NCBI RefSeq assembly: GCF_023546765.1
Contig: NZ_CP097484.1
Location: 5,194,501 to 5,258,500 of the forward strand
Origin: Methylobacterium tardum
GTDB lineage: Bacteria; Pseudomonadota; Alphaproteobacteria; Rhizobiales; Beijerinckiaceae
Reading direction: 5' to 3'
Length of the DNA: 64,000 nt
The translations under genes were made by a program, and so were the position numbers. The notes beneath the pieces are model-generated. The model saw only the letters and a list, made by a program, of their open reading frames with translations. It was not told where the DNA came from and searched no databases. Numbering within the stretch: the stretch's first letter is position 1; each line of letters begins with the position of its first letter. Below, in pieces: positions 1 to 64,000 of the stretch.

Positions 1-150
1 CTGGGTGCCCCAGATCGGATCGAAATTGGCGAGGTTCGCCTGCGGGACGAAGCGCAGCACCTTGGCGCCCTGGGCGAGCGCCGGGCGTGCGATCTGCGGT
101 GCGGCCAGCCCGAGCGCGGCCGAGCCCTTCAGGAACGTCCTGCGGTCCAT
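1..150 (-). CDS. Peptide-type ABC transporter substrate-binding protein, N-terminal fragment (cut by window edge)
   Basis: Fifty codons are visible, starting at an ATG read from 150 down to 148. The N-terminus carries a twin-arginine style signal (MDRRTFLKGSAALGLAA, ending PALAQ), so export by the Tat system is likely. The mature start (LRFVPQANLANFDPIWGTQ) matches the opening strand of family 5 (SBP_bac_5) binding proteins, which capture peptides, nickel or similar ligands in the periplasm for an ABC importer. The rest lies before base 1, so ligand type cannot be judged. The family call rests on the Tat signal plus this short motif and is fairly secure; the substrate is unknown. Confidence 0.75.
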   Translation of the reverse strand, partial: MDRRTFLKGSAALGLAAPQIARPALAQGAKVLRFVPQANLANFDPIWGTQ

Positions 151-697
151 CGTCTTCTCCCTGGCGATGCGGGTCTCAAGCACTGATCGCCGGCCCACAC
201 CTTGTGGGCGAGTTTGAACGGTTCTGACGCGGGGGCGCAATGGCCCGGCGTGACAACGGGGCCCGGGCACGCGTCGGCCCAGCCGCCGACCGCGCGGCGG
301 CGACAGGATGGGCGTCGTTGGTCTCGGTGCGGATCGGGCTCACGGACAGCGTCTCGCAAGCCCCGCGCCAGCCAGGCCGGGAGTGCGTTATGTATTCAGA
401 TTGGCGGGGGATTTGTCCGCGCCCGGATACGGGGCCCGGCGCCTGCGCGGCCGTTGCCCCGATCCCGTCCGCTCACGGGTCCGACAGCTTGGATCAGTCG
501 CCGACCCGGGACGGGAATCGTTCGGTCCGGCTCCCGGAGCACGCCGAGCGAAGCCGCTCCACCCCGTCATTCCGGGGCCGCGCAGCGGAGCCCGGGATCC
601 AGAACCGCCGACGCGTCAAGGGCTGGCACAACCTGCGCGTCTGGATTCCGGGCTCGCCTGCGGCGCCCCGGAATGACGGCGCGGAGGATCGGGCGCC
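151..697. other. Intergenic region between two minus-strand genes
   Basis: About 550 bases with no convincing gene on either strand; open frames here are Arg/Pro-rich shadows. Bases 565-678 hold a palindromic repeat (listed separately). The part near 150-220 should contain the promoter of the substrate-binding protein, but no clear -35/-10 pair was recognised. Confidence 0.6.
565..678. repeat. Dispersed palindromic repeat, family A, long copy
   Basis: The ends are inverted: CGTCATTCCGGGG (565-577) pairs with CCCCGGAATGACG (666-678). The interior has a second partly inverted pair around GGATCCAGAAC and GTCTGGATTCC. Related copies are at 4358-4393 and 15106-15246. The element is non-coding and can fold into one long hairpin, like REP/BIME-type elements. 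Confidence 0.8.
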
Positions 698-1975
698 TCA
701 GCCGACCTGGCGCAGATGCCCGCCGCGCGCGCCGGGCACCGCCTGCATGGCGCGGATGAAGGCCGCGATGCGCGGCGCGATCACCGCCCGGTAGCGGGAG
801 CCGTTGAACACGCCGTAATGGCCGACGCCGGCCTGGAGGTGGTAGCCTTTGCGCGCCTCGGGCAAGTTCGGCGTCAGGTCGAGGGCCGCCTTGGTCTGGC
901 CGACGCCGGAGATGTCGTCGTTCTCGCCCTCGACCGCGAGGATCGCGCAGCGCCGGATCACCCCGGGATCGACCGGCACGCCGCGATGCCGCATCTGCCC
1001 CTTCGGCAGAGCGTGATCGGCGAACACGGTCTGGACGGTCTGGAGATAGTACTCGGCGGTGAGGTCCATCACCGCGAGATACTCGTCGTAGAACTCCCGG
1101 TGCTTCTCGGCCGAGTCGCCGTCGCCCGTCACCAGGTGGTCGAACATGTCCGAATGGGCGGTGACGTGGCGGTCGAGGTTCATCGCCATGAAGCCCGACA
1201 GCTGCAGGAAGCCCGGATAGACCTGGCGCCAGGCCCCCGGATAGATCGGCGGCACGAGGCTGATCGTGTTCTTCTCGAACCACGCCTGTCCGCGCTCCTG
1301 CGCGAGGCAGTTCACCGCGGTGGGCGAGCGGCGCGTGTCGATCGGGCCGCCCATCAGGGTCATCGAGACCGGCACGGCGGGCTCGTCGGCCGCCTCCATC
1401 AGCGCCACCGCGGCGAAGACCGGCACCGCCGGCTGGCACACGGCCATGACGTGCAGGTCCGGCCCGAGGACCGCGAACATCTCCTGCAGGTAGTCGATGT
1501 AATCGTCGAGATCGAACCGGCCGGCGACGACCGGCACCATCCGGGCGTCGGTCCAGTCGGTGATGAACACCCGGTGGTTCGGCAGCATCGCCTCCACGGT
1601 GCCGCGCAGCAGCGTCGCGTAATGCCCCGACATCGGCGCGACGATCAGCAGCTTCGGCTGCGGCTCGGCCGGGGCGGCCGGAAAGGCGCGGTCGAAGGCG
1701 ATCAGGCGGCAGAACGGCCGCTCCCAGACCACCCGCTCGGTGACCGGAACCGCCGCGCCGTCCACGACCGTCTCGGTGAACCCGAAGGCGGGCTTGCCGT
1801 ACTGGCGGGTGACGCGCTCGAACATCTCGCAGCCGGCGCTGACCGCGCGGGCATAGGGTCCGTAGGCCAGGGGATTGCCGGGCATCTGCAGCCCGTAGCG
1901 CGTGAGGTCCGCGGCGACCCGGGCCGGCGCCATCAAGGCGCGGGCACCCTCGTACATCGAGTAGGCCAGGAGCAT
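698..1975 (-). CDS. phaZ: Intracellular polyhydroxyalkanoate (PHB) depolymerase
   Basis: A 425-residue protein matching intracellular PHB depolymerases, which hydrolyse native storage granules in the cytoplasm to 3-hydroxybutyrate units. The nucleophile region reads HVMAVCQPAVP, with Cys180 in a lipase-box-like turn; this family uses Cys rather than Ser. ILAVEGENDDISG and AGVGHYGVFNGSRYR fit the Asp and His of the triad. The ATG at 1975 is chosen because it starts the typical MLLAYSMYEGARALMAP and is preceded by GAGGT; the frame is open upstream but the extra residues are not family-like. It stands alone, divergent from regB. It pairs functionally with the phasin at 18275. Confidence 0.92.
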   Translation of the reverse strand: MLLAYSMYEGARALMAPARVAADLTRYGLQMPGNPLAYGPYARAVSAGCEMFERVTRQYGKPAFGFTETVVDGAAVPVTERVVWERPFCRLIAFDRAFPAAPAEPQPKLLIVAPMSGHYATLLRGTVEAMLPNHRVFITDWTDARMVPVVAGRFDLDDYIDYLQEMFAVLGPDLHVMAVCQPAVPVFAAVALMEAADEPAVPVSMTLMGGPIDTRRSPTAVNCLAQERGQAWFEKNTISLVPPIYPGAWRQVYPGFLQLSGFMAMNLDRHVTAHSDMFDHLVTGDGDSAEKHREFYDEYLAVMDLTAEYYLQTVQTVFADHALPKGQMRHRGVPVDPGVIRRCAILAVEGENDDISGVGQTKAALDLTPNLPEARKGYHLQAGVGHYGVFNGSRYRAVIAPRIAAFIRAMQAVPGARGGHLRQVG

Positions 1976-2248
1976 CGTTACCTCGCGGTCTCGGACCCGG
2001 CCGCTGGCGTCCAGCCTCGCGGCCCGGAAGGCGGGAACCCGGATCACCAGGATAATGTTCCAGCCTGAACGATTATGGAACATCCTTGCGCCGGGCGGAC
2101 TTGCCCGTCACGACGTCAGCCCGCGACAATTCGGCCGGACCGCCATGCTGGGACGGATTGCCGGACTCCCTGCCTCCGCGCCATGCGGTAGGACTCCGCG
2201 CGCCAACCGCACCGGAACCGCCGGTCCGGCGCCGCACCGAAACAGCCC

Positions 2249-3640
2249 ATGCCCGACACCGACCTCAGCGGCCTCGGCCGCGACGCCCGACACCTGCGGC
2301 TCGACACCTTCGTCCGCCTCCGCTGGCTCGCCATCACCGGCCAGAGCGCGGCGGTCGTAGGGGCGCAGTTCGGCCTCGGCCTGCCGCTGCCGTTCGGCTG
2401 GTGCTTCCTGGTGATCGCCACCTCGTCCTGGCTGAACCTCGCCCTGCGGATCCGCTTCCCGGCGAGCTACCGGCTCAGCGACGATTCCGCGGCCCTGCTG
2501 CTGGCCTTCGACATCGTCCAGCTCGCAGCCCTGCTATTCCTCACCGGCGGCCTGCAGAACCCGTTCTCGCTGCTGTTCCTCGCCCCGGTGCTGATCTCCG
2601 CGACCGCCCTGCCGCCGGAGCGGACGCTGGCGCTCGGCCTGCTGGCGGTGGGACTCGCGACCCTGCTGGCCCTGGTCCACCGGCCCCTGCCCTGGTTCGC
2701 GGACGGGCGGATCGAGCTGCCGTTCCTGTACGTCTCCGGCGTCTGGACCGCGATCCTGCTCGGCACCGCCTTCACGGGCGTCTACGCGTGGCGGGTGGCC
2801 GAGGAGACGCGGCTCCTCGCCCAGGCGCTGGCCGCCACCGAGCTGGTGCTGGCGCGCGAGCAGCACCTGTCGCAGCTCGACGGGCTGGCGGCCGCGGCTG
2901 CCCACGAATTGGGCACGCCGCTGGGCACCATCATGGTGGTGACCAAGGAGCTGATCCGCCAGCTCGGGCCCACCGCCTCCCCGGCGGTCGCGGAGGATCT
3001 GAATCTCCTGCGCGAGCAGGTCGACCGCTGCCGGGGCATCCTCGGCAAGCTCACCTCCCTCGACGGGGACGGGGCCGGCGCCGGCTTCCTGGAGACGGTC
3101 ACGTTCAGCCACCTCGTGGAGGAGCTGGTCGCCCCGCAGCGGGCGCTCGGCGCCGGGCTCGACGTCAGCAGCGCCGGCGACGGCCCGGAGCCGGCCTGCC
3201 GCCGCAACCCCGGCGTGATGTTCGGCCTCGCCAACATCCTCGACAACGCCGTCGATTTCGCCGAGGCCCGCGTCTCCGTGGAGGGGCGCTGGTCAGCCGA
3301 GCGGGTCTGGATCGAGATCCGCGACGACGGGCCGGGCTTCTCCAGCGAGGTGCTGCTGCGGGCGGGCGAGCCCTACGTGACGACCCGCAGCCACGACCGG
3401 CCGCAATCCGGCGAGACCGTGGGCGCGGGGCTCGGCCTCGGGCTGTTCATCGCCAAAACCCTGATCGAGCGCTCGGGCGCCCAGCTCGCCCTGATGAACG
3501 TCGCGGCGCCGGACGCGCACGGGGCGGTCGTGCGCGTCTCCTGGGCCCGCCACATCTTCGAGCGGGGTGCAGTGCCGCGGCATTCTCCGGAACTCAATAT
3601 CCGCCCCCCCCTGCCACCGCGCGATGTCGTCCCTATATGA
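2249..3640 (+). CDS. regB: Redox-sensing membrane histidine kinase, RegB/PrrB/ActS family
   Basis: A 463-residue kinase with about six membrane segments in residues 25-185, then a dimerisation/phosphoacceptor helix and an ATPase domain. GGLQNPF at residues 100-106 is the conserved quinone-binding loop of RegB. His219 in AAAAHELGTPLGTI is the phosphoacceptor. Cys261 in EQVDRCRGIL sits where RegB has its redox-active cysteine. N-box (NILDNAVDFA) and G-boxes (DDGPGF, GLGLGLFIAKTL) are intact. RegB-type kinases sense the quinone pool and phosphorylate RegA to control respiratory, carbon and nitrogen genes. The partner regA begins 46 bases downstream. The C-terminal tail after HIFERG is Pro-rich and probably unstructured. 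Confidence 0.93.
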   Translation: MPDTDLSGLGRDARHLRLDTFVRLRWLAITGQSAAVVGAQFGLGLPLPFGWCFLVIATSSWLNLALRIRFPASYRLSDDSAALLLAFDIVQLAALLFLTGGLQNPFSLLFLAPVLISATALPPERTLALGLLAVGLATLLALVHRPLPWFADGRIELPFLYVSGVWTAILLGTAFTGVYAWRVAEETRLLAQALAATELVLAREQHLSQLDGLAAAAAHELGTPLGTIMVVTKELIRQLGPTASPAVAEDLNLLREQVDRCRGILGKLTSLDGDGAGAGFLETVTFSHLVEELVAPQRALGAGLDVSSAGDGPEPACRRNPGVMFGLANILDNAVDFAEARVSVEGRWSAERVWIEIRDDGPGFSSEVLLRAGEPYVTTRSHDRPQSGETVGAGLGLGLFIAKTLIERSGAQLALMNVAAPDAHGAVVRVSWARHIFERGAVPRHSPELNIRPPLPPRDVVPI

Positions 3641-3686
3641 GGGACAGACCAAGAACCCGACGACGAAAACTCGAAAGGAGTGCCGG

Positions 3687-4286
3687 ATGCTTACGCAGCC
3701 CGGGACCTCGGCGGCGACCGACGCTGCCGTGATCAACGATGCCGATCCGCTGGCCGCCTTCTCCGACCGCAGCCTGCTGATCGTCGACGACGACAAGCCC
3801 TTCTCGACGCGCCTCGCCCGCGCGATGGAGAGCCGCGGCTACCACGTGCAGGTGGCCGACAGCGTCGCCGACGGCGTCTCGGCCGTCGAGGCGCGGGCTC
3901 CGGCCTTCGCGGTGATCGACATGCGCCTCGGCGACGGCAACGGCCTCGACGTGATCGCCCGCCTCAAGGAGCGCCGCCCGGAAGCGCGCGGCGTGATCCT
4001 GACCGGCTACGGCAACATCGCCACCGCGGTGACCGCCGTGAAGCTCGGCGCCTTCGACTACCTCGCCAAGCCCGCGGACGCGGACGAGATCCACGGCACG
4101 CTGATGGCGCAGCCGGGCGAGCGGGCCGACCCGCCCGAGAACCCGATGTCGGCGGACCGGGTGCGCTGGGAGCATATCCAGCGCGTCTACGAGCTGTGCA
4201 GCCGCAACGTCAGCGAGACCGCCCGACGCCTGAACATGCACCGGCGGACGCTGCAGCGGATCCTGGCCAAGCGCGCGCCGCGCTGA
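3687..4286 (+). CDS. regA: Response regulator, RegA/PrrA/ActR family
   Basis: A 199-residue regulator. The receiver domain (about residues 28-145) has the acidic pair at Asp34/Asp35, phosphoacceptor Asp78 (VIDMRLGDGNG), a switch Thr in ILTGYG and Lys in LAKPAD. The C-terminal Fis-type helix-turn-helix contains VSETARRLNMHRRTLQRIL, the hallmark of RegA. Start: ATG at 3687 with an excellent AAAGGAG Shine-Dalgarno (3674-3680); the upstream in-frame extension overlaps regB and is not family-like. It is the cognate regulator of the kinase just upstream and probably cotranscribed. The N-terminal tail of about 25 residues before the receiver is slightly long for the family. Confidence 0.94.
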   Translation: MLTQPGTSAATDAAVINDADPLAAFSDRSLLIVDDDKPFSTRLARAMESRGYHVQVADSVADGVSAVEARAPAFAVIDMRLGDGNGLDVIARLKERRPEARGVILTGYGNIATAVTAVKLGAFDYLAKPADADEIHGTLMAQPGERADPPENPMSADRVRWEHIQRVYELCSRNVSETARRLNMHRRTLQRILAKRAPR

Positions 4287-4357
4287 CGTCAGGACTCGCC
4301 ATTCAGGTTCGCGGCACGCGGCCTTCAGGTCGTCGCCTGTGGGACAGCCATCGTCCT

Positions 4358-4393
4358 GTCATTCCGGGGCGCCGCAGGCGAGCCCGGAATGAC
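4358..4393. repeat. Dispersed palindromic repeat, family A, minimal copy
   Basis: A perfect 11-base inverted pair, GTCATTCCGGG (4358-4368) and CCCGGAATGAC (4383-4393), around a 14-base loop. It is the outer arm of family A without the interior. Lying 72 bases after the regA stop, it could also act as a 3-prime stabilising hairpin for the regBA transcript; no U-tract follows, so it is not a classic terminator. Confidence 0.75.
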
Positions 4394-4552
4394 GAGGCTG
4401 GCTACTCTAAGGTGCGGGCTTGTCGCGTTGCTCCGCCTTTGTTGCCAGCGCGATAACACACACTCGGTTGCGTCGGCTGGCCTGTGTGGGCTAGCTGCAC
4501 GGGTCCCGGGCGGTTCCGTCCGGGACCCGGACTGGTTTTGAGGGCGGATTTC

Positions 4553-4798
4553 GTGAACGGGCGCAACGCCATCACCATCGTGAGCATGATGGTCCTCGTG
4601 GGCACCGAGGTGTTCGCCGTGGCGATCGCGGCCGGCTGGGCCGTCGCCGGCATCTTCGATCTCGGCGACCGGGTCGGCCATGTCCTGATGGGGATCTTCA
4701 GTCTGTTCGCGGCCTGGATCATGGTCCAGCTGTGGCGCCGGGCGACCAGCATCGAGCCGCTGAGAAGCGGTGCGCCGACGCCGCGTCGACCGGCATGA
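4553..4798 (+). CDS. Small two-segment membrane protein, function unknown
   Basis: An 81-residue protein from a GTG at 4553, preceded by GAGGGCGG. Two hydrophobic segments are visible: MMVLVGTEVFAVAIAAGWAVAGIF and LMGIFSLFAAWIMVQLW, separated by a short charged DLGDRVGH loop. The C-terminal tail is basic and Pro-rich. No known domain was recognised. Codon use and hydrophobic pattern look genuine, and an upstream ATG at 4484 would add only a Pro/Arg-rich non-membrane stretch. It precedes purS by 166 bases and is unlikely to be in the same operon, given the putative promoter between them. Confidence 0.65.
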   Translation: MNGRNAITIVSMMVLVGTEVFAVAIAAGWAVAGIFDLGDRVGHVLMGIFSLFAAWIMVQLWRRATSIEPLRSGAPTPRRPA

Positions 4799-4865
4799 AG
4801 CCTTTAGGAATACGCAGCTTCAACTTGCAATTGAGAGAACGATCCCTCCCATGCGCCTGACGCGT

Positions 4866-4895
4866 TCGACAGTCCGGGGTCGTTCCTGCTAGATA
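4866..4895 (+). promoter_or_regulatory. Possible sigma-70 type promoter for purS-purQ
   Basis: TCGACA (4866-4871) and TAGATA (4890-4895) are spaced by 18 bases and lie 69 bases before the purS start. Both boxes are imperfect. This is the best match in the gap, and is an inference only. Confidence 0.3.
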
Positions 4896-4964
4896 CCGCC
4901 CGCGGTGCGTAACGATGCCGCAGGTCATGCTCTTGTCCCGGCTATCCGTGAGACCCGTCGATCC

Positions 4965-5204
4965 ATGAAAGCCCGTATCATCGTCACCCTGAAGACCGGT
5001 GTGCTGGACCCGCAGGGTAAGGCGATCGAGGCCGCCCTCAAGTCCCTCGCCATCGAGGGCGTCGACGGCGTACGGCAGGGCAAGGTCTTCGACATCGAGG
5101 TGTCGGCCGCCGACAGCGCCGCCGCCGAGGCGACCCTGCGCACGGCCTGCGAGAAGCTCCTGGCCAACACCGTCGCCGAGAACTACGCGATCGAGATCCT
5201 CTGA
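4965..5204 (+). CDS. purS: Phosphoribosylformylglycinamidine synthase subunit PurS
   Basis: A 79-residue protein starting MKARIIVTLKTGVLDPQGKA, the standard PurS opening. PurS is the small dimeric bridge of the three-part FGAM synthase (PurS, PurQ, PurL) of de novo purine synthesis, channelling ammonia from PurQ to PurL in the cytoplasm. The ATG at 4965 gives the normal length; the in-frame ATG-less extension upstream is not conserved. The stop overlaps the purQ start by one base (TGATG), so the two are translationally coupled. purL is not immediately downstream, unlike in many relatives. Confidence 0.95.
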   Translation: MKARIIVTLKTGVLDPQGKAIEAALKSLAIEGVDGVRQGKVFDIEVSAADSAAAEATLRTACEKLLANTVAENYAIEIL

Positions 5205-5884
5205 TGCACGCCGCGGTTGTCGTCTTCCCTGGTTCCAACCGCGAGACGGACGTCGTCCGGGCCCTGCGCCGGTCGGGGGCACAGGTCAGCCTGGTCTGGC
5301 ACGCCGACCACGAGCTCCCGGCCGGCACCGACCTGGCCGTCCTGCCGGGCGGCTTCTCGTACGGCGACTACCTGCGCTGCGGCGCCATCGCCGGCCGGGC
5401 GGCCGCGATGGATGCCGTCCGGGCCCACGCGGCGCGCGGCGGCCTCGTGCTCGGCATCTGCAACGGCTTCCAGATCCTGTGCGAATCGGGGCTGCTGCCG
5501 GGCGTGCTGATGCGCAACGTCAACCGGCGCTTCATCTGCCACCGGCAGACTCTCCGGGTCGAGCGCGCGGACACCCGCTTCACCAGCGCCTACCGGCAGG
5601 GTCAGGTCATCGACGTCTGCGTCGCCCACGGCGAAGGCAACTACTTCGCCGATCCCGAGACGCTGGCGCGGATCGAGGCCGAGGGTCGCGTGGCGTTCCG
5701 GTACTGCGACGCGGACGGGACCATCACCGTGGAGGCGAACCGCAACGGCTCGCTCAACGCGATCGCGGGCGTGTTCTCCGAGAACCGCAACGTCCTCGGC
5801 ATGATGCCCCATCCGGAGAACTTCGTCGAAGGCCTGATCGGCGGGACCGATGGGCGCGGCCTGTTCGACAGTCTGGCCGCGTAG
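5204..5884 (+). CDS. purQ: Phosphoribosylformylglycinamidine synthase subunit PurQ (glutaminase)
   Basis: A 226-residue class I glutamine amidotransferase. The nucleophile elbow is GICNGFQIL (Cys in GICNG), and MMPHPENF carries the catalytic His and Glu. HGEGNYF and PGGFSYGDYLRCG are family signatures. It releases ammonia from glutamine for FGAM synthase in step four of purine synthesis. It overlaps purS by one base. The stop at 5884 is followed by an AT-rich stretch and then a structured RNA candidate ending in a strong terminator (6013-6039), which probably also ends the purSQ transcript. Confidence 0.95.
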   Translation: MHAAVVVFPGSNRETDVVRALRRSGAQVSLVWHADHELPAGTDLAVLPGGFSYGDYLRCGAIAGRAAAMDAVRAHAARGGLVLGICNGFQILCESGLLPGVLMRNVNRRFICHRQTLRVERADTRFTSAYRQGQVIDVCVAHGEGNYFADPETLARIEAEGRVAFRYCDADGTITVEANRNGSLNAIAGVFSENRNVLGMMPHPENFVEGLIGGTDGRGLFDSLAA

Positions 5885-5927
5885 AAACGGCAGAGAAAAC
5901 TGATATTAACTGACCATTAAGGTTTTC

Positions 5928-6039
5928 GAGGCATGAAGGGGCATCCAGAGATCTGGATGTCGAGTTGGACATCTCGTCCGCTCTGTTTGATGCCTCCCTG
6001 AAGACTCCTCGAAGCCGCTCCGTCCGGGGCGGCTTTTTT
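5928..6039 (+). ncRNA. Candidate structured small RNA or purQ 3-prime UTR RNA
   Basis: A closing stem GAGGCAT (5928-5934) with ATGCCTC (5990-5996) encloses a hairpin GCATCCAG/CTGGATGT (5941-5960, loop AGAT) and a short CGAG/CTCG hairpin (5961-5976). An alternative stem GATGTC (5956-5961) with GACATC (5968-5973) excludes the first hairpin, so two folds compete. A single-stranded CU-rich stretch (near 5995-6011, CCTCCCTGAAGACTCCTCG) precedes the terminator and resembles an anti-Shine-Dalgarno segment. An AT-rich region at 5901-5926, rare here, could carry a promoter. No protein-coding frame fits. Family unknown; it may be an independent sRNA or a processed 3-prime UTR. Confidence 0.45.
6013..6039 (+). 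terminator. Rho-independent terminator
   Basis: A nine-base stem AGCCGCTCC (6013-6021) and GGGGCGGCT (6026-6034), with one T-G pair and loop GTCC, is followed by six T (6034-6039). It ends the purSQ transcript and/or the candidate RNA before it. Confidence 0.88.
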
Positions 6040-6152
6040 CTGTGCCGCGCCGCACGAACGGGTTCGCGGTGGAACCGACGGCGCTGCCCGCATCGCGGGC
6101 GGACGGTCCGTCTCCCGTGTGCTCCGGCGCATCCAGGCCGGCCCGGCGATCC

Positions 6153-7055
6153 TCAGGTGTTCGAGGCGGTCCAGCGGCCCTCCATCTCGGCCCGGCGCGC
6201 CAGCATCTTCGCCTGAAGGCGGCTGCGGCGGGCGGCGATGACCGTGCCGTTGATCTCGCCGCCGAACAGGAACATGGCGGCGAGCCAGTAGAGGAAGACC
6301 AGGAACACCATCGCGGTGGCCAGCCCCCCGTAGGTCGACGCGTAGGCGTTGGAGAACCGGTCGAGGTAGTAGCCGAAGCCGAGGCCCGCGAAGAACCACA
6401 GGACCAGCGTCACGCCGATCCCCGGCAGCACCGACAGGATCGAGCGCCGCCCGGCCGCGACGAACTTATGGGCGATCACCAGGATCACCGCGAGCAGCAG
6501 GGCCGTGACGCCGATCCGCCCGATCGCCACGGCGAGTCCCAGCGGCTCAAGCCCCGGCGCCACCAGGACGATGCTGCGCCAGATCAGGGGGCCCAGCACT
6601 ACGAGCAGCGCGAAGGCCAGCATGGCGAAGGCGCCGCAGATCACGTAGCCGATCGATTCGAGCCGGGTCAGCCACCAGGGCCGGCTCTCCCGCAGGCCGT
6701 AGGCGCGGTTCAGCCCGACCCGCAGGCTCTCGACCCCCGAGGACGAGAAGTACAGGGCGAACAGCGCGCCGAGCGTCAGCACGCCGCTGCGCTGCTCGGT
6801 GAGCACCCGGTGCACCTCGCCGACGATCGGCTTGGCGATCTCCCGGGGCCACGCGTCGAAGATCAGCACCCCGGCCTCGTCGGCGAGCGACTGCGTGCCG
6901 AACAGGCCGGCGAGCGCCGCGAGCAGGATCAGGAACGGGAACAGCGAGGTCAGGGTCGAGAGGGCGATGTGGCTCGCGATCGCCCAGCCGTCGTGGGCGA
7001 CGAAGCGCTGCGCGGCGAGGCCCGCGACCTGGGATCCAGAGCGGAGAGGGTTCAC
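6153..7055 (-). CDS. YihY/BrkB family integral membrane protein
   Basis: A 300-residue protein with about six membrane helices across residues 25-270, matching the YihY/BrkB family (often mislabelled ribonuclease BN). Family-like parts include the N-terminal DGWAIASHIALSTLTSLFPFL and the C-terminal YGGLATAMVFLVFLYW followed by GGEING. Its biochemical role is not established; some relatives are linked to serum resistance or transport. Start is a GTG at 7055 with TGAGGA upstream. It faces the purQ terminator on the other strand and is transcribed alone. The last 25 residues are charged and cytoplasmic. Confidence 0.88.
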   Translation of the reverse strand: MNPLRSGSQVAGLAAQRFVAHDGWAIASHIALSTLTSLFPFLILLAALAGLFGTQSLADEAGVLIFDAWPREIAKPIVGEVHRVLTEQRSGVLTLGALFALYFSSSGVESLRVGLNRAYGLRESRPWWLTRLESIGYVICGAFAMLAFALLVVLGPLIWRSIVLVAPGLEPLGLAVAIGRIGVTALLLAVILVIAHKFVAAGRRSILSVLPGIGVTLVLWFFAGLGFGYYLDRFSNAYASTYGGLATAMVFLVFLYWLAAMFLFGGEINGTVIAARRSRLQAKMLARRAEMEGRWTASNT

Positions 7056-7287
7056 GGGCGTTCAACGATCCTCAGGCTCACGTTACGCAAGCGCACAATC
7101 CTTGGGCGGAGCGGCCCGCCGATGAACGGCGCCGGGGCCCGCCCGTCAACGCCGCCGGCCCGATCCGGTCCCGAACGCCGTCCGGTGACGCGTCCGCGCC
7201 ACGCCGGACCCGCGCGGGCGCGGCGCACGGGCCGGACGACCGAATCGGCGTTGCGATTCACCGGCCGGATACCGCTTAGATCGCGCC

Positions 7288-8178
7288 ATGCTGACTCCCG
7301 CACGACCGTCGCGCCTCGCGGCCGGCGCCCTCCCGGCCCTGTTCGTCCCGATCTGGGCGACCGGCTTCATCTCGGCGCGGGCCGTGGTGCCGCACGCCGA
7401 CCCGTTCGCGTTCACCGCGGTCCGCTTCACCGCCGTCGCGCTGATCCTGGCCGGGATCGCGGCGGCGTCCCGGGTCCGGTGGCCGGCCGACCGGGCCGGC
7501 TGGCGCGATCCGGTGATCGCGGGCTTCCTGATGCAGGGCGTCTACCTGTCGAGCACCTTCTGGGCGGTGAGCCACGGGCTGCCGGCCGGGATCGCGGCGC
7601 TCGTCGGCAGCCTGCAGCCGCTGCTCACCGCCCTCCTGGCGCAGCCGCTGCTCGGCGAGCGCGTCAGCGGCCGCCGGGCGCTGGGCATCCTGATGGGCTT
7701 TGCCGGCGCCGGCCTCGTGCTCGCCCCCAAGCTCGGCGCCACGGATCCGTCCGGGATCCCGCCGCGGGCGCTGGCGGTCAGCTTCCTGGCGGTGCTGGCC
7801 CTGACCTTCGGCACCCTCTGGCAGAAGCGGACCGGCGGCCGGGGCGACCTGCTTGCCGGCGCCACGCTCCAGTTCGTCGGCGGCATGGCCTGCGCGATCC
7901 CCCTGGCGCTGGCCTTCGGCAGCCCCGCGATCGATCCCGTGCCGACCCTGTGGCTCGGCCTCGCCTGGGCGGTCCTGATCAACTCGGTGGCGGGGATCCT
8001 GCTGCTGCTGGCGCTGATCCGGCGCGGCGCGGTGGCGGGGGTGGCCGCGCTGTTCTTCCTGGTGCCGCCGGTGGCGGCGATCCTCGGCTACCTGTTGTTC
8101 GGCGAGGTGCTGACCCCCGTGCAGGGTGCCGGGATGGCGCTCGCCGCCCTGGGCGTCGCGGTCGCCAGCCGCGGCTGA
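7288..8178 (+). CDS. EamA-type (DMT superfamily) drug/metabolite transporter
   Basis: A 296-residue protein with ten predicted helices in two repeated EamA halves. LPALFVPIWATGFISAR is the usual first helix with the family WxxxF-like motif, and the second half ends AILGYLLFGEVLTPVQGAGMALAALGVAVASR. Such carriers export amino acids, sugars or small metabolites across the inner membrane; the substrate cannot be told. ATG at 7288, divergent from the BrkB-type gene with a 232-base gap. The next gene starts 98 bases later on the same strand. Confidence 0.9.
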   Translation: MLTPARPSRLAAGALPALFVPIWATGFISARAVVPHADPFAFTAVRFTAVALILAGIAAASRVRWPADRAGWRDPVIAGFLMQGVYLSSTFWAVSHGLPAGIAALVGSLQPLLTALLAQPLLGERVSGRRALGILMGFAGAGLVLAPKLGATDPSGIPPRALAVSFLAVLALTFGTLWQKRTGGRGDLLAGATLQFVGGMACAIPLALAFGSPAIDPVPTLWLGLAWAVLINSVAGILLLLALIRRGAVAGVAALFFLVPPVAAILGYLLFGEVLTPVQGAGMALAALGVAVASRG

Positions 8179-8276
8179 GGGGCCGGGCCTGCGACGGAAG
8201 GCCCGGAAACCCTTCGCGGTCTCGCGGTTTGGTGCGCGGGTCACGACGGCCCGGGCCGGCACCGAGCGAGGCGCGG

Positions 8277-9827
8277 ATGGATCAGGACAAGCCCCGCGAG
8301 ATCCGTCTCGCCCTCGACGCGATCCCCCTCGGCGGCAAGGCCGAGGGCAAGGCGGGAGAGGATGCCGTCCTGTTCGTGCGCGACGCCGACGGGGTGCGCG
8401 CCTTCCAGGCGAAATGCCCGCATCTCGGCGCACCCCTCGCCAAGGGCGAGATCTGCGGCGGCCGGCTCTACTGCCCGTGGCACAAGGCGGCCTTCGCGGT
8501 CGCCGACGGCAGCCTGGAGGAGCCGCCGGCGCTGGAGGCGCTCACCCGCTATCCGGTCCGGATCGAGGGCGGCGAGGCGGTGGCTTTGCTGACCCCGGAA
8601 CCCGCCCCGGCCAAGCGCGCCGAGACGCCCGTCTCTCATGTGCTGATCGTCGGCACCGGCGCGGCGGCGGTCGCCTGCGTCACGACCCTGCGCCGGGAGG
8701 GCTATGCCGGCACGATCACGATGGTCGGCCGCGAGGCCTCTCCGCCCTACGACCGGACCAAGCTGTCCAAGCAGTTCCTGGCCAAGCCCACGCCCGCGGA
8801 GAAGACCCTGCTGGAGCCGGATTTCGCCGCCGCCCACCGGGTCGAGCGGATCGAGGCCGAGGCGACCCGGATCGATCCCGCCGCCCGCAGCGTCACCCTG
8901 GCGGACGGGCGGGTGCTCACCGGCGACGCCCTTCTGATCGCCACCGGCAGCCGCGCCGTCGTGCCGGACTTCGCCGGCCGGGACCTCGACGGCGTGATGA
9001 CCCTGCGCAGCCTCGACGACGCCGTGCGGCTCAGCGCGGCGGCCGAGCACGCCCGGCGCGTGGTGGTGATCGGCGCGGGCTTCATCGGCCTGGAGGCCGC
9101 GGCCTTCCTGACCAAGCGCGGCCTGTCCGTGACAATCCTGTCCCGGGAGGAAATCCCCTTCGCCAAGCGCTTCGGCGAGGCCATCGGCGCGGCCCTGAAG
9201 CGCTACCATGCCGGCAACGGAGTGACCTTCGTCACGGGCAGCGTCGCGCGCATCACCGGCACCGGCTCCGTCGAGGCGGTCGAGACCGAGGCCGGGGCGC
9301 GGCTCCCGGCCGACATCGTGCTGATCGGCGCCGGCGCCGCGCCGGAGACCGGGATCGTCGCCGGGGTGGAGCCCGACGAACACGGCGGCCTGCCGGTCGG
9401 CGCCGACCTGAGGCTCGCCGAGGGCGTCTGGGTCGCCGGCGACATCGCGGCCTTCCCGGAGCGCGGCAGCGGGGTCACCGCCCGGATCGAGCACTGGCGG
9501 CTGGCGGAGCAGCACGGAACCCACGCGGCCCGGGCGATCCTGGGCGCGACCGACGTGTTCTCCGGTGCGCCGTTCTTCTGGAGCAATCAGGGGGACAAGC
9601 GGCTGGATTACGGCGGTTACGCGCCGGATTTCGACCGCATCATCCTGCATGGTGATCCCGATGCGCTCGACTTCATCGCCTATTACGTCCGTGCGGGACG
9701 CGCCGTCGCAGCCTGCAGCATCGGCCGCAACCCGGCCTTCACGGCGTTCCTGCACCTGCTGGGCGAGAACCGGGTACCGAGCCCGGAGATGATCGAGGCC
9801 GGCGCGGATCTTCCGGCGCTGGTGTGA
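8277..9827 (+). CDS. Rieske-domain FAD/NAD(P)-dependent oxidoreductase (AIF-like ferredoxin reductase)
   Basis: A 516-residue fusion. Residues 1-105 form a Rieske [2Fe-2S] domain with ligands Cys47/His49 (CPHLGAPL) and Cys66/His69 (CPWHKAAF). Residues 120-510 are a pyridine-nucleotide disulphide-type flavoprotein: FAD motif LIVGTGAAAVACV, NAD(P) motif VVVIGAGFIGLEAAAFL and second FAD motif VWVAGDIAAFPE. The C-terminal region resembles the reductase C-domain. This layout matches AIF-like (AIFM3/AifL-type) reductases; the electron acceptor is unknown. Start: ATG at 8277 after GAGCGAGGCGCGG; the long open frame upstream belongs to non-coding DNA and the overlapping transporter. It probably acts in the cytoplasm in redox transfer or detoxification. 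Confidence 0.9.
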   Translation: MDQDKPREIRLALDAIPLGGKAEGKAGEDAVLFVRDADGVRAFQAKCPHLGAPLAKGEICGGRLYCPWHKAAFAVADGSLEEPPALEALTRYPVRIEGGEAVALLTPEPAPAKRAETPVSHVLIVGTGAAAVACVTTLRREGYAGTITMVGREASPPYDRTKLSKQFLAKPTPAEKTLLEPDFAAAHRVERIEAEATRIDPAARSVTLADGRVLTGDALLIATGSRAVVPDFAGRDLDGVMTLRSLDDAVRLSAAAEHARRVVVIGAGFIGLEAAAFLTKRGLSVTILSREEIPFAKRFGEAIGAALKRYHAGNGVTFVTGSVARITGTGSVEAVETEAGARLPADIVLIGAGAAPETGIVAGVEPDEHGGLPVGADLRLAEGVWVAGDIAAFPERGSGVTARIEHWRLAEQHGTHAARAILGATDVFSGAPFFWSNQGDKRLDYGGYAPDFDRIILHGDPDALDFIAYYVRAGRAVAACSIGRNPAFTAFLHLLGENRVPSPEMIEAGADLPALV

Positions 9828-10012
9828 CGCGCGCTCTCATCGCGCGCGGCGAAGGGGCTATGGACGCGCCACGCTGGGAGGGGGCGCGACACTGCGTTGC
9901 TTTGCGCCGCCAGCAAGGTCGGGGCATCCGGTCCGGTGGAACCAGGCCTGACGGATCCTTCTTTCGGTAGACGCCGCCCGCCGTCCGACAAGCCGGGCTT
10001 CTGGGAGGCATC

Positions 10013-10219
10013 ATGAATTCAATTATCGTCGTCGCCCTGATCTGTGCCGCCTCCGTCCAGGCGCCCGACTGCTCGCGCGACACCGCCACCGACGTGATCA
10101 CCGGCCCGGCCCACACGCTTCAGGAATGCCTGGTCCAGGGACCGGTCCTGGCGGCCAATGCCGGCTTCAAGGGTGAGGACGGGGCCTACGTAAAGACGCG
10201 GTGCGAGCAGAAACGCTGA
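10013..10219 (+). CDS. Small exported cysteine-containing protein, function unknown
   Basis: A 68-residue protein with a short hydrophobic N-terminus (MNSIIVVALICAASVQA) that looks like a signal peptide. The mature part has three further cysteines (residues 20, 39 and 64) besides Cys11 in the signal, and the motif ITGPAHTLQECLVQGPVLAAN. The ATG at 10013 follows TGGGAGG, a good ribosome site. No known domain was recognised; similar short periplasmic proteins occur widely in this group. It stands alone between the Rieske reductase and mcd. Confidence 0.7.
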   Translation: MNSIIVVALICAASVQAPDCSRDTATDVITGPAHTLQECLVQGPVLAANAGFKGEDGAYVKTRCEQKR

Positions 10220-10447
10220 ATCGGGGCCGGCCGGGCTCCTTCGAGGACTTCGCTGCGCATCCGGGCACTCGGATGAGGTCGAGCAGGATCAAGGCGAGGC
10301 TCGGAGTTTCCAAGTCGAGCAGGCCCTCGCCAAGTCGCCGGGCATTCAACTTCAGTTCAAGGCGCCGCAAACGAAATCTGCTTCGGCCCGGGATCCGAAC
10401 AGGTTAAAAGGACCCGATCCAAGAAGACGCCACGCGAGCAAAAAACC

Positions 10448-12130
10448 ATGTCCGCATCCCCTGCCATCCAGACCGAGCCGCAGGACCTCGTGTCCCTGAC
10501 CAAGAGCGCCGGCGCGAGCGCCAAGGCGCTGGCCGCCGAGGCCACGCGGCGGGTGCGCACGCGGATCCTCGGGACGGATGGGCGGATCGACGCGGCCAAG
10601 CTCGAGAGCCAGCAGCACGCCGCCCACGGGCTCGCCTGGCTGGCGACCTACGCGGAGGCGGTCGCCGAGCTCGGCGGCTATGCCGAGCGCCTCCAGGCCG
10701 AGGGCCGGTTCGGCGAGACCGAGGCGCTCCTCGTCCGGATCGGCGCCGGCGAGTATCTCGACCAGCTCTTCTCCGGCATCCCGATGAGCCAGGGCGAGAT
10801 GGTCCGCCTCACCGGCTCCCTCGGCCTGTCCGCCAAGGAGGTGGCCCCGTATCGCACCGACGCGGTCGAGACCCTGATCGCCGAGGGCAACACGCCCGAG
10901 AACCGCGCCGCCCTGGTCGCCCAGATGCGCGACGGCAGCGGCGCGGCGACCGTCGGCGCCTCGGGCCTCGGCGAGGACATGGAGGCGATCCGTTCCGAGA
11001 TGCGCCGCTTCGGCAAGGCCGAGGTGGTCGATCAGGCGCATGAGTGGCACCTGAAGAACGCCTACATCCCGATGGAGATCGTGACCAAGATGGCCGAGCT
11101 CGGCGTCTTCGGCCTGACGATCCCGGAGGAGTACGGCGGCATGGGCCTGCCGAAGACCGCCATGTGCGTGGTCTCGGAGGAGCTGTCCCGGGCCTATATC
11201 GGCGTCGGCTCGCTGGGCACCCGCTCGGAGATCGCCGCCGAGCTGATCCTGTGCGGCGGCACCGAGGAGCAGAAGCAGCGCTTCCTGCCGAAGATCGCCA
11301 GCGGCGACATCCTGCCCACCGCCGTCTTCACCGAGCCGAACACGGGTTCGGATCTGGCCAGCTTGCGCACCCGGGCCGTCAAGGACGGCGACACGTGGAA
11401 GATCACCGGCAACAAGACCTGGATCACCCACCCGGTCCGCGCCGACATCATGACCGTCCTGGTCCGGACCAAGCCGGAGGAGAAGGGCCACCGCGGCCTC
11501 TCCATGCTGATCGCCGAGAAGCCGCGCGGGACGGATGAGGATCCGTTTCCGGTCCAGGGCCTGTCGGGCGGCGAGATCGAGGTGCTCGGCTACCGCGGCA
11601 TGAAGGAGTACGAGCTGGCCTTCGAGGGCTTCGAGGTCCCGGCCGGCAACCTCCTGGGCGAGGTCGAAGGCAAGGGCTTCGCCCAGCTGATGCAGACCTT
11701 CGAGTCGGCCCGCATCCAGACGGCGGCCCGCGCGATCGGCGTCGCACAGTCGGCCCTCGACGTCGGCCTGCGCTACGCCGAGGAGCGCGTCCAGTTCGGC
11801 AAGGCGCTGGTCAGCTTCCCGCGGGTCGCCGACAAGCTCGCCATGATGGCGGTGGAGATCAACATCGCCCGCCAGCTCACTTATTTCTCGGCCCGCGAGA
11901 AGGACGAGGGCAAGCGCTGCGACCTGGAGGCCGGGATGGCCAAGCTGCTCGGCGCCCGCGTCGCCTGGGCGGCGGCCGACAACGCCCTGCAGATCCACGG
12001 CGGCAACGGCTTCGCGCTGGAATACCCGGTGAGCCGGATCCTGTGCGACGCCCGCATCCTCTCGATCTTCGAGGGCGCGGCGGAGATTCAGGCCCAGGTG
12101 ATCGCCCGCAGGCTGCTGGAAGCCGCCTGA
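10448..12130 (+). CDS. mcd: Methylsuccinyl-CoA dehydrogenase (acyl-CoA dehydrogenase family)
   Basis: A 560-residue flavoprotein. Residues 1-160 are an extra N-terminal helical domain, and the acyl-CoA dehydrogenase core follows (EYGGMGLPKTAMCVVSEELSRAYIG, FTEPNTGSDLASLRTRA, QIHGGNGFALEYPVSRILCDARI). Ordinary acyl-CoA dehydrogenases have about 380-400 residues; this length and extension are typical of methylsuccinyl-CoA dehydrogenase. That enzyme oxidises (2S)-methylsuccinyl-CoA to mesaconyl-CoA in the ethylmalonyl-CoA pathway, which regenerates glyoxylate during C1 and C2 growth. The specific name is inferred from architecture; other long acyl-CoA dehydrogenases are the alternative. Monocistronic. 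Confidence 0.85.
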   Translation: MSASPAIQTEPQDLVSLTKSAGASAKALAAEATRRVRTRILGTDGRIDAAKLESQQHAAHGLAWLATYAEAVAELGGYAERLQAEGRFGETEALLVRIGAGEYLDQLFSGIPMSQGEMVRLTGSLGLSAKEVAPYRTDAVETLIAEGNTPENRAALVAQMRDGSGAATVGASGLGEDMEAIRSEMRRFGKAEVVDQAHEWHLKNAYIPMEIVTKMAELGVFGLTIPEEYGGMGLPKTAMCVVSEELSRAYIGVGSLGTRSEIAAELILCGGTEEQKQRFLPKIASGDILPTAVFTEPNTGSDLASLRTRAVKDGDTWKITGNKTWITHPVRADIMTVLVRTKPEEKGHRGLSMLIAEKPRGTDEDPFPVQGLSGGEIEVLGYRGMKEYELAFEGFEVPAGNLLGEVEGKGFAQLMQTFESARIQTAARAIGVAQSALDVGLRYAEERVQFGKALVSFPRVADKLAMMAVEINIARQLTYFSAREKDEGKRCDLEAGMAKLLGARVAWAAADNALQIHGGNGFALEYPVSRILCDARILSIFEGAAEIQAQVIARRLLEAA

Positions 12131-12160
12131 ATACCAGTATAAATCTGGGGAATAGCGTCG

Positions 12161-12205
12161 TTCATGGGATTATAAGCCAGCGCATGAACTTCGCTTAAAC
12201 GAAGT
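12161..12205. promoter_or_regulatory. Two overlapping dyads upstream of the GGDEF-EAL gene
   Basis: TTCATG (12161-12166) is inverted at CATGAA (12183-12188), and ACTTCG (12188-12193) is inverted at CGAAGT (12200-12205) around CTTAAA. They lie in an AT-rich gap 41-85 bases before the proposed GTG start. They may be operator sites or a 5-prime leader structure; no U-tract follows, so a terminator for mcd is less likely. Confidence 0.3.
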
Positions 12206-12245
12206 CCCCTGCTTGCTGGCCCCGGTCAACGACTGGGGCGGCTCA

Positions 12246-14719
12246 GTGAGCGCGCAGCACGCAAACCTGCAGACCGGGAAGAGCCTCCTGCGCCACTGGC
12301 AGGAGTGTCGATCGCCGGGAGACCCCCTGCCGTCCTACGAGGCTGTCGTCCTGGGCAGCCTCGGGCGGCTCGCCGACCGGGCCGCCCTTGTGACGACCTG
12401 CGACGGCCGGCCACCGGGATCCTCTGGGCCGGCCAGGATTTCGGCGCCTGGCTGGCGCAGGATCCGGCCGGCCGGCCGGTCGCACCCGTCCCGGTCGAGT
12501 CCGTCCCGGTTCACGCCTTCCCGGTCGATCTCCGTCAGCCCATCGGCGAGGTCGTGGCGGCCGCGCTCGCCACCGGCGAGCCGGCCCACGGCCGGTGCGA
12601 CCGCCTCGCCGCCGGCGTCGTCACCTCGACCAGCCTGGTCGGCCTGCCCCTGGGCAACCGCTGGGGCGAGCCCTTCGTGCTGCTCGGGCTCGACGCCGCG
12701 AGCGTCCGCACCGAGCTCGTCCAGGCGATGTTCACCGCCACCGACCAGGGCATCCTGGCCCTGAGCACCGTCCGGGACGGCGACGGGCGCCCGGTCGATT
12801 TCAAGATCGTCGCCCTCAACGAAGGGGCCGAGCGCCTTCTGGAGCGTCCCGCGTCCGTCCTGCAATGGCAGCGCGTGGGTCACCTGTTCCCGGGGACGAT
12901 CACCGCCCGGACGATCGCCACGCTGGCCGCCATGGTCGAGCGGGGTGGCCGCGAGGCCTTCGAGTTGAGCCGGCCCCGCTCCGACGGCGGGACCCTGTAC
13001 CTCAAGGTCGAGGCGGGCTGCGTCGGCGACCTCCTGTCGATCACCATGACGGATGTCGGCGACATCAAGGCCCGGGAGGCCTCGTTCCGGCTCCTGTTCG
13101 AGAACAACCCGGTGCCGATGTGGGTCGTGGCCGAGGCGCGCGACCGGTTCCTGGCGGTCAACGACGCGGCCATCGCCCATTACGGCTATAGCCGCGATCA
13201 GTTCCTGGCCCGCGCGCCCGCCGATCTGGTCATCGCTCCCGAGGAGGCGGCGGGCCTCGGCCTGCCCGCCACCGGCGCGCTGCACCGCCGCGCCGACGGC
13301 TCGGCCATCGAGGTCTCCCTGTTCGAGCGGGCCCTGCCGTTCGGCGGAGAGCAGGCCGTCCTTGAGGCCGCGATCGACATGACCGAGCGCCGCCTGGCGG
13401 AGGCGCGCATCGCCCACATGGCCCACCACGACGCGCTCACCGGCCTGCCGAACCGGGTGCTGTTCCGGGACCGCCTCGGCGAGGCGATCGCGCGCCACGC
13501 CCGGAACGGCGAGGAATCGGTGCTGCTCTGCCTCGACCTCGACAAGTTCAAGATCGTGAACGACACGCTCGGCCATCCGGTCGGCGACGCGCTGCTGCGC
13601 GAGGCCGCCGAGCGGATCGCCGGATGCCTGAACAAGGACGACCTGGTCGCCCGGCTCGGCGGCGACGAGTTCGCGATCCTCGTGCGCGGGATCGGCCTGC
13701 CGGTGCTCGCCGACGGGCTGATCGCGCGCGTGATCGCCGAGCTCGCCCGTCCATTCCGCCTGGACGGCCAGGACTGCCATATCGGCACCAGCATCGGCGT
13801 GGCCTGCCTGCCCCGCGACGGGACCGATCCCGAGACGCTGATGAAGAACGCCGACCTCGCCCTGTACCGGGCGAAGGCGGAGGGCGGCGGCACCTTCCGG
13901 TGCTTCGAGCCGGAGATGGATGCCTGGGTCCAGGCGCGGCGGCGGCGCGAGAACGAGCTGCGCGAGGCCCTGGCCCGGGAGCAGTTCTCGCTCGTCTACC
14001 AGCCGCTGATGAGCGCGCAGGCCGACCGGATCCTCGCCTTCGAGGCGCTGCTGCGCTGGCACCACCCCGAGCACGGTCCGGTCTCGCCGGCCGAGTTCGT
14101 GCCGCTCGCCGAGGAGACGGGCCTGATCGTTCCGATCGGGGCCTGGGTGATGCAAACCGCCTTCGCCGAGGCGGCCGCCTGGCCGGAGGCGATCCGGCTC
14201 GCGGTCAACCTCTCTCCGGTCCAGTTCCGCAACCGCAGCCTCGCCGAGACTGTGCGCGACGCGCTCGCGGCCTCCGGGCTCGACCCGCGTCGTCTCGAGC
14301 TGGAGATCACCGAGTCGGTCCTGCTGGCCGACAGCGCCGCCAATCTGGCGACCCTGCACGCGCTCCGGGCGATGGGGATCCGCATCGCCATGGACGATTT
14401 CGGAACCGGCTATTCGAGCCTCAGCTACCTGCGCAGCTTCCCGTTCGACAAGATCAAGCTCGACCGGTCCTTCGTCAGCCAGGTCGGCGAGAACACCCAT
14501 TGCACGGCGATCGTGCGGGCGGTGGCGAGCCTCGGCACGAGCCTGGGCATCGCCACGACGGCGGAAGGCGTCGAGACCGCCGAGCAGCTCGCGATGCTGC
14601 GCGCCGAGGGCTACGACGAGGTCCAGGGCTTCCTGTTCAGTCGTCCGGTCCCGGCGCCGGCGGCGCGGCAGCTGATCGCGCGCGCCGTGGACGGTTTCTT
14701 CGGCGGCCGGGCGGCCTGA
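12246..14719 (+). pseudogene. PAS-GGDEF-EAL c-di-GMP protein with one apparent frameshift
   Basis: A PAS-like N-terminus, a second PAS around FRLLFENNPVPMWVV, then GGDEF and EAL domains. The cyclase site is canonical (RLGGDEFAIL) but the inhibitory RxxD is NKDD, so no I-site. The phosphodiesterase signatures FEALLRWHHP and DDFGTGYSSLSYL are intact, so both activities are possible. From the GTG at 12246 the protein-like frame (SLLRHWQECR..., ADRAALVTTCDGR) runs to about 12410; the correct continuation (ATGILWAGQDFGAWLAQ) is in the next frame. Adding one G in CGGCCGGCC (12404-12412) restores it. The ATG at 12305 in the downstream frame gives an Arg/Pro-rich false start. Probably intact in the living strain. 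Confidence 0.8.
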
Positions 14720-14747
14720 CGCCACCCGGCAGGCGCCTGCGGAACGC

Positions 14748-14924
14748 CTATTTGGTGATCTTCACCGAGACCGGGTCGCTCGACGGGAAAGTCTCCTCCA
14801 GGGCGTCGTCCAGGCGCTCGTTCAGCTTCTCCTGCTTGTTGTCGGGATTCTTCGCGTCGCCCGGCTTGGCGCTGCCCTGCTGGAAGCCCGGCTTGGTCTC
14901 GTTCGGCTTGTGGTCCTCGGCCAT
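14748..14924 (-). CDS. Small acidic/polar protein with FPSSDPVS motif, function unknown
   Basis: A 58-residue protein, ATG at 14924 to TAG at 14748. It begins MAEDHKPNETKPGFQQG and ends LDDALEETFPSSDPVSVKITK. The C-terminal LDxALExxFPxSDPxS motif recurs in short conserved proteins of alphaproteobacteria, whose role is unknown. The N-terminal half is rich in Lys, Asn, Pro and Gly and probably disordered. It overlaps nothing, lies convergent to the GGDEF-EAL gene 28 bases after its stop, and is too small for default gene length cut-offs. Confidence 0.75.
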   Translation of the reverse strand: MAEDHKPNETKPGFQQGSAKPGDAKNPDNKQEKLNERLDDALEETFPSSDPVSVKITK

Positions 14925-15306
14925 GTCGGTCGCTCATCGGTGACGGGGGCACGCAAGGGTGCCGGTGCGCATCAACGCGAGGCGCGGCGGGTGTTTCCGA
15001 TCTTTCCGGGCCGGCGCGTCAATCCGGCCGACCGCTTCGGATGGGCATCGCAGCGGGCTGCGCGGCTGCGCATGATCCTCAACTGAATGACGGCCTCTCG
15101 CGCGCCGTCATTCCGGGGCGCCGCAGGCGAGCCCGGACCCAAAGGGGCACGCCGGAGGCGGGCAATCCAGAACCACTGTCGGAGCAAATCATTGACACCT
15201 CGGCGGGTCTGGATCCCGGGCTCCGCTGCGCGGCCCCGGGATGACGGATGGGTGTCATCCGGCGCAGGTTCCGGCTCGGAGCGCGCGATGGTCCGACCCA
15301 GACGGT
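14925..15306. other. Intergenic region holding a family A repeat
   Basis: About 380 bases without a gene. The upstream part (14925-15100) should hold the promoter of the 58-residue protein on the minus strand. Bases 15106-15246 are a family A repeat, and the remainder leads to the stop of the glycosyltransferase gene. No terminator with a U-tract was seen. Confidence 0.6.
15106..15246. repeat. Dispersed palindromic repeat, family A, long copy
   Basis: Inverted ends CGTCATTCCGGGG (15106-15118) and CCCCGGGATGACG (15234-15246), with inner CCAGAACC and GGTCTGGATCC arms. Compared with the copy at 565-678 it carries about 27 extra bases (141 against 114) in the middle of the hairpin. Confidence 0.78.
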
Positions 15307-16571
15307 TCAGGCGGTCGCGAGCGGCCGCTCAACCGGGCCGCCGATCGCCGCGCGGGCGGCGGCCCCGCGCAGCACCGTCTCGTAGACGTCTCCGAGGCGG
15401 TCGAGATGCGCGTCGAGGCTCAGCGGTGCCGCCCAGTAGCGATCGTAGGCAGCCCGGCCCATGCGGGCGGCCAGGGCGTCGTCCGAAAGGCGCCGCAGAT
15501 GGGCAGCGAGCGCGTCCGGATCGCCCGAGCGGAACCAGAAGCCGGTCTCGCCGTCGGTGACCGCCTCGCGGCCCGCGCAGGCGTCGCTCACGATCACCGG
15601 CGTGCCGCAGGCCAGGGCCTCGTAGACGGTGAGCGGCTGGCCCTCGTACCAGACGCTCGGGAAGACCAGGGCCCGGGCCTGTCGCATCAGCGCCTGCACG
15701 CCGGCCGCGTCGCGCCAGCCGCGCATCTCAGCCTCAGGATAGCGCGCAGCGAGGTCGGCCCGCTCCGGACCGTCGCCCACGAACACCGCCCGCACCCCCG
15801 CCCGCCGGGCCGCCTCGGCGAAGATCGGCGCGCCCTTCTCGGTGGAGATCCGCCCCACGAACAGGAAATCGCCCGGCGCGTCTCCGGGCACCGGCGCCCG
15901 CGCCACAGCGATCGGGTTGTCGACCCGGTGGAACACGGTGCCGGGGGGCATCAGCGGCCGGACGACGCTCTCCTGGAGGTCGCTGATGGTGACGACGTGG
16001 GAAAACAGCTCCGGCAGCCGGGCCACATGGCTAAGCCCGATATGGCGGATCATCCGGGCAACCTTGCGCGGATAGCTGCGCGCGTCGCAATGCGCCCCGA
16101 TGCAGGCGGCCGACATCGGGGTCCGGTGGCAGATCCGCTGCTCCGGATAGGCGTAGAAGCCGCCGGTGGGGCAGACCAGGAAGAACTCGTGCATCGTGTA
16201 GAGGCAGGGCAGGCCCGAGGCCCGCAACGCCGTGCCGATCGACGGCGACAGCGCCTTGGCGAAGGCGTGGACGTGCACCACGGTGTCGCGGGGATCGCAG
16301 GCGGCGAGTTCCCGGGCAAGGGCGCGGCGCGCCGCACCGTTCCAGATCGCCTGGGCCGCGAAGGCCAGCTTGCTGCGCGCCGTGGTGACGTCGTCCTGCT
16401 CCAGGCAGACCACCCGGATGCCGGCGGGCTCCAGGCGCGGATCCACCGGGCCGACGGCCGCGAACAGGCTGACCCGGACGCCGCGGGCGGCGAGCCCCAG
16501 GGCGGATTCGATCGCCACCTTGGCCTGCCGCCGTTGATCGCGGCGTGATCTGCGACGAGGACGACGTGCAC
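15307..16571 (-). pseudogene. Glycosyltransferase family 4 with apparent 5-prime frameshift
   Basis: A GT-B fold glycosyltransferase of about 420 residues. The acceptor half includes YTMHEFFLVCPTGGFY; the donor half has DFLFVGRISTEKG and the nucleotide-sugar signature PSVWYEGQPLTVYEALACGTPVIVSD. The intact open frame starts at a GTG at 16518 (VAIESALGLAARG), but the true N-terminus, HVVLVADHAAINGG, is in another frame starting with GTG at 16571. One missing base near 16524-16533 separates them; the neighbour at 16685 shows the same N-terminal pattern uninterrupted. It probably transfers a sugar in surface polysaccharide synthesis at the inner membrane. Divergent from its paralogue. Confidence 0.8.
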
Positions 16572-16684
16572 GTCAGGAACTCCGCCGCTCCGATCCGGGA
16601 TCGAAGTCTGTAACCTGCCGCGGTTGATCGCCCGTAAACCGGTTTCCGCCATCGTTCCGGCCGCTGATGTCGGGACGATCTCCA

Positions 16685-17944
16685 ATGCACGTCGTGATCC
16701 TGGCCGAATTCGCGGCCGCCAGCGGCGGGGCCGAGAAGGTCGCGCTGGAATCGGCCCGCGGCCTCGCCGAGGCCGGTCTCGCGGTCAGCTTCATCCAGGC
16801 CATCGCGGGTCCGGTGGACCCGCTCCTCGACCACCCCGGCATCCGGCGGATCGTCCTCGGCCTGCCGGATATCTGGTCCCTCGGCGGCGTCCGGGCGGCG
16901 GCGGCGGGGATCTGGCACGCGGACGCGGCGCGCCGGCTCGCCGCGGCGCTCGACGGCCTGCCGATGCGGCCGGACTGCATCCACCTGCACCAGTGGACCC
17001 GCACCCTGTCGCCCGCGATCTTCCCGGTCCTGTCGGGCGCCGGCGTGCCGCTGGTCGTCACCCTCCACGATTACGCCCTGGCCTGCCCGAACGGCGTCTA
17101 CTACCGGTTCGACCAGGCCGAGCCCTGCGGCCTCGCGCCCCTGTCGGCCGCCTGCCTCGCGGCCCCCTGCGACCCGCGCAGCCGCGCCCACAAGCTCGTG
17201 CGCGTCGCCCGGGCCGCGGCGCTGCGGCAGGTGACCCGGCGGCGCCCGCTCCATGTCGTCCATGTCTGCGACGCCAGCCGACAGCGGCTCGGAGACCTGC
17301 TCGGCGGCTACGCCGTCACGCACCACCGGGTCGACAATCCCGTGCGGGTCGCGGACCGGCCGCCGGCCGAGCCGGGGCGCGGCGACGCCGTGGCGTATGT
17401 CGGCCGCCTGACCCGCGAGAAGGGCGCCGACCTCGTGGCTGACGCCGCCCGGGCCGCCGGCTTGCCCGCCCTGTTCATCGGCGCCGGCCCCCTGGAGGCG
17501 GAGCTGCGCGCCCGGGACGGGGTCACGGTCATCGGGTGGCAGAGCCCCGAGCGGGTCTGGGAGATTCTGCGGTCCCGCGCCCGGGCGCTGGCCGCGCCGT
17601 CACGCTGGTACGAGACCGGGCCGCTCACCGTCTACGAGGCGCTGGCGGCCGGGATCCCGGTGGTCGCCTCCGACCGGTCCGGCGCCGCCGAGAAGGTCCG
17701 GCACGGTCGGACCGGCTTCGTGGTCGTCCCGGAGGTCGGGCCGCTGGCGGCGGCCTTCACGGCCCTGCGGGACGATGCCCTGGCCGCCGCCCTCGGGGCG
17801 GAGGCTTATAGGATGTCTCGCGATGCGCCGAGCGATCTGGCGGCCCACGCGACGGCCCTCCGGGCGCTCTACGCCGCGCTGCCGGTCCCCGCGGCTGGTG
17901 CAATGCAGCATCGGGAGCGGCCGGCTGTCTCGCCTCGGTCTTGA
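16685..17944 (+). CDS. Glycosyltransferase family 4
   Basis: About 419 residues. The N-terminus MHVVILAEFAAASGGAEKVA is the typical first strand and Gly loop of GT4 enzymes. TLHDYALACPNGVYYRF mirrors the acceptor loop of the divergent paralogue. The donor domain has VAYVGRLTREKGADLV and PSRWYETGPLTVYEALAAGIPVVASD with the catalytic Glu pair region. Start at 16685 is preferred to an ATG six codons upstream because homologous chains begin at MHVV. Likely cytoplasmic/peripheral, adding a sugar to an exopolysaccharide or lipopolysaccharide precursor. Both glycosyltransferases share the sequence plan and probably arose by duplication; the 113-base gap should hold both promoters. Confidence 0.87.
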   Translation: MHVVILAEFAAASGGAEKVALESARGLAEAGLAVSFIQAIAGPVDPLLDHPGIRRIVLGLPDIWSLGGVRAAAAGIWHADAARRLAAALDGLPMRPDCIHLHQWTRTLSPAIFPVLSGAGVPLVVTLHDYALACPNGVYYRFDQAEPCGLAPLSAACLAAPCDPRSRAHKLVRVARAAALRQVTRRRPLHVVHVCDASRQRLGDLLGGYAVTHHRVDNPVRVADRPPAEPGRGDAVAYVGRLTREKGADLVADAARAAGLPALFIGAGPLEAELRARDGVTVIGWQSPERVWEILRSRARALAAPSRWYETGPLTVYEALAAGIPVVASDRSGAAEKVRHGRTGFVVVPEVGPLAAAFTALRDDALAAALGAEAYRMSRDAPSDLAAHATALRALYAALPVPAAGAMQHRERPAVSPRS

Positions 17945-18274
17945 GGCAGACCAAGACTACTGCCATGCTGACAGTCTTCACGATCCGTTCGCCCGCCTCT
18001 GGACAGCGCGATAGTTTTTTGTAATGCGGCTCTCCTCAGGGATCAGCAATCGATACCGCGTACGGAATGGCAGAGCTTGATCGCCGGCTGCTGTCGCGGC
18101 CGATCCGCGGGCTGATGACTTCCGAGATCAGCGATTCGGCATTTTATCGGCTCTCGCCGGGCCCGAATCGACCCCGGAACATGCACTTGACTTCTTGTTG
18201 CAGTGCAACATATAGAGGCGCGTCACCGCGGACGCATCCGGCGTCCCGCTCCAAAAATCAGGCTGGAGACATCG
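17945..18274. other. Leader region of the phasin gene
   Basis: About 330 bases without a gene. It is AT-richer than its surroundings (for example GATAGTTTTTTGTAATG near 18011-18027). The promoter with its internal dyad at 18187-18216 is the only recognisable element. The first 200 bases show nothing else definite. Confidence 0.55.
18187..18216 (+). promoter_or_regulatory. Phasin promoter with embedded perfect dyad (possible PhaR operator)
   Basis: TTGACT (18187-18192) and TATAGA (18211-18216) are spaced by 18 bases, 58 bases before the phasin ATG. Between them lies a perfect inverted repeat TGTTGCA-G-TGCAACA (18196-18210). A repressor bound there would block the promoter. PHB regulators of the PhaR type are known to bind TGC-rich dyads before phasin genes, so PhaR is the natural candidate; the assignment is inference. 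Confidence 0.55.
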
Positions 18275-18631
18275 ATGCAGACCCCGAACTTCGAGATCCC
18301 GACCGAGATGCGCGACTTCGCTGAGAAGAGCGTTGATCAGGCCCGGAACGCCGTCGGCACCATGATGGCCAACGCCGTCAAGGCGGCCGAGCAGGTCCAG
18401 GCTTCGGGCCAGACCTTCCAGTCGACCCTCAGCGCCGCGGTCGTGAAGGGCTTCGATCACGCCCAGACCAACGCCAACGCGACCTTCGACTTTGCCCAGA
18501 AGCTCGTGCGCACGAAGGACCTCCGCGAGGCGTTCGAGCTGCAGTCCGAGTTCGTCCGCAGCCAGTTCGCCGCCCTCCAGGCTCAGGCCAAGGATTACGG
18601 CGCCCTCGCCCAGAACGCCGTCGCCCGCTGA
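18275..18631 (+). CDS. Phasin family protein (PHB granule-associated)
   Basis: A 118-residue, mostly helical protein of the phasin family: NFEIPTEMRDFAEKSVDQAR at the start, and LREAFELQSEFVRSQFAALQ near the end, the classic phasin_2 repeat motif. Phasins coat PHB granules in the cytoplasm, limit granule fusion and often are the most abundant granule protein. ATG at 18275 with GGAG eight bases upstream (GGCTGGAGACATCGATG); longer in-frame extension reads through the promoter and is rejected. Monocistronic, with a strong-looking regulated promoter. Functionally linked to phaZ at the start of the window. Confidence 0.92.
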   Translation: MQTPNFEIPTEMRDFAEKSVDQARNAVGTMMANAVKAAEQVQASGQTFQSTLSAAVVKGFDHAQTNANATFDFAQKLVRTKDLREAFELQSEFVRSQFAALQAQAKDYGALAQNAVAR

Positions 18632-18832
18632 GGCCGGCCTTTCCGTCCCCGATCCTGGCGGTCGGGGACGCATTCCGGGATCCGGGCGGTCGATCAGCGT
18701 CGGCCGGATTCTACGATCGGACGCCCGGGCACCACGGGTCCGGCGCCGACACCGCGGGCGGGCCGGCCGCGCATCACCCTCCGGCCGCCGCTCCGTCAGG
18801 ACGGGCTGAAGCCGACAGGAGGAGATCGCGCG

Positions 18833-19438
18833 ATGGGAAAGCCGCGTCGACCGAGAGGAAGCCGCTCCACCTGGGAGGCGAAGCCGCCCCGGGAGGCGGA
18901 CGCGCCGGTCCCGACCGAGAGCCACGCCGAGGAATCCGCGATCGAGACGGCCGCCGCTCCCGCCGTCGCGGCCGGCACACCGGAAACGGCGCCAGACCCC
19001 GCTCCCGCGAGCGCGCCGATCCCCGAGGCGACCGAACCGCAGGCCGCACTGGCCGAGGCTGCATTGGTTGAGGCCGCGCCGACCCAGGAAACCTTCGAAA
19101 CCGTCGCCGCGGCGATCCCGGGGACGACGCCCGCCGACGAGATCGCGGCGAAGACCGTCCTGGCCGCGGCACCGGAGGCCTCCGGCCTCGCGGAGCCGAA
19201 CCGGATCGCCTTCGCCCCTGACCGCCTCGACGTCGCCGAGATCGGCTCGACCATCGCCCGCTACGTGCGGGGCGAGGGCGAGGCCGCCCTCGCGCATCTG
19301 CGCGCCCTCTCGGGCGCCCGCACGCCGGCTGACCTGATCCGCCTGCAGGTCGGCGAGGTCCAGCGCGCCGCCGACGCCTCCCTGACCTGCTGGGTCACGG
19401 TAGTCGGCAAGGCGAGCCGCGTCGTCGCGTTCCGCTGA
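18833..19438 (+). CDS. Phasin-like protein with long Ala/Pro/Glu-rich N-terminal region
   Basis: A 201-residue protein. Residues 1-125 are low-complexity, rich in Ala, Pro, Glu and Thr, and probably disordered. Residues 130-195 contain a phasin-like stretch (ALAHLRALSGARTPADLIRLQ followed by VGEVQRAADASL). The ATG at 18833 has one of the best ribosome sites in the window (AGGAGGAG, 18817-18824). It lies 201 bases after the phasin on the same strand, but the gap suggests separate transcription. The disordered arm might reach off the granule surface or bind DNA through its basic start (MGKPRRPRGSR). Role not known. Confidence 0.75.
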   Translation: MGKPRRPRGSRSTWEAKPPREADAPVPTESHAEESAIETAAAPAVAAGTPETAPDPAPASAPIPEATEPQAALAEAALVEAAPTQETFETVAAAIPGTTPADEIAAKTVLAAAPEASGLAEPNRIAFAPDRLDVAEIGSTIARYVRGEGEAALAHLRALSGARTPADLIRLQVGEVQRAADASLTCWVTVVGKASRVVAFR

Positions 19439-19577
19439 TCCGGCACGCCGGGGGCGGCCCCGGCCATTGTCGCCTCACCGCAACAACGGCGGCCGGATCG
19501 AACCGGCCGCGGCAACAGTCCGTTAACCATGCCGGTCCCATGCCGTAACGGAGGGCACGGGAGATGATACCGGACCG

Positions 19578-20837
19578 ATGCCGAGCTGTGCGCGCCTGAT
19601 CCGTTCCGCCTGTCTCAGCCTCGCCGTCGCGCTGTCCGCGGCGTCGGCGGGAGCGCCGGTCGTCGCGCAGAACGGCGACAAGCCGGCCGTGGCCATCGGA
19701 GCCGACCTCGCGACCCAGGCCGGCACCACGCGCCTGACCCTGACCCTGTCCCGGGCGGTCGAGGCCCGCGGCTTCGTGATGGAGCGGCCCGACCGGGCCG
19801 TGATCGACCTGCCGGAGGTCAACTTCCAGCTCGAATCCGGCACCGGGAGCCGCCGCGACGGTCTCGTGCAATCCTTCCGCTACGGCCTGTTCGCTCCCGG
19901 GCGCTCCCGCATCGTCATCGATCTCGCATCGCCCGCCACAGTCGGTAAGATCGAGACGGCGACCCGCCCCCGGGACGGCGCCGTCCTGCTCACGATCCCG
20001 CTGCAGCGGGCCGACCGCGACGCGTTCCGCAAGGCGGCCGCCGCGGCTGACCCCGCTCCCGCCCAGGCCCGGACCGCCGCACCGGAACCCGCCGACCAGC
20101 GCCCGCTGATCATGGTCGATGCCGGCCATGGCGGCACCGATCCCGGCGCGATCGCGGTGGGCGGCGTGTTCGAGAAGGACATCGTGTTCGGCTTCGCCCA
20201 GGCGCTGGTCGCGAAGCTGGAGGCGGGCGGCCGCTACCGGGTGCGGATGACCCGCGATCGGGACGTGTTCGTGCCGCTGGCCGAGCGCGTGCGCCTCGCC
20301 CGCGAGGCCAAGGCCGACCTGTTCGTGTCGATCCACGCCGATTCGATCTCGGCGGCGCCCCAGGTGCGGGGCGCCACGATCTACACCAATTCCGAGAAGG
20401 CCACGGATGCCGAATCCGCCAAGCTCGCCGAGCGCGAGAACCGGGCCGACGCCGCCGCCGGCGTCGATTCCGCCGAGGCGCCGCCCGACATCGCCGACAT
20501 CCTGCAGGAGCTGACCCTGCGCGAGACCCGCGGCTTCTCGTCGGGCTTCGCCCGGACCCTAATGGGCCAGCTGAGCCCCGTGATCGAGATGAGCGCCAAG
20601 CCCCATCGCGAGGCGCGCTTCGTGGTCCTGCGCTCGCCCGACGTGCCGAGCGTGCTGGTGGAATTGGGTTATCTGTCGAGCAAGCGCGACCTGGAGATGC
20701 TGCAATCGCCGGACTGGCGGGCCGGCGTGACCGGCTCCATGGCCAAGGCGATCGACCTGTTCTTCACCAACCGCGCCACGCTGGGCCGACCGACGGGGAC
20801 GCGCCGCTCGGCCGCCGTCGCCCCAGTTTTACCATAG
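19578..20837 (+). CDS. amiC: N-acetylmuramoyl-L-alanine amidase with AMIN domain
   Basis: A 419-residue periplasmic enzyme. A signal peptide (to about SAGAPVVAQ) is followed by an AMIN domain (residues 35-130; TRLTLTLSRAVEARGFV) and an Amidase_3 domain (residues 178-400). Zinc ligands and catalytic residues are visible in VDAGHGGTDPGA, FEKDIVF, VSIHADS and VELGYLSS. It cuts the amide bond between muramic acid and the stem peptide during daughter-cell separation. The AMIN domain targets the septum or pole. The PBP1A gene follows 170 bases downstream on the same strand, as in many alphaproteobacteria, so wall cutting and wall synthesis sit together. Confidence 0.93.
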   Translation: MPSCARLIRSACLSLAVALSAASAGAPVVAQNGDKPAVAIGADLATQAGTTRLTLTLSRAVEARGFVMERPDRAVIDLPEVNFQLESGTGSRRDGLVQSFRYGLFAPGRSRIVIDLASPATVGKIETATRPRDGAVLLTIPLQRADRDAFRKAAAAADPAPAQARTAAPEPADQRPLIMVDAGHGGTDPGAIAVGGVFEKDIVFGFAQALVAKLEAGGRYRVRMTRDRDVFVPLAERVRLAREAKADLFVSIHADSISAAPQVRGATIYTNSEKATDAESAKLAERENRADAAAGVDSAEAPPDIADILQELTLRETRGFSSGFARTLMGQLSPVIEMSAKPHREARFVVLRSPDVPSVLVELGYLSSKRDLEMLQSPDWRAGVTGSMAKAIDLFFTNRATLGRPTGTRRSAAVAPVLP

Positions 20838-21007
20838 ATAGAGTGTCGATACGGGACGTCCGAACGCCCCGTCGCACCGCCGCTGAACCGGCATTCCGAG
20901 GGGGCCTGACGGGACCATCCGGGGGCCGACCGCATCGAGAGCGGACGTAACGCGCCGGGTAGGCCGATCCCGGCATGCGGCCGGGCCAGCGACGAGCGGA
21001 ACACCGG

Positions 21008-23536
21008 ATGCGTCTGATCCTTCGTTTCTTCGGCATCCTGTTCAGCGCCGCGGCGGTGCTGTTCGTGGTCGGGGCGGCGGTCGGCGGCTACTTCTATTGG
21101 AAGTACAGCCAGGACCTGCCGGACCACGCGGCGCTCGCCAATTACGAGCCGCCGGTGATGACCCGCGTCCACGCGGCCGACGGCTCGCTGCTCGCCGAAT
21201 ATGCCCGCGAGCGCCGGCTGTACCTGCCGATCCAGGCGATGCCGAAGATCGTCGTGGCCGCCTTCCTGTCGGCCGAGGACAAGAACTTCTACAAGCACGG
21301 CGGCATCGACCCCGAGGGGATCGTGCGCGCCTTCCTGACCAACGCCAAGTCGGGCAAGCGGCAGGGCGCCTCGACCATCACCCAGCAGGTCGCCAAGAAC
21401 TTCCTGCTCTCGTCGGAGCAGACCTACGACCGGAAGATCAAGGAGGCGCTGCTGGCGCTCCGGATCGAGGCGGCCTACTCGAAGGACAAGATCCTCGAGC
21501 TCTACCTCAACGAGATCTTCCTCGGCACGATCGTCCCGGGCCGCAACCTCCACGGCGTGGCCGCGGCGGCGCTCGACTATTTCGGCAAGTCGGTCCACGA
21601 GCTGACCATCAACGAGGCGGCCTACCTCGCCGCCCTGCCGAAGGGGCCGAACAACTACCACCCCTACCGCAAGACCCAGGCGGCGCTGGACCGCCGCAAC
21701 GAGATCATCCGCCTGATGGCGGAGAACGGCTACATCACCAAGGAGGAGGCGGAGTCCGCCAAGAAGATGCCGCTCGGCGTCAACCCGCGCGTCGCCTTCC
21801 CGAACGCCGCCAACGCCAACTACTTCACCGAGGAGGTCCGCCGCGAGATCTCCGAGCGCTACGGCGAGAAGAAGCTCTACGAGGGCGGCCTGTCGGTGCG
21901 CGCCACCCTCGATCCGAAGATGCAGGCCTGGGCCCGCAAGGCGCTGGTCGACGGCCTCGTGCGCTACGACCAGGCCCATGGCTGGCGCGGTCCGGTCACC
22001 AAGGTCGACCTGACCGGGCGCGACTGGGGCATGGCGGCGGCCGAGGTCCCGGCGCTCGGCGACGTGGCGCCCTGGCGTCTCGCCGTGGTGCTGGGCAACG
22101 GCGGCGGCGGCGTGCAGGTCGGCCTGCAGCCCCGGCGCGAGGCGTCCGGCCAGGTCGGCAAGGACCGCGAGACCGGCGTGATCCCTCCCGAGGGCATGCG
22201 CTGGGCCGGCCGCGCCAACCTCCAGGCCGGCGACATGGTCTATGTCGAGGCGATGGAGGGCGGCCGCGGCCAGTTCCGCCTGCGCCAGAAGCCCGAGGTC
22301 TCCGGCGCGATCGTCGCCATGGATCCGAATACGGGCCGCGTCCACGCCATGGTCGGCGGCTTCTCGTACGACGAATCCGAGTTCAACCGCGCCACCCAGG
22401 CGATGCGCCAGCCCGGCTCCTCGTTCAAGCCGATCGTCTACTCGGCGGCTCTGGACAACGGCTACACCCCGGCGTCGATCGTGCAGGATTCGCCGATCAC
22501 CATCGAGGCCGGCCCCGGCCAGGAGGCCTGGACGCCCTCGAACTACGACGGCAAGTCCGGCGGCCCGCACACCCTGCGCTACGGCATCGAGCACTCGAAG
22601 AACCTGATGACGGTGCGGCTCGCCAAGGATGTCGGCATGCCGCTCATCGCCGAGTACGCCCGCCGGTTCGGCGTCTACGACGACATGCTGCCGGTGCTGC
22701 CGATGTCGCTCGGCGCGGGCGAGACCACGGTCATGCGCATGGTCACGGCCTACTCGATGCTGGCCAATGGCGGTCGGCGCATCCGCCCGACCCTGATCGA
22801 CCGGATCCAGGATCGCATCGGCGAGACGATCTACCGCCACGACAACCGCAAGTGCATCGGCTGCGACGCCGAGAAGTGGTCCGGCCAGGACGAGCCGAAG
22901 CTGGTGGACGATTCCGAGCAGGTCCTCGACCCGCTGACCGCCTACCAGATGGTCTCGATCATGGAGGGCGTGGTTCAGCGCGGCACCGCCACGATCCTGA
23001 AGCAGATCGGCAAGCCGCTGGCCGGCAAGACCGGCACGACGAACGACGCCAAGGACGCGTGGTTCGTGGGCTTCTCGCCGGATCTGGCGGTCGGCATCTA
23101 TATCGGCTTCGACAAGCCGCGCTCGCTGGGCGACCGCGCCACCGGCGGCGGGCTCGCCGCGCCGATCGCCCTGGAGTTCCTGAAGACCGCCCTCAAGGAC
23201 AAGCCGCCGACGCCGTTCCGCGTGCCGCCGGGGATCAAGCTGATCCGCGTCAACCTCGCCAGCGGCACCCGCGCCGGCTCGGGCGAGGGCGCCGGGACGA
23301 TCCTGGAGGCATTCAAGCCCGGCACCGCGCCGCCGGATTCCTACGTGGCGCCGTCCTCCGGCGGTGGCCGGCGGCGGCCCCCGCGGCGGTCCCGGCCGAT
23401 CCCGACCGGGCCGCGCAGGCCGGCGGGCTATACTGAGGGCGCCCCGTCGGGACCGGCGAGCCGTGATCAGGATCCTGCGCCGGTCCCCCTTCCGTGCGGG
23501 CTCGGATCTCGCGGCATCTCGGGCCGGGGCGCGTAA
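21008..23536 (+). CDS. mrcA: Penicillin-binding protein 1A (bifunctional peptidoglycan synthase); 3-prime end probably frameshifted
   Basis: A class A PBP: one membrane anchor (residues 5-30), glycosyltransferase domain GT51 (SAEDKNFYKHGGIDPEGIVRA, TITQQVAKNFLL), an OB-like insert, and a transpeptidase with SxxK (GSSFKPIVY), SxN (HSKNL) and KTGT (LAGKTGTTND). It polymerises and crosslinks peptidoglycan outside the inner membrane. ATG at 21008 fits MRLILRFFGILF. After about 23360 the frame becomes Arg/Pro-rich and runs to 23536. The next frame continues AAAPAAVPADPDRAAQAGGLY and stops at 23436, the usual GGLY ending of this family. One base is probably missing near 23360-23380, so the true gene is likely 21008-23436. 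Confidence 0.92.
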   Translation: MRLILRFFGILFSAAAVLFVVGAAVGGYFYWKYSQDLPDHAALANYEPPVMTRVHAADGSLLAEYARERRLYLPIQAMPKIVVAAFLSAEDKNFYKHGGIDPEGIVRAFLTNAKSGKRQGASTITQQVAKNFLLSSEQTYDRKIKEALLALRIEAAYSKDKILELYLNEIFLGTIVPGRNLHGVAAAALDYFGKSVHELTINEAAYLAALPKGPNNYHPYRKTQAALDRRNEIIRLMAENGYITKEEAESAKKMPLGVNPRVAFPNAANANYFTEEVRREISERYGEKKLYEGGLSVRATLDPKMQAWARKALVDGLVRYDQAHGWRGPVTKVDLTGRDWGMAAAEVPALGDVAPWRLAVVLGNGGGGVQVGLQPRREASGQVGKDRETGVIPPEGMRWAGRANLQAGDMVYVEAMEGGRGQFRLRQKPEVSGAIVAMDPNTGRVHAMVGGFSYDESEFNRATQAMRQPGSSFKPIVYSAALDNGYTPASIVQDSPITIEAGPGQEAWTPSNYDGKSGGPHTLRYGIEHSKNLMTVRLAKDVGMPLIAEYARRFGVYDDMLPVLPMSLGAGETTVMRMVTAYSMLANGGRRIRPTLIDRIQDRIGETIYRHDNRKCIGCDAEKWSGQDEPKLVDDSEQVLDPLTAYQMVSIMEGVVQRGTATILKQIGKPLAGKTGTTNDAKDAWFVGFSPDLAVGIYIGFDKPRSLGDRATGGGLAAPIALEFLKTALKDKPPTPFRVPPGIKLIRVNLASGTRAGSGEGAGTILEAFKPGTAPPDSYVAPSSGGGRRRPPRRSRPIPTGPRRPAGYTEGAPSGPASRDQDPAPVPLPCGLGSRGISGRGA

Positions 23537-24165
23537 GACCGTTCCCGGTCGATGCGTTCGGCCGCACGTCCTTGCGAGCGGAGCCAAGCAATCCAGCCGG
23601 CGCCACGATCCCGGAGATCGCGCTGCCCCGGGTCACTGCGCTGCGCTCGTGATGACGGAGGGGGCAGCTCGACCGAGCTGTCCCAGCGGGAACCGTGCGA
23701 AGCGGGCCGAGGGCGCGTCCCCGCTCCGAGGTCATCCCCCACCCTCTTCCGACGGCCTGACGATCGCGCCGGGCTTGCTGTCACGACCCGTTCGAAGCCA
23801 CTCGGCCGAAGGCGCGTCGCCCGGGCGGGCGAGCCGGAGGCATGAGGGTGTTCCGGTCAATCGCTCACGCTCTTCACCGCGCCGTGGTCGCGGTCTCCGC
23901 CGCCGCCCGCGGAGGCGGTTTGCGCGGCCGGCGGAGAGGAGGCGCTGTGCCGCTGTCCGCGTGGCATCCCGGCACCGCCGCCGGTCCGATCAGGGACGAA
24001 CCTGCCGCGACGCGGCGGACCGGGACGCGGCGCCTGATCGTCCTGTCGTTCAGCACCCCACAGGCAAACGCGCGCCGGAGCTTTGCCGCGGCGCGCGTCT
24101 GACCGGGATTTCGGGGGTCTTGCCAGCCAACCCGCCGCATCGGCCGGTCGGGACGGGCGTCGTCC
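23537..24165. other. Intergenic region between convergent genes, with a family B repeat
   Basis: About 630 bases (730 if the PBP1A gene truly ends at 23436). A family B repeat occupies 23567-23657. An 86-codon frame at 23842-24102 has a good GGAGG before its ATG but an implausible Arg/Ala/Gly-rich product and was not accepted. No terminator was recognised. Confidence 0.55.
23567..23657. repeat. Dispersed repeat, family B
   Basis: CGTCCTTGCGAGCGGAGCCA at one end and CGCTCGTGATGACG at the other, with CAAGCAATCCA in between. It is the reverse-orientation relative of the copies at 41882-41951 and 44233-44320, which share ATTGCTTCGCTCCGCTCGCA. Non-coding and able to form an imperfect hairpin. Confidence 0.7.
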
Positions 24166-25941
24166 TCACGCGGCCAGCGCCAGCCCTTCGTCCTCCTCCG
24201 CCTGGGCGGCCATGAACTGCGCCCGGGCGAGCTCGGCGAAGCGGCCGCCCTCGGCCACCAGCTGGTCGAAGGTCCCGGCCTCGGCGATCCGGCCCTCGTG
24301 GAACACCAGGATCCGGTCGGCGTCGCGGATCGTGGCGAGGCGGTGGGCGATCACGAAGGTGGTGCGCCCCTCCATCACGGTCTCCAGCGCGCCCTGGAGC
24401 TTGCGCTCGGTGGCGGCGTCCAGCGCCGAGGTCGCCTCGTCGAGGATCAGGATCGGCGGGTTCTTCAGGAGCGCCCGGGCGATCGAGAGCCGCTGGCGCT
24501 CGCCGCCCGAGAGCGACCGGCCGCGCTCGCCGATCACCGTGTCGAGCCCGTCGGCCTGGCGCGCCATGAAGGCGCTGGCCTGGGCCCGCTCCAGGGCGTC
24601 GAGCATCTCGGCGTCGGTGGCGTCGGGGCAGCCGACCTGCAGGTTCTCGCGGATCGAGCGGGCGAACAGCATCGGCTCCTGGAACACCACGCCGATGTTG
24701 TGGCGCAGGGAGGCGAGGCCGACGTCGCGGATGTCCATGCCGTCGATCCGGATCGAACCGGAGGCCGGGTCGAAGCTGCGGTGCAGGAGGCCGAGCGTCG
24801 CCGACTTGCCCGAGCCGGTGGTGCCGACCAGCGCGATCGTCTCGCCGGGCTTGGCGGTGAACGAGACGCCGTCGAGCGCTTGGCGCCTTCCGTCGTACGA
24901 GAAGGCGACGTCGTCGAAGGTGACCGCACCCTCGAAGCGGGCGACCTGCCGGGCATGCGGCCGGTCGGCCACCGCCGGGACGGTGTCGTAGATCTCGAAG
25001 AACTCGGCGATTTTCGGCGCCTGCTGAAACAGGCCGTTGACGAAGCCGACCACGTGGTCGAGCCGGGCCACGAAGGCGGTGGCGAGGCTCATGAAGGCCA
25101 CGACCTCACCCACTGTGGTGGTGCCGGCCTGGTAGAGCCAGATGCCGGTGACGAAGATCGCCGTCATGGTGATGGTCGCCGACGCCCGGGTCGCCACGTT
25201 GGCGAGCGCCCACCAGGACAGGACCGGGATCTGCGCGGCGAGCAGGTTGGTGATGATGCCGCGCATCGCCTCCTTCTCGGCCTTGGCGCGGGTGAAGGAC
25301 TGGATCACCGCGACGTTGCCGAGCGCGTCCGAGGCGTGGGCGGCGAGGCCCGAATTGAACTCCTCGACCTGACCCTGCAGCGTCTCGGTCCGGCGCATCA
25401 CGAAGGTGGTGAGCGCCGTGAAGGCCAGCACCAGCACCACCAGGATCGAGCCGAGCTGCCAGTTGATGAACAGGGTCATCGGCAGGAGCACGCCGAGCGA
25501 GACCAGGGCAACGAGGTGGTCGCGGAAGAAGCCGAGCCACAGCCACGCCATGCCGTTGGTGCCCTCCAGCATCGCCTTCAGGACGCGGCCGGAATGGTTG
25601 GCCGAGTGGAAGGCGAGCGGCAGGTCGAGGACGTGCTCGAAGTAGCTCGCCATCGATGACAGGCGGTTGCGGTGCGCGAGCCGGTCGGCGTGGAGCGCGA
25701 TGAATACGCCGGCCGCGATGGTGAAGAAGCCGAACGCCACCCAGGCGGCCAGCAGCGGCAGCATGGTGCCCATGGCGTCGCCGCCGCGCTTGAGATGGGT
25801 CAGCTGGTCGATGATCCGGCCCATCAGCAGCGGTTCGGCGAAGGCCGCCACCGCCAGCACGACGTTGGTGGTGGCCAAGCCTATGGCAAGCCGCCGCTCC
25901 GCCTTCAGGAATCCCAGGACCCGCCCGTACAGACGAACCAT
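24166..25941 (-). CDS. ndvA: Glucan exporter, ABC transporter permease/ATP-binding protein (NdvA/ChvA family)
   Basis: A 591-residue half-transporter. Residues 15-300 form a six-helix membrane domain, and residues 335-575 the ATPase: Walker [10 protein letters not shown], signature [16 protein letters not shown], Walker [13 protein letters not shown], switch IAHRLATI. The chain follows NdvA/ChvA closely (starting [20 protein letters not shown]), the exporter of cyclic beta-1,2-glucan to the periplasm for osmotic adaptation and host contact. No glucan synthase gene (ndvB) is near. ATG at 25941. Convergent with PBP1A. Confidence 0.92.
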
Positions 25942-26309
25942 CGTACCGCTCCGCCACCCCTGACGCGGCCCGTGTGCCCGGGTCTCACGTCTTCACCGAG
26001 AAGGTCTGCCCGGGCGACATCAGCGCCGGACCCGGGTCAAACCCCTCGTACGACACGGGTATGCCAGCACCCGCCTGAACGGGCGATGACGGGCCGATAC
26101 AGGCTCGAAACAGTTTCCTTTACGGTTCCTTCAGAAAGATTTCCTATCCTTGTCGGCAACCCGGCCGATCTAAGCCCCGGGATCCGACCTTCTCGCGAAT
26201 CGGTGTCAGGCCCGCGCCGCATGGATCTCGCAACCGCACGCGGCCTGCTCCCCGCATGGGAAAGGGGGCGCGTGGCGCCTCGTACGCGCCGCCCCCCGGC
26301 ATCGCGCCC
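25942..26309. other. Intergenic region between ndvA and the CAP-domain gene
   Basis: About 370 bases. An AT-richer segment (26102-26155, with CAGTTTCCTTTACGGTTCCTTCAGAAAGATTTCC in part) may carry the ndvA promoter on the minus strand. No gene, repeat or terminator is evident. Confidence 0.5.
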
Positions 26310-26819
26310 CTATCGGGCGGTGAGCAGCGCCCAGTAGACCTTGTACTTCGAGCCCGGCGCGTAGGCGGTGGCGATCCCCATCTTGGTCGCCCGGGGTGCC
26401 AGCATGGTGGCGTCGTGCGGCGGGCTCTCCCGCCAGCCCGAGAACGCCTCGGCCAGGGTGTGGTAGCCGGCCGAGAGGTTGGCGTTCACGTCGGCGTAGC
26501 CGAGCCGCTCCACCGCGCCCTTCACGGTCTGTGCCCGGCTCGGCCGGTCGGCCAGCGCCATGGCGGCCGCCTCGGCCTCCGCCAGCCGCTGCAATTCGGG
26601 ATCGACCGCGAGCGGCGGCGCGCCACGGTTGCGGCGGTAGGACGAGATCATGTCGCGGGCCGCATCGACATCGATGTGGGCGCTGTTGTTCGCGAGCGGC
26701 AGGTAGATGCTCGGCAGCGCCGCGCTGGTCGGCGCCTCGGTGGCGCAGGATCCGAGGAGCGCCATCACCGGGAGGCCGGCCAGCCCTCGCACAATCCGTC
26801 TCGTGTCTCGTGCGCCCAC
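26310..26819 (-). CDS. CAP (SCP-like) domain lipoprotein
   Basis: A 169-residue protein starting with GTG at 26819. Residues 1-25 form a lipoprotein signal with lipobox LLGSC, so it should be anchored to a membrane facing the periplasm. Residues 50-168 match the CAP/SCP fold: DMISSYRRNRGAPPLAVDPELQRLAEAEA at the start and FSGWRESPPHDATML carrying the conserved His-Glu region (GWRESPPH). Bacterial CAP proteins are of mostly unknown biochemical role, possibly envelope binding or proteolysis. It is followed 80 bases upstream in sequence by the end of the MscS gene, which reads the same way. Confidence 0.85.
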   Translation of the reverse strand: MGARDTRRIVRGLAGLPVMALLGSCATEAPTSAALPSIYLPLANNSAHIDVDAARDMISSYRRNRGAPPLAVDPELQRLAEAEAAAMALADRPSRAQTVKGAVERLGYADVNANLSAGYHTLAEAFSGWRESPPHDATMLAPRATKMGIATAYAPGSKYKVYWALLTAR

Positions 26820-26899
26820 GTGTCCCTGGTCCCCGCCTCGGCAGCCGGCTCGGATGCCTCAGCCATATAGGCGGCCTTCAGCGAAACCGCATCGGCCCC

Positions 26900-29585
26900 T
26901 CAGCCCCCCGCGCTCCGCAAACCGCGGTCGCGCTGGGCCCGGCCCGGCTCACCGCCCTCGGAGACCGGCGCCGAGATCCCGAAACGGCTGGCGATCTCGC
27001 CCATGGCGCTCTGCATCGTGTCGAGGCCCTGCACGGTGACGATGCTGGAGCCGGGAGCGGCGGGATGAAGCCCGCCCCCGACAGGGTCGCGAACACCGAG
27101 AAGTTCAGGTCGGTCACCACCTTCTGGCCGAGGCTGACGTCCACGATCCACACGAGCAGCTCGAATTCCAGGAACGGGTCACCGATCTTCTTGAACACCA
27201 CCCGGGGCGGAGGCTCCTTCAGGATATCGGAATGCGCCTGCGCGCAGGCGGTGATCATCTCGGCGGCGCGCACCGGATCCTGGTTGCGCAGGACGCTGAC
27301 CGTGATGCTGACACGCCCGGTCCGGTCGCCACGCACCCGGTTCTTGACCACCCCGGAGATCAGGTTCGAGTTCGGCACGATCACGGCCGAGCGGTCGAAG
27401 GTCTGGATCTCGGTGGAGCGGACCGAGATCCGCTTCACGATGCCCTCGGAATCGCCGATCACCACCTGGTCGCCGACCCGGATCGGGCGCTCCCACAGGA
27501 GCAGCAGGCCGGAGACGAAGTTGTTGACGATCGACTGGAGGCCGAAACCGATACCCACCGACAGGGCGCCGGCCACGATGGTGAGCTTCTCCAGGCTCAG
27601 GCCGAGATACGAGAAGGCGAGCGCCAGCGCGATCAGGAAGCCGCAATAGCCCGCCACCGTGGTGATCGAGTTGCGCAGGCCCGCGTCGAGGTCGGTGGCC
27701 GGCAGGTAGGTGTTCTCCAGCCAGCGCTGCACGCCGCGGGTGATGAACACGCCGACCACCAGGATGCCGATCCCCAGCGCAATGCTCGACAGCGAGATCG
27801 TGACGTCCCCGACCTTGAAGCCGAAGAAGGCCTGCCGGACCGACGAGAGGATGTCGGTGGAGTCGAGACCCCAGGGTGCCAGAACCAGGACCGCGGCCGC
27901 CAGGAACAGGACGAGCCGGGCGGCCCCGGTCGCCAGGACCGAGATCTGGTTGAGCGAGCGCTTGCGCAGGCCGGTATTGGCCTGGAGCGTGGTGGCGAGC
28001 CGCGTCTCGTCGCTGAGCGCGCGGCCGACGAAGATGTCGACGCTCTGGACCAGCAGGTAGAGCAGCACGAGGACGGCCGCGTCCCAGATCAGCTGGTCGA
28101 TCAGGAAGGCCGCGAAGGCGACGTAGCCGACCAGCGCGCCGAGCCCGATCAGCGCCACCGCGGCCCAGCCCAGGAGCCGCGCCGGCCCGCCGATGCCCGT
28201 GGTGGTCTTGGTCGGCACGTAGGGACCGAAGCAGGCCTCCTCCTCCTGCTCGGTATCGGCGAAGCGGTGGAGGCCGACCGCCAGGATCAGCGCGGTGGCG
28301 ACCGCCCCGAGGCCGCGCGTGGCGATGGAGATCGGCAGGGCCGCCGAGATCCCGGAATTCAGCGCCTCGACGGACTTCACCACGGTGATCACCGTGGCGA
28401 TGCCGACCGCGAGCCGGGTCAGGCGGGTGGCCGCCGCGTCGCTCACCGGAGCGGGCCGCCAAGCCGGCTTCTCGGGGCTGAGCAGCCCGTCGCACAGGGC
28501 CTCCACGAAGGCGATGAAGGCCAGCCCGCCGAGGATGGCGGCGGCGACCGGCAGGAGCCGCGACGGCAGCAGGTTGGTGGAATCGAGGGCGTAGTAGACC
28601 GCGTAGGACCCGGCCACGGCCGGCACGGTGCCGAGCAGGATCACCCGCCAGGCGGCGAGCATCACGGCACGGCGCGACGGATCGGCCTTGCCGGCGTCCC
28701 GACGGGCGCCCTTGGGGGCGATGTTGCGCCGGCCGAAATACAAAGCCACCGAGATCCCGAAGGCGAGCCCCAGGAACAGCAGGTTGGCGAGGCTGCCGTT
28801 GCGGGAGAACAGCAGCCCGATATCCGACACGGCGCTCTGCAGGGCGCGCGTGTCCCGGGGCACGTCGCCCATCACCTTGGTCCAGAGCCCGGGGCCGACC
28901 AGCGGCTGGGAGCGCTGGAACAGGTCGCGGGTGAAGGATTCGCGGCGGCGGTTCGAGACCCGGTCGACGATCTGGTCGCCCTGAACCACCAGGGAGCGGG
29001 CCAGCCGCTGGGTCTCGTCGATGCGCGTGACTGCGGCCTCGCGCTCGACGCGCTGCTCGGCGACGTCGGCGCTCTCCTGGGTGTCTTTCGGCTTCGGTCC
29101 GAGCTGGGCCAGCCGCTCGCGGGCGGCCTCCAGCGGCGCGTCGAGGCGGGTGACCAGGGTGCGGATCTCGTCGGTCACCGTGGCGGCGCTGTCGCGGATG
29201 GCGGTGAGGTCGGCCACCGTCAGGTCGGTATGCCCCAGCTGCTTCTCGCGGGCATCGAGCTCGGCCTTGGCGGCGTCGATCTTGGCCCGGACCGCCTTGA
29301 ACTGCTCGGGCAGCTCGGCCTGCGCGTGCGGGCCGCGCCCGCGGGCGCGGCGGCCGGGGTCTTGGTTTCGGGCTTGGCTTCCGGCTTCGCGTCGGGCGCC
29401 TTGCCGGGCGTCGGAGTGCCCGCGGCGGGCTTGGTCTCCGCCGGGGCCGGCGCGGCCGCCTGCGCGAGGGCGGGCCGCGCTGCGCCAGCAGGAATCCCGA
29501 GCACCAGAGCGGCGAGAAGGGCGAGCGTGAGGGAGGGGCGTGCGCCGCCCCGCGGCGTCCGGGTACGCGCTGGCGTACGGTGCAT
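26900..29585 (-). pseudogene. Large MscS-family mechanosensitive channel (DUF3772) with two apparent frameshifts
   Basis: About 895 residues when repaired. Signal peptide (RPSLTLALLAALVLGIPAGAARPALAQA), a Pro/Ala/Lys linker, periplasmic DUF3772 coiled-coil region, about ten membrane helices, and an MscS pore and vestibule (VAGALSVGIGFGLQSIVNNF, GDQVVIGDSEGIVKRISVRSTEI). It should open on osmotic downshock. The signal-peptide frame (ATG 29585) leaves the main frame near 29322-29345, and the C-terminal frame (SSIVTVQGLDTMQSAMGEIA, stop 26900) leaves it near 27056-27066. Each join needs one added base. The uninterrupted middle frame covers about 800 residues. Probably intact in the living cell. 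Confidence 0.85.
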
Positions 29586-30108
29586 GGGCAACCTCTCGTC
29601 GGGTGCGCCGGACGCGCGGGCGGGTCCGGCATCGGCGAATCAGCGGCGATAGGGGACCGGGCGGGCCTCCTGACGGCCGGGCGCTCTGGGCGAGCAATAG
29701 GGCGAAACCGTGCTCCTGCACAGCCCGGGCCGGATTCGGCCGCCGCCGGCCTGGCCGCGGGTGCGTCCTGTGGGTGCGTCCCTGGGCCCGCCCGGAAAAG
29801 CTTCACAAGGGTGTCACGCTGGGATTAGATGAACACCTGATGGACAGGGCCTTTTCGTCATTACGCGAAAGGGCACGGCCGGTGACAGCGCCGGCCCGGC
29901 CCGGCCGCGTTCCGGATGTGACCGCCTCGACCGGCGCCCCTGCGCGCCGGCCCGCAGCCCTGTTGCTCCCTCCGCCTCTCCCGCCAAGCCGACGCGTCGC
30001 GCGCCGGCCCGTCCTGCATCGGCCCTGGGCCGGTTCGGGTGGGCCGGTGAGGCGGCGGCGCGGTCCCGCGCGTTATCCGCGTCAGAGATAGTCCGAAGAG
30101 TCGCGCCG
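29586..30108. other. Intergenic region between divergent MscS and HNH genes
   Basis: About 520 bases, GC-rich, no gene accepted. A weak hairpin CCTTTTCG/CGAAAGG lies near 29850-29872. The last 40 bases precede the HNH start. Promoters for both divergent genes should be here but none is clear. Confidence 0.5.
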
Positions 30109-30657
30109 ATGATGGATCTCCAAACCCTCGTCCTGAACGCGGATTATCGGCCGCTCTCGTATAATCCGCTCTCCCTCTGGTCGTGGAAGGACGCCTTCAC
30201 GGCCCTGTTCCTCGACCGCGTCACATTGGTGGCGAGCTACGACGTGGAGGCGCGCTCGCCTTCGCGGTCGCTGCGGGTCCCGAGCGTGGTGGCCCTGAAG
30301 AACTACGTGGCGCTCGCCCGCAGCCCGGCCTTCACCCGCTACAACATCTACCTGCGGGACGGATTCAGCTGCCAGTATTGCGGCCTGCGGCTGCCCTCGG
30401 GCGGCCTGACCTTCGACCACGTGGTGCCGCGCTCCCGAGGCGGCCTGTCGAGCTGGGAGAACGTCGTGGCGGCCTGCTCGCCCTGCAACCTGCGCAAGGC
30501 GAACCGCACGCCGGACGAGGCCGACATGCCGCTGATGACCGAGCCGCGGCGGCCGACGCGCTACGAGCTGCACCACCGGCAGCCTGAGTTCGACCACCGC
30601 CAGTATCACCACACCTGGCTCGACTACCTGTACTGGGACAGCGAGCTGGAGAGCTGA
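30109..30657 (+). CDS. HNH endonuclease family protein
   Basis: A 182-residue protein. The N-terminal part (TLVLNADYRPLSYNPLSLWSW) and the HNH core are typical of a widely conserved bacterial HNH family. Zinc-binding CQYC and CSPC flank the nuclease motif LTFDHVVPRSRGGLSSWENVV with the HNH residues His, Asn and the later Asn of CNLRKANRTP. The C-terminal tail is rich in His and aromatic residues. Its DNA or RNA target is unknown; this group is chromosomal and not tied to a phage or homing element here. Two ATG codons are adjacent (30109 and 30112). Alone between divergent and convergent neighbours. Confidence 0.9.
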   Translation: MMDLQTLVLNADYRPLSYNPLSLWSWKDAFTALFLDRVTLVASYDVEARSPSRSLRVPSVVALKNYVALARSPAFTRYNIYLRDGFSCQYCGLRLPSGGLTFDHVVPRSRGGLSSWENVVAACSPCNLRKANRTPDEADMPLMTEPRRPTRYELHHRQPEFDHRQYHHTWLDYLYWDSELES

Positions 30658-30690
30658 GGCGGAGCCGCCGCGGCGATCACCAGGTCGACT

Positions 30691-30957
30691 TTACCAAACC
30701 GGCTCGCGCCGGGGCGGCTCGTTGTACATCGGGATGTTGTGGTTGCGCGGCAGGTAGCCCCGCACCAGCACGGGCGGCGGGACCGGGGGAACGGCCCGGA
30801 CCGTGCTGCGGTCGCGGATCGGGCGGGGCCCGTGCCGGTCTCGAGGCCAATCCGCCGCGCCGGCGGGCTCGAGGAGCGGGCTGGCGACGAGCAACAGGGC
30901 GGCGATGCAGGCGGCGCGTGGGATTGGCATGGGCAGGCTCCCGCCGAAGCTCGGCAT
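30691..30957 (-). CDS. Small exported Pro/Arg-rich protein, translationally coupled to the barrel gene
   Basis: An 88-residue protein whose ATG (30957-30955) overlaps the TGA of the upstream outer-membrane protein by one base (TGATG), indicating coupling. A signal peptide (AACIAALLLVASPLLEPAGAA) leads to a short mature part rich in Pro and Arg with YLPRNHNIPMYNEPP at the end. An internal ATG at 30930 would also keep the signal. Function unknown. The one-base overlap with the barrel gene suggests a shared envelope role, but this is inference. Confidence 0.65.
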   Translation of the reverse strand: MPSFGGSLPMPIPRAACIAALLLVASPLLEPAGAADWPRDRHGPRPIRDRSTVRAVPPVPPPVLVRGYLPRNHNIPMYNEPPRREPVW

Positions 30958-31877
30958 CAGAACTTGACCGCCGCGCCGCCACGAACGGTGTTCAGGTTGA
31001 CCTTGTGCCCGTCGAAGGCATTGAAGATCACGTACTGATACTCGGCGCGCAGCAAAATGTTGGGCGTAATGGCGTACTCGATACCGGTGCCGGCCGAGAA
31101 ACCCCCGACGATCTTCGTCTTGGTACGGTTGAACACATCCGGAGCGAGGAGCCCGACTTCCGGGTTGTTCGCGTCGAACGCGCTGTAGCCGTAACGTCCG
31201 ACATAGGCCGGCTTAGAACCGTCCGCGATCGCCTGGTTCGCCTTGTAGGTCGTCTGGTCGTAGCCGGCCACCTGCACGGACACGCGGTCGGTGATCTGCG
31301 CCGAGCCGATCGCAAACCCGCCCGTCACGAAGGGTAGGAAGTTGCCGAACGCATATCCCGCCCGGGCGCGCAGCGTGGCGTAATCGTCAAGCTTGGTGCT
31401 GGAGTTGCTCGCGAGGTAGACGTAGTTCACGAAGCCGTCGCTGGTCACCATCTGCCGGCCGATGCTGTCGCGGACCGCTCCGCCCGAGCCGAAATGCGTG
31501 TAGTCGGCCTCGATCCCGAGGACGATCTCGTCGAACTGCATGTTGTAGCCGGCCAGCGCGCCGAAGCTGGTTCCGTTCACCCGCTGGCTGGCGTTCGGCG
31601 ACAGCAGGGTGGAGACACGGAACTGACTCTCGACCGCGGTCTGGCGCAGATCGTTGGCGACGATGGGCTGGGCGGTGTTTCCGAAGCCCAGGCTGGTCGA
31701 GGTGAAGCCGCCGTGGCCGCCGACATAGAAGCCGCTCCAGTCGATCACCGGAATCGGCGCCGCGACCGGGTCGTACTCGGCACCGCGCAGGTAATCGTAA
31801 TCCAGATCGGCGGCTCGGGCGGTGGTCACGCCGCAGAGACCGAGAACCGCCAGCAGCGGAAAGGTGACGGTACGCAT
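30957..31877 (-). CDS. Outer-membrane beta-barrel protein (Omp31/porin-like)
   Basis: A 306-residue protein with signal peptide (to ARAADLDYD), followed by alternating aromatic and polar strands typical of an eight-stranded barrel: WSGFYVGGHGGFTSTSLGFG, LAGYNMQFDEIVLGIEADY, LRARAGYAF, and the closing strands LLRAEYQYVIF and VNLNTVRGGAAVKF with a terminal Phe, the outer-membrane sorting signal. It matches the Omp31/25-type surface proteins of Hyphomicrobiales. Role in permeability or surface structure; no enzyme activity expected. The downstream 88-residue gene overlaps its stop. Confidence 0.88.
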   Translation of the reverse strand: MRTVTFPLLAVLGLCGVTTARAADLDYDYLRGAEYDPVAAPIPVIDWSGFYVGGHGGFTSTSLGFGNTAQPIVANDLRQTAVESQFRVSTLLSPNASQRVNGTSFGALAGYNMQFDEIVLGIEADYTHFGSGGAVRDSIGRQMVTSDGFVNYVYLASNSSTKLDDYATLRARAGYAFGNFLPFVTGGFAIGSAQITDRVSVQVAGYDQTTYKANQAIADGSKPAYVGRYGYSAFDANNPEVGLLAPDVFNRTKTKIVGGFSAGTGIEYAITPNILLRAEYQYVIFNAFDGHKVNLNTVRGGAAVKF

Positions 31878-32072
31878 CGGGATCGTCCTGGGACGGAAAG
31901 AGACGGACGGCGGATCGAGCCTCGACTGAGTGGTAGATGAGTAACCTTAATTGTCCGTTGCTAACTTACATTCTCTCAGTCTCGATCCGGAGTTCCTGGT
32001 CTTGGTGCGTGACGCGGCAAACCTGACAGCCGCGACGGGCCGGACTGCCCGGCGGACGCGGCGCACAACGCG

Positions 32073-32099
32073 AAACGGCGCGGAGGATCTCCGCGCCGT
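32073..32099 (-). terminator. Probable terminator of the second barrel gene
   Basis: A ten-base perfect stem ACGGCGCGGA (32075-32084) and TCCGCGCCGT (32090-32099) with a five-base loop. On the minus strand it is followed by TTTCGCG, a short U-tract, 38 bases after the stop of the gene at 32137. Confidence 0.65.
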
Positions 32100-32136
32100 C
32101 GTCAGTCTCACGATGGGGTTCGGGTTCGGTGCGCGA

Positions 32137-33128
32137 TCAGTACTTGCGCACCAGCGGGCCGGGGATCGGCTCCGGCATCAGCGGCGGCAGCGGGGCCGCG
32201 ACGACGCCGCCGAGGTAGTAGCGCAGGCCGATCTTCACGTCGTGCGCCTCGATGTCCTTCACCTTGATCGCCTGCAGGCTGCCGGTGCAGCACGGCACGT
32301 ATCCGGCGCCGGTCTCGGCCTTGCCGAGGTTCAGGTAGCGGTAGGCCAGCTCGACCTTGAACGCGTCGGTCACGTTGTAGGCGAGACCGGCGTGGAGCGC
32401 CCAGGCGAAGCTGCCGCTCGACTTGTCCTTGTAGAACTTGGTGCCGCTGTTGGTGTTGTAGACCGGGTTGCCGTTCGAGTCGTAGACCGGCTTGTAATTG
32501 TAGGAGGGTGCGCCGCAATCGCAGCCGTAGACCGGGTTGCCGTAATCGTATCCGTAGGTCGGGCTCGTGAACTGCTGGTTGGTCGAGTAGGACGAGATGT
32601 GGTTGAAGGCGTAGCCGACGCCGCCGCCGATGAACGGCGTGATGCCGTACCACGTGCCGAGATCGAAATACGCGTTGGCGAGCACGACGGCGGAGTCGAA
32701 GTGGCCGCTCGACTTGTTGACACCGTAGGAGCCGAGACCGTCATCGTAGTCCGGGCCGCGGTAGTACTCGCTGCCGCGCAGGCCGGTGGCGTAGCGGTAC
32801 TCGCCGGTGATGTCGCCGCGGAAGAACGGGGTGAACTGGTAGCCGACGCCGACCCCCGCGAAACCGCCGCTGCCGATCTCGTTGCCGAAGGACCGGTTGG
32901 ACTCGGCGTAGCCGGTGTAGTCGTAGGCCTCGCTGTACTTCGGACGGGTGTAGATGCTCGCGCCGACGTCGCCGCGCAGGTACCAGCCGCCGCCGACCTC
33001 GATCGGGGGGGCGGCGGAGGCGGCGGGGGCGGGGGCAGCAGATCCGCGGCGGCGGCGAGGCAGGGCGCGCCGACGCTCGCCACGAGCGTCAGGCTACGCA
33101 CCAAAGCGTTCAGCTTGGAGCGGGCCAT
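32137..33128 (-). pseudogene. Outer-membrane beta-barrel protein with apparent frameshift in a poly-C tract
   Basis: About 330 residues when repaired. ATG at 33128 gives a signal peptide (MARSKLNALVRSLTLVASVG, ending AAAADLL) and then a run of prolines. The frame breaks at CCCCCCC (minus strand, near 33006-33012): as given it goes into Arg/Ser/Ala-rich nonsense. With eight C it continues IEVGGGWYLRGDVGASIYTR and on through many barrel strands (PFIGGGVGYAFNHIS, LHAGLAYNV, VELAYRYLNLG, KIGLRYYLGG) to the stop at 32137. It belongs to the Tyr/Gly-rich barrels with periplasmic proline linker common in this order. Either a missing base call or homopolymer slippage. Confidence 0.82.
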
Positions 33129-33440
33129 AGGAATTCCTTCACTGGGCACGTGAGCCGGACGCTCCGCGTGCGGTCTCGGGGGTACGTGGTGAAGGATGAA
33201 AGCAACGTCTTAAATCTGACTTAACGTTAAATGTTAGGCTTGCGCATTCCTGTCGGCCGGTCAGGATCTCTGTTGCTCGGATTTTACTTGTCTCCGTGGC
33301 CCTGCGTCGCCACGGACGCGTCCAACAACTGCCGGGGGAAGCAGGCATGAGCGACGCGACCGACTCTGTCCCGGTTGGGAGGCGACCGACGGCCGACCGG
33401 CCACCAGCCGACCTGCCCCGTGCGTCGGGTTGAGGCGCCG
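33129..33440. other. Divergent control region between the second barrel gene and the MmcQ/YjbR gene
   Basis: About 310 bases. An AT-rich block at 33206-33240 contains a perfect ten-base palindrome TTAACGTTAA (33221-33230), about 95 bases before the barrel start. It is the likeliest promoter/operator position for that gene. No gene seen. Confidence 0.5.
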
Positions 33441-33779
33441 GTGCTCCCCGAGGAGGTGCGCATCCTGGCGCTGATGCTGCCGGAGACGGTGGCGGGCGCC
33501 CACAGCGGCAACCCGGATTTCCGCGTCGGCGGCCGGGTGCTGGCGACCCTGTGGCTCGAGGAGGCGCGGCTGGTGCTGCGGCTGTCGCCCGCGGATCAGG
33601 CGGCGCTGTGCGCGGCCGAGCCGGACCTGTTCACGCCCCTCGACGGCGCCTGGGGGCGCCGCGGCTGGACCAATCTCGATCTCGACGGCTGCGCGGAGGA
33701 GACCCTGCGGGCAGCCCTGCTGGCGGCATGGCGGATGACCGCACCGGCGGAGCTGCGCGCCGCCTACGACCGCGCCTGA
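33441..33779 (+). CDS. MmcQ/YjbR family protein
   Basis: About 112 residues. LPEEVRILALMLPETVAGAHSGNPDFRV is the family opening (with the conserved PDFRV), and the middle ATLWLEEARLVLRLS and WGRRGWTNLDLDG (WTNLDL near the end) fit the CyaY-like YjbR fold, thought to bind DNA or small ligands. Start: GTG at 33441 with GAGG at 33432-33435; a GTG at 33420 is possible. The frame upstream is Arg/Pro-rich and is not taken as coding. It ends four bases before the glmM stop on the opposite strand (convergent). Confidence 0.78.
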   Translation: MLPEEVRILALMLPETVAGAHSGNPDFRVGGRVLATLWLEEARLVLRLSPADQAALCAAEPDLFTPLDGAWGRRGWTNLDLDGCAEETLRAALLAAWRMTAPAELRAAYDRA

Positions 33780-33783
33780 CCGG

Positions 33784-35127
33784 TCAGGCCGCGGCCCGGG
33801 ACACGGCGTCGACCACCTCGTCGACCACCGCGTTGACGAGGCCGCGATCGTCGCCCTCGGCCATCACGCGGATCACCGGCTCGGTGCCGGAGGGGCGGAT
33901 CACCAGGCGGCCGGCATTGCCGAGCCGCTCGCGGGCGTGCTCGATGGCGCTGACCACGCTGTCCTGCCGGAGGGGCTCGCCGGTCTTGTAGCGGACGTTC
34001 TTGAGGATCTGCGGCAGCGGGTCGAAGCAGTGGCAGACCTCGCTCACCGGCCGGTTCTGCCGCTGCACCACGCTGAGGAGCTGGAGCGCCGCCACCAGGC
34101 CGTCGCCGGTGGTCGTGTAGTCCGACATGATGATGTGGCCGGACTGCTCGCCGCCGAGATTGTAGCCGTGCTGGCGCATGTGCTCGAGGACGTAGCGGTC
34201 GCCGACCGCGGTGCGGGCCAGCGTCAGCCCGAGGCCGCCGAGATAGCGCTCCAGGCCGAGATTCGACATGATCGTCGCGACCACGCCCGGCTGGGTGAGG
34301 CGCTCGTCCTCCTTCCAGGAGCGGGCCACGACCGCCATGAGCTGGTCGCCGTCGACCACCTGACCCTTCTCGTCGACGATCAGCACCCGGTCGGCATCGC
34401 CGTCCAGCGCGATGCCGATATCGGCCCGGCGCTCGCGCACCTTCTCGGCGAGCGCCGCCGGCGCGGTCGAGCCGACATCGCGATTGATGTTGAACCCGTC
34501 CGGCTCGGTGCCGATCGCGATGACCTCGGCGCCGAGCTCCCACAGGGTCTCGGGGGCGACCCGGTAGGCGGCGCCGTTGGCGCAATCGACCACGACCCGC
34601 AGGCCGTCCAGGGTCACCTGCCGCGGCAGGGTCCGCTTGGCGAACTCGATATAGCGGGCATGCACGCTCTCGATGCGCTTGGCCCGGCCGAGGTCGTTGG
34701 AGCCGGACAGGCGCTTGTGCATGTCGGCGTCGATCAACTCCTCGATCTCGTGCTCGATCGTGTCGTTGAGCTTGAAGCCGTCGGGTCCGAACAGCTTGAT
34801 GCCGTTGTCCTCGAACGGGTTGTGCGAGGCCGAGATCATCACGCCGAGATCGGCCCGCATGGAGCGGGTCAGCATCGCCACGGCGGGCGTCGGCACGGGC
34901 CCCAGGAGCAGGACGTCCATGCCCACCGAGGTGAAGCCCGCCACGAGCGCGGTCTCGATCATGTAGCCGGAGAGGCGGGTGTCCTTGCCGATCACCACCC
35001 GGTGGCGATGGTCGCCGCGCTGGAACACGAGACCGGCGGCCTGCCCCACCTTGAGGGCGAGTTCCGGCGTGATCACGCCGTTGGCCCGGCCCCGGATGCC
35101 GTCGGTTCCGAAATACTTGCGCACCAT
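33784..35127 (-). CDS. glmM: Phosphoglucosamine mutase
   Basis: A 447-residue enzyme with four canonical parts. [13 protein letters not shown] opens domain 1; the phosphorylated serine is Ser101 in [13 protein letters not shown]; the metal loop is [13 protein letters not shown]; the sugar-binding loop is GGEQSGHII; the phosphate-binding loop is [13 protein letters not shown]. It converts glucosamine-6-phosphate to glucosamine-1-phosphate on the way to UDP-GlcNAc for peptidoglycan and lipid A, in the cytoplasm. ATG at 35127. In many relatives ftsH lies just upstream of glmM; here the TauE/SafE gene lies between them. Confidence 0.95.
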
Positions 35128-35263
35128 GACGTCTCCGGGGCCCGGACGAAGGCCGGACCAGACTTAGCAGATCGCGGCCGCGTCCGGGGGCGGACGCCGT
35201 GCCGTGGTGAATCGGTTGCTCCGCGACAAAGGCGGTCGAAATACGGCGGGGCCTGGCGTCGGG

Positions 35264-36010
35264 CTACAGGATCTTCGGCCATGACGCGGCGACGAGGATG
35301 ACGCCCGAGCCGGTCAGGAGCGTCAGGACCAGCTTGCGGAACCCGGATTCGCTGATGCCGACATAGGCCCGGGTGCCGAGCAGCGTGGGCACCAGCATGG
35401 TGGGCAGCACCACGGCCAACATGGGCAGCATCGGCCGGGTGACCAGACCGGTGGCGAGGTAGGAGATCATCGTCACGGTCAGCATCGCGAGATTGAAGTT
35501 CTGGATGATCGTGCGCTGCACGTCGCGCTCGTAGCGGCGCAGGGTGCACCACAGGGTCGGGAGAACGCCCGTGAAGCCGCCCAGGCCACCCATCATGCCG
35601 CCGGCGAGGCCGACCGCGGCATCGGCGATCCGCCCGCCAACCGTGATCCGCGGCAGGTCGCGGGCGAGCAGCATCAGCGGGCACCAGACCATCAGCAGGA
35701 GGCCCAGCAGCGCCTTGAACCAGTCCGCGTCGAGGCGGGGCAGCAGGAGGACCCCCAGCGGAATCCCGGCGAGGCCGCCGAGCACGAACGGTGCGATGCG
35801 GCCGAGATCGAGCCCGCGCCGGACCGTGACGGCGGCCACCACCTGCCCGGTCAAGCCGCCGGAGACGGCCAGCACGGCGGCGAGCTTCGGGTCGATCACC
35901 CAGGCCCAGAAGGACAGCGCCACCAGCCCGAAGGCGAAACCCGACAGGCCCTGCACGAAGCCGGCGACGCCGGCGCCGAGGGCGACGACGAGATAGGTCG
36001 AGACCGGCAT
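35264..36010 (-). CDS. TauE/SafE family membrane transporter (sulfite/anion exporter type)
   Basis: A 248-residue protein with about eight hydrophobic segments. It opens LVVALGAGVAGFVQGLSGFAFGLVALSFW, the first TauE/SafE repeat, and has the second repeat ADAAVGLAGGMMGGLGGFTG. Members move sulfite, sulfoacetate or similar organic anions across the inner membrane; the substrate here is unknown. ATG at 36010 follows a short leader. It sits between ftsH and glmM on the same strand; the ftsH terminator at 36176-36200 separates it from ftsH. Confidence 0.87.
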   Translation of the reverse strand: MPVSTYLVVALGAGVAGFVQGLSGFAFGLVALSFWAWVIDPKLAAVLAVSGGLTGQVVAAVTVRRGLDLGRIAPFVLGGLAGIPLGVLLLPRLDADWFKALLGLLLMVWCPLMLLARDLPRITVGGRIADAAVGLAGGMMGGLGGFTGVLPTLWCTLRRYERDVQRTIIQNFNLAMLTVTMISYLATGLVTRPMLPMLAVVLPTMLVPTLLGTRAYVGISESGFRKLVLTLLTGSGVILVAASWPKIL

Positions 36011-36175
36011 GGGCGAATGGGCCTTCAGGATCGTTCTGTCGGTCGGTAGTTCCGAACCGAGGCTTTGGCGCGGCCGGCGGGTGCGGCCTGCAAACGCGCG
36101 GTCTGGATTGTCACGCGTGCGTCGGCCAACCGGCGTCTTTGCGCGGAGCGAAGCGATGACGGGCTGCCGCCCACG

Positions 36176-36200
36176 AAAAAGGGCGCCTCGCGGCGCCCTT
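36176..36200 (-). terminator. Rho-independent terminator of ftsH
   Basis: Stem AAGGGCGCC (36179-36187) and GGCGCCCTT (36192-36200) with loop TCGC, followed on the minus strand by a run of five T (36176-36180 as AAAAA on the plus strand). It lies 22 bases after the ftsH stop. Confidence 0.88.
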
Positions 36201-36221
36201 CCGATCGTCTGTCCCGAGACC

Positions 36222-38144
<1,923 letters not shown>

Positions 38145-38147
38145 CGA

Positions 38148-39303
38148 TCAATCCTTGGCGTGTGCGACCCCCAGGACGGATCCGCCACGCGGCTGTTCCG
38201 GTCCATCCGTGCACACTTCGCCAATGTAGGCGGGGGTGTCTCCGTTGCCAAGTAATTCGGGGGCCCCTGCGGCGAGGGCAGCATCCGCGGCCCTGCGGCG
38301 GCGCGGCGGCGCGGGGGCGAAGCGCACGGTGCCGTCGGCCTCCGCGGCGACCAGGAGCCCCGCCAGGGTGCGCCGGATCGGTGCGCCGCGACGCAGGGCC
38401 GGCAGCAGCGATTCGAGGACCAGCGCCTCGAGGCGTTCGAGCCGGCGCGGCGCTCCGCCGGCCCGGCTCAGGGCGAGATCGAGGCAGCGCAGAGCCACGG
38501 CGTCGGGCAGCGCCGCCAGGGCGGCACCATCGAGGCACAGGACCGCGCCCGTCGCCGCGCCGGGCAGAAGCGCGGTGTCGAGGGCCCGCGCCGCCGCGCT
38601 GCGGAGCGCGGCCTCGTCGCGGGCGGCGCGCGCGGCCAGGCGGGCGAGACGCGCCGGGGTCAGGCCCTCGCGCTCCAGGACCGGCCGGCCGCGCGCAGGC
38701 GGGCCCGGGCGAAGCGCGGATTCACGTTGGCGGGGTCGCGCAGATACGGGATGCCGCGGGCCTGCACCACGCCACCAGGGCGGATTTCGACAGGTGCAGG
38801 AAGGGACGGCCGAGCCTCAGGCCGGGGGCGAGCGCCCGTTCGGCGCGCATGCCGGCGAGCCCCGCGAGGCCGCTGCCGGCGGCGAGCCGCATCAGCACCG
38901 TCTCGGCTTGGTCATCCTGGGTGTGCGCGGTGAGGACGAGGCCGGCGCCGATCGCCTCGGCCTGGGCGGCGAGCAGGGCGTAGCGGGCGTTGCGGGCCGC
39001 GTCCTGCAGGCCGGTGCCGGGCTTCGGGCCCGACCAGGGCAGGATCGCGTGAACTAGGCCGAGGGACCGGGCGGCCTGGCCGACAGCGTGGGCCTCGGCG
39101 TCGGAGCCCGCCCGCAGGCCGTGGTCCACGGTGGCGACCTGGACGGATGCGCCGGTCGCGCGCCCCAGGATCGCGGCGGCGTGCATCAGGGCGGTCGAAT
39201 CGGGGCCGCCCGAGACGGCGAGGAGAACGCCCGGCCGGTCGCGGGTGGAACGGCCGAGCCAGGGGCTCAGGGCGTCGAGGACCGGATCGCCCGGCCCGCT
39301 CAA
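38148..39303 (-). pseudogene. tilS: tRNA(Ile)-lysidine synthetase with two apparent frameshifts
   Basis: About 385 residues when repaired. The N-terminal PP-loop domain has LLAVSGGPDSTALMHAAA (SGGPDS), TVDHGLRAGSDAEA and LVLTAHTQDDQAETVLMR. It makes lysidine at C34 of tRNA-Ile(CAU) and is essential in most bacteria. The first frame ends in RPAASRICATPPT; one extra C near 38760-38770 gives ARGIPYLRDPANVNPRFARA, and another near 38688-38700 gives LEREGLTPARLARLAARAA and the final part stopping at 38148. Because the gene is essential, missing bases in the sequence are likelier than real decay. Start is a TTG at 39303 overlapping the cpoB stop. Confidence 0.88.
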
Positions 39304-40277
39304 GCGCCGCAGCGGGCGCGCTTCTGCTCGCGCGCGACGCCCTGACGGACGCCGTTGCCGGCATTCGGGAATTTCCGGTCCAGCTCGGCCAGGGTCGCGC
39401 AGGCCTGCTCGCGGGCCCCGAGGGCGTTGAGCGTGACGCCGAGCTTCAGCATGGCGTCGGGCGCCTGGGACGAGCGGGCGTAGTCGGTCGAGACCTTCAG
39501 GAACTGCTCGGCCGCCTCGCGATTGCGGCCGCGGGCCAGGTAGCTCTCGCCCAGCCAGTAGGTGGCACCGGCGACGCGGTTGTCGCGCGGATGCGACTGG
39601 ATGAACTGGCGCAGGCCCATCTCGGCCTGCTCGTACTGCTTGGCGCGGTACAGCTCCACGGCGGCGTCGTAATCCGAGGCCGGATCGCCGGTCTGGGTAG
39701 CGGCCACGCTCTCGGAGGGCCGCGCCGGGATCGCCCCCGTCCGGGCCGGCGGGCGCAGGTCCACCGGCTCGTCGTAGCCGGGCGCCGCGGCGTCCGCGTC
39801 CTCGTCCTCACCGTTGATCGCCCCTTGCGGCAGGCGCTGCGGCCGGGGCGCGGTCTCGACGGTGTCCCGGGGCGGCAGCGGCGCGGAGGGCTGCGTGCTG
39901 CCGAGCTGCATCGGGGTGCCCGGGGCACCGGGGGATTGGGACGGGTCGAAGGCGTCGCCGCGCTTGCCGGGGCGGCCGGCGCCCGGATTGCCACCGTTGA
40001 CGGCCCCCGCCGGCGCCGGAGCCGCGGAGGGCTTGCCGCCCTTGCCCTCGTTCAGGCGGAACTCGACGTCCTCCTGGAACTTGCGCAGCTGCTCCTTGAG
40101 CTGGCGGTTCTCGTACTGGAGGGTCTCGATCTGCCCGGCCATGAGCCGGGACTGGTTCTCGATCCGTCCGAGGCGCACCACCAGCTCGGAGGCGTCCTGT
40201 GCGGCGGCCGGATGACCGAGGAGCAGGGCTCCCAGGATCGTGGAGAGCGCGAGGCGGGTGCGAAGGCGGGCGGGCAT
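39300..40277 (-). CDS. cpoB: Tol-Pal system periplasmic protein CpoB (YbgF)
   Basis: A 325-residue periplasmic protein. Signal peptide to HPAAAQDA, then a short coiled coil (RIENQSRLMAGQIETLQYENRQLKEQL, split by the family's Leu heptads), a long Pro/Gly/Ala disordered linker (about residues 80-195), and three TPR repeats (YDAAVELYRAKQYEQAEMGL, ATYWLGESYLARGRNREAAEQFL, DAMLKLGVTLNALGAREQA). CpoB coordinates PBP1B and Tol for envelope constriction. It lies between pal and tilS in the same order as in many Hyphomicrobiales. The tilS start overlaps its stop. Confidence 0.93.
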   Translation of the reverse strand: MPARLRTRLALSTILGALLLGHPAAAQDASELVVRLGRIENQSRLMAGQIETLQYENRQLKEQLRKFQEDVEFRLNEGKGGKPSAAPAPAGAVNGGNPGAGRPGKRGDAFDPSQSPGAPGTPMQLGSTQPSAPLPPRDTVETAPRPQRLPQGAINGEDEDADAAAPGYDEPVDLRPPARTGAIPARPSESVAATQTGDPASDYDAAVELYRAKQYEQAEMGLRQFIQSHPRDNRVAGATYWLGESYLARGRNREAAEQFLKVSTDYARSSQAPDAMLKLGVTLNALGAREQACATLAELDRKFPNAGNGVRQGVAREQKRARCGA

Positions 40278-40562
40278 GATGCGGCTGCGATCCGGTGGCG
40301 GCGCGAGGCCCTATCAGATGCGCCGCACCGCGGCAAAACTGCGGCGCGTTCAACCTTTTGGGTCATCCGGCGGGACGCGCAGTCCCGGTTCGCTGCGTAC
40401 CCGCCCTCCCCCGAAGACTGCGACGGACCCCTGTACCGCTCGGGAGAGGGGCCCCGCGCATCATCCTGATGCCGCATCGTCACCCGCGCTGTGCAGATGC
40501 GGTCGCGGAGGGCGCGCCGCGACTCGCGACGCTTCACACAGAGGAGGCCGTTACGCCCTCCG

Positions 40563-41054
40563 TTACGCGGCGCCGCGGTCCAGCACGATCACCGCGCGGC
40601 GGTTCTGCGACCAGCACGAGATGTCGTTGCAGACCGCCACCGGCCGCTCCTTGCCGTACGACACCGTCCGCATGCGGTTGCCCGCAATGCCGCGGGTGGC
40701 GAGGTAGTCATTCACCGCCTGGGCCCGGCGGGCGCCCAGGGAGAAGTTGTACTCGCGGGTGCCGCGCTCGTCGGCGTGGCCCTCGATGATGAAGGTGTAG
40801 CGCGGGTAGCGCTGCAGCCACGCGGCCTGCTTGTCGAGGGTGGCGGTCGCGGTCGGCGTCAGATCGGTGGAATCCGATTCGAAGAACACCCGGTCGCCGA
40901 TATTGACGACGAAGTCCTGCGCGCTGCCCGGGGTCGCGGCGCCGGCCCCGAAGGCGGAGGCGTCGGCGAGATCCTTGTCGTTGCTGCAGGCGCCGAGGCC
41001 GAGGCCGGCGACGAGGGCGAGGCCGAGGGCGGCGGCACGAAAACGCTGCGTCAT
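40563..41054 (-). CDS. pal: Peptidoglycan-associated lipoprotein Pal
   Basis: A 163-residue outer-membrane lipoprotein. Signal with lipobox GLGLGACS (lipidated Cys), then an OmpA-like peptidoglycan-binding domain: VFFESDSTDLTPTATATLD, IEGHADERGTREYNFSLGARRA and VSYGKERPVAV. It tethers the outer membrane to the wall. ATG at 41054, followed on the minus strand by cpoB 285 bases later. The usual upstream tolQ-tolR-tolA-tolB genes are not here: the next gene upstream is a response regulator on the other strand. A frame upstream of this ATG is open but not conserved. Confidence 0.95.
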   Translation of the reverse strand: MTQRFRAAALGLALVAGLGLGACSNDKDLADASAFGAGAATPGSAQDFVVNIGDRVFFESDSTDLTPTATATLDKQAAWLQRYPRYTFIIEGHADERGTREYNFSLGARRAQAVNDYLATRGIAGNRMRTVSYGKERPVAVCNDISCWSQNRRAVIVLDRGAA

Positions 41055-41452
41055 GATCTGAAAAAGCTCCTCGAGCGGTGCCGAAGGCCGGCTGCGGGTC
41101 TTCGAGGCGGGTCCGCGTAGTCCTGGGTACCGTTGGTAGGCGCGGATGGTTAAGCGACGGTTCCGACGAGCGGCCTCGGGACGGGTTGGCGCCGTGGGCG
41201 CGCTCGACGTCGTGCGCTGTCGCACCCGGAATGCGGCGGCGGCGGGGCATCGAGGCCGGACAGGCCATTTCGGACGGACCGGTTGCGGCGCTGCAACAGG
41301 ACCGTGCGTGGGAACGAAGCCCGAGCGCCGCGCCCGACGGCAGCGCGACCGGGCGTGGCCCAGGCCGACACGGTAACCGTTGCGGCCGGCATTTAAGGGA
41401 TCCTCAACCCTATCCATTCTTGAATGGAGCGGCCGAACACCGGACATCCGCC
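41055..41452. other. Divergent region between pal and a response regulator
   Basis: About 400 bases. It should hold the pal promoter on the minus strand and the response-regulator promoter on the plus strand. A perfect palindrome is at 41413-41428 (listed). No gene accepted. Confidence 0.5.
41413..41428 (+). promoter_or_regulatory. Perfect 7+7 palindrome upstream of a response regulator
   Basis: TCCATTC-TT-GAATGGA, ending 24 bases before the ATG at 41453. It could be an operator or an early mRNA hairpin of the response-regulator gene. No known binding site was recognised. Confidence 0.45.
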
Positions 41453-41857
41453 ATGCGTCCCGCCCAGTGCGTCCTCATCGTCGAGGACAGCTACCTGCTC
41501 CTCGAGATCGTCGCGAGCCTGTGTGAGACGCACGGGATCCGGGTGATCGAGGCCTCGACCGGCGAGGCCGCGCTGACGCTGCTGCGCGCCCGCGGCGGCG
41601 AGATCGACTGGCTGTTCACCGACATCCATCTGCCGGGGCTGATCGACGGCTGGAGCGTGGCCCACGCCTTCCGGTCGATCCATCCCGACCGGCCGGTGGT
41701 CTACACCTCCACCGACGCGAACCGCCGCAGCGGCGTGCCCGGCAGCCTGTTCCTGCGCAAGCCGTTCCAGGTCCAGGAGGTCAACCGGCTGGTCCGGATG
41801 ATGGTCGACGGCCTCGGCGGGACGGCGCATGACGCGCCGCTCTGCGCGGCGGGCTGA
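41453..41857 (+). CDS. Single-domain response regulator
   Basis: A 134-residue receiver without output domain. Acidic pair Glu11/Asp12 (VLIVEDSYLLLEIV), phosphoacceptor Asp57 (LFTDIHLPGLIDGW), switch Thr/Ser in VVYTSTDAN and Lys in FLRKPFQ. It resembles the short CpdR/FixJ-N-like receivers often paired with hybrid histidine kinases in this order. Without a kinase nearby its partner is unknown; it may act by protein binding. ATG at 41453 has no strong Shine-Dalgarno. A longer in-frame extension upstream is not conserved-looking. Confidence 0.88.
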   Translation: MRPAQCVLIVEDSYLLLEIVASLCETHGIRVIEASTGEAALTLLRARGGEIDWLFTDIHLPGLIDGWSVAHAFRSIHPDRPVVYTSTDANRRSGVPGSLFLRKPFQVQEVNRLVRMMVDGLGGTAHDAPLCAAG

Positions 41858-41881
41858 GTCACAGACCCATCCGAGCCGGAC

Positions 41882-41951
41882 CGTCATCGCGCGCAGCGAA
41901 GCGACTGAGGGCGGCGCGACCGTGGATTGCTTCGCTCCGCTCGCAAAGACG
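41882..41951. repeat. Dispersed repeat, family B
   Basis: CGTCATCGCGCGCAGCGAAG at one end and ATTGCTTCGCTCCGCTCGCA followed by AAGACG at the other. The inner arms GCAGCGAAGCGA and TTGCTTCGCT are partly inverted. Second copy at 44233-44320 and an inverted relative at 23567-23657. Confidence 0.78.
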
Positions 41952-41989
41952 AGTCGGCCGGCTGGACGCCTGGGCTCCCGGGGGCAGCC

Positions 41990-43069
41990 TCAGCCGGCCC
42001 GGAACAGCGCCACGATGTCCGGCGCGGACAGCCACGCCTCCACCCGCGGGCAGGCGAGGTCGCCCGGCGGCGTCGCGTCGTAGATGGCGAAGCTCGCCGC
42101 GATGAAGCCCGGCAGGTCGTAGAGCGTCGGGAAGTCGTCGCCGCGCGCCTTGGTCTTGAACAGGTACGAGCCCGTCAGCCCGAAATGCTCGGCCACCGGC
42201 GGATAGATCGGCCAGATCACATCCTCGACCAGCTCGTCGCCAAGGTAATCCTCGATCTCCACCGGCTCGGGCGTGAGCCCGTTCTCCTGCAGCAGGCGCC
42301 GGGCGATGTCGCCGATCACATGGGCCTTCGGGTGGTTCATCAGGTGCATGAAGGCGCCGCGGCGCGCCCAGCGGGTCACCTCGCGCTCCAGGCCGAAGCC
42401 GAGGGCCGCCGCCGACCCGACGAGCTCGCGCACCGCCGGATCCCAGTGGTCGAGATAGCCCAGGCGGGCGAACACGTCCTCGCGGAACAGGGATGCGGTG
42501 CGCTTCGGGTCGAGGCCGAGCCGGTAGGCAGTGAGCGCGATCGCCGAGTGGTACTGCCCCGTGGGCGACGGGGTCAGCTTCAGCGCGGCGAGGTTCGACG
42601 CCTGGCCGACATAGACCATGTCGGGATGGAAGGCCGAGAACACGATCGCCGGGAACAGCTTGAGCCGCGGGTCGGCCGCCCGCACGGTGGCGGCATCGCC
42701 GCCCGGGATCAGCCCGGCCGGGAAACTCTGCGCGAAGACGTGGTCGTGGGCGCGGAGCGTCCGGATCAGGCCGTCGACATGACCGTGGTCGCGCTTGAGC
42801 GAGCCCATGGGCAGATAGCGCACCGGGCTCCTCGGCGCGAGCAGGCGCATCGCCTGCGCGACGCCCCGGGCCTGGCAATTGCCCAGCACCGCGATGCTCG
42901 GCCCGTCACGCCCGGTGGCGGCGCGGGCGCGGTTCCGCCATGGTGTCGCCCAGGTGGGGGCCCAACGGGTAGGCGCCCAGCTGGGCGCCGAGAGGGTGAA
43001 CGCGCTGCGGGCGCGCCGGGGCAGGTCGTTCAGGGCCACGTCGCGTGCCGGTGTCAGCGGACGGGTCAT
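41990..43069 (-). CDS. WcbI-domain polysaccharide biosynthesis protein
   Basis: About 359 residues. From residue 57 the chain is WcbI-like: IAVLGNCQARGVAQAMRLLAP (the LGNCQ motif), VFAQSFPAGLIPGGDAATV, FPAIVFSAFHPDMVYVG, and MNHPKAHVIGDIARRLL. WcbI proteins act in capsule or exopolysaccharide assembly, perhaps as acyl or acetyl-transfer enzymes, but the reaction is unproven. The first 55 residues (after ATG 43069) are Ala/Pro/Trp/Arg-rich and of uncertain reality; a frame change there cannot be ruled out. Divergent from the GSCFA gene 43 bases away, so the two probably share a control region. Confidence 0.8.
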   Translation of the reverse strand: MTRPLTPARDVALNDLPRRARSAFTLSAPSWAPTRWAPTWATPWRNRARAATGRDGPSIAVLGNCQARGVAQAMRLLAPRSPVRYLPMGSLKRDHGHVDGLIRTLRAHDHVFAQSFPAGLIPGGDAATVRAADPRLKLFPAIVFSAFHPDMVYVGQASNLAALKLTPSPTGQYHSAIALTAYRLGLDPKRTASLFREDVFARLGYLDHWDPAVRELVGSAAALGFGLEREVTRWARRGAFMHLMNHPKAHVIGDIARRLLQENGLTPEPVEIEDYLGDELVEDVIWPIYPPVAEHFGLTGSYLFKTKARGDDFPTLYDLPGFIAASFAIYDATPPGDLACPRVEAWLSAPDIVALFRAG

Positions 43070-43112
43070 CGCCCCCGAGGGCGGTCGCCGTCGTGAAGAA
43101 GAGGGTTCGAAG

Positions 43113-44180
43113 ATGGCGTTGAATCCGTATACGGGTCTACCGGCCGAGCGATTCTGGCGCAAGGTCGTCACCAACGTGCCGCCCTTCGCGGTCAATCCGC
43201 ACCCGAAGGACACCTTCGTGATCGGGCCGACCGACAAGGTCGCCACCGGCGGCTCCTGCTTCGCGCAGCGGGTGGCCGAGGCGGTGCGCGGCGCCGGCTT
43301 CAACTACTACCTGACCGAGCCGCCGCCCCCCGGCATGAGCGCCGAGGAGGCCAATGCCCGCCAGTTCGGCACGTTCTCGGCACGCTACGGCAATCTCTAC
43401 TACACGCGCCAGTTCGTGCAGCTGTTCGACCGGGCCTACGGGACGTTCGAGCCGGAGCTGAAGGCGTGGCTGCGCGACGACGGCCGCTACGTCGACCCGT
43501 TCCGCCCCACGGTCGAGCCGGCGGGTTTTGCGAGCGAGGCCGAGGTGGTCGCGGCGCGCGACGCGCATCTCGCCGAGGTGCGCCGCCTGTTCGAGACGCT
43601 CGACGTGTTCGTGCTGACGCTCGGCCTCACGGAAGGCTGGCGCTGGCGGGCCGACGGCGCGGCGCTGCCGCTCGCCCCGGGCGTTGCCGGCGGCACCTTC
43701 GACCCTGAGCTCTACGAGTGCGTCAACGCGGGCGCGGGCGAGGTGCTCGGCGACCTCAACGGCTTCCTCGACCGGCTCTGGAGCGTGAACCCGAAGGCGC
43801 GGGTGATCTTCACGGTCTCGCCGGTGCCGATGATCGCCACCTACATGGACCGGCACGTGATGGAGTCGAACAGCTACTCCAAGTCGGTGCTGCGGGTGGC
43901 GGCCGGCGAGGTGGTTGGCCGCGGCGACCCGCGGGCGGTCTACTTCCCCGCCTACGACATCGTCACGAGCAACGTGAATGCCGGGCGCTACTACAACGAG
44001 GACCAGCGCACCATCAACGACGCGGGCGTGCGCCACGTCATGCGCCTGTTCCTGGCGACCTTCGCCCGCGACCGGGTGAACGCGGCCCCGACCCACGCCC
44101 CCGTGGACCTCGCGGCGGAGTTCGAGGGCAATGCCGGCGTGATCTGCGACGAGGAGGAGATCGAGCGCAGCGTGGCGTGA
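43113..44180 (+). CDS. GSCFA domain protein
   Basis: A 355-residue protein. The signature GGSCFAQRVAEAVRG at about residues 48-62 names the family; the chain then has VFVLTLGLTEGWRW and FTVSPVPMIATYMDRHVMESNSYSKSVLR with a late YFPAYDIV motif. GSCFA is related to SGNH-type esterases/acetyltransferases, and such proteins are found beside polysaccharide genes. ATG at 43113 after GAAGAAGAGGG. Divergent from WcbI: both contain a Cys-bearing turn in the N-terminal part, and both may modify a surface glycan. The C-terminal tail is acidic (GVICDEEEIE). Confidence 0.87.
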   Translation: MALNPYTGLPAERFWRKVVTNVPPFAVNPHPKDTFVIGPTDKVATGGSCFAQRVAEAVRGAGFNYYLTEPPPPGMSAEEANARQFGTFSARYGNLYYTRQFVQLFDRAYGTFEPELKAWLRDDGRYVDPFRPTVEPAGFASEAEVVAARDAHLAEVRRLFETLDVFVLTLGLTEGWRWRADGAALPLAPGVAGGTFDPELYECVNAGAGEVLGDLNGFLDRLWSVNPKARVIFTVSPVPMIATYMDRHVMESNSYSKSVLRVAAGEVVGRGDPRAVYFPAYDIVTSNVNAGRYYNEDQRTINDAGVRHVMRLFLATFARDRVNAAPTHAPVDLAAEFEGNAGVICDEEEIERSVA

Positions 44181-44232
44181 CCGGGAAGCTTCGCCGGATC
44201 CGCCGCAGTCATGCGGTGAGGCTTGCCCGCAT

Positions 44233-44320
44233 CGTCATCACGCGCAGCGACGTGACCCAGGGCAACGCGCCATCACGATCGTGGCGCCGCCTGGATTGCT
44301 TCGCTCCGCTCGCAAAGACG
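44233..44320. repeat. Dispersed repeat, family B
   Basis: CGTCATCACGCGCAGCGACG at one end and ATTGCTTCGCTCCGCTCGCA then AAGACG at the other. Close to the copy at 41882-41951; the two bracket the WcbI-GSCFA pair. Confidence 0.78.
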
Positions 44321-44450
44321 GCGGCGGGTCGAAGCGCTCCGGGCGGAGGCCGTTCGCGGCCTCCGCCGGCAGGCGCGGCGATCCGGATTTGCCTTCGGCC
44401 GGGCGTTTCAGGCAAGCTTGGCCGCACGCGCGCCTCCGGAGACGAATCCC

Positions 44451-45050
44451 TTGAGCCTGCCCCCGCCCCGCCGCGCCGACCACGACATCGATCCGGTCTT
44501 CGTGAAGCGGCACTCGCCCCGCGCCTTCACGGGCGAGGCCGTGCCCGAATCCGAGCTGATGCGGATGATCGAGGCGGCGCGCTGGTCGCCCTCCGCCTAC
44601 AACTCGCAGCCCTGGCGCTTCCTCTACGCGCTCCGGGACGATGCCCATTGGGAGACGTTCCTGGGCCTGCTGGTGCCGGGCAATCAGAAATGGGTCTCGG
44701 GCACCGGCGCGATCCTGTTCCTGGTCTCGAACGGGCTCATGAAGGTCGGCGACGAGCTGAAGCCGTCCTACAGCCATTCCTTCGACGCCGGCACCGCCTC
44801 GCTGGCCTTCCAGCTCCAGGCGATCCACCAGGGCTGGCACGCCCACGGCATGGTCGGCTTCGACCATGTCCGCGCCCCCGAGGTGCTGCGCCTGCCCGAG
44901 AACCACCGGATCGAGGCCGCCTTCGCGGTCGGCCGCAAGACGCCCGAGGCGGAGCTCACCGAGGAGCAGCGGCCCCGCGAGACGCCGAACGGCCGTCGGC
45001 CGATCACCGACTTCACCCTCGCGGGCCCGTTCCCGCAGCAAGCGGGCTGA
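44451..45050 (+). CDS. Nitroreductase family protein
   Basis: About 199 residues. RHSPRAFTGEAVPESELMRMIEAARWSPSAYNSQPWRF contains the FMN-binding turn (SPSAYNSQPW) of the nitroreductase fold; the middle has FDAGTASLAFQLQAIHQGWHAH and the family end-like FAVGRKT. Such enzymes use NAD(P)H and FMN to reduce nitro-aromatics, quinones or flavins. The best start is a TTG at 44451 with GGAGA at 44436-44440; a TTG at 44418 would add an Ala/Pro stretch. Physiological substrate unknown. The next gene starts 157 bases downstream in the same direction. Confidence 0.85.
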   Translation: MSLPPPRRADHDIDPVFVKRHSPRAFTGEAVPESELMRMIEAARWSPSAYNSQPWRFLYALRDDAHWETFLGLLVPGNQKWVSGTGAILFLVSNGLMKVGDELKPSYSHSFDAGTASLAFQLQAIHQGWHAHGMVGFDHVRAPEVLRLPENHRIEAAFAVGRKTPEAELTEEQRPRETPNGRRPITDFTLAGPFPQQAG

Positions 45051-45206
45051 GGCGGGCTGGAACCGGTGGCCGAGACCAGGGATTGTGCCCGCATCGCAAG
45101 CCCGTCACGGGCTTGGCCGCCACCGCCGCAGACTGCGGCGGCGGGGCAGCGGATCGCCGGTCCCGTACCGATCCTGTCCGCCCTGCGACGCATCGGGAGC
45201 TGGCTC

Positions 45207-46003
45207 ATGGATCCGTCCGACAGCGCCTCACCCGACGATTTCTCCGGTGACGGGCAGCCCGACCACGCGTCGGGGCTGCGCAGCGTGGCCGAGCGCCACG
45301 GCGTCAGCCTCGATGCCGTGCGCCATCTGGTGCGGGCGCTGGAGCGCGGCCACGGCACGATGGCGCAGTTCGACCATCCCGATCTCGGTGGGATGGGCCA
45401 GTGGTTCGCCGGCGGCATGGTCATGGTCGGCCGGATGTTCGACGACGCCCTGAAGGCGCGGGTCGGGGCGCTCTGCACCGAGCTGGCCGGCGCGCTGCCG
45501 GCGGGCGGCTTCTCGGAGGCGGGACCCACGGCGCGGCGCGGCGGCGGCGAATGGTGGCCGGCGGGCCTCGGCGCTCCGGCGAGCACCGGCTCGCAGAATG
45601 GGATGCGCTACGCCTATTTCCCGGAGCACCGGCGGCTCGCGGTCGAATCGGGCTCGGGCGTCGCCCTCTACGATACCGGCGAGCACCGCATCACGGGCGT
45701 CTCGCAGGCGAATGGCAGCCTCGGGTTCACCGGGCCGGCCGGCGCCGTCGCGCTCGATCGCCTCCGCCGGATCGAGGCGGCGGTCGCCGCCCCGCGCCAG
45801 GGGGATCCGGGCCAAAAGGGGCTCGCCAAGCGGACCGGCACCCGGCGGAGCCGTCCGGGATCCAGGCAGCCGGCGCGCCGGCTGCCTCGCCGCCGGACGA
45901 CGTGCTCACGACCATCGACCGGTTGGCGGAGCTGCACGCGCGCGGCGTGCTCACCGATCAGGAATTCTCGACCAAGAAGGCAGAGCTGCTGGCGCGGCTG
46001 TGA
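45207..46003 (+). pseudogene. SHOCT-domain protein with one apparent frameshift
   Basis: About 265 residues when repaired. ATG at 45207 after GGGAG. The N-terminal part (VAERHGVSLDAVRHLVRALERGHG) looks like a helix-turn-helix-like or tetrameric module, then a Gly-rich globular stretch (WFAGGMVMVGRMFDD, YAYFPEHRRLAVESGSGVALYD, ITGVSQANGSLGF). The SHOCT motif at the end (IDRLAELHARGVLTDQEFSTKKAELLARL, in part) is in the second frame and stops at 46003. One base is missing between about 45795 and 45850. SHOCT marks small oligomerisation or proteolysis-linked proteins; exact role unknown. Confidence 0.78.
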
Positions 46004-46042
46004 GCGGCGCCGGCTCGGCGGACCTGCCGGTCGCGAGCCGCC

Positions 46043-47068
46043 TCAGGCGATGCCGTCGCGCAGCAGGTCGTGGACGTGGACGATGCCGACCGGCCGCCCG
46101 TCGGTGACCGCGAACACCGCCGTGATCAGCCGGCGGTTCATCAATTCCAGGGCCGCCTGGGCGAGCTTGTGCGGCTCGACGGTAATCGGATCGCGGGTCA
46201 TGACCGCCGAGACCGGCGTGTCGAGGATCGCCGGGCCCATGTGGCGGCGCAGGTCGCCGTCCGTCACGATGCCGACGAGGCGCCCGGCCCCGTCGGTGAC
46301 GCCGACGCAGCCGTAGCGCCGCGCCGCGATCTCGATCAGCACCTCGGACATCAGCGCGGTCTCGTGGACCAGCGGCATGTCCTGGGGGCCGTGCATCACC
46401 TGCTGCACGGTCCTGAGGCGGGCCGCCAGCGTCCCGCCGGGATGCAGGGTGTGGAAGCGCGCCGAGGTGAAGCCGCGCCGCTCCAGGAGCGCCACCGCCA
46501 GGGCGTCGCCCAGCGCCAGCTGGATCAGGCTGGAGGAGGTCGGCGCGAGGTCGTGCGGGCAGGATTCCCGCACGCGGGGCAGCTCCAGCAGCACGTCGGC
46601 GGCCTTGCCCAGGGTGCTCTCGCCGTTGCGGGTGATGGCGACCAGCGGGATCGAGAACCGGCGGCTGAAGCCGACGAGGTCGGACAGTTCCGCGGTCTCG
46701 CCCGACCACGACAGCGCGATGATCACGTCGTCCCGGGCGATCATCCCGAGATCGCCGTGGCTTGCCTCGGTCGGATGGACGAAGAAGGCGTGGGTGCCGG
46801 TAGAGGCCAGCGTCGCGGCGATCTTGCGGCCGACATGGCCGCTCTTGCCGATGCCGCTGACGATGACGCGGCCCTTGCTCTGCAGAATCGTCTGGACCGC
46901 CTCCTCGAAGGCCGCGCCGAGCCGGCCCTGGAAGGCCGCGCTCGCCTCCTGCAGGGCCGCGATGCCGAGCTGGAGGCTGCGGATCCCGAGGTCGCGGGTG
47001 GTGGCGAGATGCGCGGACGGGGCGTCGTAGCGGTCGTCGCGCAGGGCGCTGGAGGCGGGAGCGTTCAT
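46043..47068 (-). CDS. kdsD: D-arabinose 5-phosphate isomerase
   Basis: A 341-residue KdsD/KpsF protein. The SIS domain (residues 60-190) has IVSGIGKSGHVGRKIAATL, HPTEASHGDLGMI, LSWSGETAEL and LAPTSSSLIQLALGDALAV with the SxS phosphate site; two CBS domains follow (VTDGAGRLVGIVTDGDLRR, HDLLRDGIA). It turns ribulose-5-phosphate into arabinose-5-phosphate, the first step to Kdo of lipopolysaccharide. Start: ATG at 47068 (MNAPASSALRDD); an upstream ATG is not favoured. The gene is convergent with the SHOCT gene. Confidence 0.94.
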   Translation of the reverse strand: MNAPASSALRDDRYDAPSAHLATTRDLGIRSLQLGIAALQEASAAFQGRLGAAFEEAVQTILQSKGRVIVSGIGKSGHVGRKIAATLASTGTHAFFVHPTEASHGDLGMIARDDVIIALSWSGETAELSDLVGFSRRFSIPLVAITRNGESTLGKAADVLLELPRVRESCPHDLAPTSSSLIQLALGDALAVALLERRGFTSARFHTLHPGGTLAARLRTVQQVMHGPQDMPLVHETALMSEVLIEIAARRYGCVGVTDGAGRLVGIVTDGDLRRHMGPAILDTPVSAVMTRDPITVEPHKLAQAALELMNRRLITAVFAVTDGRPVGIVHVHDLLRDGIA

Positions 47069-47276
47069 CGTGTCCGTTCTCGGCCCGTCCGGCCGGGTCC
47101 CCGGGCCCAAGGCGGCCGGCGATGCGAAGCGTATGCGGCGACGCTAGGCAGCCGTCGTGGTTGAAATGTGACGCGGGGACGACGCAGCGCCGCACACCGG
47201 TTGAAGGGCCGCCCACCGAGGTCCATGCTGCCCGTACGCCATCCCGCGCCGCGGGCCCCAGGAGGGCACAAGCCCC

Positions 47277-48710
47277 ATGACCATCCGCTTCCCCGATCCC
47301 GATCCCGCGATCCTCGCCCGCCGCGAGGCGATCCTGGCCGGGCTCGCGCCCCTGGTCGCGCCCGAGGCGCTGGTGGTCAGCGAGGACGAGCGCCGGGCCT
47401 TCGAGACCGACGGGCTGACCGCGTACCGGCAGATGCCGCTCGCCGTGGTCCTGCCCTCGACCACCGCGGAGGTCGCCGCCGTGATGGCCTATTGCCACGC
47501 GAACGGCGTGCGGGTCGTGCCGCGCGGCGCCGGGACATCCTTGGCGGGCGGCGCCATCGCGCAGGCCGACGCGATCATCCTCGGCGTCGGCAAGATGACC
47601 AGGGTCCTCGACATTGACTTCGCCAACCGCACCGCCCGGGTGCAGAGCGGCATCACCAACCTGGCGATCTCCGGGGCGGTCAGTCACGAGGGCTTCTTCT
47701 ACGCTCCAGACCCGTCGAGCCAGCTCGCCTGCACGATCGCCGGCAACATCGCGATGAATTCCGGCGGCGCGCACTGCCTCAAATACGGCGTGACCACCAA
47801 CAACCTGCTCGGCGTCACCCTCGTGCTCAACGACGGCACCGTGGTGGAGATCGGCGGCCAGCACCTCGACAGCGGCGGCTACGACCTGCTCGGCCTCGTC
47901 TGCGGCTCGGAGGGGCAGCTCGGCATCGTCACCGAGGCGACCGTGCGGATCCTGCGCGCGGCGGAAGGGGCGCGGCCGGTGCTGGTCGGCTTCTCGAGGG
48001 TCGAGGATGCGGGCGATTGCGTCGCGGCGATCATCGCGGCCGGCATCATCCCGGTGGCGATCGAGTACATGGACCGCGAGGCGATCCTGATCACCGAGGA
48101 TTTCGCCCAGGCCGGCTATCCCCGCGACGCCGAGGCGATGCTGATCATCGAGGTCGAGGGCTCGGACACCGAGTGCGACGCGATGCTGGCGCGGATCGAG
48201 ACGATCGCCAAGGACTTCCGCCCGACCAGCGTGCGCGTCTCGCGCTCGGAGGCGGAATCGGCCGCGATCTGGAAGGGCCGCAAGTCGGCCTTCGGGGCCA
48301 CCGGCCGGATCTCCGACTACATCTGCATGGACGGCACGATCCCCACCGGCCAGCTCGGGCCGGTGCTGGAGCGGATCGGGGCGATCTGCGCCGAGAAGGG
48401 CCTGCGGGTCGCCAACGTGTTCCACGCCGGCGACGGCAACCTGCACCCGCTGATCCTGTTCGACATCAACCGGCCCGGCGAGTTGCAGAAGGCCGAGGCG
48501 GCGGGCGACGAGATCCTGAAGCTCTGCGTCGAGGTCGGCGGTTGCCTGACCGGCGAGCACGGTGTCGGCATCGAGAAGCGCGAGCTGATGCGCTTCCAGT
48601 ACGATCAGGTCGATCTGGAGCAGCAGATGCGGGTCAAGGCGGTGTTCGATCCGGACTGGATGCTGAACCCCGCCAAGGTGTTCCCGCTGGACGGGCGGCT
48701 CGCGGCCTGA
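47277..48710 (+). CDS. glcD: FAD-linked glycolate/D-lactate type oxidase subunit
   Basis: A 477-residue flavoprotein. The FAD-binding domain has RVVPRGAGTSLAGGAIAQ and GNIAMNSGGAHCLKYG; the C-terminal FAD-linked oxidase domain has NVFHAGDGNLHPLILFD, with the catalytic His cluster, and GGCLTGEHGVGIEKRELM. It matches GlcD of glycolate oxidase, oxidising glycolate to glyoxylate at the membrane with GlcE and GlcF, which are not found next to it here. A D-lactate dehydrogenase-type role is an alternative. ATG at 47277 follows AGGAGGG. In a methylotroph it would feed glyoxylate to the serine cycle. Confidence 0.88.
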   Translation: MTIRFPDPDPAILARREAILAGLAPLVAPEALVVSEDERRAFETDGLTAYRQMPLAVVLPSTTAEVAAVMAYCHANGVRVVPRGAGTSLAGGAIAQADAIILGVGKMTRVLDIDFANRTARVQSGITNLAISGAVSHEGFFYAPDPSSQLACTIAGNIAMNSGGAHCLKYGVTTNNLLGVTLVLNDGTVVEIGGQHLDSGGYDLLGLVCGSEGQLGIVTEATVRILRAAEGARPVLVGFSRVEDAGDCVAAIIAAGIIPVAIEYMDREAILITEDFAQAGYPRDAEAMLIIEVEGSDTECDAMLARIETIAKDFRPTSVRVSRSEAESAAIWKGRKSAFGATGRISDYICMDGTIPTGQLGPVLERIGAICAEKGLRVANVFHAGDGNLHPLILFDINRPGELQKAEAAGDEILKLCVEVGGCLTGEHGVGIEKRELMRFQYDQVDLEQQMRVKAVFDPDWMLNPAKVFPLDGRLAA

Positions 48711-48792
48711 CCGCGGCCGCGTTCCTCAATCGGGCAGGCTCCCGACCTTCTCCGGTCGAGAGCCCGTTTCCCGGCGGTCCGACCCGATCCGG

Positions 48793-49359
48793 TCAGGCAG
48801 CCTCGACCTTGCGGCCGGCGCCGCGGCTCTTGCCCGCTGCGGCCGTGTCCTTGCCCGCGGCGGCCGTGCCCTTGCGACGGCTCTGCGCGCGGCCGGAAGC
48901 GGCCGGCTCCTCCGCGGGCGCGGGTTCGTCTTCGATCGTCTGCGCGCGGCCGGGCTGGCCGAGGCCCAGGCTCTTGGCCAGCGCCGAGCGCTGCGCCGAG
49001 TAATTCGCCGAGGTGGTCGGGTAGTCGGACGGCAGGCCGTAGCGCTCGCGGTACCCCTGCGGATCCAGACCATGCTTGGTCAGGTGGCGCTTCAGCGTCT
49101 TGTACGACTTGCCGTCGATGAAGCTGATCAGGCCGTCGGGGCGGATCGACTTGCGGATCTGGGCCGGTGTCGGCCGCTCGATAGTCTCGGCAGCCGGAGC
49201 CGACGGACCCGAGCCGATCGAATTCAGCGCGTCATGGATGCTGGCGATCAGCGCCGGCAATTCGGCCGAGGGAAGCGAGTTGTTGGAGACGTAGGCCGCG
49301 ACGACGTCCACGGTCCGTTCGATGAAATCCAGTTGGTATGTCGGCGCAGCTTCAGACAT
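48793..49359 (-). CDS. mucR: MucR/Ros family transcriptional regulator lacking the zinc cysteines
   Basis: A 188-residue regulator with ATG at 49359. Its DNA-binding part follows MucR/Ros (SFIDGKSYKTLKRHLTKHG, then YRERYGLPSDYPTTSANYSAQRSALAKSLGLGQ). In Ros the zinc ligands are Cys79, Cys82, His92 and His97. Here the numbering coincides: His92 and His97 remain, but the cysteines are Ser79 and Asp82. Residues 135-188 are an extra basic, Ala/Gly/Lys-rich tail. MucR proteins silence AT-rich DNA and control exopolysaccharide and motility genes. A long AT-rich leader upstream fits autoregulation. Confidence 0.92.
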   Translation of the reverse strand: MSEAAPTYQLDFIERTVDVVAAYVSNNSLPSAELPALIASIHDALNSIGSGPSAPAAETIERPTPAQIRKSIRPDGLISFIDGKSYKTLKRHLTKHGLDPQGYRERYGLPSDYPTTSANYSAQRSALAKSLGLGQPGRAQTIEDEPAPAEEPAASGRAQSRRKGTAAAGKDTAAAGKSRGAGRKVEAA

Positions 49360-49781
49360 TCTCTCTTTCCTTGGCTTCAAAGCCTGATGAGATCCCCTCT
49401 TTTCGCGAGTTAAGACACGGGCGCGAAAAAGCAAGCTGATCGCTTTCATTCTCTGTGACCAACCAAAAGTCTAAGGATGCATCGACCCACCATGTATACA
49501 GGGTAAGGTTGCATTCGCGGCACTTGGAGCGCTCTTCCGGATCGCATTACCGCGTCCAAAAGCGCGAATGCTGCGCCGGTTCGGCAAGCGGGTTTTCGTT
49601 GACGGGAGAGACCTTTACACCCGAGAACAGCGGGTGTTTTCGCGGGTCCTGCATCATCGCTCAACGGTCTCGCGAAGGATCTGCGCAGTCGTCGCGTAAG
49701 ATTTCGCGAGGAGCACCGGACCCCGCGTCGTTTCGTCCGGTCCCGGGCGGCAGGCGCCGCCCGGAAAACCTCAGATGTCCG
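49360..49781. other. Leader of mucR and gap to yejE
   Basis: About 420 bases, clearly AT-richer than the window (for example 49377-49500, with TTTTCGCGAGTTAAGACACG and ACCATGTATACAGGG). MucR-type proteins bind such DNA, so this is the likely autoregulatory promoter zone of mucR. Inverted elements CGCGAAAA/TTTTCGCG occur at 49398-49425. No gene accepted. Confidence 0.5.
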
Positions 49782-50993
49782 TCAGACGAAGGTCTTGCGC
49801 GGGTCGAACGCGTCGCGCACCGCCTCGCCGGCGAAGACGAGCAGGCTCAGCATCACGGCGATGACCAGAAATCCCGTCAGCCCGAGCCACGGAGCCGTCA
49901 GGTTGTCCTTGCCTTGCGCGAGGAGTTCGCCGAGCGAGGGCGAGCCCGGCGGCAGGCCGAAGCCGAGGAAGTCCAGGGAGGTCAGCGTGGTGATCGAGCC
50001 GTTCAGGATGAACGGCAGGAAGGTCAGGGTCGCCACCATGGCGTTCGGCAGCAGGTGGACGGCCATGATCCGAATATTCGACAGGCCCAGCGCCCGGGCG
50101 GCCCGGACGTATTCGAAGTTCCGGGCGCGCAGGAACTCGGCGCGCACGACGCTCACCAAGGACACCCAGGAGAACAGCAGCATGATCCCGAGCAGCACGA
50201 AGAAGCCCGGGGCGATGAAGGCCGAGATGATGATGATCAGGTAGAGCGTGGGGATGCCGCCCCAGACCTCGATGAAGCGCTGGAAGGCGAGATCGACCCA
50301 GCCGCCGAAATAGCCCTGGACGGCGCCGGCCACCACGCCGATCGCCGAGGAGATCGCCGCCAGGATCAGGCCGAACAGTACCGAGATGCGGAACCCGTAG
50401 ATCACCCGCGCCAGCACGTCCCGGGTGGTGTTGTCGGTGCCGAGCCAGTGCCAGGGGATGTCCGCGCAGCTCGTGCCGCCGAGCTTCTCGGCCACGGGCC
50501 GGCACTGCGCGTCCGAGAGCATCCAGGTCGGCGGCGACGGCGAGGGCGTCGGCAGGTCCTCGTTGATCGTGTCGTACGAGAACCGGATCGGCGGCCACAG
50601 CGCCCAGCCGTTCTCGGCGATCTCCTTGCGGATCTCGGGGGAGCGGTAATCGGTCTGCGCGAGGAAGCCGCCGAATTTCTCCTCCGGATAGTCGACCAGC
50701 ACCGGGACCAGCCACTCGCCCTTGTAGGACAGCAGGATCGGCCGGTCGTTGGCGATGAATTCGGCGAACAGGCTGAGGATGAACAGCCCGGCGAAGATCA
50801 GGAACGACCCGTAGCCGAGTCGGTTGCGGCGGAAATTGTCGAGCCGGCGCCGGTTAAGCGGCGACAGGCCACGGCGTCCCACCGGAGCAGGTGGCGGCGG
50901 CGCGCCCTCATCCGGACGCAGGACGATCGGCTGTGCGCCGGGCATCGGCGCCGGCACGACCTCGCTCTCGCCGGGACGGGCGACTTCGTTCAT
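49782..50993 (-). CDS. yejE: ABC transporter permease, YejE type (microcin C/peptide)
   Basis: A 403-residue permease. The N-terminal tail (residues 1-55) is Pro-rich and cytoplasmic; a first helix (YGSFLIFAGLFILSLFAEFIA) and a long periplasmic domain (about 90-180, with FLAQTDYRSPEI and IPWHWLGTDNTTRDVLARVIYG) precede five more helices and the permease loop EYVRAARALGLSNIRIMAVHLLPNA. YejE works with YejA, YejB and YejF in import of oligopeptides and microcin C. None of these is adjacent. The partial SBP at base 1 is not linked by position. ATG at 50993. Confidence 0.9.
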   Translation of the reverse strand: MNEVARPGESEVVPAPMPGAQPIVLRPDEGAPPPPAPVGRRGLSPLNRRRLDNFRRNRLGYGSFLIFAGLFILSLFAEFIANDRPILLSYKGEWLVPVLVDYPEEKFGGFLAQTDYRSPEIRKEIAENGWALWPPIRFSYDTINEDLPTPSPSPPTWMLSDAQCRPVAEKLGGTSCADIPWHWLGTDNTTRDVLARVIYGFRISVLFGLILAAISSAIGVVAGAVQGYFGGWVDLAFQRFIEVWGGIPTLYLIIIISAFIAPGFFVLLGIMLLFSWVSLVSVVRAEFLRARNFEYVRAARALGLSNIRIMAVHLLPNAMVATLTFLPFILNGSITTLTSLDFLGFGLPPGSPSLGELLAQGKDNLTAPWLGLTGFLVIAVMLSLLVFAGEAVRDAFDPRKTFV

Positions 50994-51135
50994 CGCTGGG
51001 ACCTCCGAGAGCCGTCACGTCGCATTCTCCTCCTCCCTTCGCGGGCGAAGGGAGAGGCGTCGAACAGCGCGTTCTCCTGACTCATCGGAGATGTGTGGGA
51101 TCGATCGTCCGACCAGGGCGACGGATCGCGGCCCC

Positions 51136-51630
51136 TCAGCCGTCGATCCGCGTCGCGGTGCCCTCGATCTCGCTCGGGCGCAGGCCGCCGCTGCGCTCCA
51201 TCCAGCGGCGCAGCAGCCGGACGTTGCGGCGGTTGGCCTTGAAGGCGGCGTCGAACAGGTCGCCCGCTACGGGCACCGCGCCGATCAGCCCGTCGAACGC
51301 GACATTCAGCCCCATCCGGGCCACCAGCCAGCGCGGTGCCCCGAGGCGCTTGGCCTCGTAGACGATGAAGGATGAGATCACCATGCCGGCCACGTCGCCG
51401 ATCACCGGCACGAGGCCGATCAGCGCGTCGAACCCGACCCGCCGGTTGATGCCCGGGATCACGAAGGCCGTGTCCATCAGGTGGGCCAGCGTCTCCAGCC
51501 GGGCGAGGCTCGCCTCGCGGCCGAGATCTGCCGACAGGAAGGGCGGCCGGCCGCCGGAGGGCGCCGCGCCGCCGGGAAAGGTCTCGGTCCGGGTGAAGTG
51601 CCCGGCCCGGGGAGCCTGGGTGAAATCCAT
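51136..51630 (-). CDS. DUF4112 domain membrane protein
   Basis: About 164 residues from the ATG at 51630. The core (ARLETLAHLMDTAFVIPGINRRVGFDALIGLVPVIGDVAG, in sections) is the DUF4112 signature, with two hydrophobic stretches (LIGLVPVIGDVAGMVISSFIVY and FDGLIGAVPVAGDLFDAAF) in a twofold pattern that ends NRRNVRLLRRWME. Function unknown. A possible ATG at 51654 and longer in-frame start exist. It lies 90 bases downstream of the aminotransferase gene, same strand, likely cotranscribed. Confidence 0.85.
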   Translation of the reverse strand: MDFTQAPRAGHFTRTETFPGGAAPSGGRPPFLSADLGREASLARLETLAHLMDTAFVIPGINRRVGFDALIGLVPVIGDVAGMVISSFIVYEAKRLGAPRWLVARMGLNVAFDGLIGAVPVAGDLFDAAFKANRRNVRLLRRWMERSGGLRPSEIEGTATRIDG

Positions 51631-51720
51631 GGTCGGGGTCCGTCGGGAAGCCATCCTGCCCAACGATGTGGCCCCCGCACCGGATCCCCGCAAGGACGGC
51701 GGCCGCCAGGACCGTCCCCG

Positions 51721-52875
51721 TCACGCCGCCCTCCCGGGAAGGCCGCTCATCCGGTCGAGGGCCGCGTCCAGGGTCGCGTCGGCCTTGGCGAAGCACAGGC
51801 GCACGAGGCTGCGCACGGCGGCGTCCGGGTAGAAGGCGCTGACCGGAATCGCCGCCACGCCGTGGCGGGTGACGAGGGCCTCGCAGAAGGCCGTGTCGTC
51901 CGCGTAGCCGAGCTCGGCGATGTCGATGTTGAGGAACCACGTGGCCTCGGCCGGCAGCACCCGGAAGCCGAGGTCGCGCAGGCCGCCGGCCAGCCGGTCA
52001 CGGGAGGCGGCGTAGCCCGACCGCATCGTCTCGAACCATGGGGCCGGCTTCCGCAGGCCGTAGGCCACCGCCTCCTGGAGGTTCGGCGGCGTCGTGAAGG
52101 TGAGGAACTGGTGCGCCTTGGCGAGCCCGCGCATCAGCCCGGCATCGGCCATCACGAAGCCGACCTTCCAGCCGGTGAGCGAGAAGATCTTGCCGGCCGA
52201 GCCGATCTTGACCGTCCGCTCGCGCATCCCGGGCAGCGCCATCAGCGGCCGGTGGCGGGCGCCGTCGAACACCACGTGCTCCCAGACCTCGTCGCAGAGC
52301 GCCGTGACGTCGAAGCGCTGGCAATAGCGGGCGAGCAGGGCGAGGTCCTCCGGGGCGAACAGAGTGGCGCTCGGGTTCAGCGGATTGTTCAGCACCACGA
52401 CCCGGGTGCGGTCCCCGAACGCGTCCGCCAGGGCCGCCTCGTCGAGGCGGAAGGCCGGCGGCTGCAGGGCGACGATCCGCGGCACGCCGCCGGCCCGCCG
52501 AACCAGGGGCAGGTAGGCGTCGTACATGGGCGCGAACAGCACGACCTCGTCGCCGGGGTTGATCAGGGCCAGCAGCGCGCCGGCGAGCGCCTCGGTGGCG
52601 CCGGAGGTCACCATCACCTCGGTCTCGGGATCGAGCGTCAGTCCCTGATGCTGCGCGTAATGGGCGGCGACCGCCTCGCGCAGGGCCGGCAGACCCATCA
52701 TCGGCGGATACTGGTTCCAGCCGTCCAGAAGCGCCCGCGCGCCCCGTTCGCGCACGTCTTCGGGGCCGGGATCGTCCGGAAAGCCCTGGCCTAGATTGAT
52801 CGCGCCGTGGACCTGCGCGAGCCGCGACATGGTCTCGAACACCGTCGTGGGCAGTGCCGCGAAAACGGGATTCAT
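51721..52875 (-). CDS. Class I/II pyridoxal-phosphate aminotransferase
   Basis: A 384-residue enzyme. The N-terminus ATG 52875 (MNPVFAALPTTVFETMSRLA) leads to INLGQGFPDDPGPEDV and the PLP fold: TSGATEALAGALLAL, NNPLNPSATLF, and the Schiff-base lysine in SAGKIFSLTGWKVGF. RLCFAKADATLDAALDR is the C-terminal arginine region. It is close to the YbdL/kynurenine-aminotransferase-type group that uses methionine, glutamine or aromatic substrates. The substrate cannot be deduced. The 44-residue upstream extension is not conserved-looking. A DUF4112 gene follows. Confidence 0.9.
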   Translation of the reverse strand: MNPVFAALPTTVFETMSRLAQVHGAINLGQGFPDDPGPEDVRERGARALLDGWNQYPPMMGLPALREAVAAHYAQHQGLTLDPETEVMVTSGATEALAGALLALINPGDEVVLFAPMYDAYLPLVRRAGGVPRIVALQPPAFRLDEAALADAFGDRTRVVVLNNPLNPSATLFAPEDLALLARYCQRFDVTALCDEVWEHVVFDGARHRPLMALPGMRERTVKIGSAGKIFSLTGWKVGFVMADAGLMRGLAKAHQFLTFTTPPNLQEAVAYGLRKPAPWFETMRSGYAASRDRLAGGLRDLGFRVLPAEATWFLNIDIAELGYADDTAFCEALVTRHGVAAIPVSAFYPDAAVRSLVRLCFAKADATLDAALDRMSGLPGRAA

Positions 52876-53231
52876 GCGGTGCGGCCCGGGGCCAAAGGTG
52901 TCGCAGGTGTCGGCATGATCGGTCTCGGCATCGCCGGCCTGTACCATGGCCGCCGCGCGATGCGGAATGTGCGCACTCGCACAGACGCGCTGTCCAACGC
53001 CCAACAACCGGCTGACGAATGTTGACTTTCATCACTCGTATCGTAGGTTGAGAGCACGGTCGGAGCGGCGCTCTCGCCGATGGGGCTTCGCCCCCTCGCC
53101 CCGTCAGCGGGGTGCCGCTCCGGTCCTCACGAAGGGTCATCGACTTGCGGGTCGGTGGCCCTTTCGTCATGCCCCGGGCCGGCCGTTCCGGTCGCCGGAC
53201 CGGCGCCCGGGATCCGACATCGGGATCCGAC
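52876..53231. other. Intergenic region upstream of the aminotransferase gene
   Basis: About 355 bases. It holds the likely aminotransferase promoter on the minus strand. A TTGACT is seen at 53023-53028 on the plus strand with no good -10. No gene or repeat was recognised. Confidence 0.5.
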
Positions 53232-53402
53232 ATGCGGATGACAGCGCGCGAGCTCCTCGGCTGCCTGCTTCTGGCCCTCCTGATCGGCGGCGCCGGATTC
53301 GGCCTGCGCCGCGCCCTGCCGGTCACGCCCGTGGATGCGGCGTTCCGCGCGGTGCTCAGCGCCTACGCGGCGCCGGCCGGCGGCCCCCAGCAACACGACT
53401 GA
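53232..53402 (+). CDS. Possible small membrane-anchored protein
   Basis: A 56-residue frame starting ATG at 53232 with one hydrophobic segment (ARELLGCLLLALLIGGAGFGL) and a short polar tail that ends in GPQQHD. A second ATG is two codons later. The sequence is protein-like, but there is no clear ribosome site and no recognised relative. It lies alone upstream of the efflux operon. Treat as tentative. Confidence 0.4.
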   Translation: MRMTARELLGCLLLALLIGGAGFGLRRALPVTPVDAAFRAVLSAYAAPAGGPQQHD

Positions 53403-53699
53403 AACTTCGCCGCCCTAGTGACGGCGCATTGGGCGGGCACCGAGGAACCCGCACGATCGAGGCCGCCCGGTGGCCATGACGCCGCGGTAAGGAGCCGTTC
53501 GGGTCCCGGACAGCTTTATGGGCTTACGCTCCCGCCCGCGGGATCGGAGCCGCCGCCGTCCCTACGGGAAGGTGGGCTTCGGCGGGGCCTTCGGGCCGCG
53601 GCAGCATGCGGCGCCGCGGAGACCGGACATGGGGGTTTGGACAGTGAGGGATAGGGTGCAATCGGTCGCGCAGGCGATCGTCCTGTGCTCTAGTCAGGC

Positions 53700-55094
53700 A
53701 TGAACGAGAGTTCACCGATCCGGACCGACACCGCCCGCGCCTACCAGCCCGGCGAGGCGCCCGCGCGTGACGTCCGGCGGCGGCGGTTCCGGCCGATCCG
53801 CTGGCTCGTGATCCTGGTGCTGCTCGCCGGCGCCGGGGCGATCGGCCATCGCTGGTACGAGGCCCGCACCGACAAGGGCGCCGAGCCCGCGACCGCCCAT
53901 CGGGCCGGCGGCCGCGGCGGCCGGCACGGCGGCGCCGACATGCCGCAGGCGGTAGGCATCGCGCAGGTCACGACCGGCGACATGCCGGTGATCCTCCAGG
54001 GCCTCGGCACGGTGACGCCGCTCGCCACCGTGACGGTGAAGTCGCAGATCAGCGGCTATCTCACCCAGGTGAAGTTCCGCGAGGGCCAGACCGTCAAGGC
54101 GGGCGACGAGCTCGCGCAGATCGATTCCCGGCCCTACGAGGCGCTGCTCGCCCAGTACCAGGGCCAGCTCGCCCGCGACCAGGCGCTCTTGCAGAACTCG
54201 AAGCTCGACCTCCAGCGCTACCAGACGCTGAACCGGCAGGATTCCATCTCGAAGCAGAATGTCGACACGCAGGCCGCCCTGGTGAAGCAGAACGAGGGCA
54301 CGGTCGCGGCCGACCAGGCGCTGGTCGACCAGCAGAGGCTCAACATCGCCTACACGCACATCACGTCGCCGGTGGACGGCCGGGTCGGCCTGCGCCAGGT
54401 CGACCAGGGCAACTACATCTCGGCCGCCTCCACGGCGATCGTGGTGGTGACCCAGCTGCACCCGATCTCGGTGGTGTTCACCCTGCCGGAGGACGACGTG
54501 TCCCGGGTGATGCGGCAGGTGCGCGCCGGCGCCAAGCTTGCCGTGCGGGCCTACGATCGCGGCGACGCGCACGAGATCGCCACCGGCCGGCTCGACACGG
54601 TCGACAACCAGATCGATACGACCACCGGCACGGTGAAGCTGCGCGCGCTGTTCGACAATTCCGACGAGGAGCTGTTCCCGAACCAGTTCGTCAACGCCAA
54701 GCTGACCGTCGACACGGTGCGGGGCGCGACGCTGGTGCCGAATTCCAGCCTGCTCCAGGGCACGCCCGGCACCTACGTGTACCTGATGGACGGGGACAAC
54801 AAGGTCACGGTCCGGCCAATCAAGACCGGCGAGACCGACGGGACCAACACCGTGGTGGCCTCCGGCCTGAACCCGGGCGACCGCGTCGTCACGGACGGCA
54901 CCGACCGGCTGAAGGACGGCGCCCCGGTCCGGATCACCGAGGGCGCGCAGGCGGCGGCAGGGGACAGGAAGGCCGCCGAGGCCAAGCCCGACGGCAAAGG
55001 GGATGTGAAGCCGGGTGCGCCGGCTGAGACCGCGGCGGATACCCAGGGTGCGGCGGAGGGCGGTCGTCGGCACCGGCGCCGTCAGGCGCAGTGA
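53700..55094 (+). CDS. mdtA: RND efflux periplasmic adaptor (MdtA family)
   Basis: A 464-residue membrane-fusion protein. Residues 1-40 are cytoplasmic and basic; one membrane anchor (IRWLVILVLLAGAGAIGHRWYEAR); then a lipoyl/barrel-sandwich domain (TVTVKSQISGYLTQVKFREGQTV), a helical hairpin (LAQYQGQLARDQALLQNSKLDLQRY in sections), and beta-barrel domain (VTSPVDGRV-type motif ITSPVDGRVGLRQVDQGNY). The C-terminus has a long Ala/Lys/Gly-rich tail (residues 420-464). It links the RND pump to the outer channel. First gene of the operon; a 273-base gap with a family C repeat precedes mdtB. Confidence 0.93.
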   Translation: MNESSPIRTDTARAYQPGEAPARDVRRRRFRPIRWLVILVLLAGAGAIGHRWYEARTDKGAEPATAHRAGGRGGRHGGADMPQAVGIAQVTTGDMPVILQGLGTVTPLATVTVKSQISGYLTQVKFREGQTVKAGDELAQIDSRPYEALLAQYQGQLARDQALLQNSKLDLQRYQTLNRQDSISKQNVDTQAALVKQNEGTVAADQALVDQQRLNIAYTHITSPVDGRVGLRQVDQGNYISAASTAIVVVTQLHPISVVFTLPEDDVSRVMRQVRAGAKLAVRAYDRGDAHEIATGRLDTVDNQIDTTTGTVKLRALFDNSDEELFPNQFVNAKLTVDTVRGATLVPNSSLLQGTPGTYVYLMDGDNKVTVRPIKTGETDGTNTVVASGLNPGDRVVTDGTDRLKDGAPVRITEGAQAAAGDRKAAEAKPDGKGDVKPGAPAETAADTQGAAEGGRRHRRRQAQ

Positions 55095-55180
55095 GGGCGG
55101 CCCCGGCGCGCGGGACCAGCGGCCTCCCCTCCCCCTCCGCGGATCTGGAATGATTCCGGAAGGTCAGTCCCAATCTCCTC

Positions 55181-55287
55181 CTCATTCTGAGGTGCTGCGT
55201 AGCAGCCTCCAAGGCGGGCTCCGGGGATCGCGCGGCCGGCCGGAGGGCTCCTTCGAGGCCTCCGCCGCGCTCCGGCACCTCAGGATG
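55181..55287. repeat. Dispersed palindromic repeat, family C, inside the efflux operon
   Basis: CTCATTCTGAGGTGC (55181-55195) is inverted at GCACCTCAGGATG (55275-55287), with GAGGGCTCCTTCGAGGC in the middle. Copies also at 62024-62135 and 63750-63820. It lies between mdtA and mdtB and would form a hairpin in the operon mRNA. Confidence 0.8.
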
Positions 55288-55367
55288 CGGGCGCGGACGG
55301 GACGTCCGCGTCCCTCGATTCAGGCTCCCCTGAAGCGCGTGCTCTCCGGCGCGGAAGGGCCGCGCCC

Positions 55368-58300
55368 ATGAACCCGTCCCGCCTGTTCATCCTCCGCCCG
55401 GTGGCCACGACGCTGCTGATGCTGGCGATCCTGATCGTCGGCGGCGTGTCGTACCTGAACCTGCCGGTCTCGGCGCTGCCGGCGGTCGACTACCCGACGA
55501 TCCAGGTCCAGACCTTCTATCCGGGTGCCAGCCCCGAGGTGATGACCTCCTCGGTGACCGCGCCCCTGGAGCGGCAGTTCGGGCAGCTCGCCAACCTCAA
55601 CCAGATGACCTCGCAATCCTCCGCGGGCGCCTCGGTCATCACCCTGCAATTCAGCCTGGACCTGTCCCTCGACATCGCCGAGCAGCAGGTCCAGGCGGCG
55701 ATCAACGCCGCCGGCAACCTGCTGCCCTCCGACCTGCCGGCGCCGCCGGTCTACGCCAAGGTCAACCCGGCCGACGCGCCGGTCCTGACGCTGGCGCTGA
55801 CCTCCAAGACCCTGCCGCTCACCCAGGTCCGGGATCTGGCGGAATCGCGGCTCGCCCAGAAGATCAGCCAGGTGGCGGGCGTCGGCCTCGTGAGCATCTC
55901 AGGGGGTCAGCGCCCGTCCGTGCGGGTGCGGTTCAACGCAAGGGCGCTCGCCGCCTACGGGCTGAATATCGGCGACCTGCGCACGACCATCACCAACCTC
56001 AACGTCAACACGCCGAAAGGCACGATCGACGGGCCGAAGCAGTCCTACGCGATCAACGCCAACGACCAGATCCGCGACCCGAAGGCCTACGATTCGGCGA
56101 TCATCGCCTACCGCAACGGCGCCCCGGTGATGCTCTCGGAGGTCGCCGACGTGGTCGAGGGGCCGGAGAACACCAAGCTCGGCGCCTGGGCCGACGCGAC
56201 GCCGGCGGTGATCCTCAACATCCAGCGCCAGCCGGGCGCCAACGTCATCGCCACGGTCGACAAGATCAAGTCGCTGCTGCCGCAGATGCAGGCGAGCCTG
56301 CCGGCCGCTGTGGCGGTGGCGCCGCTCACCGACCGCACCACCACGATCCGCGCCTCCGTGGAGGACGTGCAGTTCGAGCTCGGCCTCGCCATCGCCCTCG
56401 TCGTGCTGGTGATCTTCCTGTTCCTGCGCAGCCTGTCGGCGACCCTGATCCCGAGCCTGTCGGTGCCCCTGTCGCTGGTCGGCGCCCTGTCGGTAATGGA
56501 TCTCTACGGCTTCTCCCTCGACAACCTGTCCCTGATGGCGCTGACCATCGCCACCGGCTTCGTGGTCGGCGACGCCATCGTGGTGATCGAGAACATCGCC
56601 CGCCACGTCGAGGCCGGCGACTCGCCCCTTGAGGCGGCGCTGAAGGGCTCCCGCGAGATCGGCTTCACCATCATCTCGCTGACCGTCTCGCTGATCGCCG
56701 TGCTGATCCCGCTCCTGTTCATGGGCGACGTGGTCGGGCGCCTGTTCCACGAATTCGCCATCACGCTGGCGGCCACGATCATCATCTCGGCGGTGGTCTC
56801 GCTGACCCTCGTGCCGATGCTGTGCGCGCGGCTCCTGAAGCACGTGCCGGAGGCCGAGACCCGCCACCGCCGGGAGGGCGCGATCGCCCGCCTCGGCCGG
56901 CGCGCCATCGACGGCACGATCGAATCCTACGGCCGCTCCCTGCGGGTGGTGCTGGACCACCAGGGCCTGACGCTGCTGGTGGCCTTGGGCACGCTGGCGC
57001 TCACCGCCTACCTGTTCGTGGTGATCCCCAAGGGCTTCTTCCCGGTGCAGGACACGGGCGTGATCCAGGGCATTACCCAGGCCGACCAGTCGGTGTCCTA
57101 CGCCGCCATGGCCGAGCGCCAGCAGCGCATGGCCGAGATCGTCCTCAAGGATCCGGACGTCGCCAGCCTGTCGTCGTTCATCGGCGTCGACGGCCAGAAC
57201 GTCACGCTCAATTCCGGCCGGATGCTGATCAACCTGAAGCCCCGGGAGGAGCGCACGGCGTCCGCCAGCGCGATCATCCGGCGGATCTCGGCGGCGGCCG
57301 CGGACGCGCCCGGCATGCGGCTCTACATGCAGCCGGTCCAGGACCTGACCATCGACACGGCGGTCTCGGCGACCCAGTACCAGGTGATCCTCGAGAGCCC
57401 GAACATCGGCGATTTCGAGACCTGGGTGCCGCGCTTCACCGAGGCGCTGGCGAAGTCGCCCGTGGTCACCGACGTGGCGAGCGACCACCAGGGCCAGGGG
57501 CTGGCCGCCTACGTGACCATCGACCGGCCCACCGCCGGCCGGTACGGCATCACCCCGGCCACGATCGACAACGCCCTCTACGACGCCTTCGGACAGCGGA
57601 TCATCTCGGCGATCTTCACCCAGTCGAACCAGTACCGGGTGATCCTGGAGGCCGATCCGAAGCTGCACACGACCCTGCGCAGCCTCGACGCGATCTACCT
57701 GCCCTCGTCCACGGCGGCGAACGGGCAGGTGCCGCTGTCGGCCGTGGCGCGGATCAGCGAGCGGCGGGCGCCGCTGCTGATCTCCCATCTCGGCCAGTTC
57801 CCGGCCACCACCGTGTCGTTCAACCTCGCGCCGGGCGCGGCCCTCGGACAGGGCGTCGAGGCGATCGACCGGGTCAAGGCCGAGATCGGCCTGCCGCCCT
57901 CGTTCCGGGTGGTGCCGCAGGGCTCGGTCTTCGCCTTCCAGTCGGCGCTCGGCAACGAGCTGTTCCTGGTGCTGGCCGCGATCGTCACGGTCTACATCGT
58001 GCTGGGCGTGCTCTACGAGAGCTTCATCCACCCGATCACGATCCTCTCGACCCTGCCTTCGGCGGGGATCGGGGCGCTGCTTGGCCTGATGCTGTTCGGC
58101 CTGTCGCTCGACATCATCGCGGTGATCGGCATCGTGCTCTTGATCGGCATCGTGAAGAAGAACGCCATCATGATGATCGACTTCGCGCTCCAGGCGGAGC
58201 GCGAGGACGGGCTGGAGCCCCGGGAGGCGATCTTCCAGGCCTGCCTCCTGCGCTTCCGGCCGATCCTGATGACGACGCTGGCGGCCTTGTTCGCGGCGGT

Positions 58301-58496
58301 GCCGCTGATCCTCGGCACCGGCGTCGGCTCGGAGCTGCGCCAGCCGCTCGGCATCTGCATCGCGGGCGGCCTGATCGTCAGCCAAGTGCTGACGCTGTTC
58401 ACGACGCCGGTGATCTATCTGGCGTTCGACCGGCTGGAGCGGCGGATCTCCGGGCGGCGCGATCCGGATCTCACGGCCGGCGAGGCGCTGCCGTGA
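55368..58496 (+). CDS. mdtB: RND efflux pump permease, MdtB family
   Basis: A 1042-residue RND pump with twelve membrane helices and two large periplasmic loops. [20 protein letters not shown] and [18 protein letters not shown] are pump-core motifs. The TM4 motif reads [21 protein letters not shown]: Gly401-Asp402, where E. coli MdtB has Asp-Asp. The TM10 lysine is in [14 protein letters not shown]. It exports drugs, bile-salt-like compounds or metabolites with proton antiport. Start ATG at 55368; the next gene starts by a GTG that overlaps its TGA stop. A partner pump, MdtC-like, is next. Confidence 0.93.
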
Positions 58497-61400
58497 ACAT
58501 CTCCGAGCCGTTCATCCGGCGGCCGGTCGCGACCACGCTGCTCACGATCGGCGTGCTTCTCGCCGGCCTGTTCGCGTTCCTGAAGCTGCCGGTGGCGCCG
58601 CTGCCGCAGATCGACTTCCCTGTCATCCTCGTCCAGGCGCAGATGGCCGGCGCCTCGCCCGACACCATGGCGGCCACCGTGGCGGCGCCCCTCGAGCGGC
58701 GGCTCGGCGCCATCGCGGACGTCAACGAGATGACGTCGACCAACACCCTGGGCTCCACCCGGATCGTGCTGCTGTTCGGCCTCAACCGCGACATCGACGG
58801 GGCGGCCCGCGACGTCCAGGCCGCCATCAACGCGGCGCGCGCCGATCTTCCGGCGGCGCTCCGGCAGAACCCGACCTACCGCAAGTTCAACCCCGCCGAC
58901 ACGCCGATCATCATCCTCGGCATGACCTCGCAGACGCTGACCCGCGGCCAGGTCTACGATTCCGCCGCCACGGTGGTGCAGCAGAAGCTGTCGCAGCTGC
59001 CCGGCGTCGGCAACGTCGATATCGGCGGCTCGTCCCTGCCGGCGGTGCGGGTCGAGCTCGATCCCACGGCCCTGTTCAACTACGGCATCGGCCTCGAGGG
59101 CATCCGGGCGGCTCTGGCCTCGGCCAACGCCAACTCGCCCAAGGGCGAGATCGATGTCGGTCCCCGCCGCTACCAGCTCTACGCCAACGACCAGGGCCGC
59201 AAAGCCGCCGATTACCGCGACATCATCGTGGCCTACCGAAACGGCGCCGCGGTCAAGCTCACCGATGTCGGCCAAGTGCTCGACGGCGTCGAGGACAAGC
59301 GCAACCTCGGCATCGTCAACGGCGAGCCGGGCGTGCTGCTGTTCGTCTACAAGCAGCCCGGCGCCAACGTGGTCGAGACCATCAACGCCGTGAAGGAGGC
59401 GCTGCCGCAGATCACCGCGGCCCTGCCCGGCGGCATCGACATCAAGCTCACGGGCGACCGCAGCGCCACGATCCGCGCCTCGCTCTCGGCCACCGAGGAG
59501 ACGCTGCTGGTAGCGGTCGGCCTCGTGATCCTGGTGGTGTTCGGCTTCCTGCGCTCCTGGCGCGCCACGCTGATCCCGGCGGTCGCGGTGCCGATCTCGA
59601 TCATCGGCACCTTCTCGGCGATGTACCTGCTCGGCTACTCGCTCAACATCCTGTCCCTCACCGCGCTGATCATCGGCACCGGCTTCGTGGTCGGCGACGC
59701 CATCGTGGTGCTGGAGAACGTCCAGCGCCACATCGAGGAGGGCAAGCCCCGGCTCCAGGCGGCCTTGATCGGCGCCCGGGAGGTCGGCTTCACGGTGATC
59801 TCGATGAGCCTGTCGCTCATCGCGGTGTTCCTGCCGATCCTGCTGATGGGCGGCCTCGTCGGCCGCATCTTCCAGGAATTCTCCGTCACCCTGTCGCTGT
59901 CGATCCTGATCTCCCTGGTCCTGTCGCTCACCACGACGCCGATGATGTGCGCCCGGCTGCTGCGCGCCGAGGGGCACGGTCCGGACGGGGCACCCGCATC
60001 GGGGCGCCGGCCGAACCGGCTGATCCGGATGCTGGAGGGCGGCTTCTCGGGGCTGCTCCGGGCCTACGCGCGGACGCTGGAGGTGGCGCTCGCCCATCCG
60101 CGCCTCGTCCTGCTGAGCCTGCTCGCCACGGTCGGGCTCAACGTCTACCTCTACATCATCGTCCCGAAGGGCTTCTTCCCCGAGCAGGATACCGGCCAGA
60201 TGATGGGCGGCATCCAGGCCGACCAGCGCATCTCGTTCCAATCGATGGAGAAGAAGCTCAAGCAGGCGACCGCGATCGTCGGCGCCGATCCGGCGGTCGA
60301 GAGCGTCGTCGGCTTCACGGGCGGCCGGGGCACCAACTCGGCCAACGTCTTCGTCGGGCTGAAGCCGCTCAACGCGCGGGCGCCGATCTCCACCGTGATG
60401 GCGCGGCTACGGCCCAAGCTGGCGCAGGTCGCGGGCGCGCGGCTCTACGTCTTCCCCCGCCAGGACCTGCAGATGGGCGGCCGCCAGAGCTTCGCCCAGT
60501 ATCAGTACACCCTCCAGGGCGACACCGCCGAGGAGCTGTTCGCCGCCGCCCCGAAGCTGCTCGCCGCCCTGCAGAAGGACCCGACCTTCGCGGACGTCAC
60601 CTCCGACCAGCAGGAGGGCGGGCTGGAGAGCCGGGTGGTGATCGACCGGGCGACCGCGTTCCGCTACGGCATCACCCCGAACAAGATCGACAACACGCTC
60701 TACGACGCCTTCGGCCAGCGCCAGGTCTCGGCGATCTACAACCCGCTGAACCAGTACCACGTCGTGATGGAGATCGCGCCGCGCTACTTGGAGACGCCTG
60801 AGACGCTCAAGCAGATCTACGTCTCGACTTCGGGCGGCAATGCGGCCGGCTCGGCGACCACCAACGCGGTGGCCGGCACCGTCGCGGCGGGCGGCAGCGT
60901 CAACACCAACGCGGCGACCGGCACGAGCAGCCCAGGCAGCGCGTCGTCGGCGACCACGAGTGTCGGGGGCGCCGCCACCGGCACCGGCGCGGTCGGCGGC
61001 GCCTCCGGCAGCACGGGCGCGGCCGCCGCGGCGGCCTCGGCCAGCACGGCCGATACGGCGTCGAACGCCGCCGCGATCGCCTCCGACTCGGCCCGTAACG
61101 CGTCCTCCAACGCGATCGCGGCGAGCAAGGGCGGCGCCTCGTCGAGCGCCCCGGTCTCGGCCGCCAAGGAGACGATGGTGCCGCTCTCGGCCTTCGCGCG
61201 GATCGAGCCGGGGAATGCGCCTGTGCAGGTCAGCCACCAGGGCCTGTTCGTGGCGACCACGATCTCGTTCAACCTCGCGCCGGGCAAGAGCCTGTCGGAC
61301 GCCACCGCGGCCATCGATCAGGCGATGGCCAACCTGCACCTGCCGGCGACGATCCACGGCGAGTATGCCGGCGCGGCCAAGAACTACGTCGCCTCCGCAT

Positions 61401-61957
61401 CGCGCCAGCCGCTGCTGATCCTGGCGGCGATCCTGGCGGTCTACGCGGTGCTGGGCATCCTGTACGAGAGCTTCGTGCACCCGCTCACGATCCTCTCCAC
61501 CCTCCCCTCGGCCGGCGTCGGCGCGGTGCTGGCCCTGCTGGTGACTGGCACCGACTTCACCATCATCGCGCTGATCGCGGTGTTCCTGCTCATCGGCATC
61601 GTGAAGAAGAACGCGATCATGATGATCGACGTGGCGATCGACGCCGAACGGACCCGGGGCGCGAATCCCGTGGACGCGATCCGGGAGGCCTGTCTCCTGC
61701 GCTTCCGGCCGATCATGATGACGACGCTGGCGGCCATGCTCGGCGCCGTGCCGCTGATTCTGGCCAACGGCGAGGGCGCGGAGCTGCGCCGTCCGCTCGG
61801 CATCGCCATCGTCGGCGGCCTGATTGTGAGCCAGATCCTGACCCTCTACACCACCCCCGTCGTCTACCTCACCCTCGATCGCCTCCGGCACAGGGTGCTC
61901 AACCGCCGCAGGCGCGCCGGACGGGGCGGAGAAGCGGCGCTGCCGGCCGGGGAATGA
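58493..61957 (+). CDS. mdtC: RND efflux pump permease, MdtC family, with long Ala/Ser/Gly/Thr-rich insert
   Basis: A 1154-residue pump, about 115 longer than usual MdtC. Start: GTG at 58493, overlapping the mdtB stop (GTGA). TM4 again has [21 protein letters not shown] (Gly401-Asp402), and TM10 [14 protein letters not shown]. In the second periplasmic loop, after [11 protein letters not shown], about residues 780-893 (60829-61173) are almost only Ala, Ser, Gly, Thr, Asn and Val (for example [20 protein letters not shown]), after which normal sequence ([14 protein letters not shown]) resumes. MdtB-MdtC heteromers need both. The insert probably forms a flexible arm facing the periplasm. Confidence 0.92.
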
Positions 61958-62023
61958 TGGTTAAGGTTTCACGTGAAACAGCGGCGGCTCCGGCCGGGTG
62001 TGAACATCTGTCCAGCCCACGCC

Positions 62024-62135
62024 CTCATTCTGAGGTGCCCGCGCCAGCGGGCCGCGAAGGAGGGTTCCAGGGATCGCGCGCTTGGCTGGAGCCCTCCTTC
62101 GAGGTCGCCGCTGCGCTCCGGCACCTCGGGACGAG
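62024..62135. repeat. Dispersed palindromic repeat, family C, between mdtC and oprM
   Basis: CTCATTCTGAGGTGCC (62024-62039), a middle with GAGCCCTCCTTCGAGG (62091-62106) and the arm GCACCTCGGGACGAG (62121-62135). It occupies most of the 191-base gap between the pump and the outer-membrane channel. Confidence 0.75.
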
Positions 62136-62148
62136 GGCGCGGGTGAGC

Positions 62149-63699
62149 ATGACGCCTGCTTCCGTCGGACCGTCGGGCCACCAACCCGCCGCTGCCGATC
62201 GTCGGCGCCGCACCCTCGCATCCCTCCTCCTCGCCGCCCCGCTCCTCGCCGGCTGCGTGGTCGGCCCCGACTACGCCCGGCCCTCCGTGGAGACGCCGCT
62301 CGCCTACAAGCAGGGCGGCGTCCGGGAGGACAGCCCGGCCTACGTCGCGGCGCGGAAGAAGGGCTGGCGCGAGGCCCGGCCCAGCGACGCCGTCGAGCGC
62401 GGCGACTGGTGGCGGGTGTTCCGGGATCCGACGCTCGACCGGCTGATCCGCCTCGTCGACGTCGACAACCAGTCCCTCCGGCAGGCGGTGGCGAATTACC
62501 GGCAGGCGCGGGCGCTCGTCGCCTCCGCGCAGGCCGCCCTGTACCCGACGGTGATCGGCGCGCCGAGCATCACCCGGACCGGCAGCGGCACCACCACGCG
62601 CACCAACGTGGCGCTGATCGGTCAGGCGAGCTGGGAGCTCGACCTGTTCGGCGGCACCCGCCGCAATATCGAGAGCGAGGCGGCCCTGGCGCAATCCGAC
62701 GCCGCCACGATCGCGCTGACCCGCCTGTCCATCCAGGCCGAGATCGCGGCCGACTACCTGACGGTGCGCTACGCGGACGCCCTGCAGAAGGTCCTCGGCG
62801 AGAACGTCGAGAACTTCAAGAAGACCCTGACGATCACCGAGAACCAGTACGCCGCCGGCGTCGCGGCCCGCTCCGACGTGATCACCGCCCAGACCCAGGT
62901 CCAGACCATCCAGGCCCAGGCCATCGCGGTGCGCCTGACCCGGGTGCAGTACGTCAACGCCATTGCCACCCTGATCGGGCGGCCCCCTTCCGAGGTGTCG
63001 ATCCCGGTGGCCGGCATCGGGCGCAATCCCCCCGGTGTGCCGGTCGGGATCCCGGGCGACCTGCTGGAGCGGCGGCCGGACGTCGCCCAGGCCGAGCGGC
63101 TGGTCCAGGCGCAGAGCGAGCGCATCGGTGTGGCGGTGGCGGCCTTCTTCCCGACCGTGACGATCTCGGCCCAGGGCGGGATTTCTGGGGCGACCCGCAA
63201 CGGCCTGCTCTCGGCGGCCAATCAGGTCTGGTCGGTGGCGGCCTCCGGCAGCGAGGTGCTGTTCGACGGCGGCGCGCGCACGGCGGCGCTGCGCTCGGCC
63301 GAGGCCGGCTACGACGCCGCGGTGGCCAATTACCGGCAGGTGGTATTGTCGGCCTTCGCCGAGGTCGAGAACCAGATGGCGGCTTTGCGCATCCTCGGCC
63401 AGCAGCAGGGAGCGCAGGACACTGCCGTGGACCTGTCGCGCAAGGCTGTGGAGATCACGCTCAACGAGTACCGGGCCGGCACCCAGAACTTCACCACGGT
63501 GGTAACCGCGCAGAACCTGCTGGTGACCAACGAGGTCAACGCCCTCCAGGTGCGGTTGAGCCGCTTCACCGCGGCGGTGACGCTGATCCGGGCGCTCGGT
63601 GGCGGCTGGGACGTGCGCGCCCTGCCGAGCGATTCCGAGCTGAAGGGTCCGAGCCTGCCGATCGACCGGGGCGGTCAGGCGGTCCGCCCGGACGAGTAG
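62149..63699 (+). CDS. Outer-membrane efflux channel lipoprotein (OprM/NodT family)
   Basis: About 516 residues from ATG at 62149. A lipoprotein signal with LLAGCVVGPDYARPSVETP is the OprM hallmark (lipobox LAGC). Two repeated helical-barrel halves follow: QAVANYRQARALVASAQAALYPT and SYASGSEVLFDGGARTA-like sites (ASGSEVLFDGGARTAAL), with AGVAARSDVITAQTQVQTIQ and VNALQVRLSRFTAAVTLIRALGGGW. It is the outer channel for the MdtABC pump, forming a trimer. The open frame upstream runs through the family C repeat and is not counted. Confidence 0.93.
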   Translation: MTPASVGPSGHQPAAADRRRRTLASLLLAAPLLAGCVVGPDYARPSVETPLAYKQGGVREDSPAYVAARKKGWREARPSDAVERGDWWRVFRDPTLDRLIRLVDVDNQSLRQAVANYRQARALVASAQAALYPTVIGAPSITRTGSGTTTRTNVALIGQASWELDLFGGTRRNIESEAALAQSDAATIALTRLSIQAEIAADYLTVRYADALQKVLGENVENFKKTLTITENQYAAGVAARSDVITAQTQVQTIQAQAIAVRLTRVQYVNAIATLIGRPPSEVSIPVAGIGRNPPGVPVGIPGDLLERRPDVAQAERLVQAQSERIGVAVAAFFPTVTISAQGGISGATRNGLLSAANQVWSVAASGSEVLFDGGARTAALRSAEAGYDAAVANYRQVVLSAFAEVENQMAALRILGQQQGAQDTAVDLSRKAVEITLNEYRAGTQNFTTVVTAQNLLVTNEVNALQVRLSRFTAAVTLIRALGGGWDVRALPSDSELKGPSLPIDRGGQAVRPDE

Positions 63700-63749
63700 C
63701 GGCGAGCGGGCTCCGTGCCTGTTCGACGCGGACCTTTCCACCCTCCGCC

Positions 63750-63820
63750 CTCATCCTGAGGCGCCTGCGCCAGCGGGCCTCGAAGGAGGCCTCCGCTGCG
63801 CTCCGGCACCTCAGGATGAG
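63750..63820. repeat. Dispersed palindromic repeat, family C, after oprM
   Basis: CTCATCCTGAGGCGCC at one end and GGCACCTCAGGATGAG at the other, with CGAAGGAGGCCTCCG in the middle. Shortest of the three copies and closest to a perfect hairpin; it may act as the 3-prime end structure of the efflux operon and of the convergent gene. Confidence 0.78.
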
Positions 63821-63870
63821 GGGGTGGGTTGGAAGACCGCCGTACGTCGCCGACGCGGAGTGTGCTCCTC

Positions 63871-64000
63871 TCAGGCCACCGCCGCATGCCTCGGGCAGGG
63901 CTGGACCTCCACGGTGACGTGGCTCAAACCCCTCACCCCGGCGAGCCGGGCCTTGTAGTGGGCGGGCGGCTGCGGATCGTCGCTGACGAGGGCGATCACG
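63871..64000 (-). CDS. dmeF: Cation diffusion facilitator, C-terminal fragment (DmeF-like)
   Basis: Forty-two codons are visible, ending in TGA at 63871; the start is beyond base 64000. The tail VIALVSDDPQPPAHYKARLA then GVRGLSHVTVEVQPC fits the cytoplasmic end of CDF metal transporters; the SDxPxxPxxYKxRL and SHVTVEV pattern recalls DmeF, which exports Co(II) and Ni(II). The evidence is a short stretch only; another CDF member (ZitB/CzcD-type) is possible. Convergent with oprM. Confidence 0.55.
   Translation of the reverse strand, partial: VIALVSDDPQPPAHYKARLAGVRGLSHVTVEVQPCPRHAAVA

What the first reader, a model, noticed from the sequence alone, without database searches (positions are those of the whole stretch)
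12246..46003. Nine single-base deletions in seven genes, all of one type
Seven genes read through only if one base is added at nine places: 12404-12412 (GGDEF-EAL), 16524-16533 (glycosyltransferase), 23360-23380 (PBP1A), 27056-27066 and 29322-29345 (MscS), 33006-33012 (barrel), 38688-38700 and 38760-38770 (tilS), 45795-45850 (SHOCT). Reading direction shows each is a missing base, never an extra one, and all lie in G/C-rich runs. TilS is essential in most bacteria. This is the signature of under-called bases in the assembly, so other annotations near GC runs should be treated with care.
Basis: partly seen in the sequence, partly recalled or inferred. Interest (0 to 1): 0.72.

Follow-up and report, generated by a model that had tools for sequence, protein, structure and literature searches.

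The report
Assembly errors at modified DNA motifs
The nine broken reading frames are most likely mistakes in a public bacterial genome sequence rather than real mutations, and many such mistakes in this genome fall on two short DNA words, as if chemical marks on the DNA had misled the sequencer.

Summary
At all nine places the window is one base short, modulo three, against relatives (2 of 2 up to 65 of 65 loci; one dissenting locus at each of two sites). One place, 27056-27066, lacks four bases. The host is Methylobacterium. An assembly artefact is strongly supported: close relatives are in frame, selection by codon position is the same after the breaks as before, and secA, tilS and ccrM are hit too. 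But G/C runs are not the main cause. In five stretches, 71 of 801 matched genes carry 79 frame changes, 64 loss-type and 15 gain-type. Of 58 single-base losses 18 fall in CCWGG and 7 in runs of four or more; 30 fit neither. Six of 11 single-base gains fall at TCGTCGA. The larger error is hidden: TCGACGA in relative G010 reads TCGGCGA here at 225 of 702 sites, 3 of 448 in reverse, and its one-letter variants stay at 2.3% or less. It alters residues invariant in 27 of 27, 59 of 59 and 60 of 60 relative loci. Best explanation: modified-base miscalls in native, nanopore-type reads. Reads were not available; platform and modification are inferred.

The parts
12404..12412 (+). Frame break in a PAS-GGDEF-EAL gene, about 62 codons from its start and before the matched domains
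   Evidence: 2 of 2 relative loci one base longer; G002 phase test; domains; one of two relatives has CCWGG within 10 bases
16524..16533 (-). Frame break about 18 codons from the start of a group 1 glycosyltransferase gene
   Evidence: 4 of 4 loci; CCWGG at the break in G010; intact relative scanned
23360..23380 (+). Frame break in the tail of a class A penicillin-binding protein gene, after its matched domains
   Evidence: 2 of 2 loci, by 1 and 4 bases
27056..27066 (-). Four-base shortfall near the end of an MscS-type channel gene (DUF3772)
   Evidence: 65 of 65 loci four bases longer
29322..29345 (-). Frame break near the start of the same MscS-type gene, in a variable stretch
   Evidence: 22 of 22 loci agree modulo three only
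33006..33012 (-). Frame break about 41 codons from the start of a possible outer-membrane barrel gene, in a G run
   Evidence: 43 of 44 loci; OMP_b-brl below its cut-off in the relative
38688..38700 (-). Second frame break in tilS, about at the end of the PP-loop domain
   Evidence: 42 of 43 loci; CCWGG at the break in G010
38760..38770 (-). First frame break in tilS, inside the PP-loop domain (this copy matches 2-157 of 182 model positions, the relative 2-181)
   Evidence: 43 of 43 loci; only PF01171 match in this genome
45795..45850 (+). Frame break in a SHOCT-domain gene, in a variable stretch before the domain
   Evidence: 3 of 3 loci agree modulo three only
10968..10974 (+). TCGACGA-type substitution in an acyl-CoA dehydrogenase gene: Gly here, Asp in relatives
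   Evidence: 27 of 27 relative loci; domain
24281..24287 (-). TCGACGA-type substitution in an ABC transporter gene: Ala here, Val in relatives
   Evidence: 59 of 59 relative loci; domain
24798..24804 (-). TCGACGA-type substitution in the same ABC transporter gene: Ala here, Thr in relatives
   Evidence: 60 of 60 relative loci

Best explanation
The frame breaks are errors of the assembled sequence, not mutations. Most likely the genome was read from native DNA by a nanopore-type method; modified bases at two motifs at least (CCWGG and the asymmetric 7-mer TCGACGA) disturbed base calling in a systematic way, and the consensus kept the miscalls: lost bases at CCWGG, adenine read as guanine and now and then an extra base at TCGACGA. 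Ordinary under-calls in G+C-rich DNA add the rest. Shown here: relatives in frame, no relaxed selection after the breaks, motif specificity, conserved residues altered, similar rates in coding and non-coding DNA. Inferred: that the motifs are modified, which base bears the mark, and the sequencing platform.
For: Relatives one base longer modulo three at all nine places. 79 frame changes in 71 of 801 matched genes, spread over five stretches of the chromosome. Substitutions by codon position 2.41/2.03/11.36% before breaks, 2.71/1.98/11.76% after, 2.70/1.86/12.26% in intact genes. 18 of 58 single-base losses in CCWGG, which covers 2.3% of coding bases; break reads exactly CC|GG in 18 of 57. TCGACGA to TCGGCGA at 225 of 702 sites against 3 of 448 in reverse, one-letter variants at or below 2.3%; a set of sites not looked at when the motif was found gives 32 of 91. 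Among converted or kept sites: coding 214 of 560, non-coding 11 of 27; background 2.7% and 0.9% at codon positions 1 and 2 (96 coding and 12 non-coding sites with other changes left out). Third genome: of 66 sites with the motif in both G010 and G002, 20 converted only here; none converted in G010 alone. Published precedent: Dcm-site errors (PMC6591954, passages) and motif-bound A/G or C/T ambiguity reduced by PCR (PMC11610573, passages).
Against: No reads or platform record were seen. 30 of 58 losses fit neither CCWGG nor a run of three or more. Only about 0.7% of CCWGG sites lose a base (30 of 4159). By the test against G010 only two of the nine window breaks lie in CCWGG. In the seven genes other than tilS's PP-loop the breaks lie outside matched Pfam domains, which real tolerated mutations would do too. 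No enzyme could be tied to either motif, and G010 also has methyltransferase genes.
Confidence: 0.85

Rival explanations
1. Plain under-calling in homopolymers and G/C-rich stretches of a long-read assembly, with no part played by base modification.
For: Loss-type events outnumber gain-type 64 to 15; 40 of 58 single-base losses are not in CCWGG, 10 lie in runs of three or more; 33006 lies in a G run.
Against: Runs of five C or G behave alike in both directions; CCWGG losses and TCGACGA substitutions are one-sided and word-specific; under-calling does not make A-to-G substitutions.
Confidence: 0.1
2. Real mutations: a recent burst of frameshifts and motif-bound A-to-G changes in this lineage, from a repair defect or a mutagenic DNA modification.
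For: The changes are specific to this genome, and modified bases can be mutagenic (general knowledge). In most of the seven genes the breaks lie outside matched domains.
Against: secA, ccrM and the only tilS are broken; 214 of 560 coding motif sites changed at codon positions 1 or 2, at the rate of non-coding sites (11 of 27); residues invariant in 27, 59 and 60 relative loci changed.
Confidence: 0.03
3. Programmed or phase-variable frameshifting at the nine places.
For: Only the frame breaks themselves; the G run at 33006 could slip.
Against: No break is kept in close relatives, and breaks strike unrelated genes in all five stretches.
Confidence: 0.02

Closest known systems
Dcm-motif (CCAGG/CCTGG) consensus errors in nanopore assemblies (PMC6591954; passages seen)
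   Same: Single-base errors concentrated in CCWGG; run-length errors are a second class.
   Different: That is Klebsiella with known Dcm methylation and about 70% of errors in Dcm motifs for then current basecallers; here 18 of 58 coding losses, methylation not shown, and a second motif dominates.
Methylation-induced A/G and C/T ambiguities in nanopore assemblies (PMC11610573; passages seen)
   Same: Purine or pyrimidine confusion bound to short, strain-specific motifs in reverse-complement pairs.
   Different: Their motif (RACG/CGTY) is not TCGACGA; they had reads and PCR controls, here only the finished assembly.
Homopolymer under-calls of long-read assemblies (general knowledge; also a class in PMC6591954)
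   Same: Loss-biased frameshifts in a G+C-rich genome.
   Different: Runs of four or more hold only 7 of 58 single-base losses.

Membership tests
Methylation-induced nanopore consensus errors | Errors confined to a short motif | tested here: met
   TCGACGA converted at 225 of 702 sites, one-letter variants at or below 2.3%
Methylation-induced nanopore consensus errors | Error is A/G on one strand, T/C on the other | tested here: met
   TCGACGA to TCGGCGA and its complement; 193 of the changed sites in the first set, 3 in reverse
Methylation-induced nanopore consensus errors | Strand bias of the wrong base in the reads | not testable with these tools
   No reads held
Methylation-induced nanopore consensus errors | Errors vanish or fall when DNA is amplified before sequencing | not testable with these tools
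   Needs new sequencing
Methylation-induced nanopore consensus errors | The motif is modified in the cell | not testable with these tools
   Candidate enzymes exist, none tied to a motif
Dcm-motif errors | Errors enriched at CCWGG and not at CCSGG | tested here: met
   CCWGG 30 of 4159 against 8 of 4105 (p 5e-4); CCSGG 38 of 8110 against 28 of 8234 (p 0.22)
Homopolymer under-calls | Most losses lie in runs of one base | tested here: not met
   10 of 58 in runs of three or more outside CCWGG
True pseudogenes | Relaxed selection in the part after the break | tested here: not met
   Codon-position pattern after breaks equals that of intact genes
True pseudogenes | Some relatives share the break | tested here: not met
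   Out of all loci none shares a break for certain; one locus at 33006 has equal length, one at 38688 differs by two

The most novel reading that the evidence does not exclude
The errors are a readable footprint of this strain's DNA modification: an asymmetric 7-base word, TCGACGA, which two targeted literature searches did not show as a known bacterial motif, and CCWGG are modified genome-wide in a Methylobacterium, while G010, compared the same way, shows no such footprint. The mark on TCGACGA most likely sits on or next to its central adenine and is made by an adenine methyltransferase of this strain, for instance the 1041-aa type IIG-like enzyme or the 1338-aa DrmMI/IIG-like enzyme beside DpdE-like and DruE-like helicase genes. 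If so, modification motifs can be mined from finished assemblies alone, without signal data.
Probability: 0.6. Interest if true: 0.5.

Novelty: not a real feature. Interest (0 to 1): 0.35.

Why it matters
A genome rated 99.91% complete has a frame change in 71 of 801 tested genes and 225 motif-bound substitutions in 956 kb of alignment. The coding ones lie at codon positions 1 and 2 and leave the frame intact, so a frame check would not show them. Pseudogene calls and missing essential genes in this genome, and Asp-to-Gly, Val-to-Ala or Thr-to-Ala differences at this word, should not be trusted without reads. In return, a one-way motif comparison between close relatives is a simple test that can flag such assemblies and hint at their DNA modification.

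Tried and rejected
Plain count of one-base gaps in whole-window alignments was too noisy: natural indels and the paralogous pair at 55-62 kb dominate. tblastn chaining missed the tilS and SHOCT breaks. Both were replaced by phase tracking along genes. A neutral test on 23S rRNA was dropped: the family search gave no match in this genome, G002 or G010. A third motif among the 30 other losses was not found, though several read CC|GG here where the relative has diverged. The strain was not identified; one Methylobacterium paper seen in passages is another strain (PMC9904496). Literature on TCGACGA: 10 of 24 papers listed and 10 of 10 listed, judged by title only; none names this word as a DNA modification motif, though two are about Dam methylation. 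One search was too broad to use.

Density of the nine: nine in 64 kb against 79 in about 1.12 Mb compared is roughly twice the mean; I make nothing of it, because the window was picked for having them.

Results against my reading, kept in view: my own genes laid on G010 give 35 phase changes (10 loss-type, 25 gain-type in G010; 689 of 758 genes matched). Most of these are mirror images of the breaks here, but not all; one gene gives three loss-type changes in G010. The short-stretch ratio TCGACGA to TCGGCGA varies from 0.23 to 1.04 among 52 named relatives' loci, so the ratio alone proves nothing for one locus. Three of the 16 window substitutions have relatives with the same base.
Full report
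Where it is. The window is G000:C1:5194501-5258500 of a 6.94-Mb, two-contig genome. The closest named matches to its MscS-type gene are Methylobacterium, 92-95% identical in protein, a genus of plant-associated methylotrophs by general knowledge. Three unnamed close relatives were used: G002 (97% DNA identity in a test gene), G010 (96%) and G007 (94%). From memory, the length of G002's main contig fits M. radiotolerans JCM 2831; no call shows this.

The observation. At each of the nine places I measured the number of bases between conserved anchors here and in each relative locus that aligned. The window is one base short, modulo three, in 2/2, 4/4, 2/2, 65/65, 22/22, 43/44, 42/43, 43/43 and 3/3 loci, in window order. 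The counts are loci, and a few come twice from one genome. Phase tracking along genes finds all nine with G002, eight with G010 and five with G007. The G007 comparison adds five calls that the others do not give, and G007 shows frame changes of its own against G002 and G010. At 27056-27066 the shortfall is four bases in 65 of 65; at 23360, 29322 and 45795 only the remainder is certain. In all but tilS the breaks lie outside matched Pfam domains. tilS is cut once inside its PP-loop domain and once about at its end, and it is the only PF01171 gene in the genome.

It is genome-wide. About 1.12 Mb of this genome in five stretches was compared with G010. Of 889 predicted G010 genes 801 matched; 71 of them carry 79 frame changes here, 64 loss-type and 15 gain-type, in 792 kb of coding DNA. 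Between relatives such changes are rare: G002 genes on G010 give 0 in the window region and 1 in the wider region and 0 at recA, rpoC and secA; G010 genes on G002 give 3, all in one gene, and 0 at those three places. secA is shifted near its end: its open frame is 1214 codons here, 987 to 989 in three relatives. ccrM, essential in many alphaproteobacteria by general knowledge, is split into two frames.

The breaks are not decay. Substitutions at codon positions 1, 2 and 3 are 2.70, 1.86 and 12.26% in intact genes, 2.41, 2.03 and 11.36% before breaks, and 2.71, 1.98 and 11.76% after breaks. The part after the break still evolves in the relatives' frame.

The cause is partly motif-bound. Of 58 single-base losses 18 fall in CCWGG, which covers 2.3% of coding bases, 7 in runs of four or more, 3 in runs of three, and 30 in none of these. 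In this genome the break reads exactly CC|GG in 18 of 57, and CCGG lies within four bases in 27 of 57 against 14.6% at random places. Over all aligned DNA, CCWGG loses a base at 30 of 4159 sites here and 8 of 4105 in reverse (p 5e-4); CCSGG at 38 of 8110 and 28 of 8234 (p 0.22). Runs of five C or G lose a base at 25 of 1159 here and 19 of 1042 in reverse. Six of 11 single-base gains lie at TCGTCGA; over all aligned DNA gains at that word are 7 of 702 here and 0 of 448 in reverse (p 0.047). Of the nine window breaks, 16524 and 38688 lie in CCWGG by comparison with G010, and at 12404 one of two relatives has the word within ten bases.

The larger, hidden error. A scan of k-mers of four to seven bases for one-way change gave one strong outlier: TCGACGA (complement TCGTCGA) in G010 reads TCGGCGA (TCGCCGA) here. 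In all five stretches the word occurs 702 times in G010's aligned DNA: 362 are unchanged here, 225 converted, 108 otherwise substituted and 7 have an extra base; in reverse 3 of 448 are converted. One-letter variants are converted at 0 to 2.3%, and flanking bases have little effect. A stretch not looked at when the word was found gives 32 converted, 42 unchanged, 17 other. Coding sites all lie at codon positions 1 and 2, so none is synonymous at the third base; 214 are converted and 346 kept (38%), non-coding 11 and 16 (41%), with 96 and 12 other changes left out; the background rates are 2.7% and 0.9%. With G002 as third genome, of 66 sites where both relatives have the word 20 are converted only here, 43 kept and 3 otherwise changed; none is converted in G010 alone. 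Without alignment, TCGACGA stands at 448 per Mb here and 744, 736 and 600 in G002, G010 and G007, TCGGCGA at 1479 against 1283, 1275 and 1300 (one 20-kb overlap in this genome's stretches counted twice). The window holds 16 such sites, 13 with the word in G002 too. Among them are residues invariant in 59 of 59, 60 of 60 and 27 of 27 relative loci; at three sites (19236, 20494, 31598) some relatives have the base seen here.

Mechanism. One fixed base of an asymmetric word is miswritten at about a third of its sites, with no heed to selection. That is what a consensus would make of reads that err on one strand. Published work reports such errors for nanopore data: in Dcm CCWGG sites (PMC6591954, passages), and as A/G or C/T ambiguities bound to strain-specific motifs that fell from 2357 to 44 with PCR-amplified DNA of ten isolates (PMC11610573, passages). 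The step from motif to modification, and to the platform, is inference. Candidate enzymes exist: a C5-methyltransferase gene, itself frame-split, beside a Vsr gene and a NOV_C gene in DNA of lower G+C, with no PF00145 match in G002, G010 or G007; a 1041-aa type IIG-like enzyme and a 1338-aa DrmMI/IIG-like enzyme beside DpdE-like and DruE-like genes; and more N4/N6 enzymes. G010 has PF02384 genes and all three relatives have PF01555 genes too, so presence alone proves nothing.

Verdict. The frameshifts are not a biological feature.

Noticed in passing
L203:15435-19004 (G000:C1 about 2177435-2181004): A C5-methyltransferase gene split over two frames lies beside a Vsr endonuclease gene and a NOV_C gene in DNA of lower G+C; predicted genes with equal scores in opposite orientation lie about 35 kb apart on either side, as paired insertion elements might.
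   Followed up: partly
L246:41-12091 (G000:C1 1418041-1430091): Three neighbouring genes of 1338, 948 and 1796 codons match DrmMI or type IIG methyltransferase, DpdE/DrmD and DruE models: a possible mixed anti-phage defence operon.
   Followed up: partly
L232:902-2239 and L232:1444-2100 (G000:C1 577815-578485): The conserved CcrM gene is split into two frames here; the two pieces match model positions 156-348 and 2-155.
   Followed up: partly
L134 about 2740 (secA stretch, G000:C1 about 601512): secA is frame-shifted about 130 bases before its end, giving an open frame of 1214 codons against 987 to 989 in relatives.
   Followed up: partly
55368-61957: Two adjacent large genes are paralogues, about 65 to 74% alike in DNA in the pieces that cross-align; they carry six of the window's 16 TCGACGA-type substitutions.
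   Followed up: no
L093-L096 (G007 stretches): G007 shows several frame changes against G002 and G010, so its assembly may have errors of its own.
   Followed up: no
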